The position numbers were made by a program, and so were the translations under genes. Below the pieces are notes generated by a model that saw only the letters and a list, made by a program, of their open reading frames with translations, was not told where the DNA came from and made no database searches. Of a stretch of DNA of 64,000 bases, positions 1-64,000 are shown piece after piece (the stretch's first letter is position 1; the number at the start of each line of letters is the position of its first letter). The stretch lies in assembly GCA_002049455.2 (NCBI GenBank), contig KV919102.1:1-64000 (forward strand), read 5' to 3'. The stretch comes from Porphyra umbilicalis (lineage: Eukaryota; Rhodophyta; Bangiophyceae; Bangiales; Bangiaceae).

Positions 1-694
1 GTAAACGGCACGAGCAACGCCAAAACACCCACCCACACTGGTCTGGTCCGGTTTTTGGGATGAGAGAGCCGCTCTGCCGCGTGCGCTGTGGGGTGCCCCC
101 CGCCCCGTTGTCCCCATCGGAGGGCCCTCGTTGGGCGGCTGGCCACGTCATGGCGGGCGGTACGATGGGCCACAAACGGGCGCGCGTCGGACACGAGGTG
201 GCGCGACCCGCGCGGCCGCCGTTGCCTCGTCTGCGCCTCGCCCGGCCCCGGCCCTATCGGGATTGTGCCCTCCACCGCCGGCCGCCGGCACCTTGGCTGG
301 GACTGCCAGTCCTGGTGGGGAGTGTGCTCCCCCGCCCACCCCCGCCCCCCCCCCCGCCGCGTCCGCTTTCATTTCGAGCCGTTTTGACGTCGGATTCCCT
401 CGCTTTCCCGGTTTGTCGCCCCGCCCCGCCCCGCCGCGCCGCGCTCGTGCCTCTGCCTGCTTTTTTTGGGGGGCTTTTCAACGGCGCGTACCGGCGGCCG
501 CGGATGCGGCACGGTGCATCCCGCATCAGCGGCGGCGGTGGCCTCGACTGCCGCGACGCGGGGTGCGGCTGCTGCCGCGCGGCACTCGTCCGACGCGTCG
601 TGCGGCCGTGTTCGCGGCGGGCCCCCCCCCCGTGTCCCTGTCGCTGGCGTTGGCGCGCACCCCCGGGGCGACCCCCCCCCGTGGCGGTCGGGCG

Positions 695-758
<64 letters not shown>

Positions 759-766
759 GCGGCGCC
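1..766. other. 5' flank of the kinase gene
   Basis: No convincing gene. The frame of the kinase stays open upstream to about position 131, but this stretch is Pro/Arg/Gly-rich low-complexity translation without kinase features, so I read it as promoter and 5' UTR. C-runs lie near 340-360 and 605-680. Confidence 0.5.
692..766. repeat. CGG trinucleotide run abutting the kinase start
   Basis: Nearly pure CGG repeat ending directly at the kinase ATG (767). It would be transcribed as a G-rich 5' UTR able to fold. If translation began upstream it would encode polyglycine. Confidence 0.8.
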
Positions 767-2503
767 ATGGCGGACCCCCCGAGCTCGAGCCGCGCGCCCC
801 GCTCCACCGAGGAGGAGCGCAAGGCGCGGGAGGAGCGCAAGCGCGAAGCGTCGCGGGTGGCGAGCCGTGACTTTTTCCGCGTGCCCCTCTCTGCCCACGC
901 GTACGCGGTGGAGGGCCTGATCGGCACGGGGGCGTACGGGGTGGTCTGCTCGGCCGTCATGTCGGGCGTCGGCGAGCGCGTCGCCATCAAGCGCATCAAG
1001 GCGGTGCTCAACAGCTACCCGTTTGCGACGCGCATCCTGCGGGAGCTCAAATTCATGCGCCTCCTCCGCCGGCATGAAAACATCATTACGGTGCGGGACG
1101 TGCTCGTGCCGGGCGAGCGGGACCGCTTCAACGACGTGTTTGTCGTCAGTGAGCTGATGCCCATTGATTTGGCCAAGCTCCTCCGCACGACGACGACGCT
1201 GAGCCCGGAGCACGTCAAGTACCTGATGTTTCAACTGTTGCGGGCGGTGCACTTTATGCACGCGGCCAACGTGCTGCACCGGGACATCAAACCGAACAAC
1301 GTGCTTGTCAATAAGAAGTGCGAGCTCCGCGTCTGCGACTTTGGTACGTGGTGGGATGGGGGTGTTTTCTTTGCTCTTGGATGTGCTTGTATTCGTTTTC
1401 AGTGGGTCGTGGCCACTGGTTACTGCACTTGCGTGCCATTGCGATTGCGGCTGCTGACATTTGCGGTTCCGCCGACTCTATCTTTGGCTTGTCCTGTTGG
1501 CTCTACTGCGTCTGTCTTTCTCGTGGTCTGTTTGCTTTCGTCTTGTCTGTTGGGTACTGTAGGGCTCGCCCGTGCCGCGTTTGACGATGACCCGGACCCC
1601 GGCTTTTGGACCGACTACATCGCCACCCGCTGGTATCGCGCCCCTGAGCTGATCCTGACGCTGCTGACCAACTACTCGACGGCCATCGACATTTGGTCGG
1701 TCGGGTGCATCTTTGCCGAGATCCTCTCCCGCGGCGAGCCGCTCTTCCCCGGCCAGAGCCCCCAACACCAGTTTAGCCTCATTGTCAACGTTACCGGCAC
1801 GCCATCGGAGGAGGAGATTAGCCAACTGCGCAACACCAGCGCCCAGCGCACGATGCGGTCGCTGCCGCGCTCCCCGCGCCGGCCGCTGTCGACGCTCTTC
1901 CCCGACGCGGACCCCGACGCGCTCGACGTCATGTCCAAGATGCTCGAGTTCTCCCCCGAGAAGCGCATCTCGGCGCTCGACGCGCTCCGACACCCGTACT
2001 TTGCCAAGTTTGCGTGCATGGGCCTCGGTGCCACCGCCGAGCCGGTTAGCCGCCGGGACTTCCTCTTTGAGCGCCACCGCTTGACGCCGGAAGGGATGCG
2101 CAAGGAGTTTCTGCGCGAAATCGCGCACTACCACCCCGAGGTGCGCCAGGAGCTGCTGGCCGAGGCGGCGGCGGCGGGCGCTGCGGGCGGCGCGGGCGGC
2201 GGGGACGGCGGGGGGCTCGCGCCCATTGCCGACAAGGATGTGGTCGAAGGCGCCGCGGCGGCGGCGGGCGCCGGCCACAACCGGCGGGTCACGGCGCGGA
2301 TGGCCGGCAGCTTTGAGACGGCGCTCGGCAACGATGCGGCGGCGGCGGCCAATGGGAATGGCACGCACGCGGCGGCGGGCGCCCACACGGTGGGGGAGGA
2401 CGACATGGAGACGATGAACCCCGAGTACCAGCGGAGAGGCGACGAGTACCGGTCCAACACGATGGACGAGCAGGTGTTGGACCGGCTCAACACGAGGGTG
2501 TAA
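767..2503 (+). CDS. MAP kinase with TDY activation motif
   Basis: Ser/Thr protein kinase of the MAPK family. Exons 767-1343 and 1563-2503 give about 505 residues. Seen: Gly-rich loop GTGAYGVV, ATP-binding Lys in AIKRI, catalytic loop HRDIKPNN, then DFG. The intron (GTACGT...TGTAG) splits the DFG Gly codon; splicing restores DFGLARAAF. The activation loop reads FWTDYIATRWYRAPE, so the dual phosphorylation site is T-D-Y rather than T-E-Y. A charged N-terminal extension (~50 residues) precedes the kinase core and a Gly/Ala-rich tail of ~170 residues follows it. The family acts in MEK-type phosphorylation cascades in cytosol and nucleus. The start is the first ATG after the CGG run. The intron is 219 bp, a multiple of three and stop-free, so unspliced RNA would still be open but would carry an insert after DFG. 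Confidence 0.9.
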   Translation: MADPPSSSRAPRSTEEERKAREERKREASRVASRDFFRVPLSAHAYAVEGLIGTGAYGVVCSAVMSGVGERVAIKRIKAVLNSYPFATRILRELKFMRLLRRHENIITVRDVLVPGERDRFNDVFVVSELMPIDLAKLLRTTTTLSPEHVKYLMFQLLRAVHFMHAANVLHRDIKPNNVLVNKKCELRVCDFGTWWDGGVFFALGCACIRFQWVVATGYCTCVPLRLRLLTFAVPPTLSLACPVGSTASVFLVVCLLSSCLLGTVGLARAAFDDDPDPGFWTDYIATRWYRAPELILTLLTNYSTAIDIWSVGCIFAEILSRGEPLFPGQSPQHQFSLIVNVTGTPSEEEISQLRNTSAQRTMRSLPRSPRRPLSTLFPDADPDALDVMSKMLEFSPEKRISALDALRHPYFAKFACMGLGATAEPVSRRDFLFERHRLTPEGMRKEFLREIAHYHPEVRQELLAEAAAAGAAGGAGGGDGGGLAPIADKDVVEGAAAAAGAGHNRRVTARMAGSFETALGNDAAAAANGNGTHAAAGAHTVGEDDMETMNPEYQRRGDEYRSNTMDEQVLDRLNTRV

Positions 2504-2921
2504 AGGGGCGTGCTGTGGTTCTTTTGCATCGGCATGCATGCTGCGTTGCGTTGCGTGTGCTCTTTGGTGGTTGTGGCCGTCGTCACTTGGGCGGGGGCGG
2601 GTGCACCGGGCACGGCGGCAGGCTTTTTGGACCAGTGGTGCCGCGGGAACGCGGCGTTGACAGTCGCGGTGTAGAGACCTCACTTTTCAACACATGCGAT
2701 CCTCTGGCCAACACTGGCGTGACACGTAGCTGAAAACCCTCAGTCGTTGGAGACTGTAAGGGTGATGTGTGTCCTTCCGTGCGCCCCCCAACACTGCAAC
2801 GCGCGTGCTCCCAACGGAAGCGCGGGCAGACTGCAGAGGACGGCAGTGCTGCCGTCCCGCTCCCGGCGGCGGGCTGCTCCCCCACCCCCCCCCCCCACCC
2901 CCCCCACCCCCCCCACCGGCA
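2504..2921. other. Intergenic: kinase 3' end and glycosyltransferase promoter
   Basis: No gene seen. The last 45 bases before the next ATG are almost pure C with isolated A (2880-2918), one of the C-tracts that precede several starts in this window. Confidence 0.5.
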
Positions 2922-4989
2922 ATGGCGGGGTATGGGGACCCCCTCTCCCCCCAAAACGGCGCCACCGGCGGCGGCGGTTCCTCCCTCCCGTCTGCCCACG
3001 CGGTGACGCGCAAGCTCGCCGGCCGCCTCCGCCGCGACGCGCGCGTCTACCTCGGCCGCCACCCCGCCGCGACCGCCGCCGCCGCCGCCGCCGCCGTCCT
3101 CACAGGCGGCGCCCTGCTACGGACACTCGTCTGTCGGTTCCTTCTTGACGGCGGCGACGGCGCCGCCGCCGCCGCCGCCGCCGCGACCGCCGTGCGCTTT
3201 GCGCCCCGCGGCGACGTTGCCGCCACGTGCGTGTGCGTCGACGGGCGGACGTCGGCGGTGCGGTGGGCGCGCGGCTTGGTCGCCGCCGACACGGTCTTTC
3301 GCGGGCACCCCGTCACCCCCCCCCCCCCGACGTGCCCGCCGACCAAGTGGAGGTTGCCGTCGAGACGCTCTACCGGGGGCCCCCGCGCCTCCTCGAGGCG
3401 CGCCTCCGCCTCCGCCGCGCCGACGTGCACGGGTGTGGGGGGGGGGCGTGGGCTCCCCGGCGCTCGCGCGCCCGGGGACCCGTGGTTGTTTGTGGGGGGG
3501 GCCGCAACGGGCCTCCCGGGCGGGGCCGTCGGGGAGCTCGCCCCCGCCCCGTGCGGCGCGGTGCTCGCGGCGCCGTGGCGGGGCCTCCCCGAGGAGGCCC
3601 ACCGGGTGGTGGCGGAGGAGGGGGACTTTGGCGACGCCTGGTGGCGCAACCGCCGCCAGTGGCAGCCGCCGGCGCGGCCCGCGGCGGCGGACGCGGCGGC
3701 GCCTCTGCCGACGCCCGTGCAAGAGTGGTGGCTCCGCGACGGCGTCACCGTCATTGCGGCGTGCCAAGACCGCAGCGACGCCCTCGTCGAGGCGGTGACC
3801 TCGTGGCTGGCCGCCGCCGGCGTCGACGAGGTCGTCCTCCTCGACTGGTCGTCGGCGGCGCCGATTGCGGGCGTCCTCGCCGCCGCCGCGCCCGCGGCGG
3901 TGGCCGACCCGCGGCTCCTCCTCGCGCGCGTCGCCGGCCAAGGGCGCGGGTGGGTGCTCTCCCGCGCGTACAACGTTGCGGCGCGCCTCGCGACGCGGTC
4001 GACGCTCCTCAAAGTCGATTGCGACACGGTGCTGTCGCCGACCTTTGTCGCCGCCCACCCAACGACCGACGCCCGCACCTTTTACGCGGGCGACTGGCGG
4101 TCGCTCACGGCGCCGACCGCCGACGAGCGGCTGCACATGAACGGGCTGCTGCTCGTGCGGCGGGCCGACTTTGCCCACATCCACGGCTATGACGAGCGCA
4201 TCGTCACGTACGGGTGGGACGATAGTGACATTGTCGGTCGGCTGGCCGCCTTTCGGACGCCCCGCCCAATGGATTACGGGCGCGCGCGGCACGTGCGGCA
4301 CGCCGCGTCGCGGCGGACGGGGCGGCAGGGCGCGGCGACGCTGCTGCCGCCCGACCACCCGCTCGCGGCGGCGGTGGAAATCCAGCGCAACCGGCTGTTG
4401 CTCAAGCCGCCGCGGCTGCCCCCGTGGGGGCCCGCCGCCCGGGGGGTCGTCTACAACGTGCGGAGCGTGTGGTTGGACGTGCGCAACGGGACGACCACGG
4501 CGGGGGCGCCGCCGCGGCCGCCGCCGCCGCCGCCTCCGAGTGGCGACGGCACCGACGCGCCCGCCGTCGCGCCCAAGCGCTACTACCTGCTGCGCGTCGC
4601 CAACGAGGTGCCGTCGGCGGCGGACCTCGTGTCGGAAGCGGACGGCGCGGACGCGTCCAAGCGCGCCCTCCGCATTATTCTCAAGAGCCGGCGGGGGGTG
4701 CCCGCCTACCATAAGGACCTGCCGCTCGACTTTTACTTGGGGCTCGCCGCCCGCTACGCAGCGGCCGACGCGGGCGCGTCGCCGTTTGCGCGCGTCGACG
4801 TGATTCCGGGCGGTGGCGGCCACGGCGGCGGCGGGGCGGGCGGCGCCATCGGCCCGGCTGTGGCCGCCGAGCCGCCGTCTGGGTGCGCGGCGCGACTGTT
4901 GACGCTGGCCGCCTTGCGGGCGGCCACGTCCCCCCCGTTGCCGTCCTTTTTTGCGGCCGCCGCCGCCGCCAACGTCAGCGGCGGCGGCA

Positions 4990-5020
<31 letters not shown>

Positions 5021-6090
5021 CCTCCCCGTCGTCGGCCGCGCGGGCGTGGCGTCGGCGGCGCTCGGCCGCCTCTCCGCGTCGTTTCGCCACCGGCGAGACG
5101 GTCCCGGCGACGGTGGCGGCGCCGCGCGGCCGCGCGCCGCCCCCGACGGTATGGGCGACGCGGGCGGCGGCAACGTCGGGGGCGGCGGCGGCGGCACTGG
5201 CGGGCCGCTGGTCCCCCCCCCGCCGGCTCGGCCGGCTGGCACGCGCGGATGCTGTGGCGCCACCCCGACGCGGGCTGCGGGTGCCGCTTCAGCGCCCTCT
5301 TTGCGCCCGTCGACACGGAGCTGTTTGAGACGGCGGGGGACGCCATCCCGGCCGGGCCGGGGCCCGACGGGCCGACGTCGGCGGCGGCGGTCGCGCACCC
5401 GCCGTCCGCCGACGCGACCGCTGCCGACGCGGCGGCGGCCGCCGAGCCGGTCGCCGTGCCCGTCACGCGCCATCGCGTGGCGGCCACGTCGGTGTGGGCG
5501 GCGCTCGCCGCCGCCGCCGACGGGGTGACGGCGGCGGGGGCGGCGGGGGCGGCGGCGCGGCCGCCGGGCTCGGCCCCCGCCACCGCCATTGTCACGTGCG
5601 GCGTCGACGTGCGGGCGGGCGCCGACGCGGACGGCGTGTACGTGGCGGCGGTGCGGCACCAGCTGCGGGCGCTCGTGCCGGATGGCGCCCTCCGCTCGGC
5701 GGTCGTGGCCGGCGCGCTGCGGCGGGCGGCGGCGGCCGACGCGGCCGCGTCCGCCGCCGCCGCCGCCCCCGCGGGCGCCCCCGACCCCCGCCACCGCCGC
5801 CGCTGCTGCCCGCGTCGGCCGACGAGCGGCTGGCGGTGGACGTGTGGTCGCGCCCCCGCGGGGGCCTCCAGTCCCCGCGCACCGCGGCGGTGACGCGCGG
5901 CCTCCGTGCCGCCGCCGCCGCGGTGCGGGCGGGCGGCGACGCGGCGGCGACGGCGGCGCTGCTGGCGGGCTGCCCGCCGGCAGAGGGGGGCGGCGGCCAC
6001 GGGGCGCTGCTCGAGCGGCTCCCGGAACTCGCGGTGATTGTGGCGGCGCTGCGGTTGGCCGACGCCCGCTGCTTGGCGCTGCCCCGCTGA
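2922..6090 (+). CDS. Large GT-A-fold glycosyltransferase, type II membrane protein
   Basis: Likely a Golgi glycosyltransferase (GT2/GT7-like fold); donor and acceptor unknown. Start MAGYGDPLS; a hydrophobic segment at about residues 45-70 looks like a signal anchor. The catalytic part (about residues 265-470) has a DxD-type metal site KVDCDTVLS, then FYAGDW, HMNGLLLVRRADF and YGWDDSDIVGRL, the acceptor-side motif of galactosyltransferase-like enzymes. A second region (5230-6090) holds WHARMLWRHPDAGCGCRFSA and continues to a stop at 6088. Read through, the protein is roughly 1050 residues. The frame jumps at a C-run near 3318 and returns at a G-run near 3440, then jumps at a C-run near 5215 and again near 5790. 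Between the first two, the neighbouring frame clearly codes (DVPADQVEVAVETLYRGPP). All jumps sit on homopolymers or C-rich runs, so assembly indels are the likeliest cause. Ala/Gly-rich linkers are extensive. Confidence 0.75.
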
Positions 6091-7199
6091 GCGGTGGGGC
6101 GCGCGCGGGGGGGGGGGGGGGGGGGGGGCGGCGGCCGGTGTGGGGGTGGGTCAAGGTGCGCCCGGCGCAGGTGCGCGGGTGGGCCGTAGGAAGCAAGCAA
6201 ACGCGAAACAACTGCAGCGGCGGTCGTGCCGAGGTTGCCCAGTGCGCTGGTGGACAACCGTACGGGGATGTCGCTGTCTTGCGGAGCCACATGCATCTGC
6301 TGCACGCAGCACCGCGCGGATCGGGCACGAGACTTTGCGCGCGCCCACGCCGCACCCCCGCCCCGCACTGCTGCTCTGCCCATGTGGGCGCGGCCGCCTC
6401 GGCTGTGGCCGCCACGGCAATGGCAAGGCCAGTGCATCGCCGTGGCGGCCACCGTGGCGATGGTGCGGCTGCGCCTGCTGTGTGTGGCAGGGAGGGGGCT
6501 CACGGCGTCATGGAGCGGCGGCGGCGGGAACCGCGCCCGCACCCGCCCGCCGCCAGCGTCAACGGTCGCGGGTGGCGCCGCTGGTCGCGGGCAGCGTCGC
6601 TGCCGCCGCCGGCGCAACGGCGATCAACGGCACGCGGTGGGGCAAAAGGGGGGGGCGCTGTGCGCGCACGCGCGTGCTGGTGGTGGGGCTGCCGCCGCGC
6701 CGGGCGCGGGTGACCACCGCGTCGGCCGCGGTCGCCGGGCCCCCACCCCGCGCGGGCGAGTCCGGCGCCGCCGCCGAGAGCGTCGGCTGCCGCCACGCCC
6801 GCCTTGACGGGCGGCGGCCAGCGGCGGCCGCAGCGGTCGACGCGCGCCCGCGGGCGGCCGATGGCCGGCAGCGGCCCGGCAGGGGACAGCCAGCGTCATA
6901 GCCGCCTATATCTCCTTTACGACTGACCTTGCTTCCGGCTCCGCATCGAGCTGTGCGGCGCAACGGTCGAGGACCGCACAAACAGGATGACCCAAGAATG
7001 AAACCGGCGGCAACGCCAGTCATACAAGGTGCTTTTCCACGGCAGCACAACAAACCCGACGCAACCGCTCACCCACCCGCTCCGCAGCAGCCCAACCGCA
7101 TCCACGTCCACAAAATCACGCGCGCATTGCCCTGTCCGTACTTCACCCGCGCCCCACCTAAGAAGCCCCGCCGCCCACCGCCCTCGCTTCCCCGCGCAC
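6091..7199. other. Intergenic, GC-rich, convergent 3' ends
   Basis: No supported gene. A G-run lies at about 6108-6128. Open frames on both strands are Arg/Ala/Pro-rich shadows. It separates the glycosyltransferase (+) from RPL32 (-); composition falls near 6900-7150. Confidence 0.5.
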
Positions 7200-7610
7200 T
7201 CACTCAACGTCTTCCGTCCGCAGACGCGCGCCCGCGTTGGTCACCTTGACCGCCAGCGCCGACGCGCGGGCAATGATGGCCGCCCGCTTCTTGGCCGACA
7301 CATTGTGCGCAATCTCCGCCGCGTGGGTGGTGTTGTGCATCAGCAGCAGCTCCAAGTCCTTGACGTTGGAGACGGTGAACTTGTAGAGCCCGTTGGGGAG
7401 CATGTGGCGGGTCTTCTTGTTGGACCCAAAGCCAACATTGGGCATCCGCACGGCGCCCTTCCACTTGCGGCGGACGCACGAGTCAATACCCTTGGGCCGC
7501 CGCCATCCGACGGGCACGGTGATGATCCGGTCCGACTGGTGGCGGGGGAACTTCTTGGTGCGCTTCTTGACAATGGGCGTCTTGCCGCCCTTAAACGCCT
7601 TGTTGATCAT
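7200..7610 (-). CDS. RPL32: 60S ribosomal protein L32e
   Basis: Cytosolic large-subunit ribosomal protein eL32, 136 residues, the usual family length. Seen: basic N-terminus ([19 protein letters not shown]), then the family core [17 protein letters not shown] and [19 protein letters not shown], then the conserved C-terminal part [27 protein letters not shown]. The first ATG in frame with this core begins MINKAFKGG; the upstream open frame has no ATG and is pyrimidine-rich on the coding strand, as expected for a 5' UTR. Single exon. The neighbouring low-GC reading frame is upstream on the same strand. Confidence 0.96.
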
Positions 7611-7799
7611 GACGGGCAATGGGGGGCGGAAGGGGGGGCAGTACACGGATGTCGGTGGGGGGATGGGGGAAGGGGAAGGACGTGGGAACGTCACAGCCGA
7701 CGCGCCGGGGCTGGCGGACGTCGCGAGCGCCACGGAGCGCGGTGCCGGAGCGACCGCATCGGACACCGGCCGGTCCTCGAGCACTGACGATCGACGTCG

Positions 7800-8018
7800 T
7801 TAATTATCAATAATTTCATGTGCAGCATTCTTGGTTGCGCACCAGGAGCTCTTTTGAGGACAACTGTCGAATGTAGTAGTCCCGCCCTTCTGAATATCCA
7901 AGAAAGTTCCATAGTCAAGTACCTGGCGACAACTAACGCCTACTCCTATTTCTTGGTTCTTCGCGTTTTGAATGGTTTGTAGTTGATCTTTTCCGATGAG
8001 AGTTGGGGACCTGGACAT
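7800..8018 (-). CDS. Low-GC small open reading frame, unknown
   Basis: 72 residues beginning MSRSPTLIGKDQLQ, from an ATG at 8018. I do not recognise the family. The protein looks natural (mixed charged and polar residues, three Cys, little Ala/Gly), but base composition drops sharply here (many AT-ending codons) compared with the neighbours, which suggests a different origin, for example a transferred or organellar fragment. It lies head-to-head with PGRL1 (start 8478) and upstream of RPL32. It might be an exon of a larger gene or a chance frame. Confidence 0.35.
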   Translation of the reverse strand: MSRSPTLIGKDQLQTIQNAKNQEIGVGVSCRQVLDYGTFLDIQKGGTTTFDSCPQKSSWCATKNAAHEIIDN

Positions 8019-8477
8019 CTCAGTGGCCGCATGCGAGATCTTTCATAGCATGCTCTGTGGGAGGTCCTCGCGGCGGCGTCCTGGGGCCACAACAGCGGCC
8101 ATTTGGGGCAGGCGGACAGGAATCTCGCGGGCTTGCCCGACCAGTCTACTTCTCATCTCCAGGCCCCCACGCGCTTTCCGTTGGGCCCGTGTGCCCCTCG
8201 GAGCTGCGCCTCACCCCCCCCCATCCGCCGCCGGCGTACGATCAAACCACCAGGTGGTCCTCTGTTCTCCGAGGTCTACGCTGTCAGGTGCAAACACGAC
8301 CGCCATCGTCGTGCGGCTGTTCTTCCCCCTCTTCCTTTCGTCCGCCCTTTCGAACCCCTCCCGCGTTGTCCGACGCGCCTGTGGTCCCGCACTGAGCAAC
8401 GTCCCACATCTCCACGCCCCCCACTGCTTCCCGTTCCTCACTCTCTGCTGCCCTTGTGTAGCATTCCGCATCTCATC
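8019..8477. promoter_or_regulatory. Upstream region of PGRL1
   Basis: Divergent gap between the low-GC frame and PGRL1. A C-run lies at 8213-8222 and a CT-rich stretch at 8310-8475 reaches the PGRL1 start. No TATA-like box is obvious. Confidence 0.35.
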
Positions 8478-9461
8478 ATGTTTCCCACCGTGACGCCTCG
8501 ATCCCCGCGGCGGGCGGCTGCCATGGCCTTCATGGGCGCCCCTGTGGTGGGCGCCTGCGGTTCCTCGCTGTTTGCTCGGAGCGCTGCCACCACTGGCCTC
8601 CGGCCGCCAGTCAGGGGCGTGGCCGCCCGCCCCGCCGCCGCGGTGCGCATGGCCGCCGCCGAGGAGACGGAGACGTCGACGATCGTCATTGACGAGAACA
8701 TTGCTGATTTTTGCTCCGTCGACTCGCGCACCGGCAAGCGTGTAGAGATGTCGGTGCCGGAGAAAGAGACGCTCTTCCTCTCCGCCATGAACGCGTACTT
8801 TAACAAGGAGCCTGCGCTGCTGTCCGACTCGGAGTTTGACGCTTTGAAAGAGGAGCTGACGTGGCAGGGGTCGGACGTGGTCACCCTGTCGCGTGACGAG
8901 TTCCGCTTCCTCGACGCGGCCAAGTCATTTGACAAGGGCAAGAAGCTCATGTCGGACGAGGAGTTTGACGAGCTGAAGATGACCCTCCGCCGCCAGGGGT
9001 CGGTCGTTGCGGTGGCGCGCGGGCCACGCTGCTCCATTGAGCGGCAAATCACCTTCTCCGAGGTGATCCCCGACACCAAGCGCATCTTTGTGCTCTACCT
9101 GCCGGCGGCTATCGTTGGCGCCCTGTTGTGGCTGTCGGGCTCGTACGAGCTGACGCCGCTGCGGAACGTGGACCCTGTGCTGTCACTGCTGCTGGGCACC
9201 CCCTTGATCTTCCTCTTCTCGCGCACTTTGACGCAGCTGGTCGTGCCGTCGCCGCTCATCCTGGTCGGCGATTGCCCAAGCTGCGGCCGCCAGACGCGCA
9301 CCTTCTTCGGCAAGGTGTTGACGGTGGACGGCTTCCAAGCGGACGCCGAGATCAAGTGTCAGAAGTGCGGGGCGAAGCTGAAGGTGGAGAAGGATTCGTT
9401 GCGCATGGTTTTGTTGCAAGAAGGCAAGGAGAAGTCGCCGGCACGCAGCGCCAGCCGCTAG
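8478..9461 (+). CDS. PGRL1: PGR5-like protein 1, thylakoid
   Basis: 327 residues, close to plant PGRL1 length. PGRL1 works with PGR5 in antimycin-sensitive cyclic electron flow around photosystem I in the thylakoid membrane. Seen: an N-terminal transit peptide rich in Ser/Arg/Ala with an early AFMGAP; a stromal segment with DFCSVDSRTGKRVEMSVPEKE and two repeated SDSEFDALKEEL/SDEEFDELKMTL motifs; two membrane spans (IFVLYLPAAIVGALLWLSG and LSLLLGTPLIFLFSRTL); then a C-terminal stromal zinc-binding pair CPSCGRQTRTFFGK and IKCQKCGAKLKVEKDSLRMV. The ATG at 8478 is the first that gives a plausible transit peptide. Single exon. This gene is strong evidence for a photosynthetic nuclear genome. Confidence 0.95.
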   Translation: MFPTVTPRSPRRAAAMAFMGAPVVGACGSSLFARSAATTGLRPPVRGVAARPAAAVRMAAAEETETSTIVIDENIADFCSVDSRTGKRVEMSVPEKETLFLSAMNAYFNKEPALLSDSEFDALKEELTWQGSDVVTLSRDEFRFLDAAKSFDKGKKLMSDEEFDELKMTLRRQGSVVAVARGPRCSIERQITFSEVIPDTKRIFVLYLPAAIVGALLWLSGSYELTPLRNVDPVLSLLLGTPLIFLFSRTLTQLVVPSPLILVGDCPSCGRQTRTFFGKVLTVDGFQADAEIKCQKCGAKLKVEKDSLRMVLLQEGKEKSPARSASR

Positions 9462-11092
9462 CCGTGGTGTGGAGGGGCTCTGGTGCCCTTTTCTTTCGCT
9501 CACTGGCTGGCGAGTTCGTCGTTTCACCTGGGGTCTGGCGTGCTTGCTCTCTGGGCTTTGGGCGCTTTTTTACTCTATCTTGTTGAGCCCGCTTGGTGCT
9601 GCTGGCAACGTACATATATTTTTTCTTCCCGCCTCGCTTCTATTCTTTTCTCTTTTGTGCCGTGCCCGTGGTTGATAGTGGTGGGCACACATGCGTTTGG
9701 TTTGGCTCGGTGTCCTCTGGTTGGCAATCGCTCCTAGCGGTGAGACCTCGTTCGGGTCCTGTGTATCACTGCCGTGGACGTCGCTGGCCCGTCGATGCAG
9801 CGGCTTTGTGCGCACATGCACCGGCAGAGTTGAACGACCGCGGCCGCACTGTGAGCAGCCTGAAATTGTGTCTAGCTGAAGCAATGCTCGCCCGCCTGTG
9901 TGCTTGTTTGAGCAGTGAGGTCAACCGTAAATTGCTGGCGACGCATTGTTCAGACCACACGTTCAGGCGAAACTCGAGTGTGTGACCTGTCTTCGAGCGT
10001 TCGGACTTCACCCACTCCGTTTGCACATGGTGCTCGCCGGTGGAGACGGCCCCATGGTGACTGTGACAATCGCATGCGGGCCTATGTGAAGTAGTAGGCA
10101 GGAGCTATGAACTGGCGGGCATTGGTTTCACTCGTGCCCCAGCCCGTCGTGAGCATCATCAGTGTTCGCAGCACACCCAACAACGGTACGGGTGGCTGGG
10201 ACGGACCCTGACCATTGTTGCAGGCCTTCCTGATGGAATCTCCATTCGAAGGCCAGTGTTGTTCGGTCGGCCTCTTGTTCAGGAGGGAGTGCATGCTGCT
10301 GCATGCGGGGGTGAGAGAGGTACGAAGCCAAACTGTCTTTGGGAGCAAGTGCTCGATGGCCCTGTGTGGGAGCGAGAGAGATCCTGGGAGGCCGACGACA
10401 TCGTCAACTGACCCCGCTGATGGAAAACTGAGATAATCCCATTGAGGAGGAACGTTTGAGAGACAAAATGCAGCCGCTTGTGCCGTCTCGGGGCCGAGCT
10501 CTTTTTTGTGAACAATCAAGGACAGCATGAAGCGTGCGGCCGCGCGTGGTCTCGTCGAACAACCAACAACGTCGTGGTATTGAGGTCGAGTTTGGGAGAC
10601 CGACTTACAGTTCTGGGATCCGCGAGCCCGCCTGTTTTGCACTGGCCGTGTCCTTGCTGTGCTCTTGAGAGCGTCCACCTGCCTGTCAGACTCCGCCAGG
10701 TCGTCGACAGTCATGCGTTGTCGAAAAGAGCCCGCAGGCTGTCCGCCTTTCTGTTTCCCCCACCTCTTCGACCATTGTCTTCACTACGACCGCCAATGCT
10801 GGCGCAGGCGCGGCGCGACCACCACGACCGTCTTTGCCGGCGCAGGCGCGGCGCATTTGCTGCTGGGCCCCTCCCCCACGCACCTCTGGTGCTCGGTCGT
10901 GTCAGGTGTAGCACCGCGTCGGCCGCGGTCCATTTTTCACTCACCGCGTCCCAGCCGCGTCGACGCCGGCCCCCGAGCCGTCCCACCCCCGGCGCTTGTC
11001 CCCCGCGGTGGCGGGGCGTCGACGGCGCCGCGACTCCGCGGCCCTCCCCCCCCCTCTCCGCGGCGGCCGGCCGTCTGCCTCCCCCCCCCGCG
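9462..11092. other. Long intergenic stretch
   Basis: 1.6 kb of less GC-rich DNA without a recognised gene. One 210-residue open frame on the minus strand (10082-10714, start MTVDDLAESD) has varied composition and an ATG but no motif I know; it could be a gene or chance. C- and GC-richness rises from 10,900 toward the next ATG. Confidence 0.4.
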
Positions 11093-11999
11093 ATGGACTC
11101 TCCCCACCCCCGCCGCTTCCTCGGCCGCTGGCTCCTCACCGCCGTGTGCCGGTCGGGCCTCCCCTCCACCGCCGCCACGCTCATCGCGTCGGGCGTGGCC
11201 GCGGCGGTGGCGCGTGGGCGGGAGCCCCCGGTGCGGCCATTCTACCCCGCCGACTCGTCACTCTGGCGGCTCCCCGGGGAGGGCGTCCCGTACACCCAGC
11301 TCGTCCTCGTCGGCGTGTTGGCGGCCACGCCTGTAGCGGCGGCGGCCGCCGCCGCCACGGCCGCCGCACGCGGCCGCCGCGGGACGGCGCCCCTGCTCTT
11401 TGCCGCCCTGCGCGTCGGCCTCGCGACGCTCGCCGCCACCGCCGCCGCGGCGGGCGTTGTGGAAGTCATCAAAACGCACACTGGGGCGCTGCGGCCGGAT
11501 TTTGCGGCGCGCTGTTTGGGCGACGCGGCTGTACCGGCGCTCGCGGCGGGCACCTCGGGCGCGCCCGCCCAAATTGTGGTCGACGGCGGGTGCCCCGCCG
11601 TAGCGGCCGCGGCGGGGGCGGCGGCGCGGGACGCGGCGGTGGCGCGGCTCAAGGACGGGCGGCGGAGCTTCCCGTCGGGCCACGCGGCGCTCGCGGGCGC
11701 CTTTTCCGCCGCCGCCGCCGTGGCGCTCGGCGGCCTGGCGGCGGCCGCGGTGGCGGCGGGTGCGGGCGCCGCCCCCGACGGCCGCCGCCGGTACGGGCGG
11801 GACGGGGGCGGCAGCCTCGGGTGGGCCGCCGTCGGGGAGGCGGCGGCCGTGGCGGCGGCGGCGGCGCTGCTGTACGGGGCGGCGATGCTCGGCAGCCGCG
11901 TCGCCGACGGGCGGCATCACGCGGGGGATGTGGCGGCGGGCGGGCTGCTGGGTGCCCTTTTTGCGGTTGCGGGGGTGGTGCCGGCGCTTGTGGCTGTGG

Positions 12000-12036
<37 letters not shown>

Positions 12037-12162
12037 ACCGGGCGGGCGGCCGCCGCGCGGCTCGTGTTGGAGGACGACGATGGGGTGGTTGTGGGCAAGG
12101 CTGGCGGGGCAGCTGGGGAAGTGGAGGAGGCGTCGTCGGACCTCCGGTTGATGGACGCGTAG
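11093..12162 (+). CDS. PAP2-family lipid phosphate phosphatase
   Basis: Multi-pass membrane phosphatase that removes phosphate from phosphatidate or related lipids. All three family signature motifs are visible: KTHTGALRP (K-x6-RP), PSGHAAL (PSGH), and SRVADGRHHAGDV (SR-x5-H-x3-D), with the catalytic His pair present. Hydrophobic Ala/Val segments before, between and after the motifs account for about six spans. Start MDSPHPRRFLG follows a C-run. Near the 3' end there is a run of about 32 G at 12001-12032; after it the frame that makes biological sense is the acidic tail LVLEDDDGVVVGK...SSDLRLMDA ending at 12162, while the uncorrected frame ends at 12151 with an Arg-rich tail. The G-run length is therefore probably misread by a base or two, or variable in nature. 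Confidence 0.88.
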
Positions 12163-12622
12163 GGGGTGGAGCGTTGGGTGTCGACGCGGCACGGGCCATG
12201 CCGGTGACGCGGCGGGGGTGGTTTGCGTGCCAGGCACGTACGTTGCTGCGCTCCATCATTGCAATCAGCGCTCCTTTCCTTCGGGTGACGCCGCGGCCGC
12301 CATGTATAGGGTTGTTGGGAGTGGCTGCGTGCCTGCTTTTTCGTTCCCAAGGCGAACCCCTGATGACTCTTTTTTTTTTGCATGGTTGGGCGCCTTGCTC
12401 GTGCTGTGGGCCGCAGGCAGAGACGGTGTGTGCTCATTCACATGGCTCGTCGTCGGAAGGAATGTCCTCTACATGCTCTTTCCAGCTGAGGCGCAGTACC
12501 ATGGTGGAGACCGCGGACGCGCGACGAGGCACCGGAGTTGCTTGCATGCACTTTTACTTTAGTTGGCGTCGCGCCCCTGCGCCGCCCCCCAACGCCCACA
12601 TTGGCTCTGCGCCTCGTACGCC
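12163..12622. other. Convergent intergenic region
   Basis: Separates the lipid phosphatase (+) from the membrane protein (-). No gene, RNA or repeat recognised; a T-run at 12369-12378 could belong to a 3' end. Confidence 0.4.
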
Positions 12623-14323
12623 TTAGCGGGCGCTCTCCACGATATCCGCAAAGCGACAATCGTTAAACGACGAGAAAACGCAGTAGTGTTGCAAGAGCAT
12701 CCCCAGCGCGAGGATGATGTTGTGGGTCAAGATAGCCACCACAAACCCAACGTACGTGTACGAGTGGAACTCGTGGATGTGGATGGTCTTGACCTCGTGG
12801 AACGCCGTGTGGTGCCACTTGTACATCACAAAGTAGCCGAGGAGGGTGACGAGGCCGATGAAGATCAAGTTGACGCCCGCGTACACCATACTGTTGCGCC
12901 ACCCGTCGATGGGGAGCGTCGGCCCAAAGGGAAACCGCTCCTTGTTGAGCCCAAACCGCAGGATGGGGGAGAGGACGAGGTACGCCAGCTGCGCGACCGC
13001 CTGCGACACGATCTTCCAAATCCAAAACCGGAACTGCCGCCGCCGGTACGACCCCACATTGGCCGAGTGGCCCCGGTCCTCGGGATTGAACGTGTAGTCG
13101 GGTTCGGGGATGGGGGGGATGGGAAAGTTGCCCTTGAACGTGTTGACGACGTACGTCTTAATGACGGGGCGGAGCTTGAAAATCCACACGTCTGACACAA
13201 ACAGCAGGAGCGCCACGTTGCCAAACGACTGCGCCACCCACACCGCCGCAAACACCTTGGGGTTCGACACCTGCGGGAAGGAGAAGGCCTGCACCACGTC
13301 GGCGAGCGACTGGATCCACAGGCCCGACAGGAGCATCGTCAACTCGAGCGGGTACGCGTCGAGGAGGGACAGCATGATGCGTCGAAAGATGAACGTGAAC
13401 AGGTTAAGCGCGAAAACCAAGATGCCCTGCACCACCGAGTTGGCCGACCGATACGCAATCATGTACAGCGTCAGCGCCGTGATGTGGAAGAGGAGGGGCA
13501 CCTGAAAGTGCAAAAAAAAGTGCCACACCTTCTTGCGCTCCTCGGGCCGCGTCAGCGCCAGCGTCGCATACACCCCAACGACGCAGAGGCCGACGGCGAG
13601 GATGCCGAGCAGGTCCCGCACGCCCCGCGTCAGGTAGATGGGCAGCATAATGGCCAGCTGGATGACAATCACAACGACCATGGGGAGCACCGACACCCGA
13701 AATGGTCGGCTGGACCCAGACATCCCCGAGTAGATAGTCGCGTAGAGGTAGCCAATCGCCGCCGTCACGGCCAAGTTGGTCACAAACACAAACACCGCCT
13801 GCCCCCCAATCGACGCGTCAAACGGGTCGCCAAGTGGCACAATGGCAAAGACGACCGCCACAAACAGCAGCGGGATGATGAGGAAGATGGGGTAGGCCCA
13901 CAAGCCGAGCTGCGCCGCCGCTTCACCCGCGTGGCCCTGCGGCGTCTCCAAGTGGACGGGGTCGACAATCAGCTTCTCGTTGCGCTCATCGCGCGCCTCG
14001 TTCGCCAAGGCCTCGGCCGTCGCCTCGGCCACCGACGACGCGCGCCGGTGGTGCGCCCGTATGTGGTGCGTCGGCTCCACGGGGTGCGGCGCCCTGCCCG
14101 TCGCCCGGTCGGCGGGCCGCGCTGGCGCCTCGTAGCCTGGGACGGCCGTCTCATCCAGAGGGGAGTCCCCCACGGCCTCCACGTGGGCGCGGTTCAGCTC
14201 CTGCAGGGTGCCCGCCTCCAAGTTGCGGAGGTCGTCGGCGGCACTCGCCCGTGCGGGCGCCGTGACGACATTCCCGACCGCGCGGGCGGCGGCAACCGCC
14301 GACGCGGGCCGCGGGACGGGCAT
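12623..14323 (-). CDS. Multi-pass membrane protein of unknown family
   Basis: 566 residues, single exon, start MPVPRPASAV preceded by a C-rich 5' region. The first ~190 residues are soluble, Ala/Arg/His-rich and acidic in places. About nine to ten hydrophobic spans follow, from YPIFLIIPLLFVAVVFAIV to YVGFVVAILTHNIILALGML. A soluble loop in the last third contains FPIPPIPEPDYTFNPEDRG and YRRRQFRFWIWK. His-rich stretch HHTAFHEVKTIHIHEFHSY precedes the last span. I do not recognise the family; the well-formed spans and codon use leave little doubt that it is a real gene. Transporter or scaffold roles would be guesses. Confidence 0.8.
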   Translation of the reverse strand: MPVPRPASAVAAARAVGNVVTAPARASAADDLRNLEAGTLQELNRAHVEAVGDSPLDETAVPGYEAPARPADRATGRAPHPVEPTHHIRAHHRRASSVAEATAEALANEARDERNEKLIVDPVHLETPQGHAGEAAAQLGLWAYPIFLIIPLLFVAVVFAIVPLGDPFDASIGGQAVFVFVTNLAVTAAIGYLYATIYSGMSGSSRPFRVSVLPMVVVIVIQLAIMLPIYLTRGVRDLLGILAVGLCVVGVYATLALTRPEERKKVWHFFLHFQVPLLFHITALTLYMIAYRSANSVVQGILVFALNLFTFIFRRIMLSLLDAYPLELTMLLSGLWIQSLADVVQAFSFPQVSNPKVFAAVWVAQSFGNVALLLFVSDVWIFKLRPVIKTYVVNTFKGNFPIPPIPEPDYTFNPEDRGHSANVGSYRRRQFRFWIWKIVSQAVAQLAYLVLSPILRFGLNKERFPFGPTLPIDGWRNSMVYAGVNLIFIGLVTLLGYFVMYKWHHTAFHEVKTIHIHEFHSYTYVGFVVAILTHNIILALGMLLQHYCVFSSFNDCRFADIVESAR

Positions 14324-14993
14324 GGGGGGCGTCGCGCCGGGCGACAGCCACAATGGCAAGGGGTTTGGGTCCACGAGGGGGAGGGGGGAGGAGGGAGGAG
14401 GGGTGAAGGCCGCGACGGAGGTGGGGGTAGGAAAAAGGGCGACGACGCGGTCGACGCCTCGCGCCTCCCGACGCGTCAGGAGTGGGCAGGGGCGGAGCAG
14501 AGGCGGCGACACGCACCGCGAGCGTCAAGTGCAGATGCCGAAAGCGGCCGGCACCAGCACGGGCGGCTGCCGCGCGTCGGCAGCGCAGGGCGGCCAGCGC
14601 CGGCCACCAACGCCGGGCGCGCGCCGTCTTGGCGGCGGGCGCAGGCAATGAGCGCCAGCGCGCGCCGCGGCCGTGGCACGCAGGCGACGACCGGCGCACG
14701 ACGCCACCGCGGCGTACCTGCCGGCGCGGGCCCCGCGCGAGACGAATACGCACCGTAGTCAACAGTAGGGCCTTTGCATGCGCGGCCGACCACAGTCACT
14801 GCCGTCCGAAACTGTGGCGCCGCACTCGTCGCGTTCTCGGTGCCGCGCACACCTCCACGACGTGTTTCACGGGCCCCACGCGGGAGCCTACAAAATCCGA
14901 GTGCAAAGGCGCAGCGGAAACGCAGGATATCATATCGGTCCATGATGGACCGCTATCCAGCTTGGCTGCCTTCAGATCGGCCGCCTTTGACAC
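14324..14993. other. Upstream region of the membrane-protein gene
   Basis: Begins with a long pyrimidine tract on the gene's strand (14378-14402 is G-rich on +). No other gene is supported; composition falls toward 14,900 where the transposon nest starts. Confidence 0.4.
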
Positions 14994-15445
14994 TAGGGTT
15001 GCACACGACGCCCCTATTTCGGGGGCGTCAGGGGCGCGCGACGGATATGACGCCTTACTGACGCCCCATTAGGCAGCCAAAACGCCCTCACGACGCCCCA
15101 AGTAGCACCCTCAATATTCGCCATATCATTCAAGTAGCACCCATATCGCGCTCTCATATCTCATTTTTGTGTCCAGACTGGGTGCCTGTTAGGGGTGGGC
15201 AATCGGTTGGCTGGGCTAAATCGATAAATTGGGCTTCAGTCACAACCGATGATCGATTTCAAATCGATTTTTTCACCTGCCGCCAGCGAGGCTTGCACGC
15301 AGCGGAAAACAGGTGGATGGAGGTAACTCTGCAGGCACTTGTCTTTGGCTGTTGCTCTCGTAGTTATCGACGGTACGCGTAATCGTCCACCCATTCGTGC
15401 ATGTCCAGCAACACCCTCGCGCTGGTCCCGGTCGTTCCTTTCTTC

Positions 15446-15575
15446 GGGTCCCCAGCACCCTGCCTTGCTCTTCTGGGTCACCCCCGCTCCCCGCCTTGCT
15501 CTTCGGCGCCTCCCCCGCTCCCAGCCTTGCCTCTCGGCGCCTCCCCCGCACCCCCCCGTCGCTTCTCGGCGCCTC
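15446..15575. repeat. ~31-bp minisatellite inside the hAT element
   Basis: About four imperfect copies of a unit resembling GGCGCCTCCCCCGCTCCCAG followed by CCTTGCTCTTC. Confidence 0.7.
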
Positions 15576-15625
15576 CCTCTGGCGTGTACCATTGGCGTTC
15601 AACCGCGTTAGGTCCGAGAGCGTGC

Positions 15626-15859
15626 TTATCTATATAACACGACCATCACTCCCCGTGGGTCCTTGTACTCGATGCCGAAGTACGCATAGACAGAACTCCT
15701 CTTCTTCACCATAGGCACTGGCCCCCACCGGAAACCGTCGCCCGACCGCCAGTCTGATTCTTGTGCATGGGAAAGGCCGCCAGCGCACTGGGCAGAGGGG
15801 CCAGCGCTGGGCACGGTGGCGGCCTGGCTCGACTCGGGCGGCACAGACAGCGTCGACAT
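15626..15859 (-). pseudogene. N-terminal remnant of hAT transposase
   Basis: 77 residues from an ATG at 15859. The segment KKRSSVYAYFGIEYKD resembles the entry of a BED zinc finger at the start of hAT transposases. The frame stops before the zinc ligands and the catalytic domain is absent, so the element depends on a transposase elsewhere. A second open frame overlaps further upstream (to 16097) but shows no motif. Confidence 0.4.
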
Positions 15860-16734
15860 GGTCAGGGGTGTTGGACGTCAGGCATGAACCCGTGATGCGC
15901 TTCAAGAAAGTCGTGGGGTAGTGGAGGGAACCGCAGTCGGTGACGAGAGCCTGTGTACGGACGGTGTAGGGGTTCAAAGACAAGCTGTCAACGCTGCACC
16001 CAGACTTCAGTGCCCGATGGAACCATCCCACAGCATTCTGGCCGCATCGCGTTACGTATCCTCGCACGAATGAGCGAGAGCAACCAGCGGTTGCCAAGCG
16101 TCAGCTCGGCCAGCCACCAGCTCTGAAGTGACCGATGACGGCTAAGTCTGGTGGTCTGAGTCCGAAGTGGTGTCAATTATGTGCTCCGGTAATATTTATG
16201 CTCATATTTATTTGAAAATCGGTTGCCCGATTTTTCGACTCCCAAATCGATATTCTGTCGATCTTTTTTTTCGGCCCGATTAATCGATTTATACCCGATT
16301 CCAATTAATCACTTGCCCATCCCTAGTGCCTGTCCCCAACCAAGGTGCACAGCCGCCACCTGCTGAATCATGTGGACCCCCCTGAAAACTTCCTCTTCGC
16401 GACGCCTTGTTGACGCCCTTTTGAGTTGGGGCGTTAGGGGCGCACGACGCCCAAATGACGCCCTGGTGACGCCCTTAACGACGCCCTTAACGACGCTCCG
16501 GGCGTTCTGAGCAACCCTATTCGTGATGTATTGTTCGTAGTTACGACCAGCAAGTGACCATGAGAAGTGAAGCGCTTCTTCCGTGCAGAATTCCAGCGTG
16601 CATGACACGTACGACAGCGACGTATTGCTGTCTTCCCAATTCTGGCCGATGTGGCCAGACAGGGACTTGATCGACAGCCCATTGGCCGAACGACTTTATC
16701 CGGCTGAATGGATGTCTCCGACCCCCCGCTGCCG

Positions 16735-16973
16735 CCGCGGCCGTCACGGCTCGCTACTGCACGGCCGCGCTGCTACGGCTCGCTGCGGCTCGCTACTACA
16801 GGTACAGCTGGCTACGGCCCGGTCGCTACGGCGCTACCTACGACCCGCTACGGCCGGGTCGCTACGACCCGCTGCGGCCGGGTCGCTACGCCTCCTACGC
16901 CCCGCTACGGCCGGGTCGCTACGCCTGCTGCGCCCCGCTACGGCCGGATCGCTACGCCTGCTGCGCCCCGCTA
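16735..16973. repeat. CGCTACGGCCGGGT minisatellite
   Basis: Irregular tandem repeats built from CGCTACGGCC and GGGTCGCTACG units, ending exactly at the TA where the MITE inserted. Confidence 0.75.
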
Positions 16974-17102
16974 TTGTGCTTCTCACAAAAACTGGATCCG
17001 CAACATCCGCTTCAGCATCATTAACCGCCCCCTGAGCCAATGAAACAGTGACTTTGCAACGGAAGCTGATGCACCGAGGTCCAGTTTTTGTGAGAAGCAC
17101 AA
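16974..17102. mobile_element. 129-bp TA-flanked MITE
   Basis: The ends are perfect 23-bp inverted repeats beginning TTGTGCTTCTCACAAAAACT, flanked on both sides by TA. Size, perfect ends and TA target fit a Tc1/mariner-type MITE. It is too short to code. The perfect arms suggest recent activity. Confidence 0.88.
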
Positions 17103-17230
17103 TAAGTACCCATATCCGTGCCACGAGTGCACTTGTGGTTTCGCACAGTTGATCACGCCTCTGGACATCAACGGCATCGGCCAAATTTGGGAAGACAACA
17201 ATATCGTGCGCATCTTCAACTGTCATCCGG

Positions 17231-19056
17231 CGTAGATGGAGCCCGGGCCGAGCCTCCACGTGGAGTGGTCACCATCCCATGATGAAATTGCGCTGCGCGG
17301 TGTCGAGTGTCAATCGGCACGTCACGACAAACCGCCACGGCTGCCACACGAGAGTACAACGGCTCCCCGTGCGCGAGCTCACTGTACTGTACTCGGACTG
17401 CTGCTACCTCGCCCAAATCAGGGATGGGTCTGATGCCGCCGTGGGCCACCCCCACCGGTGCGCTTGCATCCGAGTCCAAATGCAGCATCCGGGCCGGCGC
17501 TCCCGGCGGTGCGCGCCGGCCGGGACTTGGTGACGAGTTCCCCCCATCCTCGCTGGTGGTGGGTCCCCCGCGGTGGGTGACGGTGGCGTGGCCGGGGCGG
17601 CGACGCGCTGTCACGTCGGGGGACAGCTGGGTCCCGGCGGGTGACGTTGGGGACCCGAGGTGGCAGCCACACAGGGGTGCCACGCGGCCCATGCATGGCA
17701 CGCAGGCACACAATGCTGCCTGGGAGGGCTGCCGCCAACGGAGCCAGGCGGTGCCAAGGCCAGGGAGGGGTGGCGTGGTTTGCATCGCACGGCGGTGGCC
17801 ACTCAATTGCGCGCCCTGCATCGGCGCACGCGCAACATCACGGCGCCGGCCCCGGTCCGCCCGGCGCCTGCCGTCAAGGTGGGCGGCAGCGGCAGCGGCG
17901 GCAGCGGTGGTGGCGGGGGCGGTGGCAGCAGCGGCGGCGTCGGTGGCGCCGGCGGGCCGCAGGGGGGTGTCAAAAGACGGCAGCATCGGCCGCAGCAGCG
18001 TTGGGGGTGAGGCCGAGCACGAGCCTGTGCCGGCGCGCCGCGCTGCCGTCTGCACCGGCACCACGCAGCGGCGGCGGTGGCGGTGGCGCCCGCAGCAACG
18101 GCGGTGGCCACAAGGGCGGCGCAAGCAGCAAACAAGACGATCGCAACCACCATGGCCGCGGCCGACGGCACCCGTGACGAGCGGGCTGGGCAGTGACGCG
18201 TGCCGGGGCGCTGCTGCCGAGGTAGCACCTCGGGACGGACCGTCGGCGTGGGTGACGGTCGACCGGAACGGGTTTGCGCGGGGGGGGTCCGGGTGCGGCG
18301 CTGCGCGACCGAGCGCCGCCGTAACGGCGTCGTCGCCTGCTGCGGGCATCCGCGGTAAAAAACAACAAAAAAACACTCCCTTGCGTCTGCTCGGCCGCCC
18401 GCGTGTGTGCCCCCGCCCGCCCGCCCGCCGTCGGCCACGTCCCCACCGCTGCGGAGAGGCGCCTGGCGGGCCGCCCGCCGCCCCAGGGCGGCCGGTCGAC
18501 GGCGGCGCGGGGAGTGTCGCCACGCGCCGCGGCGCCGCCGCACCCGCCGCAGCGGCGCCGTCGCCACGCGCGCACCGCCCAAACGCGGAGTGCGGGGCGG
18601 GCTGGCGCGGCGTGCACAGCCGCGGTGCTCGGCTGGACAGCCGGCGGTTTCTCATAGCGGAGGGGGCGCGGGGGGTTGCTCCCCCGCGCCCACAGGGCGG
18701 CCCGACGGCACCCTTGGCAGAGCGCCACGCGACCGCCGCTGGCAGCCACCAAAACCAAGTGACCAACGGGGCGCACGACCGCGGCCGCGGCCGGGGGCGG
18801 CGCGGATCACCCCGGGGGGGCCCCCGCCACGGGCGCCCGCGCAACGGGCACGCCGAGGTCCTCAGCCGCCTCGGCGGCGGGCGACGGCGCAGCGGGCACG
18901 CCGAGGTCCTCCTCTGCCTCGGCAGCCGGCGCCGCCGCGCCGTCGCCACCAGCGGCGCCGGCCATTCGCGGGCGCTTGGCCGGGCCCCCCCCCTCACTCC
19001 CACCGCTCTCCGCTTCCAGCAACGGCTCCTCTGCCTCTACCGCCGGCGCCCCCCGC
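17231..19056. other. GC-rich stretch with doubtful reading frames
   Basis: Very long open frames exist on both strands but are low-complexity. One candidate is a minus-strand frame 18153-17803 (116 residues) starting MVVAIVLFAACAALVATAVA, a signal-peptide-like segment followed by Cys- and Pro-rich sequence; it could be a small secreted protein or chance. The part 18800-19056 may hold the PARN C-terminal tail (see PARN). Confidence 0.35.
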
Positions 19057-21173
19057 TCACGCTTGGCGCGTTGGCTTTCCGCCCCCCCCCCCCCACCCCC
19101 CCCCCCCTCCAAGCGCCGCCGCGTCCGCCGCCCGCGCGCGCGCCAAGTAGGAGCCGTACGCTTGGACGGCCCACCCGCGGGGCGCTGCCGCCGCCGCCAC
19201 CGCCGCCGCCGTTGCCGGGTCGGTGCGCGCCGCCGCGTCGGCGGCGTGGAGCACAAGCAGCAGCGTGCCGGGGGGCGCGAGCCACCAAATTTGGGGGCGC
19301 TCATCTGACGGGGGGAGGGCGCCCGCGAGCGCCGCCAAGAGGTCCTCTTGGCCGACCCGCCGGGGGGCGGGGGCGGCGGGCTCCGCCGCCGCCGCCGCCG
19401 CCGCCGCTGCCGCCGCCGCTGCCGCGGCGGGTGCATCCCCATTGGTGACCGCCGCCGCCGCCTCGGCAGGGGGAAACACGTTGGACAGGTGCAGCACGTC
19501 CGTGCGGTCCTCCCACACATTGACCTCATCCCGACCCGATGTGTCCCCAAAGTCCACGTCCTCATACCCGCCGCACTGCGGCAGGGGCACCCGGTTGACG
19601 AGCGATGCGAGGAGGTCCCCATCGACGTCATCGCCGCCGCCGCCATTGGCGCCGCCGCCGCCCCGCGCCGCCGCCGCCCCCGCCGCCGCCGCCAGCCGCG
19701 CGACCGCCGGCGACGGCCCGCCGAGGCGCGGCGCCGACAGCTCGCGGATGCGGCCGTCGAGGCGCCCGCCGCTCGCGCCCGTCACCGCCGCCGCCAAATT
19801 CAAAAACAGGCGCCCCGTCTCGTACGCGTCGTAGCCCGCCTCGTGGTAGTGGGCGACCGCCTCGGCGCCCGGCGGCGTCACGTAGCGCCTAAAGCCCGGC
19901 GCAAACGCCGTCGCCTCGAGGGCCACCCCCGACCCGTCGGCGGCGGCGCCGCCGGTCGCGGCCGCCGTCGCCGTCGCCGCCGCCGCCGCATCGACCGCCC
20001 GCGCGGCGCCCTCCAACCCCGTGGCCGCGCCGGCGGCGAGCGCCGCGCGCAAGCCGACCGGCAGCGCCGCCGACCGCCCCGCCACCGCCACCAGGCGCTT
20101 AGTGTCGAGCAGGTGCGGCGACAAGCCCGACCGCACGGCGGCTTTAAAGGCCGGCAGCGCCGCCGGCGGGGGCCCGACAAACGCGGCGACGCACTTGATG
20201 AGGTCGTGCCAGCAATTGTGGCCGACGAGGAGCACCTTGTTGGCGGCGAGCAGCTCGATCACCCGCCGAAAGCCGACCGCCTCGGCGAGCGTCTTTTCCA
20301 CCTGGACATCGTCGCGGCCGACGCGCGAGGCGGCGTAGGCGCTCCGCTGCTCGGCACTCATCACGGTTAGGGTGAGGGTGGTCTTGTCCGCCGCCACGCG
20401 GGGCTCGAGGCTCGGAAACTCCCGCTCGAGCAAGTCGTACACGAGCTTGCGGCGAAACGCCGACGGGGACGCCGGGAGGATGAGGCGCTGCGACTTGCGC
20501 GACGCGTCGGCGAGCCACGCCCCCACCGTCGCCTGGGTGGACGCCAAAAAAGCGCGCTCGGGCTCCCGCAGGGAGCGCAACGACACGGCGTCGCGCGTCT
20601 TGGCCACGTGCGCGGCGAGCGCCGAGCGCGCCGCCGCCTCCTCATCCGGCCGCAGCCACGAGCTGCCGGTCGCAAACGTGCGCGAAAAATCAAAGCCGAC
20701 GCCCGACAAAAAGCCGACCGTCGACGCGGAGAGGGAAAAGGACGCGTCGACGAGCGGGAAGCGGCCGCCGCGGGGGGGGTACAACGGCCGCCGCACGAGC
20801 GGGAAGTTGTACGGGCGCACCTGCCACCGCCCGGCGGCAGCGTCGTGGCGAAAGATGGAGAGGCCAAGCTGGCAGGGCGGGAAGAGCTCCGCGTGGCATT
20901 TGGGCTGGGGGGGGGGGGGGGGGGGGGGGGGCGCCGCGGGCGCCGTCGGCGGGGGGGGGGGGCGCCGCCGTCGGCGGTGGGCGGCGCGCCGCCGGCCGTG
21001 TGCGGCGGCGGGCCGACGCAGGCGGTGTAGCGGGATTGGGGCGTGTCGCCGGGGAGGGGCTTGACGGGGGGGAGGCCCGTAAATTCCACGTCAAAGGCGA
21101 CAAAGGAGCAGCAGGCGAGATCGGCCGACAGGTTGGGGAGGACCGACGGGAGGGCAGACGCCGTCACCTCCAT
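19057..21173 (-). CDS. PARN: Poly(A)-specific ribonuclease PARN
   Basis: DEDD-type 3'-5' exoribonuclease that removes poly(A) tails. Exon 1 is 21173-21018, exon 2 starts 20904; the intron (GTCGGC...CCCAG, 113 bp) is phase 0 and splicing joins DTPQSRYTAC to PKCHAELFPPCQLGLSIF, matching the family. Catalytic residues are all visible: FDVEFTGL (Asp, Glu), VGHNCWHDLIK (Asp), and HEAGYDAYETGRLF (His and Asp). A typical PYNFPL segment follows the first motif. With the stop at 19057 the protein is about 667 residues, near human PARN length. The C-terminus is Ala/Gly-rich and ends at a G-run; the adjacent frame downstream encodes an acidic tail with KRPRM that resembles a nuclear-signal tail, so one homopolymer error may truncate the call. 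Ala runs are unusual for the family. Confidence 0.9.
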
Positions 21174-21701
21174 CGTGGCAGCGTGGGGGGGGAGGGGGGG
21201 TCTGAAGAGAGGAGCAGCCTGCTCCTCTCTTGGAGATGCCGGAGCAAGGTGGAAAGGGGGCGGCGGCGCATGGAGGGAAGTAGGTGCAAGCAGGGGCGGT
21301 GCGGGTCGTGAACAACGCACAGCGGGTGTGCGCGTCTTCGCGCAAAGACGCGCCAAAGAAGACGCGTTCGCATTCGAGCCACGTCGGCCACCACGGCGAA
21401 GGCGATGGATGAAATCCGTCGCCTCGACTCAATCGATCCAGTACATACTGTACACGTCTGAATCGTCAGTGAGGCGTAGGAAGGGTGCTACATTTCGTTT
21501 TCTTTGAGCTGGAGCCGTTCGCTGGAGCGATTCTGGCCAGGTTGGGGCAGCGCCGCCTGGCGCGGCACAACGGCAGGCCGACGCACCACTCGCGCGGCAG
21601 ACTGGCTCCACCGCAGCATCGATCTCCGCGACACGGTAGCTCTACCTCCCGCCGCTCCGCCCCGGCACGCCCATTGCCCCGCCCATTTCTGCAGCCTCAC
21701 C
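21174..21701. promoter_or_regulatory. Divergent promoter PARN / fibrillin
   Basis: The two start codons face away from each other across ~530 bp. On the PARN side a pyrimidine tract sits immediately upstream of the ATG (G-rich on +, 21183-21200). No other gene seen. Confidence 0.4.
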
Positions 21702-22772
21702 ATGCCTCACCCTGTTTCTCCTTTGACGGCGGCCCGCCCTGCCTTCCTCCCGTCGCTCCCCTTGACCGCCAGCCGCTGTGGCGGTCGGCCCGCCCCCCGC
21801 TGCCGCCGCGCCCGGCCAGCGGTCGTTGCCACCGCCGCCACCCCGTCGGCGGGCGGCGGGGTTCCCTCCTCCTCCAGCGGACCGCCTGCAGGTGGCGATG
21901 GAGCGGCGGCAGGTGCGGAAACGTCCCCCTTCCGCACCGCCGTGCCGGTCATGTCCCAAGAGGACCTCATGGCCGCCGCCCGCAAGCGGCTCGTCGAGCT
22001 CGCCACGTCGGCCATGACGCCGCCAGCGTCCGAGACGGAGCGGGAGTTGCTCGCGGCGCTCGTCACCTCTGTCCAACAGCAAGGCCAGCGGCCGCTGACC
22101 GACGTGTTTGCGGACCTGGCGCTCGGCGGCGACTGGGCCCTCATCTACTCGCCGACCGCCCGCGGCGGCACGCCGCTGCCACTGTCGGCGGGCGGCCCGC
22201 TGCCGCCCGCCGCCGACGGCTCAGTGGCCATGGACAATGGGGGACACCTCACCTTTGGCCGCATCGGCCAGTCGGTCGCGTCGGACAAGCGGCTGTTTGC
22301 CAACTACGCCGAGTGGACGCTCGTGCTCGACGGCGCCGAATACACGGGCGTCATGCTCATCCTGTGTGGCTACCGGTACGGCCCAACCGGGTGGGAGGTG
22401 CAGCTGCTCGAGCACCAGCTTCGCCCCGGGCGGGATAAGGAGGCTGGGTCGTCCACCCCCGCCTTCCCCGCCGACGTGGAGGGCCTCGTGCAGGTGCTGA
22501 CGCGGACGCTCCCGCGCGAGTTTTTCGACCCGGACGCCGCGCGCGTCGGCCTCGCGTACGTCGACCCGACGCTTCGGCTCGACTTGTTTGGCGACACCCG
22601 CTACGGGGGGGTGCGCAACGTGTTTGTGCGGCGGTCGGCGGACACGCCGGCAGACGGGTGGCGGACGAGCGAGATTGTGGCGGACCTCCTTGCGGAACGG
22701 GCGGCGTATGTGTATGACCCGGCGTCGGACGAGGCGGAGGCGGCGGCGGCGGCAGAGCCGTCGGGCGAGTGA
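21702..22772 (+). CDS. Plastid lipid-associated protein / fibrillin
   Basis: 356 residues, single exon. Fibrillins are plastid lipid-binding proteins of plastoglobules, thylakoids or stroma. Seen: a Ser/Arg/Ala/Pro-rich N-terminus consistent with a transit peptide (MPHPVSPLTAARPAFLPS); an alpha-helical stretch around residues 85-125; then the PAP core beginning GDWALIYSP, with YAEWTLVLDGAEYTGVML in the middle and ending LRLDLFGDTRYGGVRNVFVRR, the family's C-terminal signature. The acidic last 30 residues are lineage-specific. The ATG at 21702 is chosen because translation upstream lacks ATG-preceded conserved sequence. The exact ligand is unknown. Confidence 0.8.
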   Translation: MPHPVSPLTAARPAFLPSLPLTASRCGGRPAPRCRRARPAVVATAATPSAGGGVPSSSSGPPAGGDGAAAGAETSPFRTAVPVMSQEDLMAAARKRLVELATSAMTPPASETERELLAALVTSVQQQGQRPLTDVFADLALGGDWALIYSPTARGGTPLPLSAGGPLPPAADGSVAMDNGGHLTFGRIGQSVASDKRLFANYAEWTLVLDGAEYTGVMLILCGYRYGPTGWEVQLLEHQLRPGRDKEAGSSTPAFPADVEGLVQVLTRTLPREFFDPDAARVGLAYVDPTLRLDLFGDTRYGGVRNVFVRRSADTPADGWRTSEIVADLLAERAAYVYDPASDEAEAAAAAEPSGE

Positions 22773-23363
22773 ATGCACTCGACGGGGCGGGGGCCCATGC
22801 ACTTTTTTGAGCGGCGGGAGCGGCGTAAGCGTGCAATGCGTACCTTTTTGTTGAAAGCCATCTGCATGCTGCCTCTTCTCGGGACAAGACTCGACTCGAG
22901 GGTGTTTCTCTGCCAGAGCATGATGGGGTCATTGAACATGCAGAGCAAATTGGCTGCTGCGGAGCTCACTCGTGTACAACCCGCTGAACAGGGAGCGGAA
23001 GTAACACCTGCGCTGACGGAGCCATGTCCCTTGTATGTCCCTTGTACTACTTTTACCGGCCAGCTACTCGCGATCCGAGGCGAAGAGATTGAAAAGACAA
23101 CGTCCAGCTGCGTCCTTCGTGAGATGAAGCAGCGTCTCGGCTGACCGAAAGAAACAAAGAACGCAAGCCCTCCGTGGGGAGTGTGAGATAAGAGATGAGC
23201 CAAGCTTCCGACGCGGTACAACCTCCCAGGTAGCAGCCTGCGGAGATGGCTTTGGGCAAAATGGAACAAGAGACACGCGACGACCACCCACCAACGAACA
23301 CCGCCCACCATCACCGACCACCACCACCAAGAATCACCTTCCTACTCCAAGCACGGCGATAAC
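22773..23363. other. Convergent intergenic region
   Basis: Between fibrillin (+) and the S1 protein (-). AT-richer, no gene or repeat recognised. Confidence 0.45.
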
Positions 23364-24879
23364 TTATTCAGCTGGTGCGTCCGCTGTCGCGGCGCCACCA
23401 CCCGACGCCGCCCCCGAGCCCACCAGGTCCCCGCCCAGGCCGAGGTCGTCCAGCGACGCAATGTCCAGGGACGACACAATGTCTTCAGCCACGCTGCTGG
23501 CGGCGCGACGCTCCTCCTCGACCCGCGCATGATAACGCTCCGCAATCTCCTCCGCACCGGCAAACACCGCCGCCGAGTCCGTCATCATGTCACCGGGCTC
23601 ATTCTCGAGAACCTTGGTCGACAAGGAAATCCTGCCCTTATCCTTGTCCTGGTTCATGACGTACGCCTTCACCTCCATGCCGGCGCTGAGGACCGCCTCG
23701 ATGTCCTTGACGTGATCGTGCGAAATCTGGGAGATGTGGAGAAGCCCAGAGACGCCACCAATGTCGACAAAGGCACCGTATGGCTTAACAGACCGGACGG
23801 TACCGGCGACCACGCTGCCCGTTTCGAGCGACGTCATCCGCGATGCGGCCGCCGCCAGGCGGTGGCTTACCACCAGCTTCTTCTCGTCCGGATCCACCTG
23901 GATCAGCTTCAATGGCAGCTCCATGCCGACCAGGTCCTCCTGCGACTCCCGCCGCACCGAGATGTGGCTGCCGGGAAGGAAGGCGCGCAGGCCCTCCACC
24001 ACCACCAGGCCACCACCGCGGTTCACCGACGTGACCGTGCCCATGATGGTCACGTCCTCGGCCGCCAGCTGCGCGACGCGAGCCCATGCGCGGCTAAACT
24101 CGATTCGCCGGATGGATAGGAGCAGCTCTCCGTCGGCGTTCTCCGAGCGGATGATTTGAAACTCCCGCTCGTCGCCAGGCGCGAGCACGTCCTCCAGGGC
24201 GGTGCCCTGGGCAATGGAAACTTCCACGGTGGGGCACAGCGCAGACGCCTTCGCGCCCACGTCGACCATAGCGCCATTGGGGTCCAGCTGCTGCACCACA
24301 CCGGGGATGATGTCGCCTTCGGAAAAGTTGTAGGAAAGGCCCTCAAGCGCAGACTCAAACTCCTGGTACCTGCACATGCGTGAAGAGCAAGAGAAAGAAT
24401 ATTGGCACGAAAGACGGGCCAGAAAAGTACCAAGACCAGAAAAAACCATCGGCAAAGGCAATAAGGTCAATCATCAGTTCGATAACAAGCGGCGCCATGC
24501 CCAGGTCCTGACTCAGCACACAAACTGCTGTCGGAGAGCATACACATGACCACTGCTGCAAGCGAACACCACAACAATCCACGAGCAGCAACCGCAGCGG
24601 GAGCCGTACCCTACAACGCCCGACGCGTTGCAAGCACGCCTGGCACCAACAGAAGAGCACTCAAACGTACATTCCACCCTTGGACTCATCCACAGCAGGG
24701 GCGCCCCACTTCTGCCGCATGCGGTCAAACTTGGTCGGTGTCCCCGCTGCCGCCTGCATCCGCGCGCCCGTGGTCACGGGGCGGCGGACCTGCACATCGG
24801 AGGTCGGCGCGGCGCGAGCGCCAAAGAACGATGACGCGGGCGGGGCGAGGCCGGCGACAAACGCCGACGGGGGAGCCAT
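23364..24879 (-). CDS. Plastid S1-domain ribosomal protein
   Basis: 404 residues after splicing; exon 1 24879-24671, exon 2 24369-23364. Donor GTACGT and acceptor GCAG join ESKGGM to YQEFESALEG without loss of frame. The N-terminus MAPPSAFVAGLAPPASSFFG is a transit peptide with the early Phe typical of red-lineage plastids. Three S1 RNA-binding domains follow: EGDIIPGVVQQLDPNGAMVD (~90-160), VTIMGTVTSVNRGGGLVVV (~185-245) and GSVVAGTVRSVKPYGAFVDI (~265-335). The tail is acidic. Three S1 domains is the plastid bS1c arrangement; in that role it binds mRNA at the small subunit. Some red algae encode S1 in the plastid, so a regulatory S1 protein is an alternative. Confidence 0.88.
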
Positions 24880-25387
24880 GATGCAAGCGGACAAATACTC
24901 AGAGCGGCAGCGTACAGGGAGGATGGGTGCCGCGGTACAGCGTCGTCGTTGGCGGTGCGGGTGGGGAAGGCCACGAACTCGGAACGCTTTGGGCAACCTC
25001 GGCGGTGCCGACGTGAGCTGCCGCGACGGCGCTGCGCAGGGAAGAAGCCACAATTGAGACACGGCGTTGAGATTGTGGGGCCCAAGTCGTGGTCGTGGAG
25101 CCCTGGCGCAGACGTCTAAAATTGTGTGGAGCGCCTCGCTCTCGGGCTGGTCCCCAACGATTGGTCCTGGACTGCTGTCTACTCATTGCCGCCAAAGAGC
25201 GGAATTATCGATGTTCCGCACCGGTCACGCGATGGCCTTTCGAGTCTTTGGCAACGAAAGCGATTCACATGCTGCCCCCGCTTACAGTCAGCACGCATCG
25301 TCCTGTTCCGCGCAGCAGTGCTGCGCGGCACCTTCGCCATCTACCGTCTTGTCCGTTGTTCCCCCCCCCCCCCCCCTGTTATCCACC
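24880..25387. promoter_or_regulatory. Divergent promoter S1 protein / small membrane protein
   Basis: Start codons face outward. A run of 16-17 C at 25361-25377 stands just before the plus-strand ATG. Confidence 0.45.
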
Positions 25388-25921
25388 ATGGCCCTCACTC
25401 GACGCTCGCGTGGTCTTCCTGGTGCTCGTAAACGCCAGACCTCTTCGCCCCTCGCGGCGGAAGCGGGGCCCTTTGACGGCTTTGACATCCAGCCGGAGGC
25501 GCCCCCACCGACACTTGCATGGGATGGTGCCGGGTTCTCCGCCGCGCCGGCCATGTTGACACCTTCTTCTCCGGAGCAGATTGGGGCACCACACTCACCT
25601 GTCGACCCAGTCGATGGCGAGGTGCTCGGTGGGCCCGCGGTTGCGCCCCCGCTTCCGGCCGACAGCGCTGATGGCGGGACAGCGTCCTCGGCCCACAATG
25701 CATCCAGTACGACGCCACAAGTGCTAGATTCTGTGGCTGGGGCTTTGGCGCCCTCTTCCCATGGTTTACCGCGGTGGGTGGTGTTCATGGCGGTTGCTGC
25801 GATGGTTTTCGGCTGGCGGTCTGGACGCGTGGGGTTGACTGCCTTGCTTGGCGGGGCTGCTGTGTGGGTTCTTCTGTCCCGGAGAGGGCGCGTACTCAGT
25901 GGTATCCGGCCAGGCCAGTGA
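25388..25921 (+). CDS. Small membrane protein, unknown
   Basis: 177 residues, start MALTRRSRGLPGARKRQ, right after a long C-run. The N-terminus is basic; residues 20-120 are Pro/Ser/Ala-rich and acidic without structure; near the C-terminus are two hydrophobic segments (WVVFMAVAAMVFGW and VGLTALLGGAAVWVLLS) separated by a short Arg-Gly turn, ending with Arg-rich SRRGRVLSGIRPGQ. This layout suits a tail-anchored or hairpin membrane protein. No family recognised. Composition and ATG context match the host genes. Confidence 0.6.
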   Translation: MALTRRSRGLPGARKRQTSSPLAAEAGPFDGFDIQPEAPPPTLAWDGAGFSAAPAMLTPSSPEQIGAPHSPVDPVDGEVLGGPAVAPPLPADSADGGTASSAHNASSTTPQVLDSVAGALAPSSHGLPRWVVFMAVAAMVFGWRSGRVGLTALLGGAAVWVLLSRRGRVLSGIRPGQ

Positions 25922-26142
25922 CTGCTTTGGGAGCGGGCGGTCGATGGACTGGGCTGCGTGGGCTTTTGGTTGCTGGGGATCCTGTTCATGTGGGAGGTCG
26001 GTCGTAGTAAATGAACCTGTAGGCCTTGTGCTTTCGACAGGGAGCTCACTGGCTGTGTAATAGCCTCCTCAAGTCATGCGTACGAACGCCATGGGCGAGG
26101 CGGTCCTCGACGCGCGGCGCACAAAAGGAGGTAGTATTTGCA

Positions 26143-26175
26143 GATCTCGAACAACAAGCAAACGGTTGCATCTCA
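26143..26175 (+). repeat. Left terminal inverted repeat
   Basis: 33 bp, matching the inverse of 45554-45586 at 30 positions; the three mismatches lie together in the middle. Beyond it outward, a GTAG..AT similarity hints that the repeat extends about 12 more bases. Confidence 0.8.
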
Positions 26176-26255
26176 GGTGGGGGGGGGGGGAGACGGCGTG
26201 TGCGTGCGCCACGTGGGTGGGTTTGGGGGGGGTCTGGGGGGGGTTGGGGGGGGGC
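26176..26255 (+). repeat. G-rich left subterminal DNA
   Basis: Several runs of 8 or more G separated by short spacers, capable of forming quadruplexes. A comparable G-rich array lies near the other end of the element. Confidence 0.6.
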
Positions 26256-26362
26256 TAGATTCGAATGGAATATAATACCACGTGCCTCACATCGATTTAT
26301 GTAGTTAGGCTCCATGGCATGTCCACGGGTACCCGATTCGTGTCCGACGGCAGCCTCCAGGA

Positions 26363-26453
26363 TGTCTGGTGCCTCACCATGGTCATAGCCACTGCGGCGG
26401 GCTCGGGGGTGTCTGGCGCCTCACCATGGTCATGGCCACTGCGGCGGGCTCGG
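26363..26453. repeat. 47-bp direct duplication
   Basis: Two copies of a unit beginning TGTCTGG.GCCTCACCATGG, differing at a few bases. Confidence 0.75.
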
Positions 26454-27051
26454 CTGCATGATACCAATCGACAGTGGCGCCGAAGCCTTCTCGGGTAGAG
26501 TAGCAGAGGGACAGTAGATGGGTGGGGACTGAATGCGTTCTCGGTCGGAGGGGGGTGCTGCATCCTATGAGTGCAAAGACGATGAGTCCGCGCACAGCCG
26601 GCCGCAGCAACAACCGAGCCCGCCAAAAGCGGGCAGGTCGGCCCGAACCAAGTCAAATTCGGATGCAAGCCCCCCCATTCACAGGAGTAAGCCTCTTTCT
26701 GAACCGCCACAGATGCCCATTCTGAGTTGATTGAGGGGGTTAGCTGTCAATAAAGGCCCGAAATTGACATCGCTGTACCCAGTCACCTTGGTCTTGCGCG
26801 CCTTTTTGCCCGCGCCGACGCGCCCCGCGCAGTCTTGCAGCGTTCCGCGCAATGCCGACCCCATTGACATCGCCGTCTTCCTCGTGCCAACGGCCCCGGG
26901 TACGCCGCCCCTGCGCCACGTGCACTTCCCCCCCCCCCCCCCCCGTCCTTCTTTTTATCCTCGACCCCCTGTTGCCTCCCCTCCCCGCGGTTGGGGCCTC
27001 CTCGTCGCCCTCGTGTCTTGTGCGGTCTTTGTGCCCCCCCTGGCCTGACCC

Positions 27052-30000
27052 ATGGACCGCTTTGAGGAGGCCTTGAAGGGCCTGTGCATCACTGACAATC
27101 GGTCGAAGGAGGCTATTGCCCCTCTTTTGAAGAGCTTTTTGCAGGCGGCGAAAGCGCTACAACGGGCTCTCACGCCTATTAATGGCAGCGTCCATGCGGC
27201 AGTGAGCCGAGCTACCAACCACGAGGACGAGTTGATGACGAGCATCGACTGGGTGTCGGTGTACGACCGCGTCGGGCTCTTCGATGTGGAAGACCGCCAC
27301 GTCGCCCGCTTGGTCGACGCTGCGTTGCGGCACGTTTGGCGGAAGGAGGAGTATGACTTTCTCATCGGTTCCGTTGGGGTGGAGGACAACCGTATCATCG
27401 CGGAAACTAGGCGGGCGATGCGTCGCGAGGAGGGGCGTGGGGGGAGGGCTGAGAGCACGGTTTGCACGGATGAGCCCCTGGCGAGCTCGATGATGACGAT
27501 GCCTGGCCTGCGCGCCCGCGTGGCTTTCTCCTCTGTGCGTCCCCGTGTCTGTGTGCCCACCACTGCTGCCCTTTCCGCCGTGCAGGCCGTTATCAAGGTG
27601 GTGGCAGACTCGAGCCACCCGTCCAGTCTCTGTCGTTCTCTCGGCCAGAAGGCTTTCGTTGCGTACCAGAGCTTCGTCATTGCCGAGGCTGGCCTCACGG
27701 CGGAGACGGTGGCGGGCGTGGTGGCGGCCGCACCTCTACTGGGCAGCAGCTCAACCCCCTCGGCGCTCGCCGCAGCCAGCCCCTTGGCTCCAGGTGGCTC
27801 TTCGGCGGGCGGCGCGGCCAATGTGGGCGGCTCACCCGTGACGGCGGCGTCCACGGATGAGGCCGCGGCCGCTGCCGGGGCAGCACTCTTGGGCGACAAG
27901 GACGACGAGGGCGGGGCGGGCAGGAGTGGGTCACCACAAACTCCTGCAGTAGCCCCGCCTGCGGGGGGGGACGGAGGCGCCGGCGCTGGCGGCGGGTCGG
28001 GCGCTGGCGCGGCTATGGAGGGCGGCGAGCCGGCCGGCGGCACGGGCGGCACGGGCGGCACGGCGGCGTCTTTCGACGCGGACGCAACCGCGGCAGCGGC
28101 AGCGGTCGTGGCCGTCGGGGACAGGGAGGGCAATGGCGACGGCGTCGGAGCTGGCAACGGGTCGGGCGCCGGCGTGGGCAGCGATTCGGGTGCCGGCACC
28201 GGCAGCAGGTCGGGCGTCGGCGTAGCGATGGATGGCAGTGAGCCGGCCAGCGGCACGGCCGGCACAGCGGCGGCTACTGACGCGGCCGCGGTCGCCGCCA
28301 CGGCAGCAGCAGCAGTCGTGGCCGTCGGGGACGGGGAGCGCGATGACGAGGGCGTCGGCGCTCGCAAGGGGCCGGGAACAGGCGCGAGCAACGAGTCGGG
28401 CGTCGGCACGGCGATGGTGGGCGGCCAGCAAGCGGGCGGCACGGACGCCAAGGACGCCGCAGGCGCGGCTGTGGCGTCTGCGGTACTCGACGCCTCGGCT
28501 GCGGCCGTCAAGCCGCTGGTTCTCGGCTATTTGGTGGCATATCTTCGCACTAAGCGTCTCACGACGTGGAGGTTCCCTGGAAAAGGGAGGGGGCCCGCTC
28601 CCCGAGGTACGGTCGCCAACCCCCGAGGCGCGGTCACCGTGGACAAGGGCCGATCGCTGTGGTGCCATCGAGTCAGCATGCTGGGCATAAAAACAGCCTT
28701 TGACGTACCCCAGCTTGCTAGCCGGCGTCACAAGCTATCCAATTTGCCGGACGAGGTGCTCGTGGTGGACCTCACCGCCTTCCGGACCAAGAGGATCGGC
28801 GACGTGGTGGCGGCCCTTCTCCTCCTTTGTACGTTTGAGCCAGATGCGGTGAGGATTGTGAAGGAGGTAACGGCGGGCTGCTTTGCGGCTAGGCCGACCC
28901 GCCACCCGTCCCTCGTCTTGTCGGGTTTGGAGGTCGAGCGCGTCGTGGGGGGCACGGGGACGGGCGCGGCGGCAGTGGGCACTGGTGGCGCAGCTGCGGT
29001 GGACGCGACCAACGACGATGGCAATGGCGGCGGGCCCAGCCCGCACGAGAGTGAAGCCGCTTCCGCTGACGCAGTTGCCGGGGCCGGCGGTGGTAGCGGC
29101 GGCGACGCCGGGCGGCACGGGCAAGGAGCTCCTGCTCGAAGAGACGGTACAGTTGGGGGGATGGGAGCCGCCCGTGGCGCCGGTGGCACCGGTGGCGCAG
29201 CTGGCGCCGGTGGAGCTGATGGCGCTCATGGTGCTGTTGCCACCGGTGCTGCTGCTGCCGCGGCGGGAGGCAATGGAGGCACCCCTGCTGATGGCGACGG
29301 CATCCGGGAAGGCCGCAGTGTCGCAATAGAGGCGGCCTACTTAATGCGCGCCATGCGCGAGGCCGCCAATTGTCGCGCCAAGCGCCTTGCCGCTCGCCGC
29401 GTCTCCCGAGCCAAAGCAGCCTCCCTGGCAGCAGCTGGTCGAGCACTTGTGCCTCCTCGTCGGCCCTCCAGGCGCCGACAACGCACGGCCACTGACCTCG
29501 GCGCCGACGCTGCCGCTGCCTCGGGCGCCGCTACCACCGCCGCCTCGGGCGCCGACGCTGCCGCCGCCTCGGGCGCCACTGCCGCCGCCGCCTCGGGCGC
29601 CGACGCTGCCGCCGCCTCGGGCGCCGACGCTGCGGTCGCCTCGGGCGCCGACGCTGCCGCCGCCTCGGGCGCCGCTGCCGCCGCCGGCTCTGGCGCCGAC
29701 GCTGCCGCCGCCTCCGTCCCGGCTGCCGACGCTGCCGCCGCCTCCGTCTCGGCTGCCGACGCTGCCGCCGCCGCTGCCGCGGCCGCTGCCGCCACCGCTG
29801 CCGCCGCCGCCGCTGCCGCCGCCGCCGCCGCCTCGGCAGACGCCTCGGGCGCTGCTTCTGGGGATAGTGCCGTGGCAGCGAGCAAGAAGAGGAAGAAGTC
29901 GGGCAGCGTCGGCGCCTCTGGCGCCGGCACTGGCGCCGCTGGCGGCGCAGTCGTTGGCATTGCGGCGGCGAGCAAGAAGCAGAAGACGGCGGGCAACCAG

Positions 30001-30261
30001 CCAGCGACGGGCAAACCGCCCGGGGCTGGCAAGCAGTCCACGGCGGCGCGTGCGTCGACGCTCGCCTCGACGATTGCAGCCACTGCAGCTGCCCGAGGCC
30101 TTGCCGCTATCTCCGGCGCTGCTTCTGTTCTAGCGGAGTCGGCGGCGTGTTCGGGTACGCCTGCGAGTAGTGTCGAGAAGGGGAAGGGGGGCAGCTCGAC
30201 GGCGGCATCAGGTGCCACCCCGTCTGCAAGCGACGCTTCATCGCCGAACGAGATTGTTTGA
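27052..30261 (+). CDS. Protein A: unknown transposon-encoded protein
   Basis: 1069 residues in one exon, start MDRFEEALKGLC. Two blocks are conserved in the second copy at 48.3-51.5 kb. Block 1 (about residues 1-210) is helical and charged, with SIDWVSVYDRVGLFDVED, LVDAALRHVWRKEE and RPRVCVPTTAAL. Block 2 (about 488-630) has LWCHRVSMLGIKTAFDVP, LPDEVLVVDLTAFRTKRI and ARPTRHPSLVLSGLEVERVV. Between and after them are Gly/Ala/Asp-rich linkers and an (ASGADAAA)-type repeat. Basic motifs KKRKK (~945) and KKQK (~975) look like nuclear signals. I recognise no family. It runs convergently into the helicase, with 357 bp between the stops. A role beside the helicase in transposition is inference from its repeated pairing. 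Confidence 0.75.
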   Translation: MDRFEEALKGLCITDNRSKEAIAPLLKSFLQAAKALQRALTPINGSVHAAVSRATNHEDELMTSIDWVSVYDRVGLFDVEDRHVARLVDAALRHVWRKEEYDFLIGSVGVEDNRIIAETRRAMRREEGRGGRAESTVCTDEPLASSMMTMPGLRARVAFSSVRPRVCVPTTAALSAVQAVIKVVADSSHPSSLCRSLGQKAFVAYQSFVIAEAGLTAETVAGVVAAAPLLGSSSTPSALAAASPLAPGGSSAGGAANVGGSPVTAASTDEAAAAAGAALLGDKDDEGGAGRSGSPQTPAVAPPAGGDGGAGAGGGSGAGAAMEGGEPAGGTGGTGGTAASFDADATAAAAAVVAVGDREGNGDGVGAGNGSGAGVGSDSGAGTGSRSGVGVAMDGSEPASGTAGTAAATDAAAVAATAAAAVVAVGDGERDDEGVGARKGPGTGASNESGVGTAMVGGQQAGGTDAKDAAGAAVASAVLDASAAAVKPLVLGYLVAYLRTKRLTTWRFPGKGRGPAPRGTVANPRGAVTVDKGRSLWCHRVSMLGIKTAFDVPQLASRRHKLSNLPDEVLVVDLTAFRTKRIGDVVAALLLLCTFEPDAVRIVKEVTAGCFAARPTRHPSLVLSGLEVERVVGGTGTGAAAVGTGGAAAVDATNDDGNGGGPSPHESEAASADAVAGAGGGSGGDAGRHGQGAPARRDGTVGGMGAARGAGGTGGAAGAGGADGAHGAVATGAAAAAAGGNGGTPADGDGIREGRSVAIEAAYLMRAMREAANCRAKRLAARRVSRAKAASLAAAGRALVPPRRPSRRRQRTATDLGADAAAASGAATTAASGADAAAASGATAAAASGADAAAASGADAAVASGADAAAASGAAAAAGSGADAAAASVPAADAAAASVSAADAAAAAAAAAAATAAAAAAAAAAAASADASGAASGDSAVAASKKRKKSGSVGASGAGTGAAGGAVVGIAAASKKQKTAGNQPATGKPPGAGKQSTAARASTLASTIAATAAARGLAAISGAASVLAESAACSGTPASSVEKGKGGSSTAASGATPSASDASSPNEIV

Positions 30262-30618
30262 CCAACAGAGGTGTGGGGGTGTGCAGCGCTCGGTGTTTGT
30301 TTTGTTCTGTATGCTTGTGTTTCGTGTCCTTTTTTTGATGTGGTCATGTTCATGAAGGAGACCGTGTTGTACGTCCGACAAAGGTAGAGGGGAAAAGACC
30401 ACTCCGTCACGGTGCCGCCGCATGTTTTCCATTCTGTTTTTAACAACGGGGAGGAAGGACTTGGCCGCTCCTGCACGTGACCAATCCCAGTGAGGATGAT
30501 GGCCACTCCCAGTGGGGATGATACACGACCAAACAAAGAGTATACGTGCCCTATACATGGAAGCAACGGATACCGCACTAACAATCAGGAACCAATGTAC
30601 AAACAGCATCTCACACGC
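30262..30618. other. Convergent gap between protein A and helicase
   Basis: AT-richer spacer. A 21-bp near-repeat (CCCAGTGAGGATGATGGCC / CCCAGTGGGGATGATAC) at 30487-30522; otherwise nothing. Confidence 0.4.
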
Positions 30619-33273
30619 TTACACAGCACGCGTAGGAAGCACACAATCAAGAAACACGTACCCCAAGTCGCGCTGCGTGCTGTAAAAGAGGCCCACCTGT
30701 ACATCAGCCTGCACCTTCTCACGGTCAAAAGAAAAAACGTGCACGCCCTCCATCGACCGCACTCTTGACAAAGCCACATAGACCATGCCACTTACAAAGC
30801 ACGGCGCCAGGTCCATCACAGCTGCATCCATGGACAAACATTGGCACCGATGCACTGTGACGGCCCACGCCAGCACCAGGGGGATCTGGAACCGGCTTGC
30901 GTACGCCCCGTCCCTCGCGACCGACTGCAGCTTCATGTCCGTTGCTGTGACCACCATCTCCACCGGGCCCCGCACGGCGTCGAAGCACACAACGGGCACC
31001 TTAGTCGCCTTGCCGTTCGAGCCATGCGTCGGGACCGACTCAAACCGCACGATCGTCCCGATGGTGCCGTTGGGCACGTCCTTGTTGCCGTCCGACAGGT
31101 TGGCACACGACGCGACGCGCGCCCCGACGCAAACCTCGAGCACCTTAGGCGCCATCAGCGCCGTGTCGAGCTGGCGCGTCACCTCCTCCTTCGTCAGCTG
31201 CGCGTTGATGGGGTAGTCGATGGCCGTGTACACCTGCCGCTGGCAGCCGTTGATCGTCTCCATCGTGGACAGGCACTGCCGGTTGTGGATCTTGACGCGC
31301 TCGCGGTGCGGGAAGATGTGCGTGACCTCCAGGTCCGTCAAGCCACCCGCCGACACACGCGACTTGTACACCTCTGCGCGCTTCTCCAGGAAGGCCGCCA
31401 AGTCGTCGGTGACGTTGCCAACGCGGAGGTGGGAGAGCATGTCGATGAACTGCTTGTCCGCCTGGCGCCAGACGTACTTGAGCTCCAGCTGGTTGTTGTG
31501 GAACAAGCGTGTCCAGAACAGCGACTTAAAGGCGTACAAGCCACGGGTGTCAAATTTGTCCTCGTCCCCACGCCGCACCGGCGGCAGCTGGAAGAAATCT
31601 CCGAAAGCCACCATCCGCCACGGCCGCTCCGGGTTGTGCTTGGCGTGGGCATGGTCGAGACAGTAGCACAGGAGCGTAAACATGCGGCTGCTCACCATCG
31701 ATACCTCGTCGACCAGCAGGACCGCCGTGTCGGACAGCCGCTTCTTGGTGGCCGTTGTCATGCCGGTGTACAGCCGCTCCGCATCCTGCTCTTCGCTGAG
31801 CGACTCGTCAAAGCAGCCGGCTGGAAGGCGCAGGTAGGCGTGCAACGTGACGCCGCCAGCCACTGCCGCCGCCACGCCTGTTGGAGCCACGACGTGAAGG
31901 CCAAATTTGAGGCCCCCGCGCGCGCTGCGGTACTCGGCGACGCACTCCCTCAGCAGGCGGGTCTTGCCCACCCCTCCGCCGCCCGTAACAAAAAGCCCGC
32001 TGTCACGCCGCAGGATACTCTTGGCCAGCCGCACCATATCATATGGCACGGCGGCGGTCATCCGCAGCTTCTTGGTCGGATGGCCCGTGGCGGCAGAGAC
32101 TGCCAACGGCAGAGGAGTGAACGCACGCGGCGGCGACGCCGTTGCAGGTGCCGCGCCGCGGCGGCGACCTAGAGAGGTAGTGCTGCTGCCAGCGCGGCGA
32201 CCGCGCGGAGTCGTGCTGCTGCTGGGAGTGCCAGCGCTCTCCTCGGCAGCCTCCAGGCTTGAAGACGAGTAAACCAAAGGCGTCACCGCCGAAACAGAGG
32301 GCCCAGCGGGAGAGGGGCAGCCCACACTGGTCGACGAGCGGGGGGCGCCCAGGGGAACGGGGACACGGGCTGGGCCGAGTCTAGAAGAGCGGCGTCCGCG
32401 GGACACCGTTGTCCCAACAGAAGTAGAAGACGGGGCACGGCGAGGAGGAGTCAACAGCGACGTGCTCGAGTCGTCATTGACCGGCGTCACCGGCTTTGAC
32501 GCGGCCCGGCCGCCGCCACGCACGAGCAACCCAGTCACGGGGTGGCGTTGAAACGCCAGAGGCAGGAGCCTGCCGTCTTCCAGGCTCCCCATCGACAGGA
32601 TGGTGCGGTTGGTGGTGGGAGCCGGCGGCAAAGCCCGCGCCGCCTTGGAGAACGCGTTGCGCTTGGCGTCGTCGTCCGACTCATCGTCCGAAAGCACGAT
32701 GACGCCGTCGTCGGTCACCGAGATGACGGCGTCCTCCCCCGCGGCCGCTCTCCCCGACGACGCCGCGGAAGAGGACGACAGCAGCCACTGCGGCACCCGA
32801 GGGGCCAGCAACCACGACTCGCAGTCGGGCGTCGACGGCATCAAGCGGGCCAGAGCACACTCCCCGTTCAGGTCAGATATGGTGTTGACGAGCTTGACCA
32901 CCATTGAAGCGTCATCCACGACGGCCAGATGACCGCCGACCCCGCGCAAAAGGGCAAACACGGAAGTACGGGGGGGGGCGTCGCCGATGCGCACGACGGC
33001 TGCCCTGCCTTCCGGGACGCACGTACGGCTCGCCCACTCAGGCAGCGCGGGCAACGGGCCCGTCGCCCAGGACGTGGCCTGACGACGATGCTCAAACGAG
33101 CAGATGAGCGCCACGTCCGAGCCCAGCCCCGTCCACGCCATCAGCAATCGCGCCATGTCAACAGGGTCCTTGGCGTCGACGACCACGCGACCCGACCGGG
33201 AGCGTAAGGCAATGAATGCCGCGGGTCGGAGCACCCCACCCCCAGCGCGCACCACTTCAACACGCTGCGCCAT
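30619..33273 (-). CDS. PIF1-type DNA helicase with novel N-terminal domain
   Basis: 884 residues, single exon, start MAQRVEVVRAGG. PIF1 helicases unwind DNA 5'-3' and act at G-quadruplexes and replication intermediates. Seen: Walker A FVTGGGGVGKTRLL (~430), Walker B LLVDEVSMVSSRM (~520), motif III GDFFQLPPV (~555), LELKYVWRQ, and C-terminal motifs AWAVTVHRCQCLSMDAAVMDL and VYVALSRVRS (~805-840). All motor motifs are intact. The first ~170 residues (VDMARLLMAWTGLGSDVALI, VKLVNTISDLNGECALARL) form a domain shared with the second copy but not part of the PIF1 core. A Ser/Arg-rich linker with an acidic VIVLSDDESDDD (SUMO-interaction-like) joins them. No HUH Rep domain, so not a Helitron. Confidence 0.9.
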   Translation of the reverse strand: MAQRVEVVRAGGGVLRPAAFIALRSRSGRVVVDAKDPVDMARLLMAWTGLGSDVALICSFEHRRQATSWATGPLPALPEWASRTCVPEGRAAVVRIGDAPPRTSVFALLRGVGGHLAVVDDASMVVKLVNTISDLNGECALARLMPSTPDCESWLLAPRVPQWLLSSSSAASSGRAAAGEDAVISVTDDGVIVLSDDESDDDAKRNAFSKAARALPPAPTTNRTILSMGSLEDGRLLPLAFQRHPVTGLLVRGGGRAASKPVTPVNDDSSTSLLTPPRRAPSSTSVGTTVSRGRRSSRLGPARVPVPLGAPRSSTSVGCPSPAGPSVSAVTPLVYSSSSLEAAEESAGTPSSSTTPRGRRAGSSTTSLGRRRGAAPATASPPRAFTPLPLAVSAATGHPTKKLRMTAAVPYDMVRLAKSILRRDSGLFVTGGGGVGKTRLLRECVAEYRSARGGLKFGLHVVAPTGVAAAVAGGVTLHAYLRLPAGCFDESLSEEQDAERLYTGMTTATKKRLSDTAVLLVDEVSMVSSRMFTLLCYCLDHAHAKHNPERPWRMVAFGDFFQLPPVRRGDEDKFDTRGLYAFKSLFWTRLFHNNQLELKYVWRQADKQFIDMLSHLRVGNVTDDLAAFLEKRAEVYKSRVSAGGLTDLEVTHIFPHRERVKIHNRQCLSTMETINGCQRQVYTAIDYPINAQLTKEEVTRQLDTALMAPKVLEVCVGARVASCANLSDGNKDVPNGTIGTIVRFESVPTHGSNGKATKVPVVCFDAVRGPVEMVVTATDMKLQSVARDGAYASRFQIPLVLAWAVTVHRCQCLSMDAAVMDLAPCFVSGMVYVALSRVRSMEGVHVFSFDREKVQADVQVGLFYSTQRDLGYVFLDCVLPTRAV

Positions 33274-35341
33274 TGCCACCAACGCAAACTGCCACGCCAC
33301 TCGACACACACAGCCACGCCCCACCCGCCCTCCCACGCACAGCCGACCACGCGTTGTCGTCGTGGCTAGGGCTCCCCCCACGATGGTACGGTGGAAAAGT
33401 GGTCCACGGATGGCACCCAACAGAGCCCTGCGTGCTCAGCGGCGTCTGTTGGGGAGCGCAAAAAGTGCCCATGCTCGTCGGGCCGGCACCGATGGGGCGC
33501 CTCGACAAGCGCCGGCGCGCACATCCACACGCTTGAAAAGGCGGGCAAGAAGCGCGCCAAGGACCAAAGCCCCCCCACATTGCCCTTCAGGAGGGGAGAG
33601 CGGACATCATATCAAAACAGTGCCGAGACGGGGGTTCCGATCCGGTGACAAAAGGGTCCTGGCAGACCACCAAAACCCCCGGTGCAAGCGACGCGAGGAA
33701 GGGTATCTCTTGACGCACCGTTTCAAAGATTTGCTCTCTGTGCGTATTTGTGCGTCCACTTCATTCGAAAATACACACTCGTATTTGTTTGCCAATCTCC
33801 TGGCCCCTCGCCGATCTTCGGCGTCTTGCACCCGTCCTGTTCATCCTCTTCCCACTGCCTGCCTGCAATCCAATCCACGAGCACATGCGGCTGCATCCTT
33901 TCCAGTACGCGCTCTCAGATGCTCATGGTGGTGTTTGTAGCTGTGTCATTCTGCCCAATACCTGCCATTTGCCAACTGGTGCTGTTTGCTTCGGGTACCC
34001 ACGCGTTTCCCCCAGTGCTCCCCCCCCCCCCCAACCCACCGGCTCGCCCCCCCTAAACGCACCACCGCTGCCGCCTTTTTCCCATTGCCCCTGTCGTGTC
34101 CTCGGCCTCTCTCCATCCCAAAAGGGTGCCAACGATGCGGATTGCACTCAGCGCAGTAGGTACTGGACAGTGCGAGCGGCCTCTGGTTATCGGTCGTGCT
34201 GCGTACCGGAGAAAGAGACCTCACATGCGCGTCGGCTGCAGCTTTCTTCGGGAATTTTTTGCTCTTCCGCGCTCTTAGGACCCTCAAAGGCGCTCCAGAG
34301 GAACTTTAGCGGGTCTACTGGGTCACGTGTCCCTTCTTTCTGGTCTGGAGGTATCAAAAAGCCCATATCCGCCATACACAATCTGCACGCCGTCTCAGTC
34401 AAGTGGACATACTGGGTATGCACGTCGTACATCAAGGACGGGCAGTGAAGGAGTGTGATTCATTTTGGAGGGCCACTGCTTCTGTGTTGCTCGTCAGTGC
34501 CCCTGCGTCGGTATGCACCTCAGGAGCACAAAACGGTAGCACACAATCGTTGGTGACACCGCGGACCCAAAAAAACTGCATGGTGGGGTGGGGGGACATA
34601 CCTTGGCCACAATGGCACACCACATTGACGCGCACAGCGATCAGGACCCAAAGCCAGACATGTAAAAACACTTTTTGGCCTCGATTCTCGCTGCGATCGA
34701 GGGGCTTTCTGAGACTGCTTTTTGCGAGACGTTTCTGGTCCGTACGCCGGCTATAGGTGTAGGGATGGGGCTGGCATGAGAAAACACCGCTAGAAACAGA
34801 CAGCGAGACCGTCAGTGGTGCGCCACTCATGCAGGCCTTCGCCGAGGCAGGCACGAAAAGGAGTGAAGAATGTCTTTCTTGACAAAACCCGCAACAGAGC
34901 CACAACCAGGACACTTTGGAGCATCATTGGTGCGCTTCTCGTCTGGAGGGTGTTTTGGTCATGTTTGGCTCGGAAGTGTCGAGCCGCACCACCTCTGGGA
35001 CACCGTAGCAGCCGGGTGACGAGTGGAAACTGAACCAACTCAACTCTTATCAAAGCGGCTTAGAATGGATGTAGAGAGTGGACGAAGTCTTGTCGAGGTG
35101 TTTTTTCTGGGAAAGACAGAACAGAATCGCTGTAGGCGAGGACCAAAAAACCAGGAAGCGCAGGCGCGTGATCCGCTGGAATGGTCAGTGTCAGTTGCCA
35201 TTACACTGCAACCAGTCCCTCTCTTGGGGGGTTTCACACATCGGCACTGATCTTGTTGTGTGACGGCCAAAAACGACCACACCAACACAGAGGGCGGGCG
35301 TGGGTCAAGCCGACCACCGCTATGACTGCCGTGGCTCCCAT
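33274..35341. other. AT-richer spacer within the transposon
   Basis: About 2 kb without a convincing gene. A minus-strand segment 34432-34187 (82 residues, MYDVHTQYVHLTETACRLCM) looks protein-like and may be an exon or a fragment of cargo. A C-run lies at 34020-34031. No tRNA or other RNA recognised. Confidence 0.4.
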
Positions 35342-37217
35342 TCACACAGTCGGGGGTGACCGGAGGTCACAAAGAAGACCGTGCGTGTTCATGACAACGC
35401 AACAGGCACCAGCCTCGTTTATCTGTAGGAATAAAACACAAGACAGACCAAAATGCATGCTGACAAGGGCATGCAGTCCGGCTGCCAGCCGGTAGCGAAC
35501 CCCGCCCAGCCCATCAGGCCGAGCACCTCCGCGGCGCCTACCCCGCGTTGGCGAAAGGGGGGGCGGGCCAGCGCCGACGGCACAGCCCGCGGCCGTTCCG
35601 TCCGCGGCCGTTCCGTCCGCGGCCGTCACCGCGGCCTCGGCTGCCGCTGCAGCCTGCCCTATCCCGCTGAGCATCTCCGCGGCGCCTACTCCGCGTTGGC
35701 GCAAGAGGGATCAGGCCAGCGCAGACGGCACCTCCCGCAGCCGCCCCGTCGGCGGCCGCAGCCGCGGCGTTTGCCACCGCTGGAGCCTTCCCCGCCCCAC
35801 CGAGCACCTCCGCGGCGCCCCCGTCATTGTTAGAAGAATGGAGGGGTCCCAGCGCCGAGGGCATACCCGCGGTAGTCCCCTCTGCGGACGTCCGCACAGC
35901 CGTGGCCTCCGCCGCATCCTCCCTCACCCCGCCAGCCGCCCTGACGGTGTCCTCCCGGTGATGGCGAAGCGGGGGGGTGGGAAGAGCCGACGGAAAGCCC
36001 GCGAACAACCCCTCCGCGGCCGCCGTCACGTCCTTGGCCAACGCCGCATCCTCCCTCACAACGCCGGCCGCCTTGACGGCGCCCCCCTGGTCTTGGCCAA
36101 AGGGGGGGTGGGCCAGAGCTGACGCCACCGCCTGCGGCCGTCCCGTCCGCCGCCGCCACCACGTCGCTGGCCGCCGCCGTGGATTTGCCAACCGCGCGGA
36201 CCCCCCCCACGGTGCCGCCGCATCCTCCCTCACAACGCTGGCCGCCTTGACGGCGCCCCCCTGGTCTTGGGCAAAGGGGGGGTGGGCCAGAGCTGACGCC
36301 ACCGCCTGCGGCCGTCCCGTCCGCCGCCGCCACCACGTCGCTGGCCGCCGCCGTGGTTTCGCCAACCAAGCGGACCCCCCCCACGGTGCCGCCGCATCCT
36401 CCCTCACAACGCTGGCCGCCTTGACGGCGCCCCCCTGGTCTTGGGCAACCGGGGGGTGGGCCAGAGCTGATGCCATTGCCCGCGGCCTTCCCGTCCGCCG
36501 CTGCCACCACGTCGCTGGCCGCTGCCGTGGGGTCGCTCACCGCGCGGACCTGCCGCACGGTGCCGCCGCATCGTCCCCCACCCCGCCGGCCGCCTTGACG
36601 GCACCCGCCCGGCGTTGACGAAACGGGGGGTCGGGCAGAGCCGACGGCATGACCGCGAACAACCCCTCCGCGGCCGCCGTCACGTCCTTGACCGACGCCG
36701 CATCCTCCCTGACCCTCCCGGCGGCCATGACGGCGCCCCCAGAGTGATACAAAAACAGAAGGGGGCAAGCGCCCTCCACGCCGCCCTCACTTGTCCCCTC
36801 CTCCGCGGCCGACACGTCCTTGGCACCCGCCGTGATCTCGTCCACCGAGCGGTCTACCCCCACGGCGCCCTTCCCGTACTCGACCAACGGGGGGGTTGCC
36901 AAGGGCGTCCCACCGGCCGGTGGCCCCTCGGCGGCGACGCTCGCAACACCTTGCTGCCCCGCGCTGCCACCCCCTCCCCACCATCTGCTGCCTCCCGTCG
37001 CGCCGCTGCACAGCACGTTGTCAAATTGGGTCACGGAGAACTTAAAATATATGCGAACCGTGAGAGGTCGTGAGAGAAATATTTTTCCATGCAGCAAACC
37101 TCGTGACACCATCCTCGCAAATGTCGCTGTGTCGATCTCTAAAAGGCTCTGTCTGAGAAGGCTTTCTGACACCCCCAGAGACCTTCTTACCCCACCCACC
37201 TGGTCACCCCTACCCAT
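35342..37217 (-). CDS. Repeat-protein gene, frame-interrupted
   Basis: Start MGRGDQVGGV at 37217 (or ATG at 37112). After a ~70-residue lead with LTVRIYFKFSVTQFDNVL, about nine imperfect repeats of ~44-58 residues follow, with consensus GGAVKAAxxVREDAA, then DVTAAAEG or DVVAAADG, then a Pro-rich turn (SALPDPPF, SSGPPPL). Two or three central units are nearly identical 174-bp DNA copies (36120-36640), and in these the reading frame that matches the consensus changes at a G-run and changes back before the next unit. The gene is therefore either misassembled at homopolymers or was amplified after a compensated shift. No family recognised. It lies inside the KDZ element and may be cargo. Confidence 0.45.
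36118..36640. repeat. 174-bp tandem repeat, three copies
   Basis: Starts of the shared GACGCCACCGCCTGCGGCCG-type segment fall at 36121, 36295 and 36469. The period is exactly 58 codons, which fits amplification within a gene. Confidence 0.85.
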
Positions 37218-38725
37218 GTGCGTACTCGTCTACTCCCAATAGCTGCGGGCACCGCCCAACCACGGACACTTGTGCTTGCCTCCTTTCCTGTCCTCTCCCA
37301 CTCCTTTCTCCTGCTGGCAGGGGGGGGGGGGCGAGGGGGGCTGCACATACATGCCGAGGGGGTCGGGGAGGATGGGGGCGCAAACGGTGTCGCTAGAGTG
37401 GGACGGCTGCTGGCATTGCCGTGCAGAGCTCTGGCAGGGTCATGGGGCAGGTCCTCCTTGCGCGATCAAACGGCACCCTTCACACCCAGTTCAAGGCAGA
37501 CTTGGCGTACACAGTATGCATTCTTGCGGGCACATGGAGACCTCTGCTCGGACGCCTCACCGTCGTAGCTTGTGTCAGCCAGACTTTGTTCAGTACCTGT
37601 TGGCATGATAGTCTGCTACCAATGGGGACCCAGGATGCGCCCCCGGTCAACCGGGCAGCCAACCAGCGGGCTGGAAAACGTCAAGCCTTGTGCTTGGGGA
37701 TAGCGGGGCGATTAATAATAATTCGAAGTGCTGGGCGGCGCCAATGCGCGCCCTCGGCATGTGTGCAGGTGACTGCCATGCTGCCCCCAGCCCCGCTCCT
37801 GGCTGCCGCCCAAGTGCACAAGTGCTGCCAACATCCCCGCTCGCTCTCCTGGCCGACCGCTCGGCCCACCCTCCTGGCGGACCGCCCCGCCCACCCTCTG
37901 GTCGACCGCCCCACCCACCCTCCTGGCCGGAAGCCCCGGCCACCCTCTGTTCGATCGCCCCGCCCACCCTCCTGCCGACCGCCCTCGTTCCTGTCGTATT
38001 CTTATCTGCATCCCCTCCATCCCACGCATTCTCTCCAGCTCGCACGGGGGCGGGGGGGAGTCACTCTACGACGGGCCGGACGACGTTTGCAGTCGCTGGA
38101 CTAGTGGTGGTGGCGATTGGGTGGGGATCCACACTGGCGCAGTGTGGATAGTGTGACGCGCGCGGTGGGTGGGTGGTGGATGGGTTGGATGAACTGACCA
38201 CGTACTTCTTTTTCGTGTTCGCTCGCCCGTCCCCCATGTATCCTTACCATGCATATGTGCGATGGCTTCCTCTTTCTTGGCTTCTGTTTCTTTGCAAACC
38301 AATGGGTGTTGCTGACATCGAAGTCGAGTAACTTGTGTCATACGCACATGCATGCGTGGTGTCCGCGAGTCGCTGACATGGTGAGCTTGCTGTTGTCCGG
38401 TGGCCTGTAGCTCTGTCAGAGTTTGCGGCTGTGTGCAGTTAGCTACATGTCTGCGTGACTCTGTAGCACACCGTGGCTTTCTTATCGATTTCGTGTCTGC
38501 TCTGCCACCCGTGCCCGCGCCGAGCAACAATAAAGCGACCGTGTCTTTCAATGCATCTTTGGCATGTATCCTCAATGCTGGCCGGTGTCACATCCTTTCC
38601 TCCGTCAGGGTCTTGCTCCACTTCTTCCCCGAGACCTCCGAGGGATCATTGCGGCGAGTCTCGCAACATATGTCTCGAAGGATGTGAACTTCTCCTTAAA
38701 GATTGGGCAAAGAGGAGTTATGTAC
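37218..38725. other. Spacer within the transposon
   Basis: No gene supported. Holds a G-run at 37321-37331 and a C-rich ~28-bp tandem repeat at about 37840-37985 built from CGCCCACCCTCCTGGCCGAC. Confidence 0.45.
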
Positions 38726-39562
38726 TCATTTTCGATCTCTCTCTGAACGCAAAGGGGTCGAGCAGCAATACGGTTCGGCCTTGTTGCAGATACCTTGGAA
38801 CCTGACACGAGATTTCATCAACGCGCTGTGTGTCGCTGCGTGGACGGCATTGACAGGCTCATCCGGCTCCCCCTCCCCCCCTGCAGCGTGCGCAGCCGCC
38901 ACGACCAAAAAAGCGTCAACGCCGCCAACACCGCCGCTTTGCCATAGCCGGGATGAGGAAGCCAAGTCAACAGACTGGATGCTGTGGGTGGCGGTTGTGA
39001 CGTCAGCATTCAGAGGTAATTTGCACCAAGTATTTACGTTTCGCTTACAATATGAGCAGTACGGACAAATACGAGAATGAATACGAAAGGCCACGCACCG
39101 CCTGTCCTCGGCCCCGTCAGCAACACAAGGAGGGGTGTCAACGTGGAACACGCAGGAGGCGCATTTACACCATGACCGCCTACCCATCAATATCAGGGCA
39201 ACAGGAGCACTTTTTCGGGCGGGGATCTGTGACGTCATGCGCCATTCAGAGAGCGTCGTGGCAGCGGCCAATCCTGAGCGGTAGGAGGTCTTACGTTGCT
39301 TGCCCCGCTTTCCCCTAACAGGGATGGAGCCCAACCATTGGATGCCCGACCATGGCCTGGAAACATGCCGTGAAAACAGTATTTCAAATTGACCATAAGT
39401 TGTTGTACTTTTATTACATTGTTTCAAATGCCTGCCACGCCGTCGCCGTCGCCGGCGAGAGCACGCGTCTTCTTGAGCGCGACCCTCTCGTGACGACGGT
39501 GCTGATTTGCCTCGGTGAGTGGCCCTGTGCGGGGGCCCTCTGGCCTCTGCGTTTGCCCCCAT
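38726..39562 (-). CDS. Cys-rich reading frame antisense to the transposase start
   Basis: 278 residues from an ATG at 39562 that overlaps the transposase ATG on the other strand (the shared CCATGG). The centre has WCKCASCVFHV, then RRCVAF, then ICPYCSYCKRNVNTWC, a Cys cluster that could bind zinc. Composition is varied and not low-complexity. No family recognised, and a chance frame cannot be excluded. If real it would be divergently transcribed with the transposase. Confidence 0.25.
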   Translation of the reverse strand: MGANAEARGPPHRATHRGKSAPSSREGRAQEDACSRRRRRRRGRHLKQCNKSTTTYGQFEILFSRHVSRPWSGIQWLGSIPVRGKRGKQRKTSYRSGLAAATTLSEWRMTSQIPARKSAPVALILMGRRSWCKCASCVFHVDTPPCVADGAEDRRCVAFRIHSRICPYCSYCKRNVNTWCKLPLNADVTTATHSIQSVDLASSSRLWQSGGVGGVDAFLVVAAAHAAGGEGEPDEPVNAVHAATHSALMKSRVRFQGICNKAEPYCCSTPLRSERDRK

Positions 39563-42500
39563 GGCGGGCCATCAAGGCCACGATTGCGATGACCACGACC
39601 CATCGTTCACTTGCCGCCGGACGCAGATGGGAGTACTGGGTGTCTTAGACCTGGTGGCATCGTCGTCCAGCGCTCCGCGGCCACTGCGCCGTCGAGTACC
39701 CGAGCTCCCTGTCCGTCGGTTTGTTCTCTCTCCCCATTCCTCCCCACCCTCCTCCCGCTCCTCATCCACGCTTGCTGGTGGGTCGCCCTCCGTTTCCTTG
39801 CCTCCCTCCTCCGTGGACGGCTCGGTTGATGGCGGTCACGTCACCGACGATCCTCTTTCCATCGACAACGACTCCCACTCGGACTGCTCGTCGGTCGACG
39901 TGGGCGAGCCCCCTGAGGCCGTTGCTCCCAGGATTGGGCGGCGCCCGAGGAGAACGGTCGGTCGGGCACGCGCCGAGTCCGAGGCGGTGCGGCAGGAGGC
40001 GCTCACCGACCTCATTTCGGCGGCGCTGCGGCGAATGCTAGGCCAACGTGCGCGGGCGGACGCGTCGGTGGGCAGCGGTATGATGGCCAAGGTGATGGGC
40101 TCGTCGGACGCTCCCTCGCGCTTCCTCTTTTGCGTAGTCGGTCCCAACGCGGTTGACTTGGCCACGATCTGGTTCTCCCCCGACGGTTTGCCTCTGTGCT
40201 CCTGCTGGGGTCACTCCCAAAACGTGGCCCTACTCTCAATGGCAGGGGACGGCAGCTCGTGCTGGCACGCCATGGCCTTTCAAGCGGCCGTCGACGGAAT
40301 GGCCGTCCACCGCGGGGAGATCATCGCGACCCTGCAGGTGCGAGACGACATGAAGCCGCACGCCATTGACGTCACAACGCACAAGGGCATGGCCGCGGCC
40401 GCTTTTGACGGCACCATCTACAGCCCGGTCGTCGCGACCAAGCGGCGCGACGTCAAGTGCGTTGCGGTCAGTTGCCGCTCCAACCCCCGACGCTGCCATC
40501 ACGCCGAGCTCGTCAAGGAGCTGGAGCGCTTGGTCGTCGCCAACGACGGGGTCTCTGGCGCGTCGGACGTGTCGTCGGACGACGAGCAGCCCGGGGAGCA
40601 GAATCACCACGATGATGAGGACGGCGACGCGGACCTGCAAGACGACGAGCTCGTCAAGATCGCCAAGGAGCGGCAAAAGCGCAACCTCGTTTCGTGCATC
40701 GAGGAGGACAAGCAGGGCCTAAAGTGGGCCCGCACCGCTGAGTGGGCGACAAACGAGCTCGCTGCCTCTCCCTTTTGGCCGGAGCCTCCCGCTGTGGGCG
40801 GCGACCCCGTCGTGGAGCAGTCCGCTTCGATGACCGTATTGCAGCGCATGGCCGAGCTGGGCTTGGTGTGGGACCCGAGCGTGGTACTGCACGAGGTGTC
40901 GTGCACGCAGTGCGGCGCCGCAAAGACAGACAACGACGAGCTGAGAAAGCAGGCTGGCAAGCTGTATTGCGATGGAAACAGCTCTGAGCCGCTATCGGTA
41001 CGTTCTCGAGTGTTGTTGCTGTTTGATCTTGCATGGCATGTTGCCTGGCTCTTGTTTGCTTGCTGTCCTCTGTCGTTTGGTTGTGTTCATATGCTCACAG
41101 ATGCTGTCCCTCCCTCGCTGTAGCTCCCTTGCTCTTTCGGCGGTGTCCTACTCTTTGGTCGTCATGAATGCAGGTGACGGTCGGCTCATGGATCTGCCCA
41201 CAGAAGCACGTGGTCGAGTATGACGGCGGCAACGACGGCCTCTTCTCCTTGCGGAAGACGGACGACTCGGGCAGCATGCTGGTGTTTTCCCGCGCCTTTT
41301 GTGACAAGCTCGTCTCCTTTGTCTACCACTCGCGGTCCTCGTACGCGGCGGCGACCTCTTTTTTGGCGTCGCTGCGGTCGTGTTTTGGCCTGCGGCGGCA
41401 AATCATTGTCACGTTGGGTCGTTGCTTTGTGGCGACGCTCAAGCCAACGGAGGACGTGTTTGTTTGTCCCACGTGCGGTGACGACCCCGCGTACGTCGTC
41501 ATCGACGGCCAGGCGCTAGGCTTCAGGGTTAAGGACGGCTTCAGCATCTCCCGTCCCGCGCTCCACCTCCCCAGCACGAACCTCAACATCGATAACTACG
41601 CGGTAATACGACGGCCAAGTATACGAGCTGCAATACGCAAAGTCCTGCGGACGGGCGACCCGCTGACCAAGACGGACGCCGAGGCGCTCCGGGACCTCCA
41701 CGAGGCGCGCTCCTCGGCGTTTCCACGAGGGCGCACGGCGGCGGCCGTGAACAACTGGCGGCTCACTCGTGACGCCGCCGTACTCTTCTTCCGCTTCCAC
41801 GAGTGGACGGCAGTGGATGATTTGGGACGTGGGCGCCCCTCCCCCGCAGTTGGAGCCGGCGACGCAAGCGTACAAGGAGGCCATGCCGCCGCCGCCGCCG
41901 CTGTCGCCCCCAATGACGAGGAGCCGCCGGTGGGCGGTCTGGGAAACGGCCCTGCTCCCGCCTCCACCTCGTTGGCGTGGGACGAGCGGGAAGGCACGTG
42001 CCACCCCATCTTCGCGACGTTCAAAGCTGGGGGCACAGAGTGGGCAACAGTGCGCCCATTTCTTTTGGCTTTGCTCGGCGACCCGGTGGTCAACCTGTTT
42101 GTGGGGCACCCGCGAGCGCCGCTGCTGGCTCTCTCCATGCACCTGATGAAGGCGGATGGCCTCGGCTGGCGGAAGAAGGCGAAGGCGGCAAACGCTGTCG
42201 GCTTTGTAGCCAACTTTTTCGCTCGTGTTGGACCTCTCCTAGACAAGGAGCCGCTGTTGCGGCAAGCCGTCGGCGCGCTGCTCCGCTTTGCCGTCGACGT
42301 CGACCAAGCTGTCGACGACGACTTCCAGGCTGCCGCTAAGAAGGCGGCTGACGGCGGCCAGACGGAGACGGCGGAGTTTTGCAAGCGGTGGCTCAACGTG
42401 TCCTCCCCGGCCGAGTACGACAAGTTCGCGGCTGAGCACCCCGCCTTCAAGGACAAGGACTACAACTCCCCGTACGTGTCGTTTGAGTTCTTCGGCTTTT

Positions 42501-43363
42501 TGAAGCGCGTGCGGCCGGCGATCTTCACGCCGAGGACGACGCCCAAGAGATCCGCCGGGCAGCAGCCGGTGCGCGGGCGGGGTCGGGTTCGTCGGGGGGC
42601 TCAGGCGGTCAAGGAGGACGCGGGTGACCGATGTGCGAAAGCTTTTCCTAAGCACTCGGAGCTGACGGCCGGCGTGTTTAACGTCGTCTGTCCCCATGTA
42701 GTCACCATGGGCTTCCGTGTAATGTTCGAGGCCGAGAGCGTCGCCGACGCGCTGTCGGTCATCTTGGAGCGCTTCCCCAAGCTCCCCAAGGTTGTGTTTT
42801 ATGACGTTGCCTGCAAGTTGGATCGCAACGGCATGCAGCGCGTGCGCACCCTCCTCTCCCACCACAAGGTGCGCTTTTGCCTCGACCGGGCGCACGCGAA
42901 GGGGCACACGTGCTCCTGCGTGTACTTCCCTGACGAGTCGCTGGCGGTGACCAGCGGGGTCTCCACCCAAGCCGCCGAGGTGCAGCATTCCGTGTCTGTC
43001 AAGTTTAGGGGGCACCTCGCGTACACGTCGCCGACCGCCTTCATGGCGCACCGCATCTACCAGCTCTCCATGATGAACCTGACGGCCTCCTACAAGATCC
43101 ATCACCCCGACGCCAAGGCAGAGAATGAGGGCGCTCGCCTCAACAGCTACTACTTCAACTACCACAACGCCAAGTGCCTCCGCCCGGCTTGCACCTGCTC
43201 AGCCAGCGCATTGGGCGCTTCGGTGGCGCCCCTTTCGGGTGTGGATGGCGGAGGCGCACCTGCGCGTGACCAAGGCGTCAAGAGCGGGGAGGGGGCAAGG
43301 ACCGATGGAGGGAGGGCATCTGACCCATCTGACCAAGACGAGGGGAGTGGGATGCGTGAGTGA
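39561..43363 (+). CDS. KDZ-superfamily transposase with SWIM zinc finger
   Basis: About 1208 residues. Exon 1 39561-40997 and exon 2 41174-43363; donor GTACGT and acceptor GCAG are phase 0 and join SSEPLS to VTVGSWICPQ. Seen: SWIM-type finger CSC...CWH at ~212-237; a second Cys/His cluster CVAVSCRSNPRRCHH at ~300-315; CTQCG/LYCDG at ~448-470; CPTCGDDPAYVVIDGQALGF at ~577-595, where the Asp of DGxxLG is a candidate first catalytic acid; FYDVACKLDRN at ~1021 as a candidate second; then HAKGHTCSC at ~1052. This order (Cys clusters, CPxCG, DG, YDxAC, GHxxxC) matches Kyakuja/Dileera/Zisupton transposases. No stop or frame break. An upstream open segment 39352-39512 ending in a GTGAGT donor-like site might be an extra 5' exon, but no in-phase acceptor was found. 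Confidence 0.8.
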
Positions 43364-44159
43364 GTCGACTCGATCGCTGCGGGGTTGTCATCGCCTGGCT
43401 CAGTTGGGTAGTTGATTGTAGGGAGTGACGACGAGGGATAAGGCAGCGGCGAGTCGATGGGGGAGGCCGACTCTGGTGTGAATACATAGTTGTGTGAGTG
43501 GACGTCTGGTGCCTTGGATGCTCAATGAAACCACTGCTTAGGCCACAAGGGTATACATCATAGGGGCTCGAGTAATGAGATACGTCCCATGCATGACAGA
43601 GGTCTACAAAGAAAAGACAAGCCACAAGGCGGCAGGAGACGAGTATATGCAGCTTTGAAGACCACAACAAGACCCGGACTGCGCGCAAAACCGAAGAGTA
43701 GGTATGCTAGGTTGGCAGAAAAAGACGCCAGCGTGCCCCACACCCCCACCCCAGGATATAGCACCACAACAGGCCGCTCTTGAACGTGGCCGCGGCTCAA
43801 CAGGGCAATGCAACTCAGATACGCACTTGCTCACTCGGTAAACGAGGGGGTAGCGCTTGGCAGGGAAGGGGACACGGTCCAGGCGGGGCGGCCGCCGTCA
43901 CCGCTGGCGGCAAAGAAGCCAGCGACACGCCGCCGCTGCGGCACCGGCGCCTACGTGCCGGGCAGGCCGAGGAGGTCGCGACCGGGCCAGGCCACAACGC
44001 GGCCTTGGCCGACGAGCCGCCGTCGGCGCGGGGGGGGTGGACGGCGACTGCAAGCTCCCCCCGTCAATGCCGTCCGACGGCGGCAGCGGCGGCGGCGGTG
44101 GTGGCCGTGTCGGACGAGTGCGGCGGCGGCCGCCACCGCCGCGGGGTACACAGAGGGAT
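43364..44159. other. Spacer before the right array
   Basis: No gene supported; composition shifts from mixed to GC-rich at about 43,850, where divergent first copies of the array may begin. Confidence 0.4.
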
Positions 44160-45150
44160 GCGGGGAGCAAGGAAGCCGTGGGGAGGCGCCTGGCTGCAGC
44201 CGCCGCCAGGCGGCCGGCCGGGTGGCCGACGCCGGACCGGTGACTGCGTGCCGCGCTGCCGGCGGCGGCGTCCGACGGGGGCGGCGCCGGCCGTCGCCGC
44301 GCCAGGTTATAAAGAGGGGGAAAGGAAGGGGGTAAGCGCCCCCGTCGGGGGCGGGGGGGCGGACGGCTGCCGCCGCCGCCAGGCGGCCGGCCGGGTGGCC
44401 GACGCCGAACCGGTGACCGCGTGCCGCGGTGCCGGCTGCGGCGTCCGACGAGGGCGGCGCCGGCCGCCGCCGCCGCCACAGGGTAAAAAGAGGCGGGGGG
44501 GGAGGGGGGAAGCGCCCCCGTCGGGGGCGGGGGGCCAGTGGCCGCCGCCACCGCCGGGCGGGCGGCCGGGCGGCCGACGCCAGACCGGTGACCGCGTGCG
44601 CGGTGCCGGCGGCGGCGTCGGACGAGGGCGGCGCCGGCCGCCGCCGCCGCCACAGGGTAAAAAGAGGCGGGGGGGGAGGGGGGAAGCGCCCCCGTCGGGG
44701 GCGGGGGGGCCAGTGGCCGCCGCCACCGCCGGGCGGGCGGCCGGGCGGCCGACGCCAGACCGGTGACCGCGTGCGTGGTGCCGGCGGCGGCGTCGGACGA
44801 GGGCGGCGCCGGCCGCCGCCGCCGCCACAGGGTAAAAAGAGGCGGGGGGGGAGGGGGGAAGCGCCCCCGTCGGGGGCGGGGGGGGCAGTGGCCGCCGCCA
44901 CCGCCGGGCGGGCGGCCGGGCGGCCGACGCCAGACCGGTGACCGCGTGCGCGGTGCCGGCGGCGGCGTCCGACGAGGGCGGCGCCGGCCGCCGCCGCGGC
45001 CACAGGGTAAAAAGAGGCGGGGGGGGAGGGGGGAAGCGCCCCCGTCGGGGGCGGGGGGGGCAGTGGCCGCCGCCACCGCCGGGCGGGCGGCCGGGCGGCC
45101 GACGCTGGGCCGGTGACCGCGTGCCCGGCGGGCCGATGCCGCTGCCCGGC
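44160..45150. repeat. 175-bp tandem array, about six copies
   Basis: The shared AAGCGCCCCCGTCGGGGG marker falls at 44334, 44510, 44684, 44859 and 45034, a 174-176-bp period. Each unit has GGTAAAAAGAGG beside a G-run and two inverted GGCGGCCGACGCC-like stretches. The inner copies are nearly identical, the leftmost one diverged. The period is not a multiple of three and every frame on both strands is open in places, so I treat the array as non-coding. Confidence 0.9.
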
Positions 45151-45553
45151 ATCCATTAGTTGGCGGCAAAGAGGATGGATTACAGGTGCGGGGTGAGAAA
45201 CAATACAGAGAGGGGAGGGGGAGCGAGAGGGATGCGCGCGCGGCGGCCGGGTGGAAGGGTGGGGCGGCCGGGGGGGGGCGGCGGCAGCGGCGGGGCAGCG
45301 CGGGCGGGGCGGCGCGGGCGGGGGTGATCAGGGCGGCGGTGGGGGAGGCCAGCGTGGGTCTCCCCCCCCCGTCAGGGCGCCGTCTGGGAGGGTAACCGTC
45401 GTTCAGATGGACACACGGTCACCCGGTCATCAAGTAGGTAAGTGCTGCTGAGGCACGTGGCACCCATCGTGGCAGCCTGCATGAGGCGGCTGCCGCCGGT
45501 TGCCGGCGGCAGCCGACGGCGCCGCGAGGAGCGCGGAGCGCCCTCGGCTGAAG
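45151..45553. other. Right subterminal DNA of the transposon
   Basis: G-rich, no gene. A C-run at 45362-45370. Confidence 0.4.
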
Positions 45554-45586
45554 TGAGATGCAAAAATTTGCTTGTTGTTCGAGATC
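45554..45586 (-). repeat. Right terminal inverted repeat
   Basis: 33 bp, inverse of the left copy at 30 positions. Followed after 14 bases by the candidate target duplication GCACAAAAG. Confidence 0.8.
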
Positions 45587-45609
45587 CTGGGATCCTACAT
45601 GCACAAAAG

Positions 45610-46068
45610 AGACATACAGTCAGGCCTGTTCTTAGGGTCTGTCTTAACGACGCGTGCACGGCGTGCACAAGTGCGTGCTAGCCAATGGGAACGCGACGTT
45701 CCAGTCACGCCCCAATCACGTCGACCAGTTCGGACATTATTGGAGTGATCGTCGGGAAAGTGGGGCGCATACTAGACGTGTACTAAGAAGCGTACTAGGC
45801 TAAATTTCATGTACTGCAGGCCCGATTGCCTTACTGGCATCAATTCGGAGCGGCGGGGGGGGCCGAACGCACGTCATCTGGGGGGGGGGGGGTCCAGAAC
45901 GTGGGCTACAAGTCCCACGTGCTGGCCCCGTGGGGTGTACCAGGTAAATCGGGCCAGATTCGTGGCCTTGTAGCCCCTGCTGAAGCAGGCTACAAGTGAC
46001 GCGCACACAAGGAAATCTGGTGTGTCTTCGTCGTTTCGCCGCGTGCCAGGGCCAGTCAGGACGGTTTG
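45610..46068. other. Spacer right of the transposon
   Basis: Nothing coding. A short hairpin GTAGCCCCTGCTGAAGCAGG lies near 45971 and a related GGGCTACAAGTCCCACG near 45902; a G-run at 45879-45890. Confidence 0.35.
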
Positions 46069-46236
46069 TCACACATCAATCTGTGTCGGGCGTCCCTTGA
46101 CTGCCAGAAGCCACCAGCGTTCAGCACGTAGATGCAAAAGCTCAGGGGGTCACACATCAATCTGTGTGGGGCGCCCCTGGCCAACCAGAAGCCACCAGCG
46201 TTCAGCACGTAGACGCAGAAGCTCTGGAGGTCATAC
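46069..46236. repeat. 81-bp tandem duplication
   Basis: Two copies starting TCACACATCAATCTGTGT (46069 and 46150), differing at a handful of bases. Confidence 0.85.
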
Positions 46237-46259
46237 CTCACTTTCTTTGCTGATGGTGG

Positions 46260-47180
46260 GTGGCTTGGCGATGGGCTGACTGTTCGTGGGCGTGCTACGT
46301 AGAAGTGGGCGGGTGTCTGTCAGGAGGTGGGCTGGTGGCAGCGCGCGGACGGCGCGCAGGGGGTGGCCAGACGGTGGCAAGGCGGTGGCCTGCTGGCGGG
46401 CAGGCGGTTGGTTGGCGGTGGGCTGGCGGTAGGAAAGTGGGCGGCGGGTGGTGGGGCCGTGGGAAGTAGGCTGTGCGCTGGTCGCAGGTAGGCATTGGGT
46501 CGTCGGCGGGGAAGGGGCGGCGGGTTCGTGGCGGCAAGGCGGTGGATCGTCAGTGCGCAAGTGGCGCCGGGCTGGCGGCGGCAACGCGGGGCCTCCGCGG
46601 ACGGCAAGCGGGAGCAGGCTGGCGGCGCCAAGGCGGTGGATCGCGGTGCACACGTGGCGGCAGGCTGGCGGCGGCAAGGCGGGGCGTCCGCGGCGTGCAA
46701 GAGGGGACGGGCTGGCGGCGGCAAGGCTGCGGATCGGCGGCGCGCAAGGGGCGGCGGGCTGGCGGCGGGCAGGCGAGGGGTCGGCGGCGGGCTAGTGGTG
46801 GCGGGCTGGCGGCGGGCAGGCGGTGGATCAGCGGGAGGGAACTTGCGGGGGGCCGACGGCGGGCAAGTTGTGGCGGGCTGGCGGCGGCGAGACAGGGTGT
46901 CGGTGGCGAGTAGTCGGTGTTCTGGTGGCGGTTACGTCGGGGGCGGGCGGCTGGTTGGTGGCGGTCGAGTGGGAAGCAAGCGAGTGCGGGGCAAGAGGAG
47001 GGCAAGTGGCGTCCAAGTGACGGGCAAGTGCCAGGTAGATGGCGGGCTGGCGGCAAGCAGGAGGCGACCAAGTGACGGGCGGGCGGACCGGTGATAGGAG
47101 CCTGTGGGTGGGGTGGTCGGGGGCTGGGGGGGAGGCGTGGGGGGGGGAGGTAGGGACGGTTGGGGGGGCGGCAGCGTCGG
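46260..47180. repeat. Strand-asymmetric G-rich repeat field
   Basis: About 900 bp of irregular units such as GGCGGGCTGGCGGCGGGCAG with almost no C-runs on this strand. It gives overlapping open frames that I do not regard as genes. Confidence 0.7.
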
Positions 47181-47636
47181 AGTCGTGGGGGGCAGCCCCT
47201 GGAAGCCCCCGGAAGCGCAATATACACCATCACTTTCCCAGCAACGTAATTGATCCAGGCAGCGTCACGTAGGACACGCTCGTCGCTCAGAAACAACCGC
47301 AATCTGGCTGTCACAGAGGTCTACGTTTCATGTCTGGGACGCAGTTCTTGTCTATACTGCGAGAGTGCAGTGGTGCGCCGCGGTCTAAAACGCGAATATC
47401 GTTTCTATACTATATTGGAAGTTTTGCAGTGTGGAGGGGGGTCGAATATGGCCTAGTACATGCCATTTCAGCCTGTACTGGAGGCGTTCGGAGGCAATTT
47501 GAAAATTGTGGGTACCGGCGCCAGTACAGCAAATCAGCATATGCCCCACTTTGCAGACGATCGGGTGACCCGCGCACGAACGGACTTACCGTCCGAAACG
47601 GGCCGAAACGGGCCGATTCGGGCCGATCCAGGCCGA

Positions 47637-47687
47637 GCACGTTCACGTGTGCGAGATTTTTGAAAAATCTCGCACACATGAACGTGC
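47637..47687. repeat. Near-perfect 25-bp palindrome
   Basis: Arms GCACGTTCACGTGTGCGAGA-TTTTT and its inverse with one mismatch, separated by one G. Just upstream are tandem CGGGCCGAAA-like decamers (47591-47633). Confidence 0.9.
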
Positions 47688-48272
47688 TTGGAAAGGAAAT
47701 ACAGTGGCCTGTTGGGCGGCCCTGCATCTGACACGAATGATTGGACGAGAGCTCTCTTCGGATCATGTCGTGCGGCCACGTGACTGCGATGAGGCGAATC
47801 CTCATCGGCGGGGCCAGCTTGCGTGGTTGCGGCAACGTAGCAGGCGCGGAGGCAGTAATTGACATTCTCGATCTACTAAATAGTAATATTATTGCAGGTG
47901 TGGGGGGGGGGGGGGGGGGGTGCCGTCGGTCCGCCACGTGGGGGGATTCAAGGGGGGCTTCTGACGCGTGGCACCTGGTACTTGGGGCATTTACATTGAC
48001 AGCTGGCTCGATCCGTCGATCGTTTAGTATCGTCGGCTCGAGCTTCCACAGCTGTCCCGGCCGATCGCAACGGGTGAAGTGATTCCAGGTCCCTCTTCCG
48101 GCACGCCTGCAGGCGCCACGTCAGCTTCGTTCCGTTTCGGCCGCCGAGTATCGTGCCGCTTCGGTCACGCGACGGCTGTGCTCTTCCGCTCACGTTTCAG
48201 TGCCGCGGCGCAGCCCTACCGTCTGTGATTCTTATTACTCGGGCGGGGCACGCAGCTGTAGGTACGAGCACT
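47688..48272. other. Spacer upstream of the second protein A copy
   Basis: No gene. A G-run at 47903-47920 follows TTCTCGATCTACTAAA, which faintly resembles the KDZ terminal repeat and its following G-tract, but I could not find a partner. Confidence 0.3.
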
Positions 48273-51200
48273 ATACAGCGGTTCACTGAGGCGCTGCAAC
48301 GGCTCTCTATTGACGATGCCAACGGCAATATTGCACGTGCTCTGAAGGACTTCCTTGAGGCAGCGCAGGAGCTGCAGCGGCTCATTACGCCGCACAATGC
48401 CAGCGTGCATGCTGGTTTGAGCCGGATCTCAGTGAAGCGCAACGACGCTGCCACTAGCCTCATCCAGTGGATATCTGTGTTCGATCGGGTCGGGCTGTTT
48501 GACGTCGATGATGAGATTGTCGGTCGCCTGGTGGACGCTGCATTGCGGTACGCTTGGCGGCGAGAGGAGACGAACGAACTCATCCGCCGCGCAGGTGACG
48601 CCGAGGATCGCATCGTTGCAGTCCGGGACGCGTTACGTGCACTGCGCATTGATGGGATCCTGGTCGGGGGCTCGCAGGGTGGTGCGGGTGATGGGGGTGG
48701 TGGGGGAGAGGGCGAGAGCGCTGCGGACGCGGATGAAGAGGGGACGCAGAATGATGGCGATGTGGAGGCCTTTGGTGGAGCCGGCAGCGTAGTACTCCAC
48801 GAGGCAGGACCGAATTCTTTTTGTGTACTCGACAACTAGGCCGGATGTGTGCGTGCCCTCTCGCGATGCACTTGAAGCTGTGAGTTGTGTTATTTTCATC
48901 CTTGCATCCAGTGAGAACCACGTGTCACTGTGTAGAGACTTGGCCGTGCGCGTGTTTAGATCTCTCCAGGCCTTCAAGGCTACCCGAAGGGCCATCACGC
49001 TCGGCTCCAGTCAACAACGCGTTGGCGAAAGTCCAGCGGGAAGGGGGGCGGCGGCCGCAGCGGTGCTACCGGACAGCCTTTCCGCCGCCGCCGCCGCCCG
49101 CCGCGCCCCTCGAGCCCCCGCTGCGGCTGCTGCATCCGTCTCTGCCGCTCTCCTACCCAGTCGTCTGAGCCGGGAGACGCCCAGAAACAGTGCAAGTGCT
49201 GGGCCGGGGGGGGGGGGGGCACGCCCGCGCCCGCGGCCGCAGCTGCTGCTGGTGGAGGCGGAGACGGCGGCGACGCGCCCCGCAATGGGCCAAGACCTGG
49301 AGGAAGAGCAGAAGGATGGACGCCCGCGGCCGTGGTCGCAGCTGCTGCTGGTGGCGGCAGTGACGGTGGCGGCGGTAGCCAGGGCGACGGCGATGAGCCC
49401 CGCAACGGTGCAATTGCTGGGCGGGGGGGGGGGGACGGAGGCCAGCGGCCGCGACCGCAGCTGCCGCTGGCGGCAGCGGTGGCTGCGTCCGCGGCAGCGG
49501 TGGCGGCTTCGGCGGCAGCCAGGGCGATGGCGACGAGCCTCGCAACGCCACAACCGCTGGGGGGGTGGGCGGGGGGGGAACGCCCGCGGCCGCGGCCGCA
49601 GTAGCCGCTGTCGGCGGCGGCGGCGGTATCGACGCCGGCAACGCGCCCCATGATGGTGCAAGTGGCATTGGTAGCGGACAACAGGGACGAAGAACGGCAA
49701 GCGCCGCTGGGGACGCCGCACACGGGACGGGCGGAGTCGCGTCTGGCGTCCGTGCGTCGTTATCTGTTGGTGGTGGCGACGACTCGCAAGGAAATCTAAA
49801 CATGGCCGCTCTTTTGGCATCGTTCAAGACGACGTTTTGGCCGTCGTGGCACTCCCCGACGAGAATGCTGGCACCAGAAGGGACGGTTGGCAACCCGCGG
49901 GGCGCGTCGACGTCGATGCAGTTCAAGTCAATGTGGTGTGACCGCGTCTGCATGAAGGAGGCCAAGCAGAACTTGTTGTCCGCGGCGGGTGCGGGCTTGC
50001 GCCGCCTCAAGACAGACAAGATTCCGGACATGCTGCTCGTTGGGGACCTGACCAACCTGCGATTCAAGAACGTGCCGATGCTGCTGGCCATCTTTTTGCT
50101 GGTATGCACGCACGAGGAGGACGCCGTGTGCATCCTTAAGGAAGCCGTGGAATCTCGCTTCTCTGCTCGACCAAGTCGACACCGTTCGTTGGTTCCCTCC
50201 ATGGTTGAGTTCGAGCGACAGCTGCCATGCTCTGGAGTACCTGGTAACGGCGGGGCTCGCGGTGGCCGTGGTGATCGTGTCGGCGATGCGACAGGTAGCC
50301 GCGCCGATGCGGGGGGCGCAGGTGTAGTAGCCGGTGGTTCAGATGATGTTGGCGACGCACCTGGTGGACGCGACGAGACTGGAAACAGGAATGTGGCCAG
50401 CGGGCCGGCGGGGACCGCGCGCGGGGACACCGGGAGAGCCGACGATGAAGGCGGTGGTGCTGATCGGCTCGGCGGTGCAAGTGGTGGCAGTGTGCCACTC
50501 GAAAATGGTGGTGCTGTAGCGGAAGGCCCTGGCGGTGACCAGCAGGCGGGAGTCGACGGTTTACCCGGAGGACCTGCTGGGGCAGGCGACCAATTGCTGT
50601 CAACCGGGACGGTGGCAACCGACGTGGGGTTTTACTTTCAATCATTGCGAGCAGCGGAGCGGCGCGCAAATCGGATGCACTATATGCGCACGAGGGAGGC
50701 GGATGGTAGGAGAGCAGGGGCAACAAGCAGCGACCAAGATGGAGGAGTGGGCACGGGTGGTGCTGGAGCAGGCGGCGAGGCTGCAGACGGCGGTCTAGGT
50801 GGCACTGAGGATGCGGGCCAATCTGCACGTGGGGGCGCCGGTGTCGGGGCTGGCGACAATGGAGACAATCCTGCAGAGGGTGCTCCTATAGGACGCGGTC
50901 GGGCAGCTGCCCGTGGCCGTCGCGGCGCTACGGCTGGCAGCCGCCGGGGATGGGGTCGTGGAGGTCCGCGTGACGGTGCCGCCTCCGGTGGTCGTGACGG
51001 AGCCGCTGGTGCCGCTCGTGGTGTACGAGGTGCTACTTCTGTCGGTGGTGCTGCAGGGATTACCGGCGCTCGTAACGGCGCACGCGGAGGTTCCGCTACT
51101 GGAGGTGGTGGTGCAGGGGCTGCCGGCGCCCGCGCAGGTGCCGCTGCTGGCGGTGGCGGTGCAGGGGTTTCTATCGCCTATCAAAGTGCGCGCGGAGGTG

Positions 51201-51517
51201 CTGCTGTTGGCAGTGGCGGTTCAGGGGCCCATGAAGGTGCGCGTGAGGGTACCGCTGCTGGTACTGGCGGTGCAGGAGCTGCTGGCGCCAGTCAAGGTGC
51301 ACGCGGAGGTCCCGCAATTGGCGGGGGTTGTGCAGAGGCTTCTGCCACCCATGAAGATGCACGCGGAGGTCCCGCTGCAGGTCCCGCTGCAGGTGCAACT
51401 GCTTCCGATGCCGCCCGACCATTAGCAGCTGCAGAGAGCGCCAGCGCGATGTCATCGCCTTCCAGAGCGGAGCCGAGTTCCAAGCGCCGACGGTTGCCTG
51501 CGCCCCCCCCATCGTGA
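48273..51517 (+). pseudogene. Second copy of protein A, degenerate
   Basis: Homologous to protein A at 27052-30261. Block 1 is clear: RFTEALQRLSIDDANG, SLIQWISVFDRVGLFDVDD, LVDAALRYAWRREE, then after a frame change STTRPDVCVPSRDALEAV. Block 2 is at 49800-50220: FKTTFWPSWHSP, WCDRVCMKEAKQNL, IPDMLLVGDLTNLRFK, ARPSRHRSLVPSMVEFE. The tail has ~20-residue Gly/Ala/Arg repeats and ends SSKRRRLPAPPPS, a nuclear-signal-like end like that of the intact copy. At the position of the intact copy's start Met this copy has ATA. The frame changes near 48,820 and again within the repeat region 49,200-49,580, so at least three defects unless introns explain some. A ~110-bp tandem repeat lies at 49200-49680. 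It precedes the helicase copy in tandem, not convergently. Confidence 0.7.
49200..49680. repeat. ~110-120-bp imperfect tandem repeat
   Basis: Four diverged units built on ACGCCCGCGGCCG, GCAGCTGCTGCTGGTGG and GAGCCCCGCAACG, each ending in a G-run. Confidence 0.65.
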
Positions 51518-51810
51518 GTATTTTTTTTGTCTACCGTGCCCCGTGAGCAAGCGTGTGGTGCTCATGCCTGCCTCCTCTCGCTTTTCAATCCATGTCATGT
51601 ACAATCCCCGTATCAACGATAAAGTGCGGCACACACAACAGAGGTGTCCATCATCGGGCAAAGAGAAGCAGAGACATATTGGGATGCAAGGAGCCCATAT
51701 CTTAGGGGGGAGCAAGGCGCCGCGCTCGCCTGGGCAAGGTCTGGTGAAGCCGGTCAATGTGTGTTGACAATGGTACTCAACGACAACATTTGTGATTCGG
51801 AACAGAAAAT

Positions 51811-51839
51811 ACATTAACCATATTTCATATGGTTAATGT
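51811..51839. repeat. 13-bp-arm hairpin
   Basis: Perfect palindrome ACATTAACCATAT / ATATGGTTAATGT with a 3-base loop, in the gap between the second protein A copy and the second helicase. Confidence 0.9.
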
Positions 51840-52085
51840 CTATTCTTTTCTGACTGCGATTTCAAAGCGAACTTGAAGTAGCTCCCGTTTGGTGCATTCG
51901 CTAAATCGCGACACAGGCGTGCGACCGCCCTTTTGGTCCGCAGGTCCGGCCTCTCCCCCGGCTGGCGGCGGCCATTTCCGCACACGCCTGCCTGTCTCTA
52001 CCAGGGAGGTACGTGCTGCGCCTAATGCCGACCACCTCTCGCACCTCTTGCTCCTCCGTCGTCCCGCCTTGCCGTTGGGGTCACC

Positions 52086-55000
52086 ATGCCTCCGTCTTCG
52101 GCGGCCCCCGCGTCCTTGCCCGCCCCGATATTCTTCGCGCTTCGATCCTTTGGCCGCCGGGAGGTTTTCGGTTCGTCCAGCGCGCTGAGGATGACCCAGA
52201 TGCTAATGCATTGGTCCAGCCTTGAAGGGGACGCCATACTCCTCCGTGGCTTCTCCGACCAGGATGCGGCTGCTGGTTGGGTGGAAGCCCCAGTTCTGCC
52301 GCTGTGGGTGCAGCACGCGTGCAGAGTGGCTGGCATCGGCGAGGGCGACACTAGCGCACCTAGCCATCATGCAGCTGGGCGCTTGGTGTTTGGACTTGTA
52401 ACCAGAGATGGAGCCTACCTCGCCCGGGAGGACGCTGCTGTCGATGTTCCATGCCTAATCAACACCCTGTGCGAGCTACAAGGCGGCTGTGCGGTGGGCA
52501 GGGTCTTTGAATCCGTGGTAAGGGGTCGTGCATGACTCACGAACCCTGATGTGCCGGCGTGGACCTACTCCTTTGTGCACTCTCAGCACGCCGGGCTCGG
52601 TGGTGGTCCCTTTGGCGCTGGCAACGTCGTGGACGAGGCGCCTGACATTGTCCTTCTACCAGCGGAAGATGGGCACGGCGGCCACTACGAGAAATACGCT
52701 GTGGCGGCGGCCGTTATCATGCTCGGGCCCCCGCCTCTAGCCAAGCATTCAACGCTCTCTCGCCGAGGTCTTCGCGAGTGCTCTGTGCTTCTCAAGGTGT
52801 TTCCGCGGAGTGCGGCAACCGGCTTGATTGAGACTGCACGGACGTCCAGCGCTCTTCCAGCTTCCTCGCGTCCGACTCGTGTTTCCCAGTCCGCACCATG
52901 CCACAGCTCAGGTGTAGGCGCGGGCGGCATGGGGACGGCATCCAGTACGGCGGCAGAGCCAATGGCTGCTGTGGGCGCGGTCGCCGTGACCTGGCCCAAC
53001 GCGGCTACGTCCAGGGAGCACTCGGCGAGTGAACAAATGGCGACCAACAGCACATCAACGTTAGGTAGGCGTAGAGCGAGCAACGGGGTGGGCCCGCTTT
53101 TGTGGGTCGGCCGGCGTGCCGCAGAGGAGCGTCTCTCTTACGGGGGTCAACTCATGTCGGCGGACGGGCTATTGGGTGTAACAACTGCAAAACTCCCTGC
53201 CAAGTCGAGAAGGCTCGTAGTGACCGGTGAATCAGGGGCTGCCGGCGAGACGGTGACGTCGGGACGCAAAAAGGTGGAGGCCTTGCCATGGAAGGCCGGC
53301 GGCTGGCCAAAGGCGGTGAGTGGCTCCGCTAGCGGGTGTGGGCTGTGCGACACGGCTCGGGCCGATGCTCTCCGCGGCGGCTCTTCCGGAGCACACTCTC
53401 GGCGCACACGTGTATTGCGATCAAGTGAGAGGCCATCTGCGGGCGATGATGCGGCGGTGATCATTATGAGCTCCTGCAACTCGCCCTCTTGTGGCCAGCA
53501 CTGCCAGTGCCTCGACCATGCTGCGCCGTCTTTACCGACGTCATGTGTAACAAACCCCACGGGGCGGACGCTACCTGGCGGGCTGCCCGGAGCTGGTGGC
53601 GATCCCGACGTCATCGTCATTGACGATATCGACGGCAACGATTGTGCCGGCAGCGGTTCGGGCGAGGGACCACTCCCCAAAGACCAGGTGGCTGACGCCG
53701 TCGACCCCCGCACTGCCGAGACCGTGCCCTACGACGTCGACCAAGTCGCGCAGCGCATCCTCGAGCGCATGCAGAACCTTTTTGTTACGGGTGGAGGCTG
53801 CGTCGGAAAGATGCGCTTGCTGCGTGCCGTTTTGCGGCATGCTCGCCGTGCTCAAGATGGTGGCTGCGTCGGTCTCGCTGTGGTGGCACCCACCGGGGTG
53901 AGCGCCGCCAACGCGGCTGGAGTCACACTTCACGCGTTTCTGCGGCAGAGCGCTGGCTGCTTTGACGAGACGCTGTCTGAGGAAGCCGACGCTCAGAGCT
54001 TGTACAAGAGCATGTGCAAGCAGATAAAGGAGCGCCTTGCGAACACGTCATTGCTGCTCGTGGACGAGATTTCGATGGTCTCTTCCCGCATGTTCACCCT
54101 CCTCTCCTACGGCTTGCAACGCGCCCATAAGGAGATCAACTCGCACCACGATTGGAAGTTCGTGGCCTTCGGCGACTTTTACCAGCTGCCCCCGGTCAAG
54201 CGCTTCGACGAGGACGTGTACGACACCACGGGCACGTTTGCCTTCATGTCGCCGTGGTGGCTCAAGCTGTTTGGCTCGATTGCCTTTGTGCTCAAGTACG
54301 TGTGGCGCCAAGAAGACCGGCTATTCGTGAAGATGCTGAATGAGCTGCGAGTGGGGGTCGTGACGGCGGAGCTCCGCAGTTTTCTTGAGCGCCGGCAGCA
54401 GTACTACGAGGCAAACGGACAGAGCCTAGAGGGCGCTTCCCTAATGGAGACGACGCACATCTTGCCACTGCGGGTATCCGTAGACAAGCACAACCAGGAC
54501 TGTCTGTCCACTCTGGAGGCCATCAACGGGTCGGAGCGGGAGGTGTACACCTCCGTAGACGTGCCGATGGGGTCCAAGCTGACGAATCGTTCATTGAAGG
54601 ACCAGCTAGACCGAGGGCTCATGGCGCCGGCCCGCCTCTCTCTGGCGGTGGGCGCAAGGATGGCGTCATGTGTCACCTTTCACCAGGATGAGGTCGGCAA
54701 TGGGATCATCGGCGCGGTGGTGGGGTTTTAGCGCGTGCCTGTTGCGCCAGGGGTCGACCCAGTCTTGGGCAACGCCCCCGTCGTTTCCTTTGACACGCCG
54801 CACAAGGGCACCGTGGAGGTTTGCGTGACGCCCTGTGCCATGACGCTGCAGTCTGTTGCCAAGGACGGGCCATACGCGTCGCACTACCAGTTACCGCTCA
54901 TGCTGGCGTGGGCGGTGACGATCCACCGCTGTCAAGGCCTCTCTATGGACGCTGCCGTCCTTGACTTGGCGGCATGCTTTGTGGCGGCGTGGTTTACGTG

Positions 55001-55216
55001 GCTCTGTCGCGGGTGCGTACGCTCGCAGGCGTGCACATCATCTCCTTCGACGAGGCCAAGGTCTGCGCGGACGCTCGTGTCGGAAGCTTCTACGACAGCC
55101 TACAGAGCACTGGCGATGAGTTTGCAGACTGTTTGATGCATGTGGACGCGGATAGCCTCGTGACCTTTGAGCCCAACGAGTGCGTAGCATCCTTCGAGAC
55201 CCTTCTGCCGTTGTAG
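52086..55216 (+). pseudogene. Second PIF1-type helicase, degenerate
   Basis: Homologue of the helicase at 30619-33273. Exon 1 52086-52517 encodes the same unusual N-terminal domain (MTQMLMHWSSLEGDAILL, CLINTLCELQGGCAVGRV). A phase-0 intron (GTAAGG...TCAG, 69 bp) leads to exon 2 at 52587; the other copy has no intron here. Motor motifs: FVTGGGCVGKMRLL (the Walker A Thr is Met), LLVDEISMVSSRM, GDFYQLPPV, LKYVWRQ, AWAVTIHRCQGLSMDAAVLDL, VYVALSRVRT. An in-frame stop lies at 54729 and a frame change near 54,970, both before the last motor motif, so the gene looks inactive. The linker between N-terminal domain and motor is unlike that of the intact copy in sequence but again Ser- and acid-rich. Confidence 0.8.
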
Positions 55217-57847
55217 TTTCTCGTCATCATTCTGTTCTGCGGTTTATCGTTGCATTGCTGCTCGATTGCTAGATGCTTGTCCTACATCTTGTTATGCGTT
55301 GTCTCTTTGTTCTATGAATGCCGGTCGATTTACAACGTGCGCCCAGCAAAACCTTCTTTTTTTGGCCGCGCGCTCCCGTCGGTTCTGCTAGAGGGCAACA
55401 CCAGAAACGATGGCCGCATGCCGCAACCTCATTGTGACGACCACCTCCGCATTTCCTCCATCGGTGGCTACCGCCGCCGCCGCGGCAACCACCTTCCCTA
55501 CCCTCAGGTTCTAGGCGTACATGCGGGGCGTACTAGTGCCGCTCACAGCCGGAAACCTCGCCAACTCGCTGTACCAGTTGTTGCCCGCGGCGGCCGCGAA
55601 GCCTCCTGCCGCCTCCAAAACCAGGTCCTGGTCGGTGACAGCGTGGAGTGGGGGCGTGAGGTCGGCCACCGACGACACCATGTCGCTCTCGTCCGTCCCC
55701 ACTTCGAGATTTCAGCTGGGACTCGACCGCCACTGTCGAGTAAAGCAACTTGACCCGGCCGGCCCCCGCCACAGACTGGTGCACGAGCCGGTGCGCGACC
55801 ACGCCAGCATGCACTGGCCAGCGAGCGCCCGCATCCAATCGCCATGTGCGCCGAGAAGACGCTCCCAGGGTTTGGGCAAGACCGATGGCAGATGGTGGTC
55901 CGCCCAGACGTTTCCGGCAGCAGGTAGAGCGCGCCAGGGAGGGTCTTGGTAATCCACGGCACAGCTGATGACCGGCCAAGAAGTGAGCATCGGGGGGCGG
56001 GGGGGGACCGGCACCACGACTAAGGCACGCTGTGAGAGCAATCGAGATGACGTGAGCACGTTCAAGATCATCTTGGCTCTGCATGATGCAGACCCGTCAT
56101 TATTCACGGCACTAATATTCAAATCAATTCTGTGACATGCGCCTCGCCATTCCGGAGCATCTTAATCGCTGGTCCTCATCAACCGTCGTCGATGACATGG
56201 TGTATGGGTGCCCCTAAGCCGACGGTCAGACGTCTAGCGAACTGCTGAGGATCATTGGTACCGGGTTGCGCTCAGTGTTTTTCTGTTTTTGTGCGCAAAG
56301 AATACAGATGTGTGCCATTCATTTTAAAATCCGCCGATTACAACCTGGATCAATAGGTTCTGAGCGCAGTGGGGCTTGGCCATGTGTAGAGCCAGAATGT
56401 CATACGGGAAACGATGAGGAGCATCAAAAGCCACGTACATTGGCATGCTCTTTCGGACATAATAGTGGATTCCTATGGGTTGGTTGTGCGACAGAATGTC
56501 ACTGATCCACATCTCCCTGTCCAGAGGAGCATGACAGCCGAGGGCAGCCAATCAATGCTCAGAAACCCTGTTGGCAGTTTCCAATGACAAGAAGAGGGCG
56601 CGTGGGAGGCACGTGGCATCCTCGCCTCGGCCCTCCCGGCCGCCTTCGTCTCGCTCGCCTACGGTCTCTTCCGTCTACCGCCGCACTGGGCTCCAACAAG
56701 GTGTGAGGCGCCGCCGTCAAGTACGCCCGGAGGCCGTGGCGGCGGGGGGAATCGGGAGCGGGGGGGGGTGCCGGGAGAGCGGCCTCCGCTGATAAGGGGC
56801 GCACCAGAAGCGGCACGGCGCGGGATACGGTGGGCGCAAGTCGCGGCGGCAGTCGGGGAGGAGAAGATGCCGCCACCGATACCCACCCCACAACCACCAC
56901 CGCCACCGCCGCCGCGCCGAGCTCCCCCGGCCGCTGCCGCCGCGCGTGCGACGGCGCGCCGCCGCAGAGTCGGCCGGCTCGGTGCCGTGGTTTGCGGGAC
57001 CTTCACCGCTGCCGCCGCTTCGGTCGCCAACCGTGCGGCCTGCAGGCGCGTCGAGGGGGGGGTGGGAGAGTGCCACGCCTCCCGTTGATGCGCACTGGAC
57101 GCCATAATTTCAGTGGTGATGCCCCTTTGGACCGCCAGCACATCTCGCGGCGACCACGCAGCGAGCGGCGACGGCAGCGCCAGTGGCGGTGGTGGCTGAA
57201 AGATGGCCACCGCCCGCGCTCTCCTGAACGTCCCGCCCACGGCGCACCACTCGTGGCGCCTCGTCGCGGCAGATTTGTGCCCCCTTCGTGCGATGCTCAC
57301 ACCACGACCCTAGAGAGCGGTGCCACCAAGGGTCGCAAACACCCGGGAAGGGTCGCGTCTCCTGGTGGCGTTGTGGTCCCATCCCCTGTCTGTGTCCCTT
57401 TTAGCAGTGGAGGTGGGTGCCGCTCCCGTGGCTGCGCCAGCATTTTTAATATTCGCTTTCGGCGGGGGGTGCCCCACCACCAAGAGGCACGCTCGGCCGT
57501 GTGTGCTGGTTGGCAGCGCTTCCCTCGCAGCACACCGCGCCCTTCCGTCGGAGTGTCTCGAATTGCTCGCCTCTCCCCTGACCTATGCCTCCTGTCTGCC
57601 CCCCCCGCCCCCCCTCAAAATTTGATGCAGCGACCGTCCAGCGCCCTGCTGTCTCTTCTTCTTTGACCACCGATGATGGGAGAGCACTCACAGCTATTTA
57701 CTACAGATGCCACGGGTTGGTCAAGCGTCTCGTTGCCAGTCCATCCGCTCGTGGTGCATCCTGCCTCCTCTCTCCATACAACCCCACCTGTCCTCTCCCC
57801 CCTCCTGCTACCGTATCAACCATCAATCACACACCCCCGCTCGCTCC
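55217..57847. other. Decayed spacer with possible gene fragments
   Basis: 2.6 kb without a whole gene. A minus-strand fragment 56512-56324 (MWISDILSHNQPIGIHYYVR...) has natural composition and may be part of an unknown protein. Another open minus-strand segment (55712-56122, with PKPWERLLGAHGDWMRALAG) is less sure. GC rises after 56,600; homopolymers near 55,985 and 56,761. Confidence 0.4.
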
Positions 57848-59642
57848 ATGGTTCACCCTTCCGGGCGAGGTATGGAAACTCCCTCTTCCTGCCCGAGTGC
57901 TGGTAGCCCGAGCACCAGCGGCAGCAAGCGTCGAAAGCGCAACTCGGCGCGCCGCAGCCGCAGAGGTCGCGGAGGAGGCAAGGCGGCGGCGCGCACGGCT
58001 TTTTTATCCTGCTCGAGCGGAGCCAAGTCGACATCCAGCCGGTCGTTGCAGTCCATGTCGACAAACTCTTCTGCGTCGACGAGCCCTGCAGTGAAGACTA
58101 CGCGGCATCCCACGCTGCTGAAGCACTTTTCCTCACCAGGAGGCACTGGGGGCGACGCCCGCGGTGGCACTGGTGGTGGCGGTCGACCAGCTCACCGCTG
58201 GACCACGACCGTCTGGTCGTTTCCCCCCCCGCCCGAATCATCTTCTGGACCGAAAACCCCCGTCGCAACATCGGCAGAAAACACTGCGACGAGCGTAGCG
58301 GCCACGCGTTCGGCGCGGTACGCGCGCAGCCTGCTGCCCCCCCCCCCCCGACCACCTTCCTCCCATCGTCTGGCGGACCTGCCGCCACCGTCGTAGTCAC
58401 GAGGACGAGCGTAGCGGCCACGCCCTTGGCGCGGTCCGCGCGCAACCCGCTGCCCCCCCCCCCCCGACCACCTTCTTCCCCCCGTCTGGTGGGCCTGCCG
58501 CCACCGTTGCGGTCGCGGCGGCGAGCGTAGCGGCCACGCCCTCGGCGTGGTCCGCGCGCAACCTACTGCCCCCCACCCCCCCGGCCACCCTCCCCCCCCC
58601 GTCTGACGGTCCTGCCGCCACCGACGCGGTAGCGGCGACGAGTGCAGCGGCGACGCCCACATCTTTCGCCGCGAGCGACCTGATTGGTACCCTCCCCCGC
58701 CCCACCCTTGCAACCGCGGCGGTCGTCCGGGTGCCCGCCGCGTCATCAGCGGCAAACGTCACGGTGGCAGTCTCATCGCTCGCCGCGGCGCCTGCCAGCG
58801 GGGTGCCGGTGCCAGTGGCATCGACCGCTCTTGCCTCCAGAGACGAGGTTGCATCCCCTCGGCCTGCCGCTGCGTCGGTGGCCGCACTCCCGGCGGCGGC
58901 GGCGGCGGCACCTGCCGCCGCAGCGGAAGAAGCCGTCGATGGCGACCTTGGCGCGACCGTACTGGAGACGCTCAACCCGGACGGGTGTGGTTGGGTGCTG
59001 CTGCCGATTGACGTTTCCAAGGACCTATTGGACGCCGTCTGTGACGGCGTGCAGGGGCCTGCGGCGGAGGCGGCGCAGCCGATTATTAACTCCCAACTGC
59101 ACTTGAGGATGCTGGAGCTGGGAGACGCAGCCGACCGCGGGAGACGTCGGGTCCCTGTGGCCTCGGAAGGCGGCGGCTTCGAGGCCGCCGTGCACAGTAT
59201 GCTCGGAGCGGTGGAATCGCGGGTCAGCAACGACCTGCACGCCGCGTACGACGGGGTTACGCCGCACGTCGTCATAACCATGCCCCGAGCACCCGCGCAG
59301 CTGCCGCACACGGATGCTGGACTTCACACCCAGCAGGGGTCGACTACCACCTTGTTGAGTGTTTATGTATCCGTGGAGGAGGGGACGGGAGTTGAGGTGT
59401 TTTCCAACGTGTATGGGGGAGCTGAAGAGGATGGGGAGTGCACTACTCTGCCCACACCGGTGTGGGTTGAAATCTCTGTGGGGAGTTGCCTGATTGTTCG
59501 TTCTGACTTGGTGCATCGTGGGACGAGCAACCTTCGCGGACGCCAGCAACTGCGATGCCTTCATGTCGACTTGGCGGTCGCTTGTAACGGGACACACATG
59601 GCTTACGCGGAGTACATGTCTTTTCCATCTTGCTACTTCTGA
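57848..59642 (+). CDS. 2-oxoglutarate/Fe(II) oxygenase with basic N-terminus
   Basis: About 600 residues if read through. The N-terminal 180 residues are disordered and basic (SKRRKRNSARRSRRGRGGGK, TLLKHFSSPGG). Three Pro/Ala-rich repeats follow (58290-58640). The C-terminal ~220 residues form a double-stranded beta-helix oxygenase: entry NPDGCGWVLLPIDVSKDLL, iron ligands H and D in LPHTDAGLH (codon 59307), distal His in DLVHRGTSN (59514), and the 2OG-binding Arg in RQQLRCLHVDL (59552). H-G-x-x-N spacing resembles phytanoyl-CoA dioxygenase-like members. The frame changes at C-runs in the repeats (near 58,340 and 58,455), probably from homopolymer error. Substrate unknown. The basic N-terminus and transposon neighbourhood suggest a nucleic-acid or chromatin substrate, but that is inference. 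Confidence 0.65.
58290..58640. repeat. 116-bp tandem repeat in the oxygenase gene
   Basis: Three copies starting CGAGCGTAGCGGCCACG at about 58290, 58406 and 58522, each with a C-run of 9-14. The period is not a multiple of three, so copies stay in frame only if the C-run lengths compensate. Confidence 0.8.
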
Positions 59643-62364
59643 TGTTGATTGAATAGACTCTCCAATTGATTCTGACACTCGCGCCGCGGTGCCTCGACCA
59701 AGCGCCGCCGGTGCCGGCAGCAAACGCCGCCCCCCCCTCCCGTTGGTGAAGCACTTTGCGCCGGATGCGTTGGTGACTGCCGCCGACGACGCCCTCGACT
59801 CCCCGCACCCCCCCCTTCGAATCGGCGTGACGACTACAGCACGCCTCTCGGTCGTTGCAGCCGGCGGTATTGCCGACGAACGTCGACGCTGCGCTGCGAC
59901 CGCCACTCGCAGCGCTCGACGCCGCCGCCGCGGCGGGCTGCGGCGGGACGGCGGCGGCGACGAGGTCGACGCCAAGGTGCTGCGGCACACCGCCCCGCTC
60001 GTCGGAAGAGGCGGCATCTGCTTCACCGGGCGTGGGGGGGAGCACCGCCGGCGGCCGCCGCCCGTAGTCGGGGCCGAAGCCCCGCAGGCGGAGTGGTGGG
60101 GGGATGGGGGGCGTGGCGGGTAAGCTGCCGCCATAGAGGCCCGCTGCGGCAGCCATGTTTGGAGACATTGGGCGGCCGCCGGCGGCAGACGGGCGCCGCG
60201 GGGCTACGGGTGGGGCGGCGTCACCGATGGTGCAACCGGCGGCGCCGACGAGAGCAACAAATTTGGGCAACGGCTGCCCCCCGTCGGCTTCGGCAGTGCC
60301 AGCGGCTGCAGCGGAGTTGCGCGGCAGCGCGGCAGCGCGCCCACCGTCGGTGGGCGTTGCCCAGCCCGCCTCGTCGGGCATTGGGCGCCCGCCGTCGGCC
60401 GCCGTGAGCCTGCCGTCCCCGAGAGGTCGGAAGTCCACGTCCCCGCGCGCCGCAACCTCCCCATCGCCGCTCGCCCGACGCTGTCGTCATCACTTCTATA
60501 AAGACATCCCGCCGGCACCGTTGGGAGGGCTTCAAGCGCACCCCGTACGCTGGGGCTGTGGGGGGGCGCCGCGGCAGCCCCGCCGGCGTCGGGGCTGCCC
60601 CGCCACCCCCTCTCCCCCTCCATGCCCGTCCGGTGCGTCGGTGGCGGCCGCCACGCGTCCGCTGGCGGCCACATCGACTCCACGGTGGATGTCCGCGACG
60701 GTCGCGACGGCGGCCTCAGCCGGGACGACGCGGACGTGGGAAGTGGGGGCGCCTTCCCGCGTGGCCGTGGGGGTGATATAAGCGCCACCAGCTGCAGCGA
60801 CGTTGGAGGGGGTGGCGCAGAGGGCGGCGTCAGCGGCAAGGGCGGCGGCGACCGAGAGAGAGAGCGCAATGGGCCGTTGGCCTCGGCAATGGCGGAGGCG
60901 GCGTCGGCCGAGGGCCCCTCGGCGCGCCAGCCGTCGGCGGACGTTGCCCTACCCGCCTCGTCGGGCTTGGGCTCCCACCGTCGGCCGCCGTGCGCCCCCT
61001 ATCGCCGAGCGGTGGGCGGTCCACGTCCCCGCCCGCCGCCCAGCTCTCCATCGTCGCCCGTCCCAGTGGTCCGTCGACGCGCGCGGCAAGCCGCAACGCC
61101 CGCTCCCGGGGCGGCCGCGTTAATAACTACGCGCGACATCGAACGCGCAGGAGCGCCCGGTGGCCGCGCCACCAGAGGTTGGACTTTACGGGCTCACCGC
61201 TGTCAATGCCGTCGACGCCCGTGTCGGGTGTTACAAGTGGTAGTGGTGGCTAGCCACGGGGCCCCGACCCGCCGGCCGCCGCCAGCCACTGGCCCCCATC
61301 GTCGACGGTGAGCAGGTGCGGCAGCCGCGGCAGCCGCGGCGGCCGCGGCAGCGGCGGCGGCAGCGGCGGCGGCGGCAGTGGTGGCAGCGGCGGCGACGAG
61401 GCGTGCGGGGAATGTTTACCCGCTCCTTTTCGTTTGCGCGCTGGGGGCGGCCTGCGGCGACCGCTGCCACCGCCGCCGCCGCCGCCGCCACCGCCGCCAC
61501 CGCTGCCGCCGCCGCCTCTGCCGTCAACTCCACCTCCGCCTCCGCCGCCGCCGCCGTAGCCAGCGCCGCCGCCACCGCCGCCGCCGCCGTCGCCGCCGCC
61601 GCCGCCGCCGCGGGGGTCAATGGGCGCGAATGGGGCGCCGCCGACCGTGGCGCCCGATGGCAGCCGCGGGGGTGGCCCCATGCGCACCCCGCGGGCCTGG
61701 GGGACGGGGGGGCCCGAAGGCAGCACCGGCGGGGGCGGGGGCGGGGAGGCGCCTTGCCACCCCCGCTCCCCCTCCGTGCCCGGGCGGGGTGTCGGCGGCG
61801 GCCGCCTCGGCTTGGCGGGCGGCCGCAACAACTCCGTCGTTGACGGCCTCTACGGCGGCAGCGGCCACGGAGGTGGCCATGAAGATGCGGACGGCGGGGG
61901 GGTTGGGAGTGCTTCCCCGCGTGGCCGTGGAGGGGACGGCGCACCCGCCGGCGGCCGCGGCAGTTGCTGTGGCGGAGGACTGGTGGTTGCGGCGCAGGCC
62001 AGGGAGGTGTTGCTCGGTCTCGCCCCTGCCGACACCGCCACCAACGACCACCTCGTGCGCGGCGCAGCCGCTCCCGCCACCGCCGTCCCCGCCGATGCCG
62101 ATCTCCCCTTGTCGACAAAGATGTCTACGGGGACGGGGGACGACGCGGGGACCACAGCCGTGGCGACCGGGGGCGGTGAGGACGCCACTTGCGAAACAGC
62201 AGTGGACTCCACCACCGGCTTGGCGCCCACTCCCCCCTGCGTCTGACGCCCCCCCCCAGGTGGATTCCAGGGACCTGACTCCCCCCCCCTCTCCCCCCCT
62301 TCCCCCCTCCCATCTTCCGCGCTCTCCCCCCCCCCCCCCCCCCCCCCCCCCCCGCCCCGCCGCC
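59643..62364. other. Extreme GC low-complexity region
   Basis: No gene I can defend. A minus-strand frame (60438-59650) with RGFGPDYGRRPPAVLPPTPG and VPQHLGVDLVAA, and a plus-strand frame at 59689 (SKRRPPLPLVKHFAPDALV), both look partly natural. Two diverged tandem duplications of ~0.6-1.2 kb are visible: 60350-60480 resembles 60945-61080, and 60600-60780 resembles 61770-61950. CGG-type runs are dense at 61310-61620. Confidence 0.4.
62320..62352 (+). promoter_or_regulatory. C-run before a candidate start
   Basis: Almost uninterrupted C just upstream of the ATG at 62365, the same context seen before several host genes. Confidence 0.4.
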
Positions 62365-62585
62365 ATGACCCGTAGCGGCCGCCCGCCGCGGGTGACGACC
62401 CCCCTCGGCGCCGCCGCGGCGGCGCTCGGCCGCGCCAACGACGGCAACGCCCCCTCCCCCGTCGTGCTCTTCCGCCTCCACCGGCAGGCCGACGACGCGA
62501 TCGCCGTTGCCGCCGCCGTGGCCGTCGGCACCCGCCGCACGGCGGTGCCGTCGTCGGATGCCTCTGCTGCCGCCACCGCCGCGTC

Positions 62586-62636
<51 letters not shown>

Positions 62637-63381
62637 GACGGGCGGCGGCGGCGGCGGCGGCGGCGGGGCTGGGTGTGGCGGCGCCGCCGGCGGGTGCGCC
62701 ACCTGCCTCCTTCCCCGCGACGTTGACGCACAGCCGGCCACGGTGCCGCCGGCCGCGCAGCAGTGTTGGTCGTTCTCGCCGCTCGCGTGGCCACAGTCCA
62801 CGCCGACGCCGACCGTTGTGTTGCCGTCGCCGTCGCTACCGCCCCCGTCATGCCGCATGACGGCGCCGGTAGCGGCTGCCGCACTGCCAGCGGCCGTGCC
62901 GCCATCGGTGTGCATGCGCTCGTTGCGCGCGCTGCCCGCGCGGCTGCTGCCACGCTGCCGACAGTCTTGCCGCCGTCGCCGTCGATACCGACCCCGCCAC
63001 ACCGGGAGTCGGTACCGGCAGCGACTGCCGCACCATCGGCCGCGGTGCCGCCGGCGGCGCAGAAGGGTTCGGTCACCGCGCGGTCCTCGCGGCCGCCGCC
63101 ACACTGCCGACAGTCATGCCGCCGTCGCCGTCGTTGCCTCCGCTGTCACGCCGGATGATGGCACAGGCGGCGGCTACCACGCCGTCGACCACGGTGCGGC
63201 CGGCGGCGCAGATGGGTTCGTCGTCCGCGCTGCCTGCGCGGCCGCCGTCCACGCCGACGCCAACCGGCTTGTTGCCGTTGCCGTCGCTGTCGTGCCGCCA
63301 TGCCGTGGGACGGCGACGGCGGCGGCGTCGGCAGCGCGCGCCGTCGCGACGCTGCGGACGCCGGCACCGGCAAAGACGTGA
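62365..63381 (+). CDS. Hypothetical repeat-rich protein
   Basis: 338-residue frame, start MTRSGRPPRVTTPLG following a long C-run and GCCGCC. Residues 1-75 look natural (SPVVLFRLHRQADDAIAVA); a polyglycine run of CGG codons comes next, then a region made of ~170-bp imperfect repeats that are open in several frames, ending AVATLRTPAPAKT. Repeat peptides such as VHADADRCVAVAVA and VHADANRLVAVAVA appear in different frames, so homopolymer or CGG-run length errors may have shifted the frame. No family recognised. A non-coding repeat field is the alternative. Confidence 0.35.
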
Positions 63382-64000
63382 GTGGCCGCCACCGCCCACG
63401 CCGACGACCGCGCCGCCGGACTGTGCTCCTCCTCCCCCGGCTGCCACCGCGCCGCCAATCTCCCGCCCGTGGTCCGGCTGCCAACGGAAGGGGGCGAACA
63501 CGACGCGAATGTGGCTGCTTGGGTGGGGAGGGACGTCGGCCACCCGCTCGTGTCCGAGGGGATCGTCGTCGGCGGGCCCCCCGCATACGCCGCTCGACAA
63601 TCGGGCGGGGCAGGGGGGGGTGACCGCGTCGTCGGGTGCGGCCGCGATGCCGTCGATGTCGAGCCGGCACTCGGTGGCGAGCAGGCGTGGTGTGTCGGGC
63701 GGCGCGGCGCTTATTCCGGTGTAAAGCCAGCTCTTTCTTCCAACCCGAAAGGTTCGGCCACATGATGTTTTTGGTTAACGCTACCCAAATGACCCAGCAC
63801 ATGCCTATTGTACATCCAAATGTGGGTTTACAAAATATAAAAGTGGCCTCAGGGTCCCAACCCAAATTCATCCTCACTGCGAAGGATCAGTGTCTACGTC
63901 ACTAGCTGCTGTCCACTCAATCAAGCTGACACAGCCCTGCTCGGCCCTGCCTTGACCTCCTTGGACGCTCTTGCCCTGCTCGATCATCCCCAGCCGCGCT
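63382..64000. other. Window edge
   Basis: GC-rich to about 63,720, then abruptly AT-rich. In the AT-rich end a minus-strand frame (63877 down) reads MRMNLGWDPEATFIFCKPTFG and continues with CWVIWVALTKN; it looks protein-like and may be the edge of another element or gene. Confidence 0.35.

Follow-up and report, generated by a model that had tools for sequence, protein, structure and literature searches.

Giant KDZ elements and helicase-bearing transposons

Giant DNA transposons of the KDZ superfamily have been described from algae, with families of up to 30.3 kb in Ectocarpus and an active 31.7-kb element in Chlamydomonas reinhardtii (PMC12477816). Like the Porphyra umbilicalis element described here, which we call E1, they exceed 10 kb, carry accessory genes and contain nested transposon insertions (PMC12477816). 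The portions of that report available to us mention neither a PIF1 helicase nor the partner gene that we call protein A, whereas in our data the helicase recurs across copies and across groups of elements. No giant KDZ element with PIF1 was found in the literature searched, as far as its accessible text extends.

E1 resembles Zisupton/Dileera and the Cryptococcus elements KDZ1-3 in having a KDZ domain, terminal inverted repeats and 8-bp duplications, those of KDZ2 and KDZ3 measuring 4-8 bp (PMC12730594, PMC12810828), and the target duplication of Zisupton is 8 bp (PMC12730594). As described, KDZ1-3 are about 9-11 kb long; their inverted repeats span 139-241 bp, they have a CxC1 zinc domain, and fungal relatives can carry TET/JBP. 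E1 differs from KDZ1-3 in its SWIM-like motif, its shorter imperfect repeats and its two extra genes.

Like Helitrons (RepHel), E1 encodes a PIF1-type helicase. In Helitrons this helicase is fused to Rep (HUH), whereas in E1 it is a separate protein beside a KDZ transposase. Helitrons are not known to have inverted repeats or target duplications; in contrast, both are present in E1 and in three further copies, E2 to E4. Polinton/Maverick elements carry genes for a protein-primed DNA polymerase B and a retroviral-type integrase. Of the 35 listed E1 ORFs, the 14 scanned gave no match to a Pfam family for an HUH/Rep nuclease, polymerase B or such an integrase.

We consider it probable that positions 26128-45601 of the window, the 64,000-nucleotide stretch analysed, constitute a 19.5-kb KDZ-type DNA transposon that carries PIF1 and protein A genes, is predicted to move by cut-and-paste, and has a helicase likely to aid copying or repair.

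Boundaries and gene content of E1

E1 (19,474 bp) has inverted ends and is flanked by an exact 8-bp target-site duplication, CACAAAAG, at 26120..26127 and 45602..45609. The preliminary description had given a 9-bp flanking repeat and a right end at 45600. A direct repeat is indeed present, and the longer string GCACAAAAG occurs at 26119 and 45601, but after comparison with E3 and E4 we dropped the 9-bp duplication in favor of 8 bp. The G preceding the right copy of CACAAAAG is E1's own final base, and the element therefore ends at 45601.

Matching inverted ends had also been claimed, at a length of 33 bp; the match is confirmed and the length is revised. The terminal inverted repeats occupy 26128..26175 (+, GAGGTAG...GCATCTCA) and 45554..45601 (-, ending in CTACATG), and over these 48 bp we counted 37 matches by eye. 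From the outside inward, 7 of 15 positions agree, then all 20 of a core (26143-26162 on the left), then 0 of 3 and finally 10 of 10. Even when two mismatches are allowed, the inverted 20-mer at 26143 (+) and 45567 (-) has no further match in the 83.8-Mb assembly. No empty E1 site was found in the assembly, where the 1-kb left flank matches only itself; the right flank is a dispersed repeat from about 45747.

The transposase is encoded on the plus strand by exon 1 (ORF B, 39519..40997, start codon putative) and exon 2 (41174..43363), separated by a predicted 176-bp GT-AG intron (40998..41173) whose GT and AG appear by eye at corresponding positions in E3 and E4. A SWIM-like CxC-x-CxH zinc motif lies in the first ORF (39519-41123), and its in-frame join to the KDZ ORF through the predicted intron gives 1222 aa. 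Pfam PF18758 identifies the KDZ domain on ORF 41168-43363 (E=8e-08; score 32.7 bits, cut-off 26.6) and matches 31 of 33 aligned members at E<=0.01; the tree or alignment drew on 32 of the 51 proteins found. Residues D113, D546 and E604 of this ORF form a candidate DDE triad. The SWIM-like motif is present in E1 and E4, its pattern is unmatched in E3's piece, and there is no Pfam SWIM match. The earlier assignment of a KDZ-like transposase is upheld by the PF18758 match; what was called its SWIM finger is the SWIM-like motif joined through the predicted intron.

The helicase ORF (30619..33420, minus strand, 933 aa, start codon putative) had been assigned to the PIF1 type, in agreement with its match to Pfam PF05970 (E=8.4e-18) and its intact motifs GGGGVGKT, DEVSMV, GDFFQLPPV and ALSRVR. 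A Pif1 chain in the PDB matches it at E=4.9e-45, and the PDB entry for Helraiser matches it weakly. Searching phage records with this PIF1 by tblastn returned 251 matches, every one below 60% identity and none covering 80%, and viral contigs scanned with PIF1 and the KDZ transposase yielded no relative. In the stretch that separates PIF1 from the transposase, a tblastx search for another conserved gene gave short, weak matches only.

Protein A (27052..30261, plus strand) was reported as a 1069-residue protein of no known family, and at thresholds up to E=1 neither Pfam for the protein nor the PDB for its profile gives a match. Conserved blocks at residues 1-212 and 489-630 are separated by Ala/Gly-rich repeats, and a Lys/Arg-rich stretch can be seen by eye towards the C-terminus. 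An AlphaFold model built from nine sequences has a mean pLDDT of 37.

Beyond its genes, E1 contains G-rich and palindromic DNA near its ends. A G12 tract lies at 26179..26190 (+), and runs of 17-19 G occur at a similar distance from the left end in E2-E4. At 26208..26216 (+) is GCCACGTGG, with the palindromic CCACGTGG; all four elements, and a further left end on C6, have it 80-85 bp in from the left terminus. Near the right end is a tandem array of G-rich 175-bp units (5.3 copies, 44203..45124, +). A left G12-19 tract, the GCCACGTGG palindrome and a right-hand G-rich tandem array are common to E1-E4. E1 also holds an internal C-rich array (174 bp x 3.2, 36042..36602) and a younger nested DNA transposon (CACAGC...GCTGTG; 1,822 bp, 37009..38830) with a 2-bp TG duplication, a copy of which, 99.8% identical, lies at C342:73459-75280. 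This nested transposon is a passenger outside the E1 system. No Rfam family reaches its gathering score in the 64-kb window.

Related copies and linkage of the genes

The same genome holds three more copies that were resolved over their full length: E2, E3 (contig C24) and E4 (C172). E2 (C342:47849-68423, 20,575 bp) has the same orientation as E1 and occupies 47849..64000 of the window, ending 4.4 kb past it; its left duplication, CAGGCGCG, is at 47841..47848, and the right copy, CAGGCGCA, lies beyond the window. All four elements have terminal inverted repeats with ends of the form GAGG[TC]AG...CTACA[TC]G, and the 8-bp duplication is exact in E1, E3 and E4 and matches at 7 of 8 bases in E2. 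Relatives of protein A, PIF1 and the KDZ transposase, 31-70% identical between copies, lie inside the ends of all four, which argues that the helicase and protein A belong to the element. The preliminary description had looked to inverted pairs of the terminal 20-mer enclosing the same three genes; the exact pair occurs once, and the other three pairs have diverged ends with 8-bp duplications.

The gene set is partly broken outside E1, with A or PIF1 disrupted in E2, E3 and E4. Both are decayed in E2, where the frames of the protein A relative (48273..50218, +) and the PIF1 relative (52131..55150, +) are broken, the Walker A motif reads GKM, and PIF1 is inverted relative to E1, E3 and E4.

Terminal repeats lacking the genes had been named in advance as contrary evidence. 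Such left ends occur, and taken strictly they count against the proposal: none of the three genes is present in the 9.5 kb fetched at C6:140037 or within 4 kb at C24:140323. The left-end motif gave 149 + 32 raw matches (11 + 44 with the reversed-pattern control), and by eye at least 43 distinct places were recognized among the matches listed, including E3, E4 and C6:140037. Ten others were chosen and read; at these other sampled left ends there was no transposase among the KDZ loci listed (61 of 271 candidates scored), and the C11 left end has no right end within 2 kb. These gene-less left ends look like non-autonomous relatives, as is usual for a DNA transposon.

Genome-wide, with 49 of 5709 PIF1 candidates and 61 of 271 KDZ candidates scored, a KDZ transposase is present no more than 15 kb away at 32 of the 48 PIF1 loci identified, in several gene orders, where about one would be expected by chance. 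PIF1 is that close to 31 of 37 near-full-length KDZ loci of groups I and II and near 3 of 11 partial ones, two of which (C155:143749 and C20:373039) share their PIF1 with another KDZ locus. In group III (at most 31% identity) it was seen at 0 of 12 loci, with 49 of 5709 PIF1 candidates and 61 of 271 KDZ candidates scored. Group II loci resemble E1 in having a KDZ transposase, which shares 33-50% identity with that of E1, and a nearby PIF1, and many of them also have a relative of the SWIM exon. Where their PIF1 is within 15 kb (29 loci), it lies downstream and on the same strand in 26; five public relatives in the group II comparison (38-39% identity) have an Ulp1 protease domain. At C356, a group II locus, PIF1 has an open frame and helicase motifs, and a search of 14 kb there gave no protein A. 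One weak candidate pair of ends in the C356 pieces examined was rejected. The lengths of the longest contigs also coincide, at 14406 for A P0075 and PIF1 P0009 and at 15578 for PIF1 P0018 and KDZ P0023, which may point to the same linkage elsewhere.

This conserved linkage across copies supports the earlier proposal that a helicase/protein A module may act in E1's mobility or replication. Alternatively, protein A and PIF1 could be captured cargo with no role in transposition, as giant KDZ elements are described with accessory genes of unknown role (available text of PMC12477816), the genes are broken in E2-E4, and the KDZ locus C104 has neither. We regard this as unlikely, given the proximity of PIF1 to most group I and II loci, substitutions biased to third positions, and the open PIF1 frame with helicase motifs at C356.

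A helicase-assisted model for transposition

An enzyme that unwinds DNA is thus likely carried along by these transposons themselves when they move. Enzymes of the PIF1 family unwind DNA in the 5'-3' direction; they also resolve G-quadruplexes and support repair synthesis over long tracts. In the model, the spliced 1222-aa transposase, with a predicted RNase H-like DDE core, would bind the ends and cut the element out. PIF1 would clear the G-rich subterminal DNA, drive gap-repair synthesis of about 20 kb that restores the donor copy, or both. Protein A, in the simplest view, would be an end-binding or adaptor protein, which is the weakest step.

We tentatively suggest that PIF1, protein A and the G-rich subterminal arrays could work as a module for replication and repair that is built into the element, and that red-algal KDZ elements, as DDE transposons, could depend on their own PIF1 for a 20-kb element to be re-copied at the donor site at each jump. 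Such dependence would join to cut-and-paste a helicase-assisted lifestyle so far attributed to Helitrons, with the helicase kept across two diverged KDZ groups. That the helicase instead copies the element, by strand displacement before or during transposition in a DDE + PIF1 copy-paste route, seems to us improbable: the Helitron motor is also a PIF1-family helicase, with Helraiser as a weak match, and G-rich subterminal DNA occurs at both ends on the same strand, but the ends and 8-bp duplication are of the cut-and-paste type and the 14 E1 ORFs scanned, of 35 listed, contain no Rep or polymerase family. A PIF1-plus-A element sitting by coincidence inside an ordinary KDZ element, for which the nested transposon and the inverted PIF1 of E2 might speak, seems to us very unlikely: E1, E3 and E4 have the gene set in the same order, and each occupies a site of its own with its own duplication.

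Giant cut-and-paste transposons must repair a gap of their own length and handle structured DNA. If the helicase-assisted model is true, a transposon family that repeatedly keeps a PIF1 next to its DDE-type transposase would directly explain the persistence of giant DNA transposons. Its G-rich ends offer a defined substrate for testing the role of the helicase. These elements add to the KDZ superfamily a helicase-bearing group, together with a protein family, A, in which no known domain was found.

Boundaries and copies of the giant KDZ element

Reading its ends jointly with those of three other copies places the giant KDZ-type transposon (E1) at 26128-45601, a span of 19,474 bp. The window covers positions 1-64000 of C342, a contig 79,853 bp long. 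The left terminus opens GAGGTAG, the right closes CTACATG, and the inverted repeats are imperfect, with 37 matches over 48 bp by a count made by eye. CACAAAAG flanks the element on each side. The preliminary description had claimed a 9-bp flanking repeat, of which eight bases stand and the ninth is E1's own terminal G, so that the observation is correct except for one duplication base. The inverted pair of 20-mers it reported is present at 26143 and 45567, and no other was found in the 83.8-Mb assembly of 665 contigs at up to two mismatches.

A 1,822-bp DNA transposon with CACAGC...GCTGTG ends and a 2-bp duplication is nested in E1 at 37009-38830. It is 99.8% identical to C342:73459-75280, on the contig that carries E1, and also matches 639 bp of contig C24 (407362-408000), up to the edge of the stretch read; to judge from sequence, it appears to have been recently active. 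To the right of E1, 45747-46830 is a dispersed repeat (at least 107 matches, 40 of 233 candidates scored) that leads into a tandem array of ~47/94 bp. Likely host genes, recognized by Pfam, encode a protein kinase (131-2503 of the window), a PAP2 family protein (10478-12151) and a CAF1 ribonuclease (19057-20820).

Three further full-length copies were located by tblastn of four E1 ORFs, followed by inspection of ends. E2 (C342:47849-68423, 20,575 bp, duplication CAGGCGCG/CAGGCGCA) starts within the window, 2.2 kb past E1 and in the same orientation. E3 lies at C24:382402-402449 (20,048 bp, duplication GATTTCTC twice) and E4 on the minus strand at C172:28101-47220 (19,120 bp, duplication CTCCCGCA twice). 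The terminal letters differ among all four, so the copies did not arise by recent duplication of a single insertion. E1, E3 and E4 share the gene order A (+), PIF1 (-), transposase (+), where A is the 1069-residue protein of no known family and PIF1 the helicase gene; the exception is E2, with PIF1 on the + strand.

Among the four copies, all three genes are open in E1 only. In E2, A and PIF1 are broken, the Walker A motif reads GKM, and the match to the SWIM exon (B, the upstream transposase exon) is confined to residues 377-494. E3 has A split across frames and a stop crossed in both PIF1 and the SWIM exon, and E4 has an open A and a PIF1 split across frames. In the compared parts of K (the transposase ORF with the KDZ domain), PIF1 and A, E1 and E4 differ mainly at third codon positions. 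Pairwise identity among the copies is 54-70% for the PIF1 helicase domain, 53-69% for K, 38-57% for B and 31-60% for blocks of A; E2 is the most distant copy for PIF1, K and B, and the picture for A is mixed. The helicase had 19 protein relatives, two of them from Pyropia yezoensis, which points to a bangiophyte red alga as the probable host.

G-rich ends and left ends without the genes

In each of E1-E4, and at a further left end (C6:140037), 11-19 consecutive G stand 49-55 bp in from the left terminus and GCCACGTGG stands 80-85 bp in. Within the 64-kb window GCCACGTGG occurs at the E1 and E2 left ends only, and two by chance would not be unusual; its telling feature is constant position rather than rarity. 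Close to the right end, all four elements have a G-rich tandem array (175 bp x 5.3 in E1, 189 x 2.5 in E2, 174 x 8.4 in E3 and 178 x 4.4 in E4, where other periods fit as well). No array longer than 250 bp with a period of 170-190 was found in the 92.6 kb examined outside the elements, where poly-G runs are common (31 of at least 12 G). Blastn of E1 gave no match between the E1 and E3 arrays. Tandem units of 173-189 bp, close to the nucleosome repeat length, recur in right subterminal and internal arrays of the four copies.

Genome-wide, G10-N5-30-GCCACGTGG gave 149 + 32 raw, overlapping matches versus 11 + 44 in a reversed control. Ten places were chosen for reading among the matches listed: a GAGG[TC]A start lies 79-83 bp upstream in six and at 103 bp in one more, and three lack it, one of these bearing E4-like terminal letters. 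At C24:140323, similarity to the E4 left end (89%) stops after 324 bp, and no gene of the element lies within 4 kb. Further left ends resembling those of E1, E3 or E4, with no element genes seen nearby, occur at C6:140037 (minus strand), C11:404900, C207:137420-137570 and other places, and some are closely alike. Most simply, such gene-less left ends are non-autonomous relatives.

PIF1 beside KDZ transposases across the genome

Whole-genome searches gave at least 60 KDZ loci (69 matches merged) and at least 48 PIF1 loci (49 matches merged). A module of helicase and protein A had been proposed to be part of the element's mobility or replication, and for the helicase this interpretation is supported and widened by linkage. 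Among the matches listed, 32 of 48 PIF1 loci have a KDZ locus no more than 15 kb away; such surroundings make up 2.4% of the genome, and chance would give about one. The binomial P of ~2e-40 overstates the linkage, because the copies are related.

We classed KDZ loci by transposase identity to E1, taking a locus as near-full-length when its match spans 560 or more of the 731 residues. PIF1 accompanies 4/5 near-full-length loci in group I (at least 57% identity) and 27/32 in group II (33-50%). In group III (at most 31%) it is found at 0/11 near-full-length loci and 0/1 partial, with 49 of 5709 PIF1 candidates scored. Among the 11 partial loci assigned to group I or II, three have it, and two of these three share PIF1 with another locus. 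At 26 of the 29 group II loci having a PIF1, it lies on the same strand, 3.9-7.3 kb downstream; the gene order is therefore unlike that of group I. The PIF1 near the group II locus on contig C356 is an open helicase frame, and element ends sought there were not found, so that what is established for group II is a helicase close to the elements rather than one within their ends. Counting against the linkage is a group I KDZ ORF, 57% identical, at C104:129400-131517, which has no A, PIF1, SWIM exon or recognizable ends in the 24 kb examined; it is perhaps a remnant, or has been domesticated. Two pairs of KDZ loci on different contigs (C295:88126 and C303:85569; C154:127137 and C155:143749) have near-identical search values and perhaps represent allelic or duplicated contigs. 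Across this genome PIF1 repeatedly turns up next to KDZ transposases, and E1 is not an isolated case.

Known elements and a proposed mechanism

According to PMC12477816, giant KDZ elements reach 30.3 kb in Ectocarpus, an active one of 31.7 kb is described from Chlamydomonas, and red algae have giant EnSpm elements bearing accessory genes. Such genes, mostly of unknown function in the giant families, are common to the Ectocarpus and Chlamydomonas elements and to E1-E4. Other sources describe Cryptococcus KDZ1-3, which measure ~9-11 kb and have duplications of 8 bp or 4-8 bp (PMC12810828), an 8-bp Zisupton duplication and TET/JBP genes in fungal elements (PMC12730594), and Zisupton and Kyakuja in Chlamydomonas relatives (PMC8226300). 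A review of giant transposons mentions neither PIF1 nor KDZ (PMC6431247). The literature searched, which was partly accessible and had most subscription papers outside its reach, yielded no example of a PIF1 helicase in a KDZ element; where texts named both PIF1 and Zisupton, the words stood in unrelated places of the portions seen.

Given its ends, 8-bp duplications and DDE-like core, the element would move by cut-and-paste through the KDZ transposase. Protein A is most simply a putative adaptor or end-binding protein. On the basis of the activities of PIF1 enzymes, together with the conserved G-rich ends, we infer that PIF1 may help in copying or repairing a long element rich in G-tracts.
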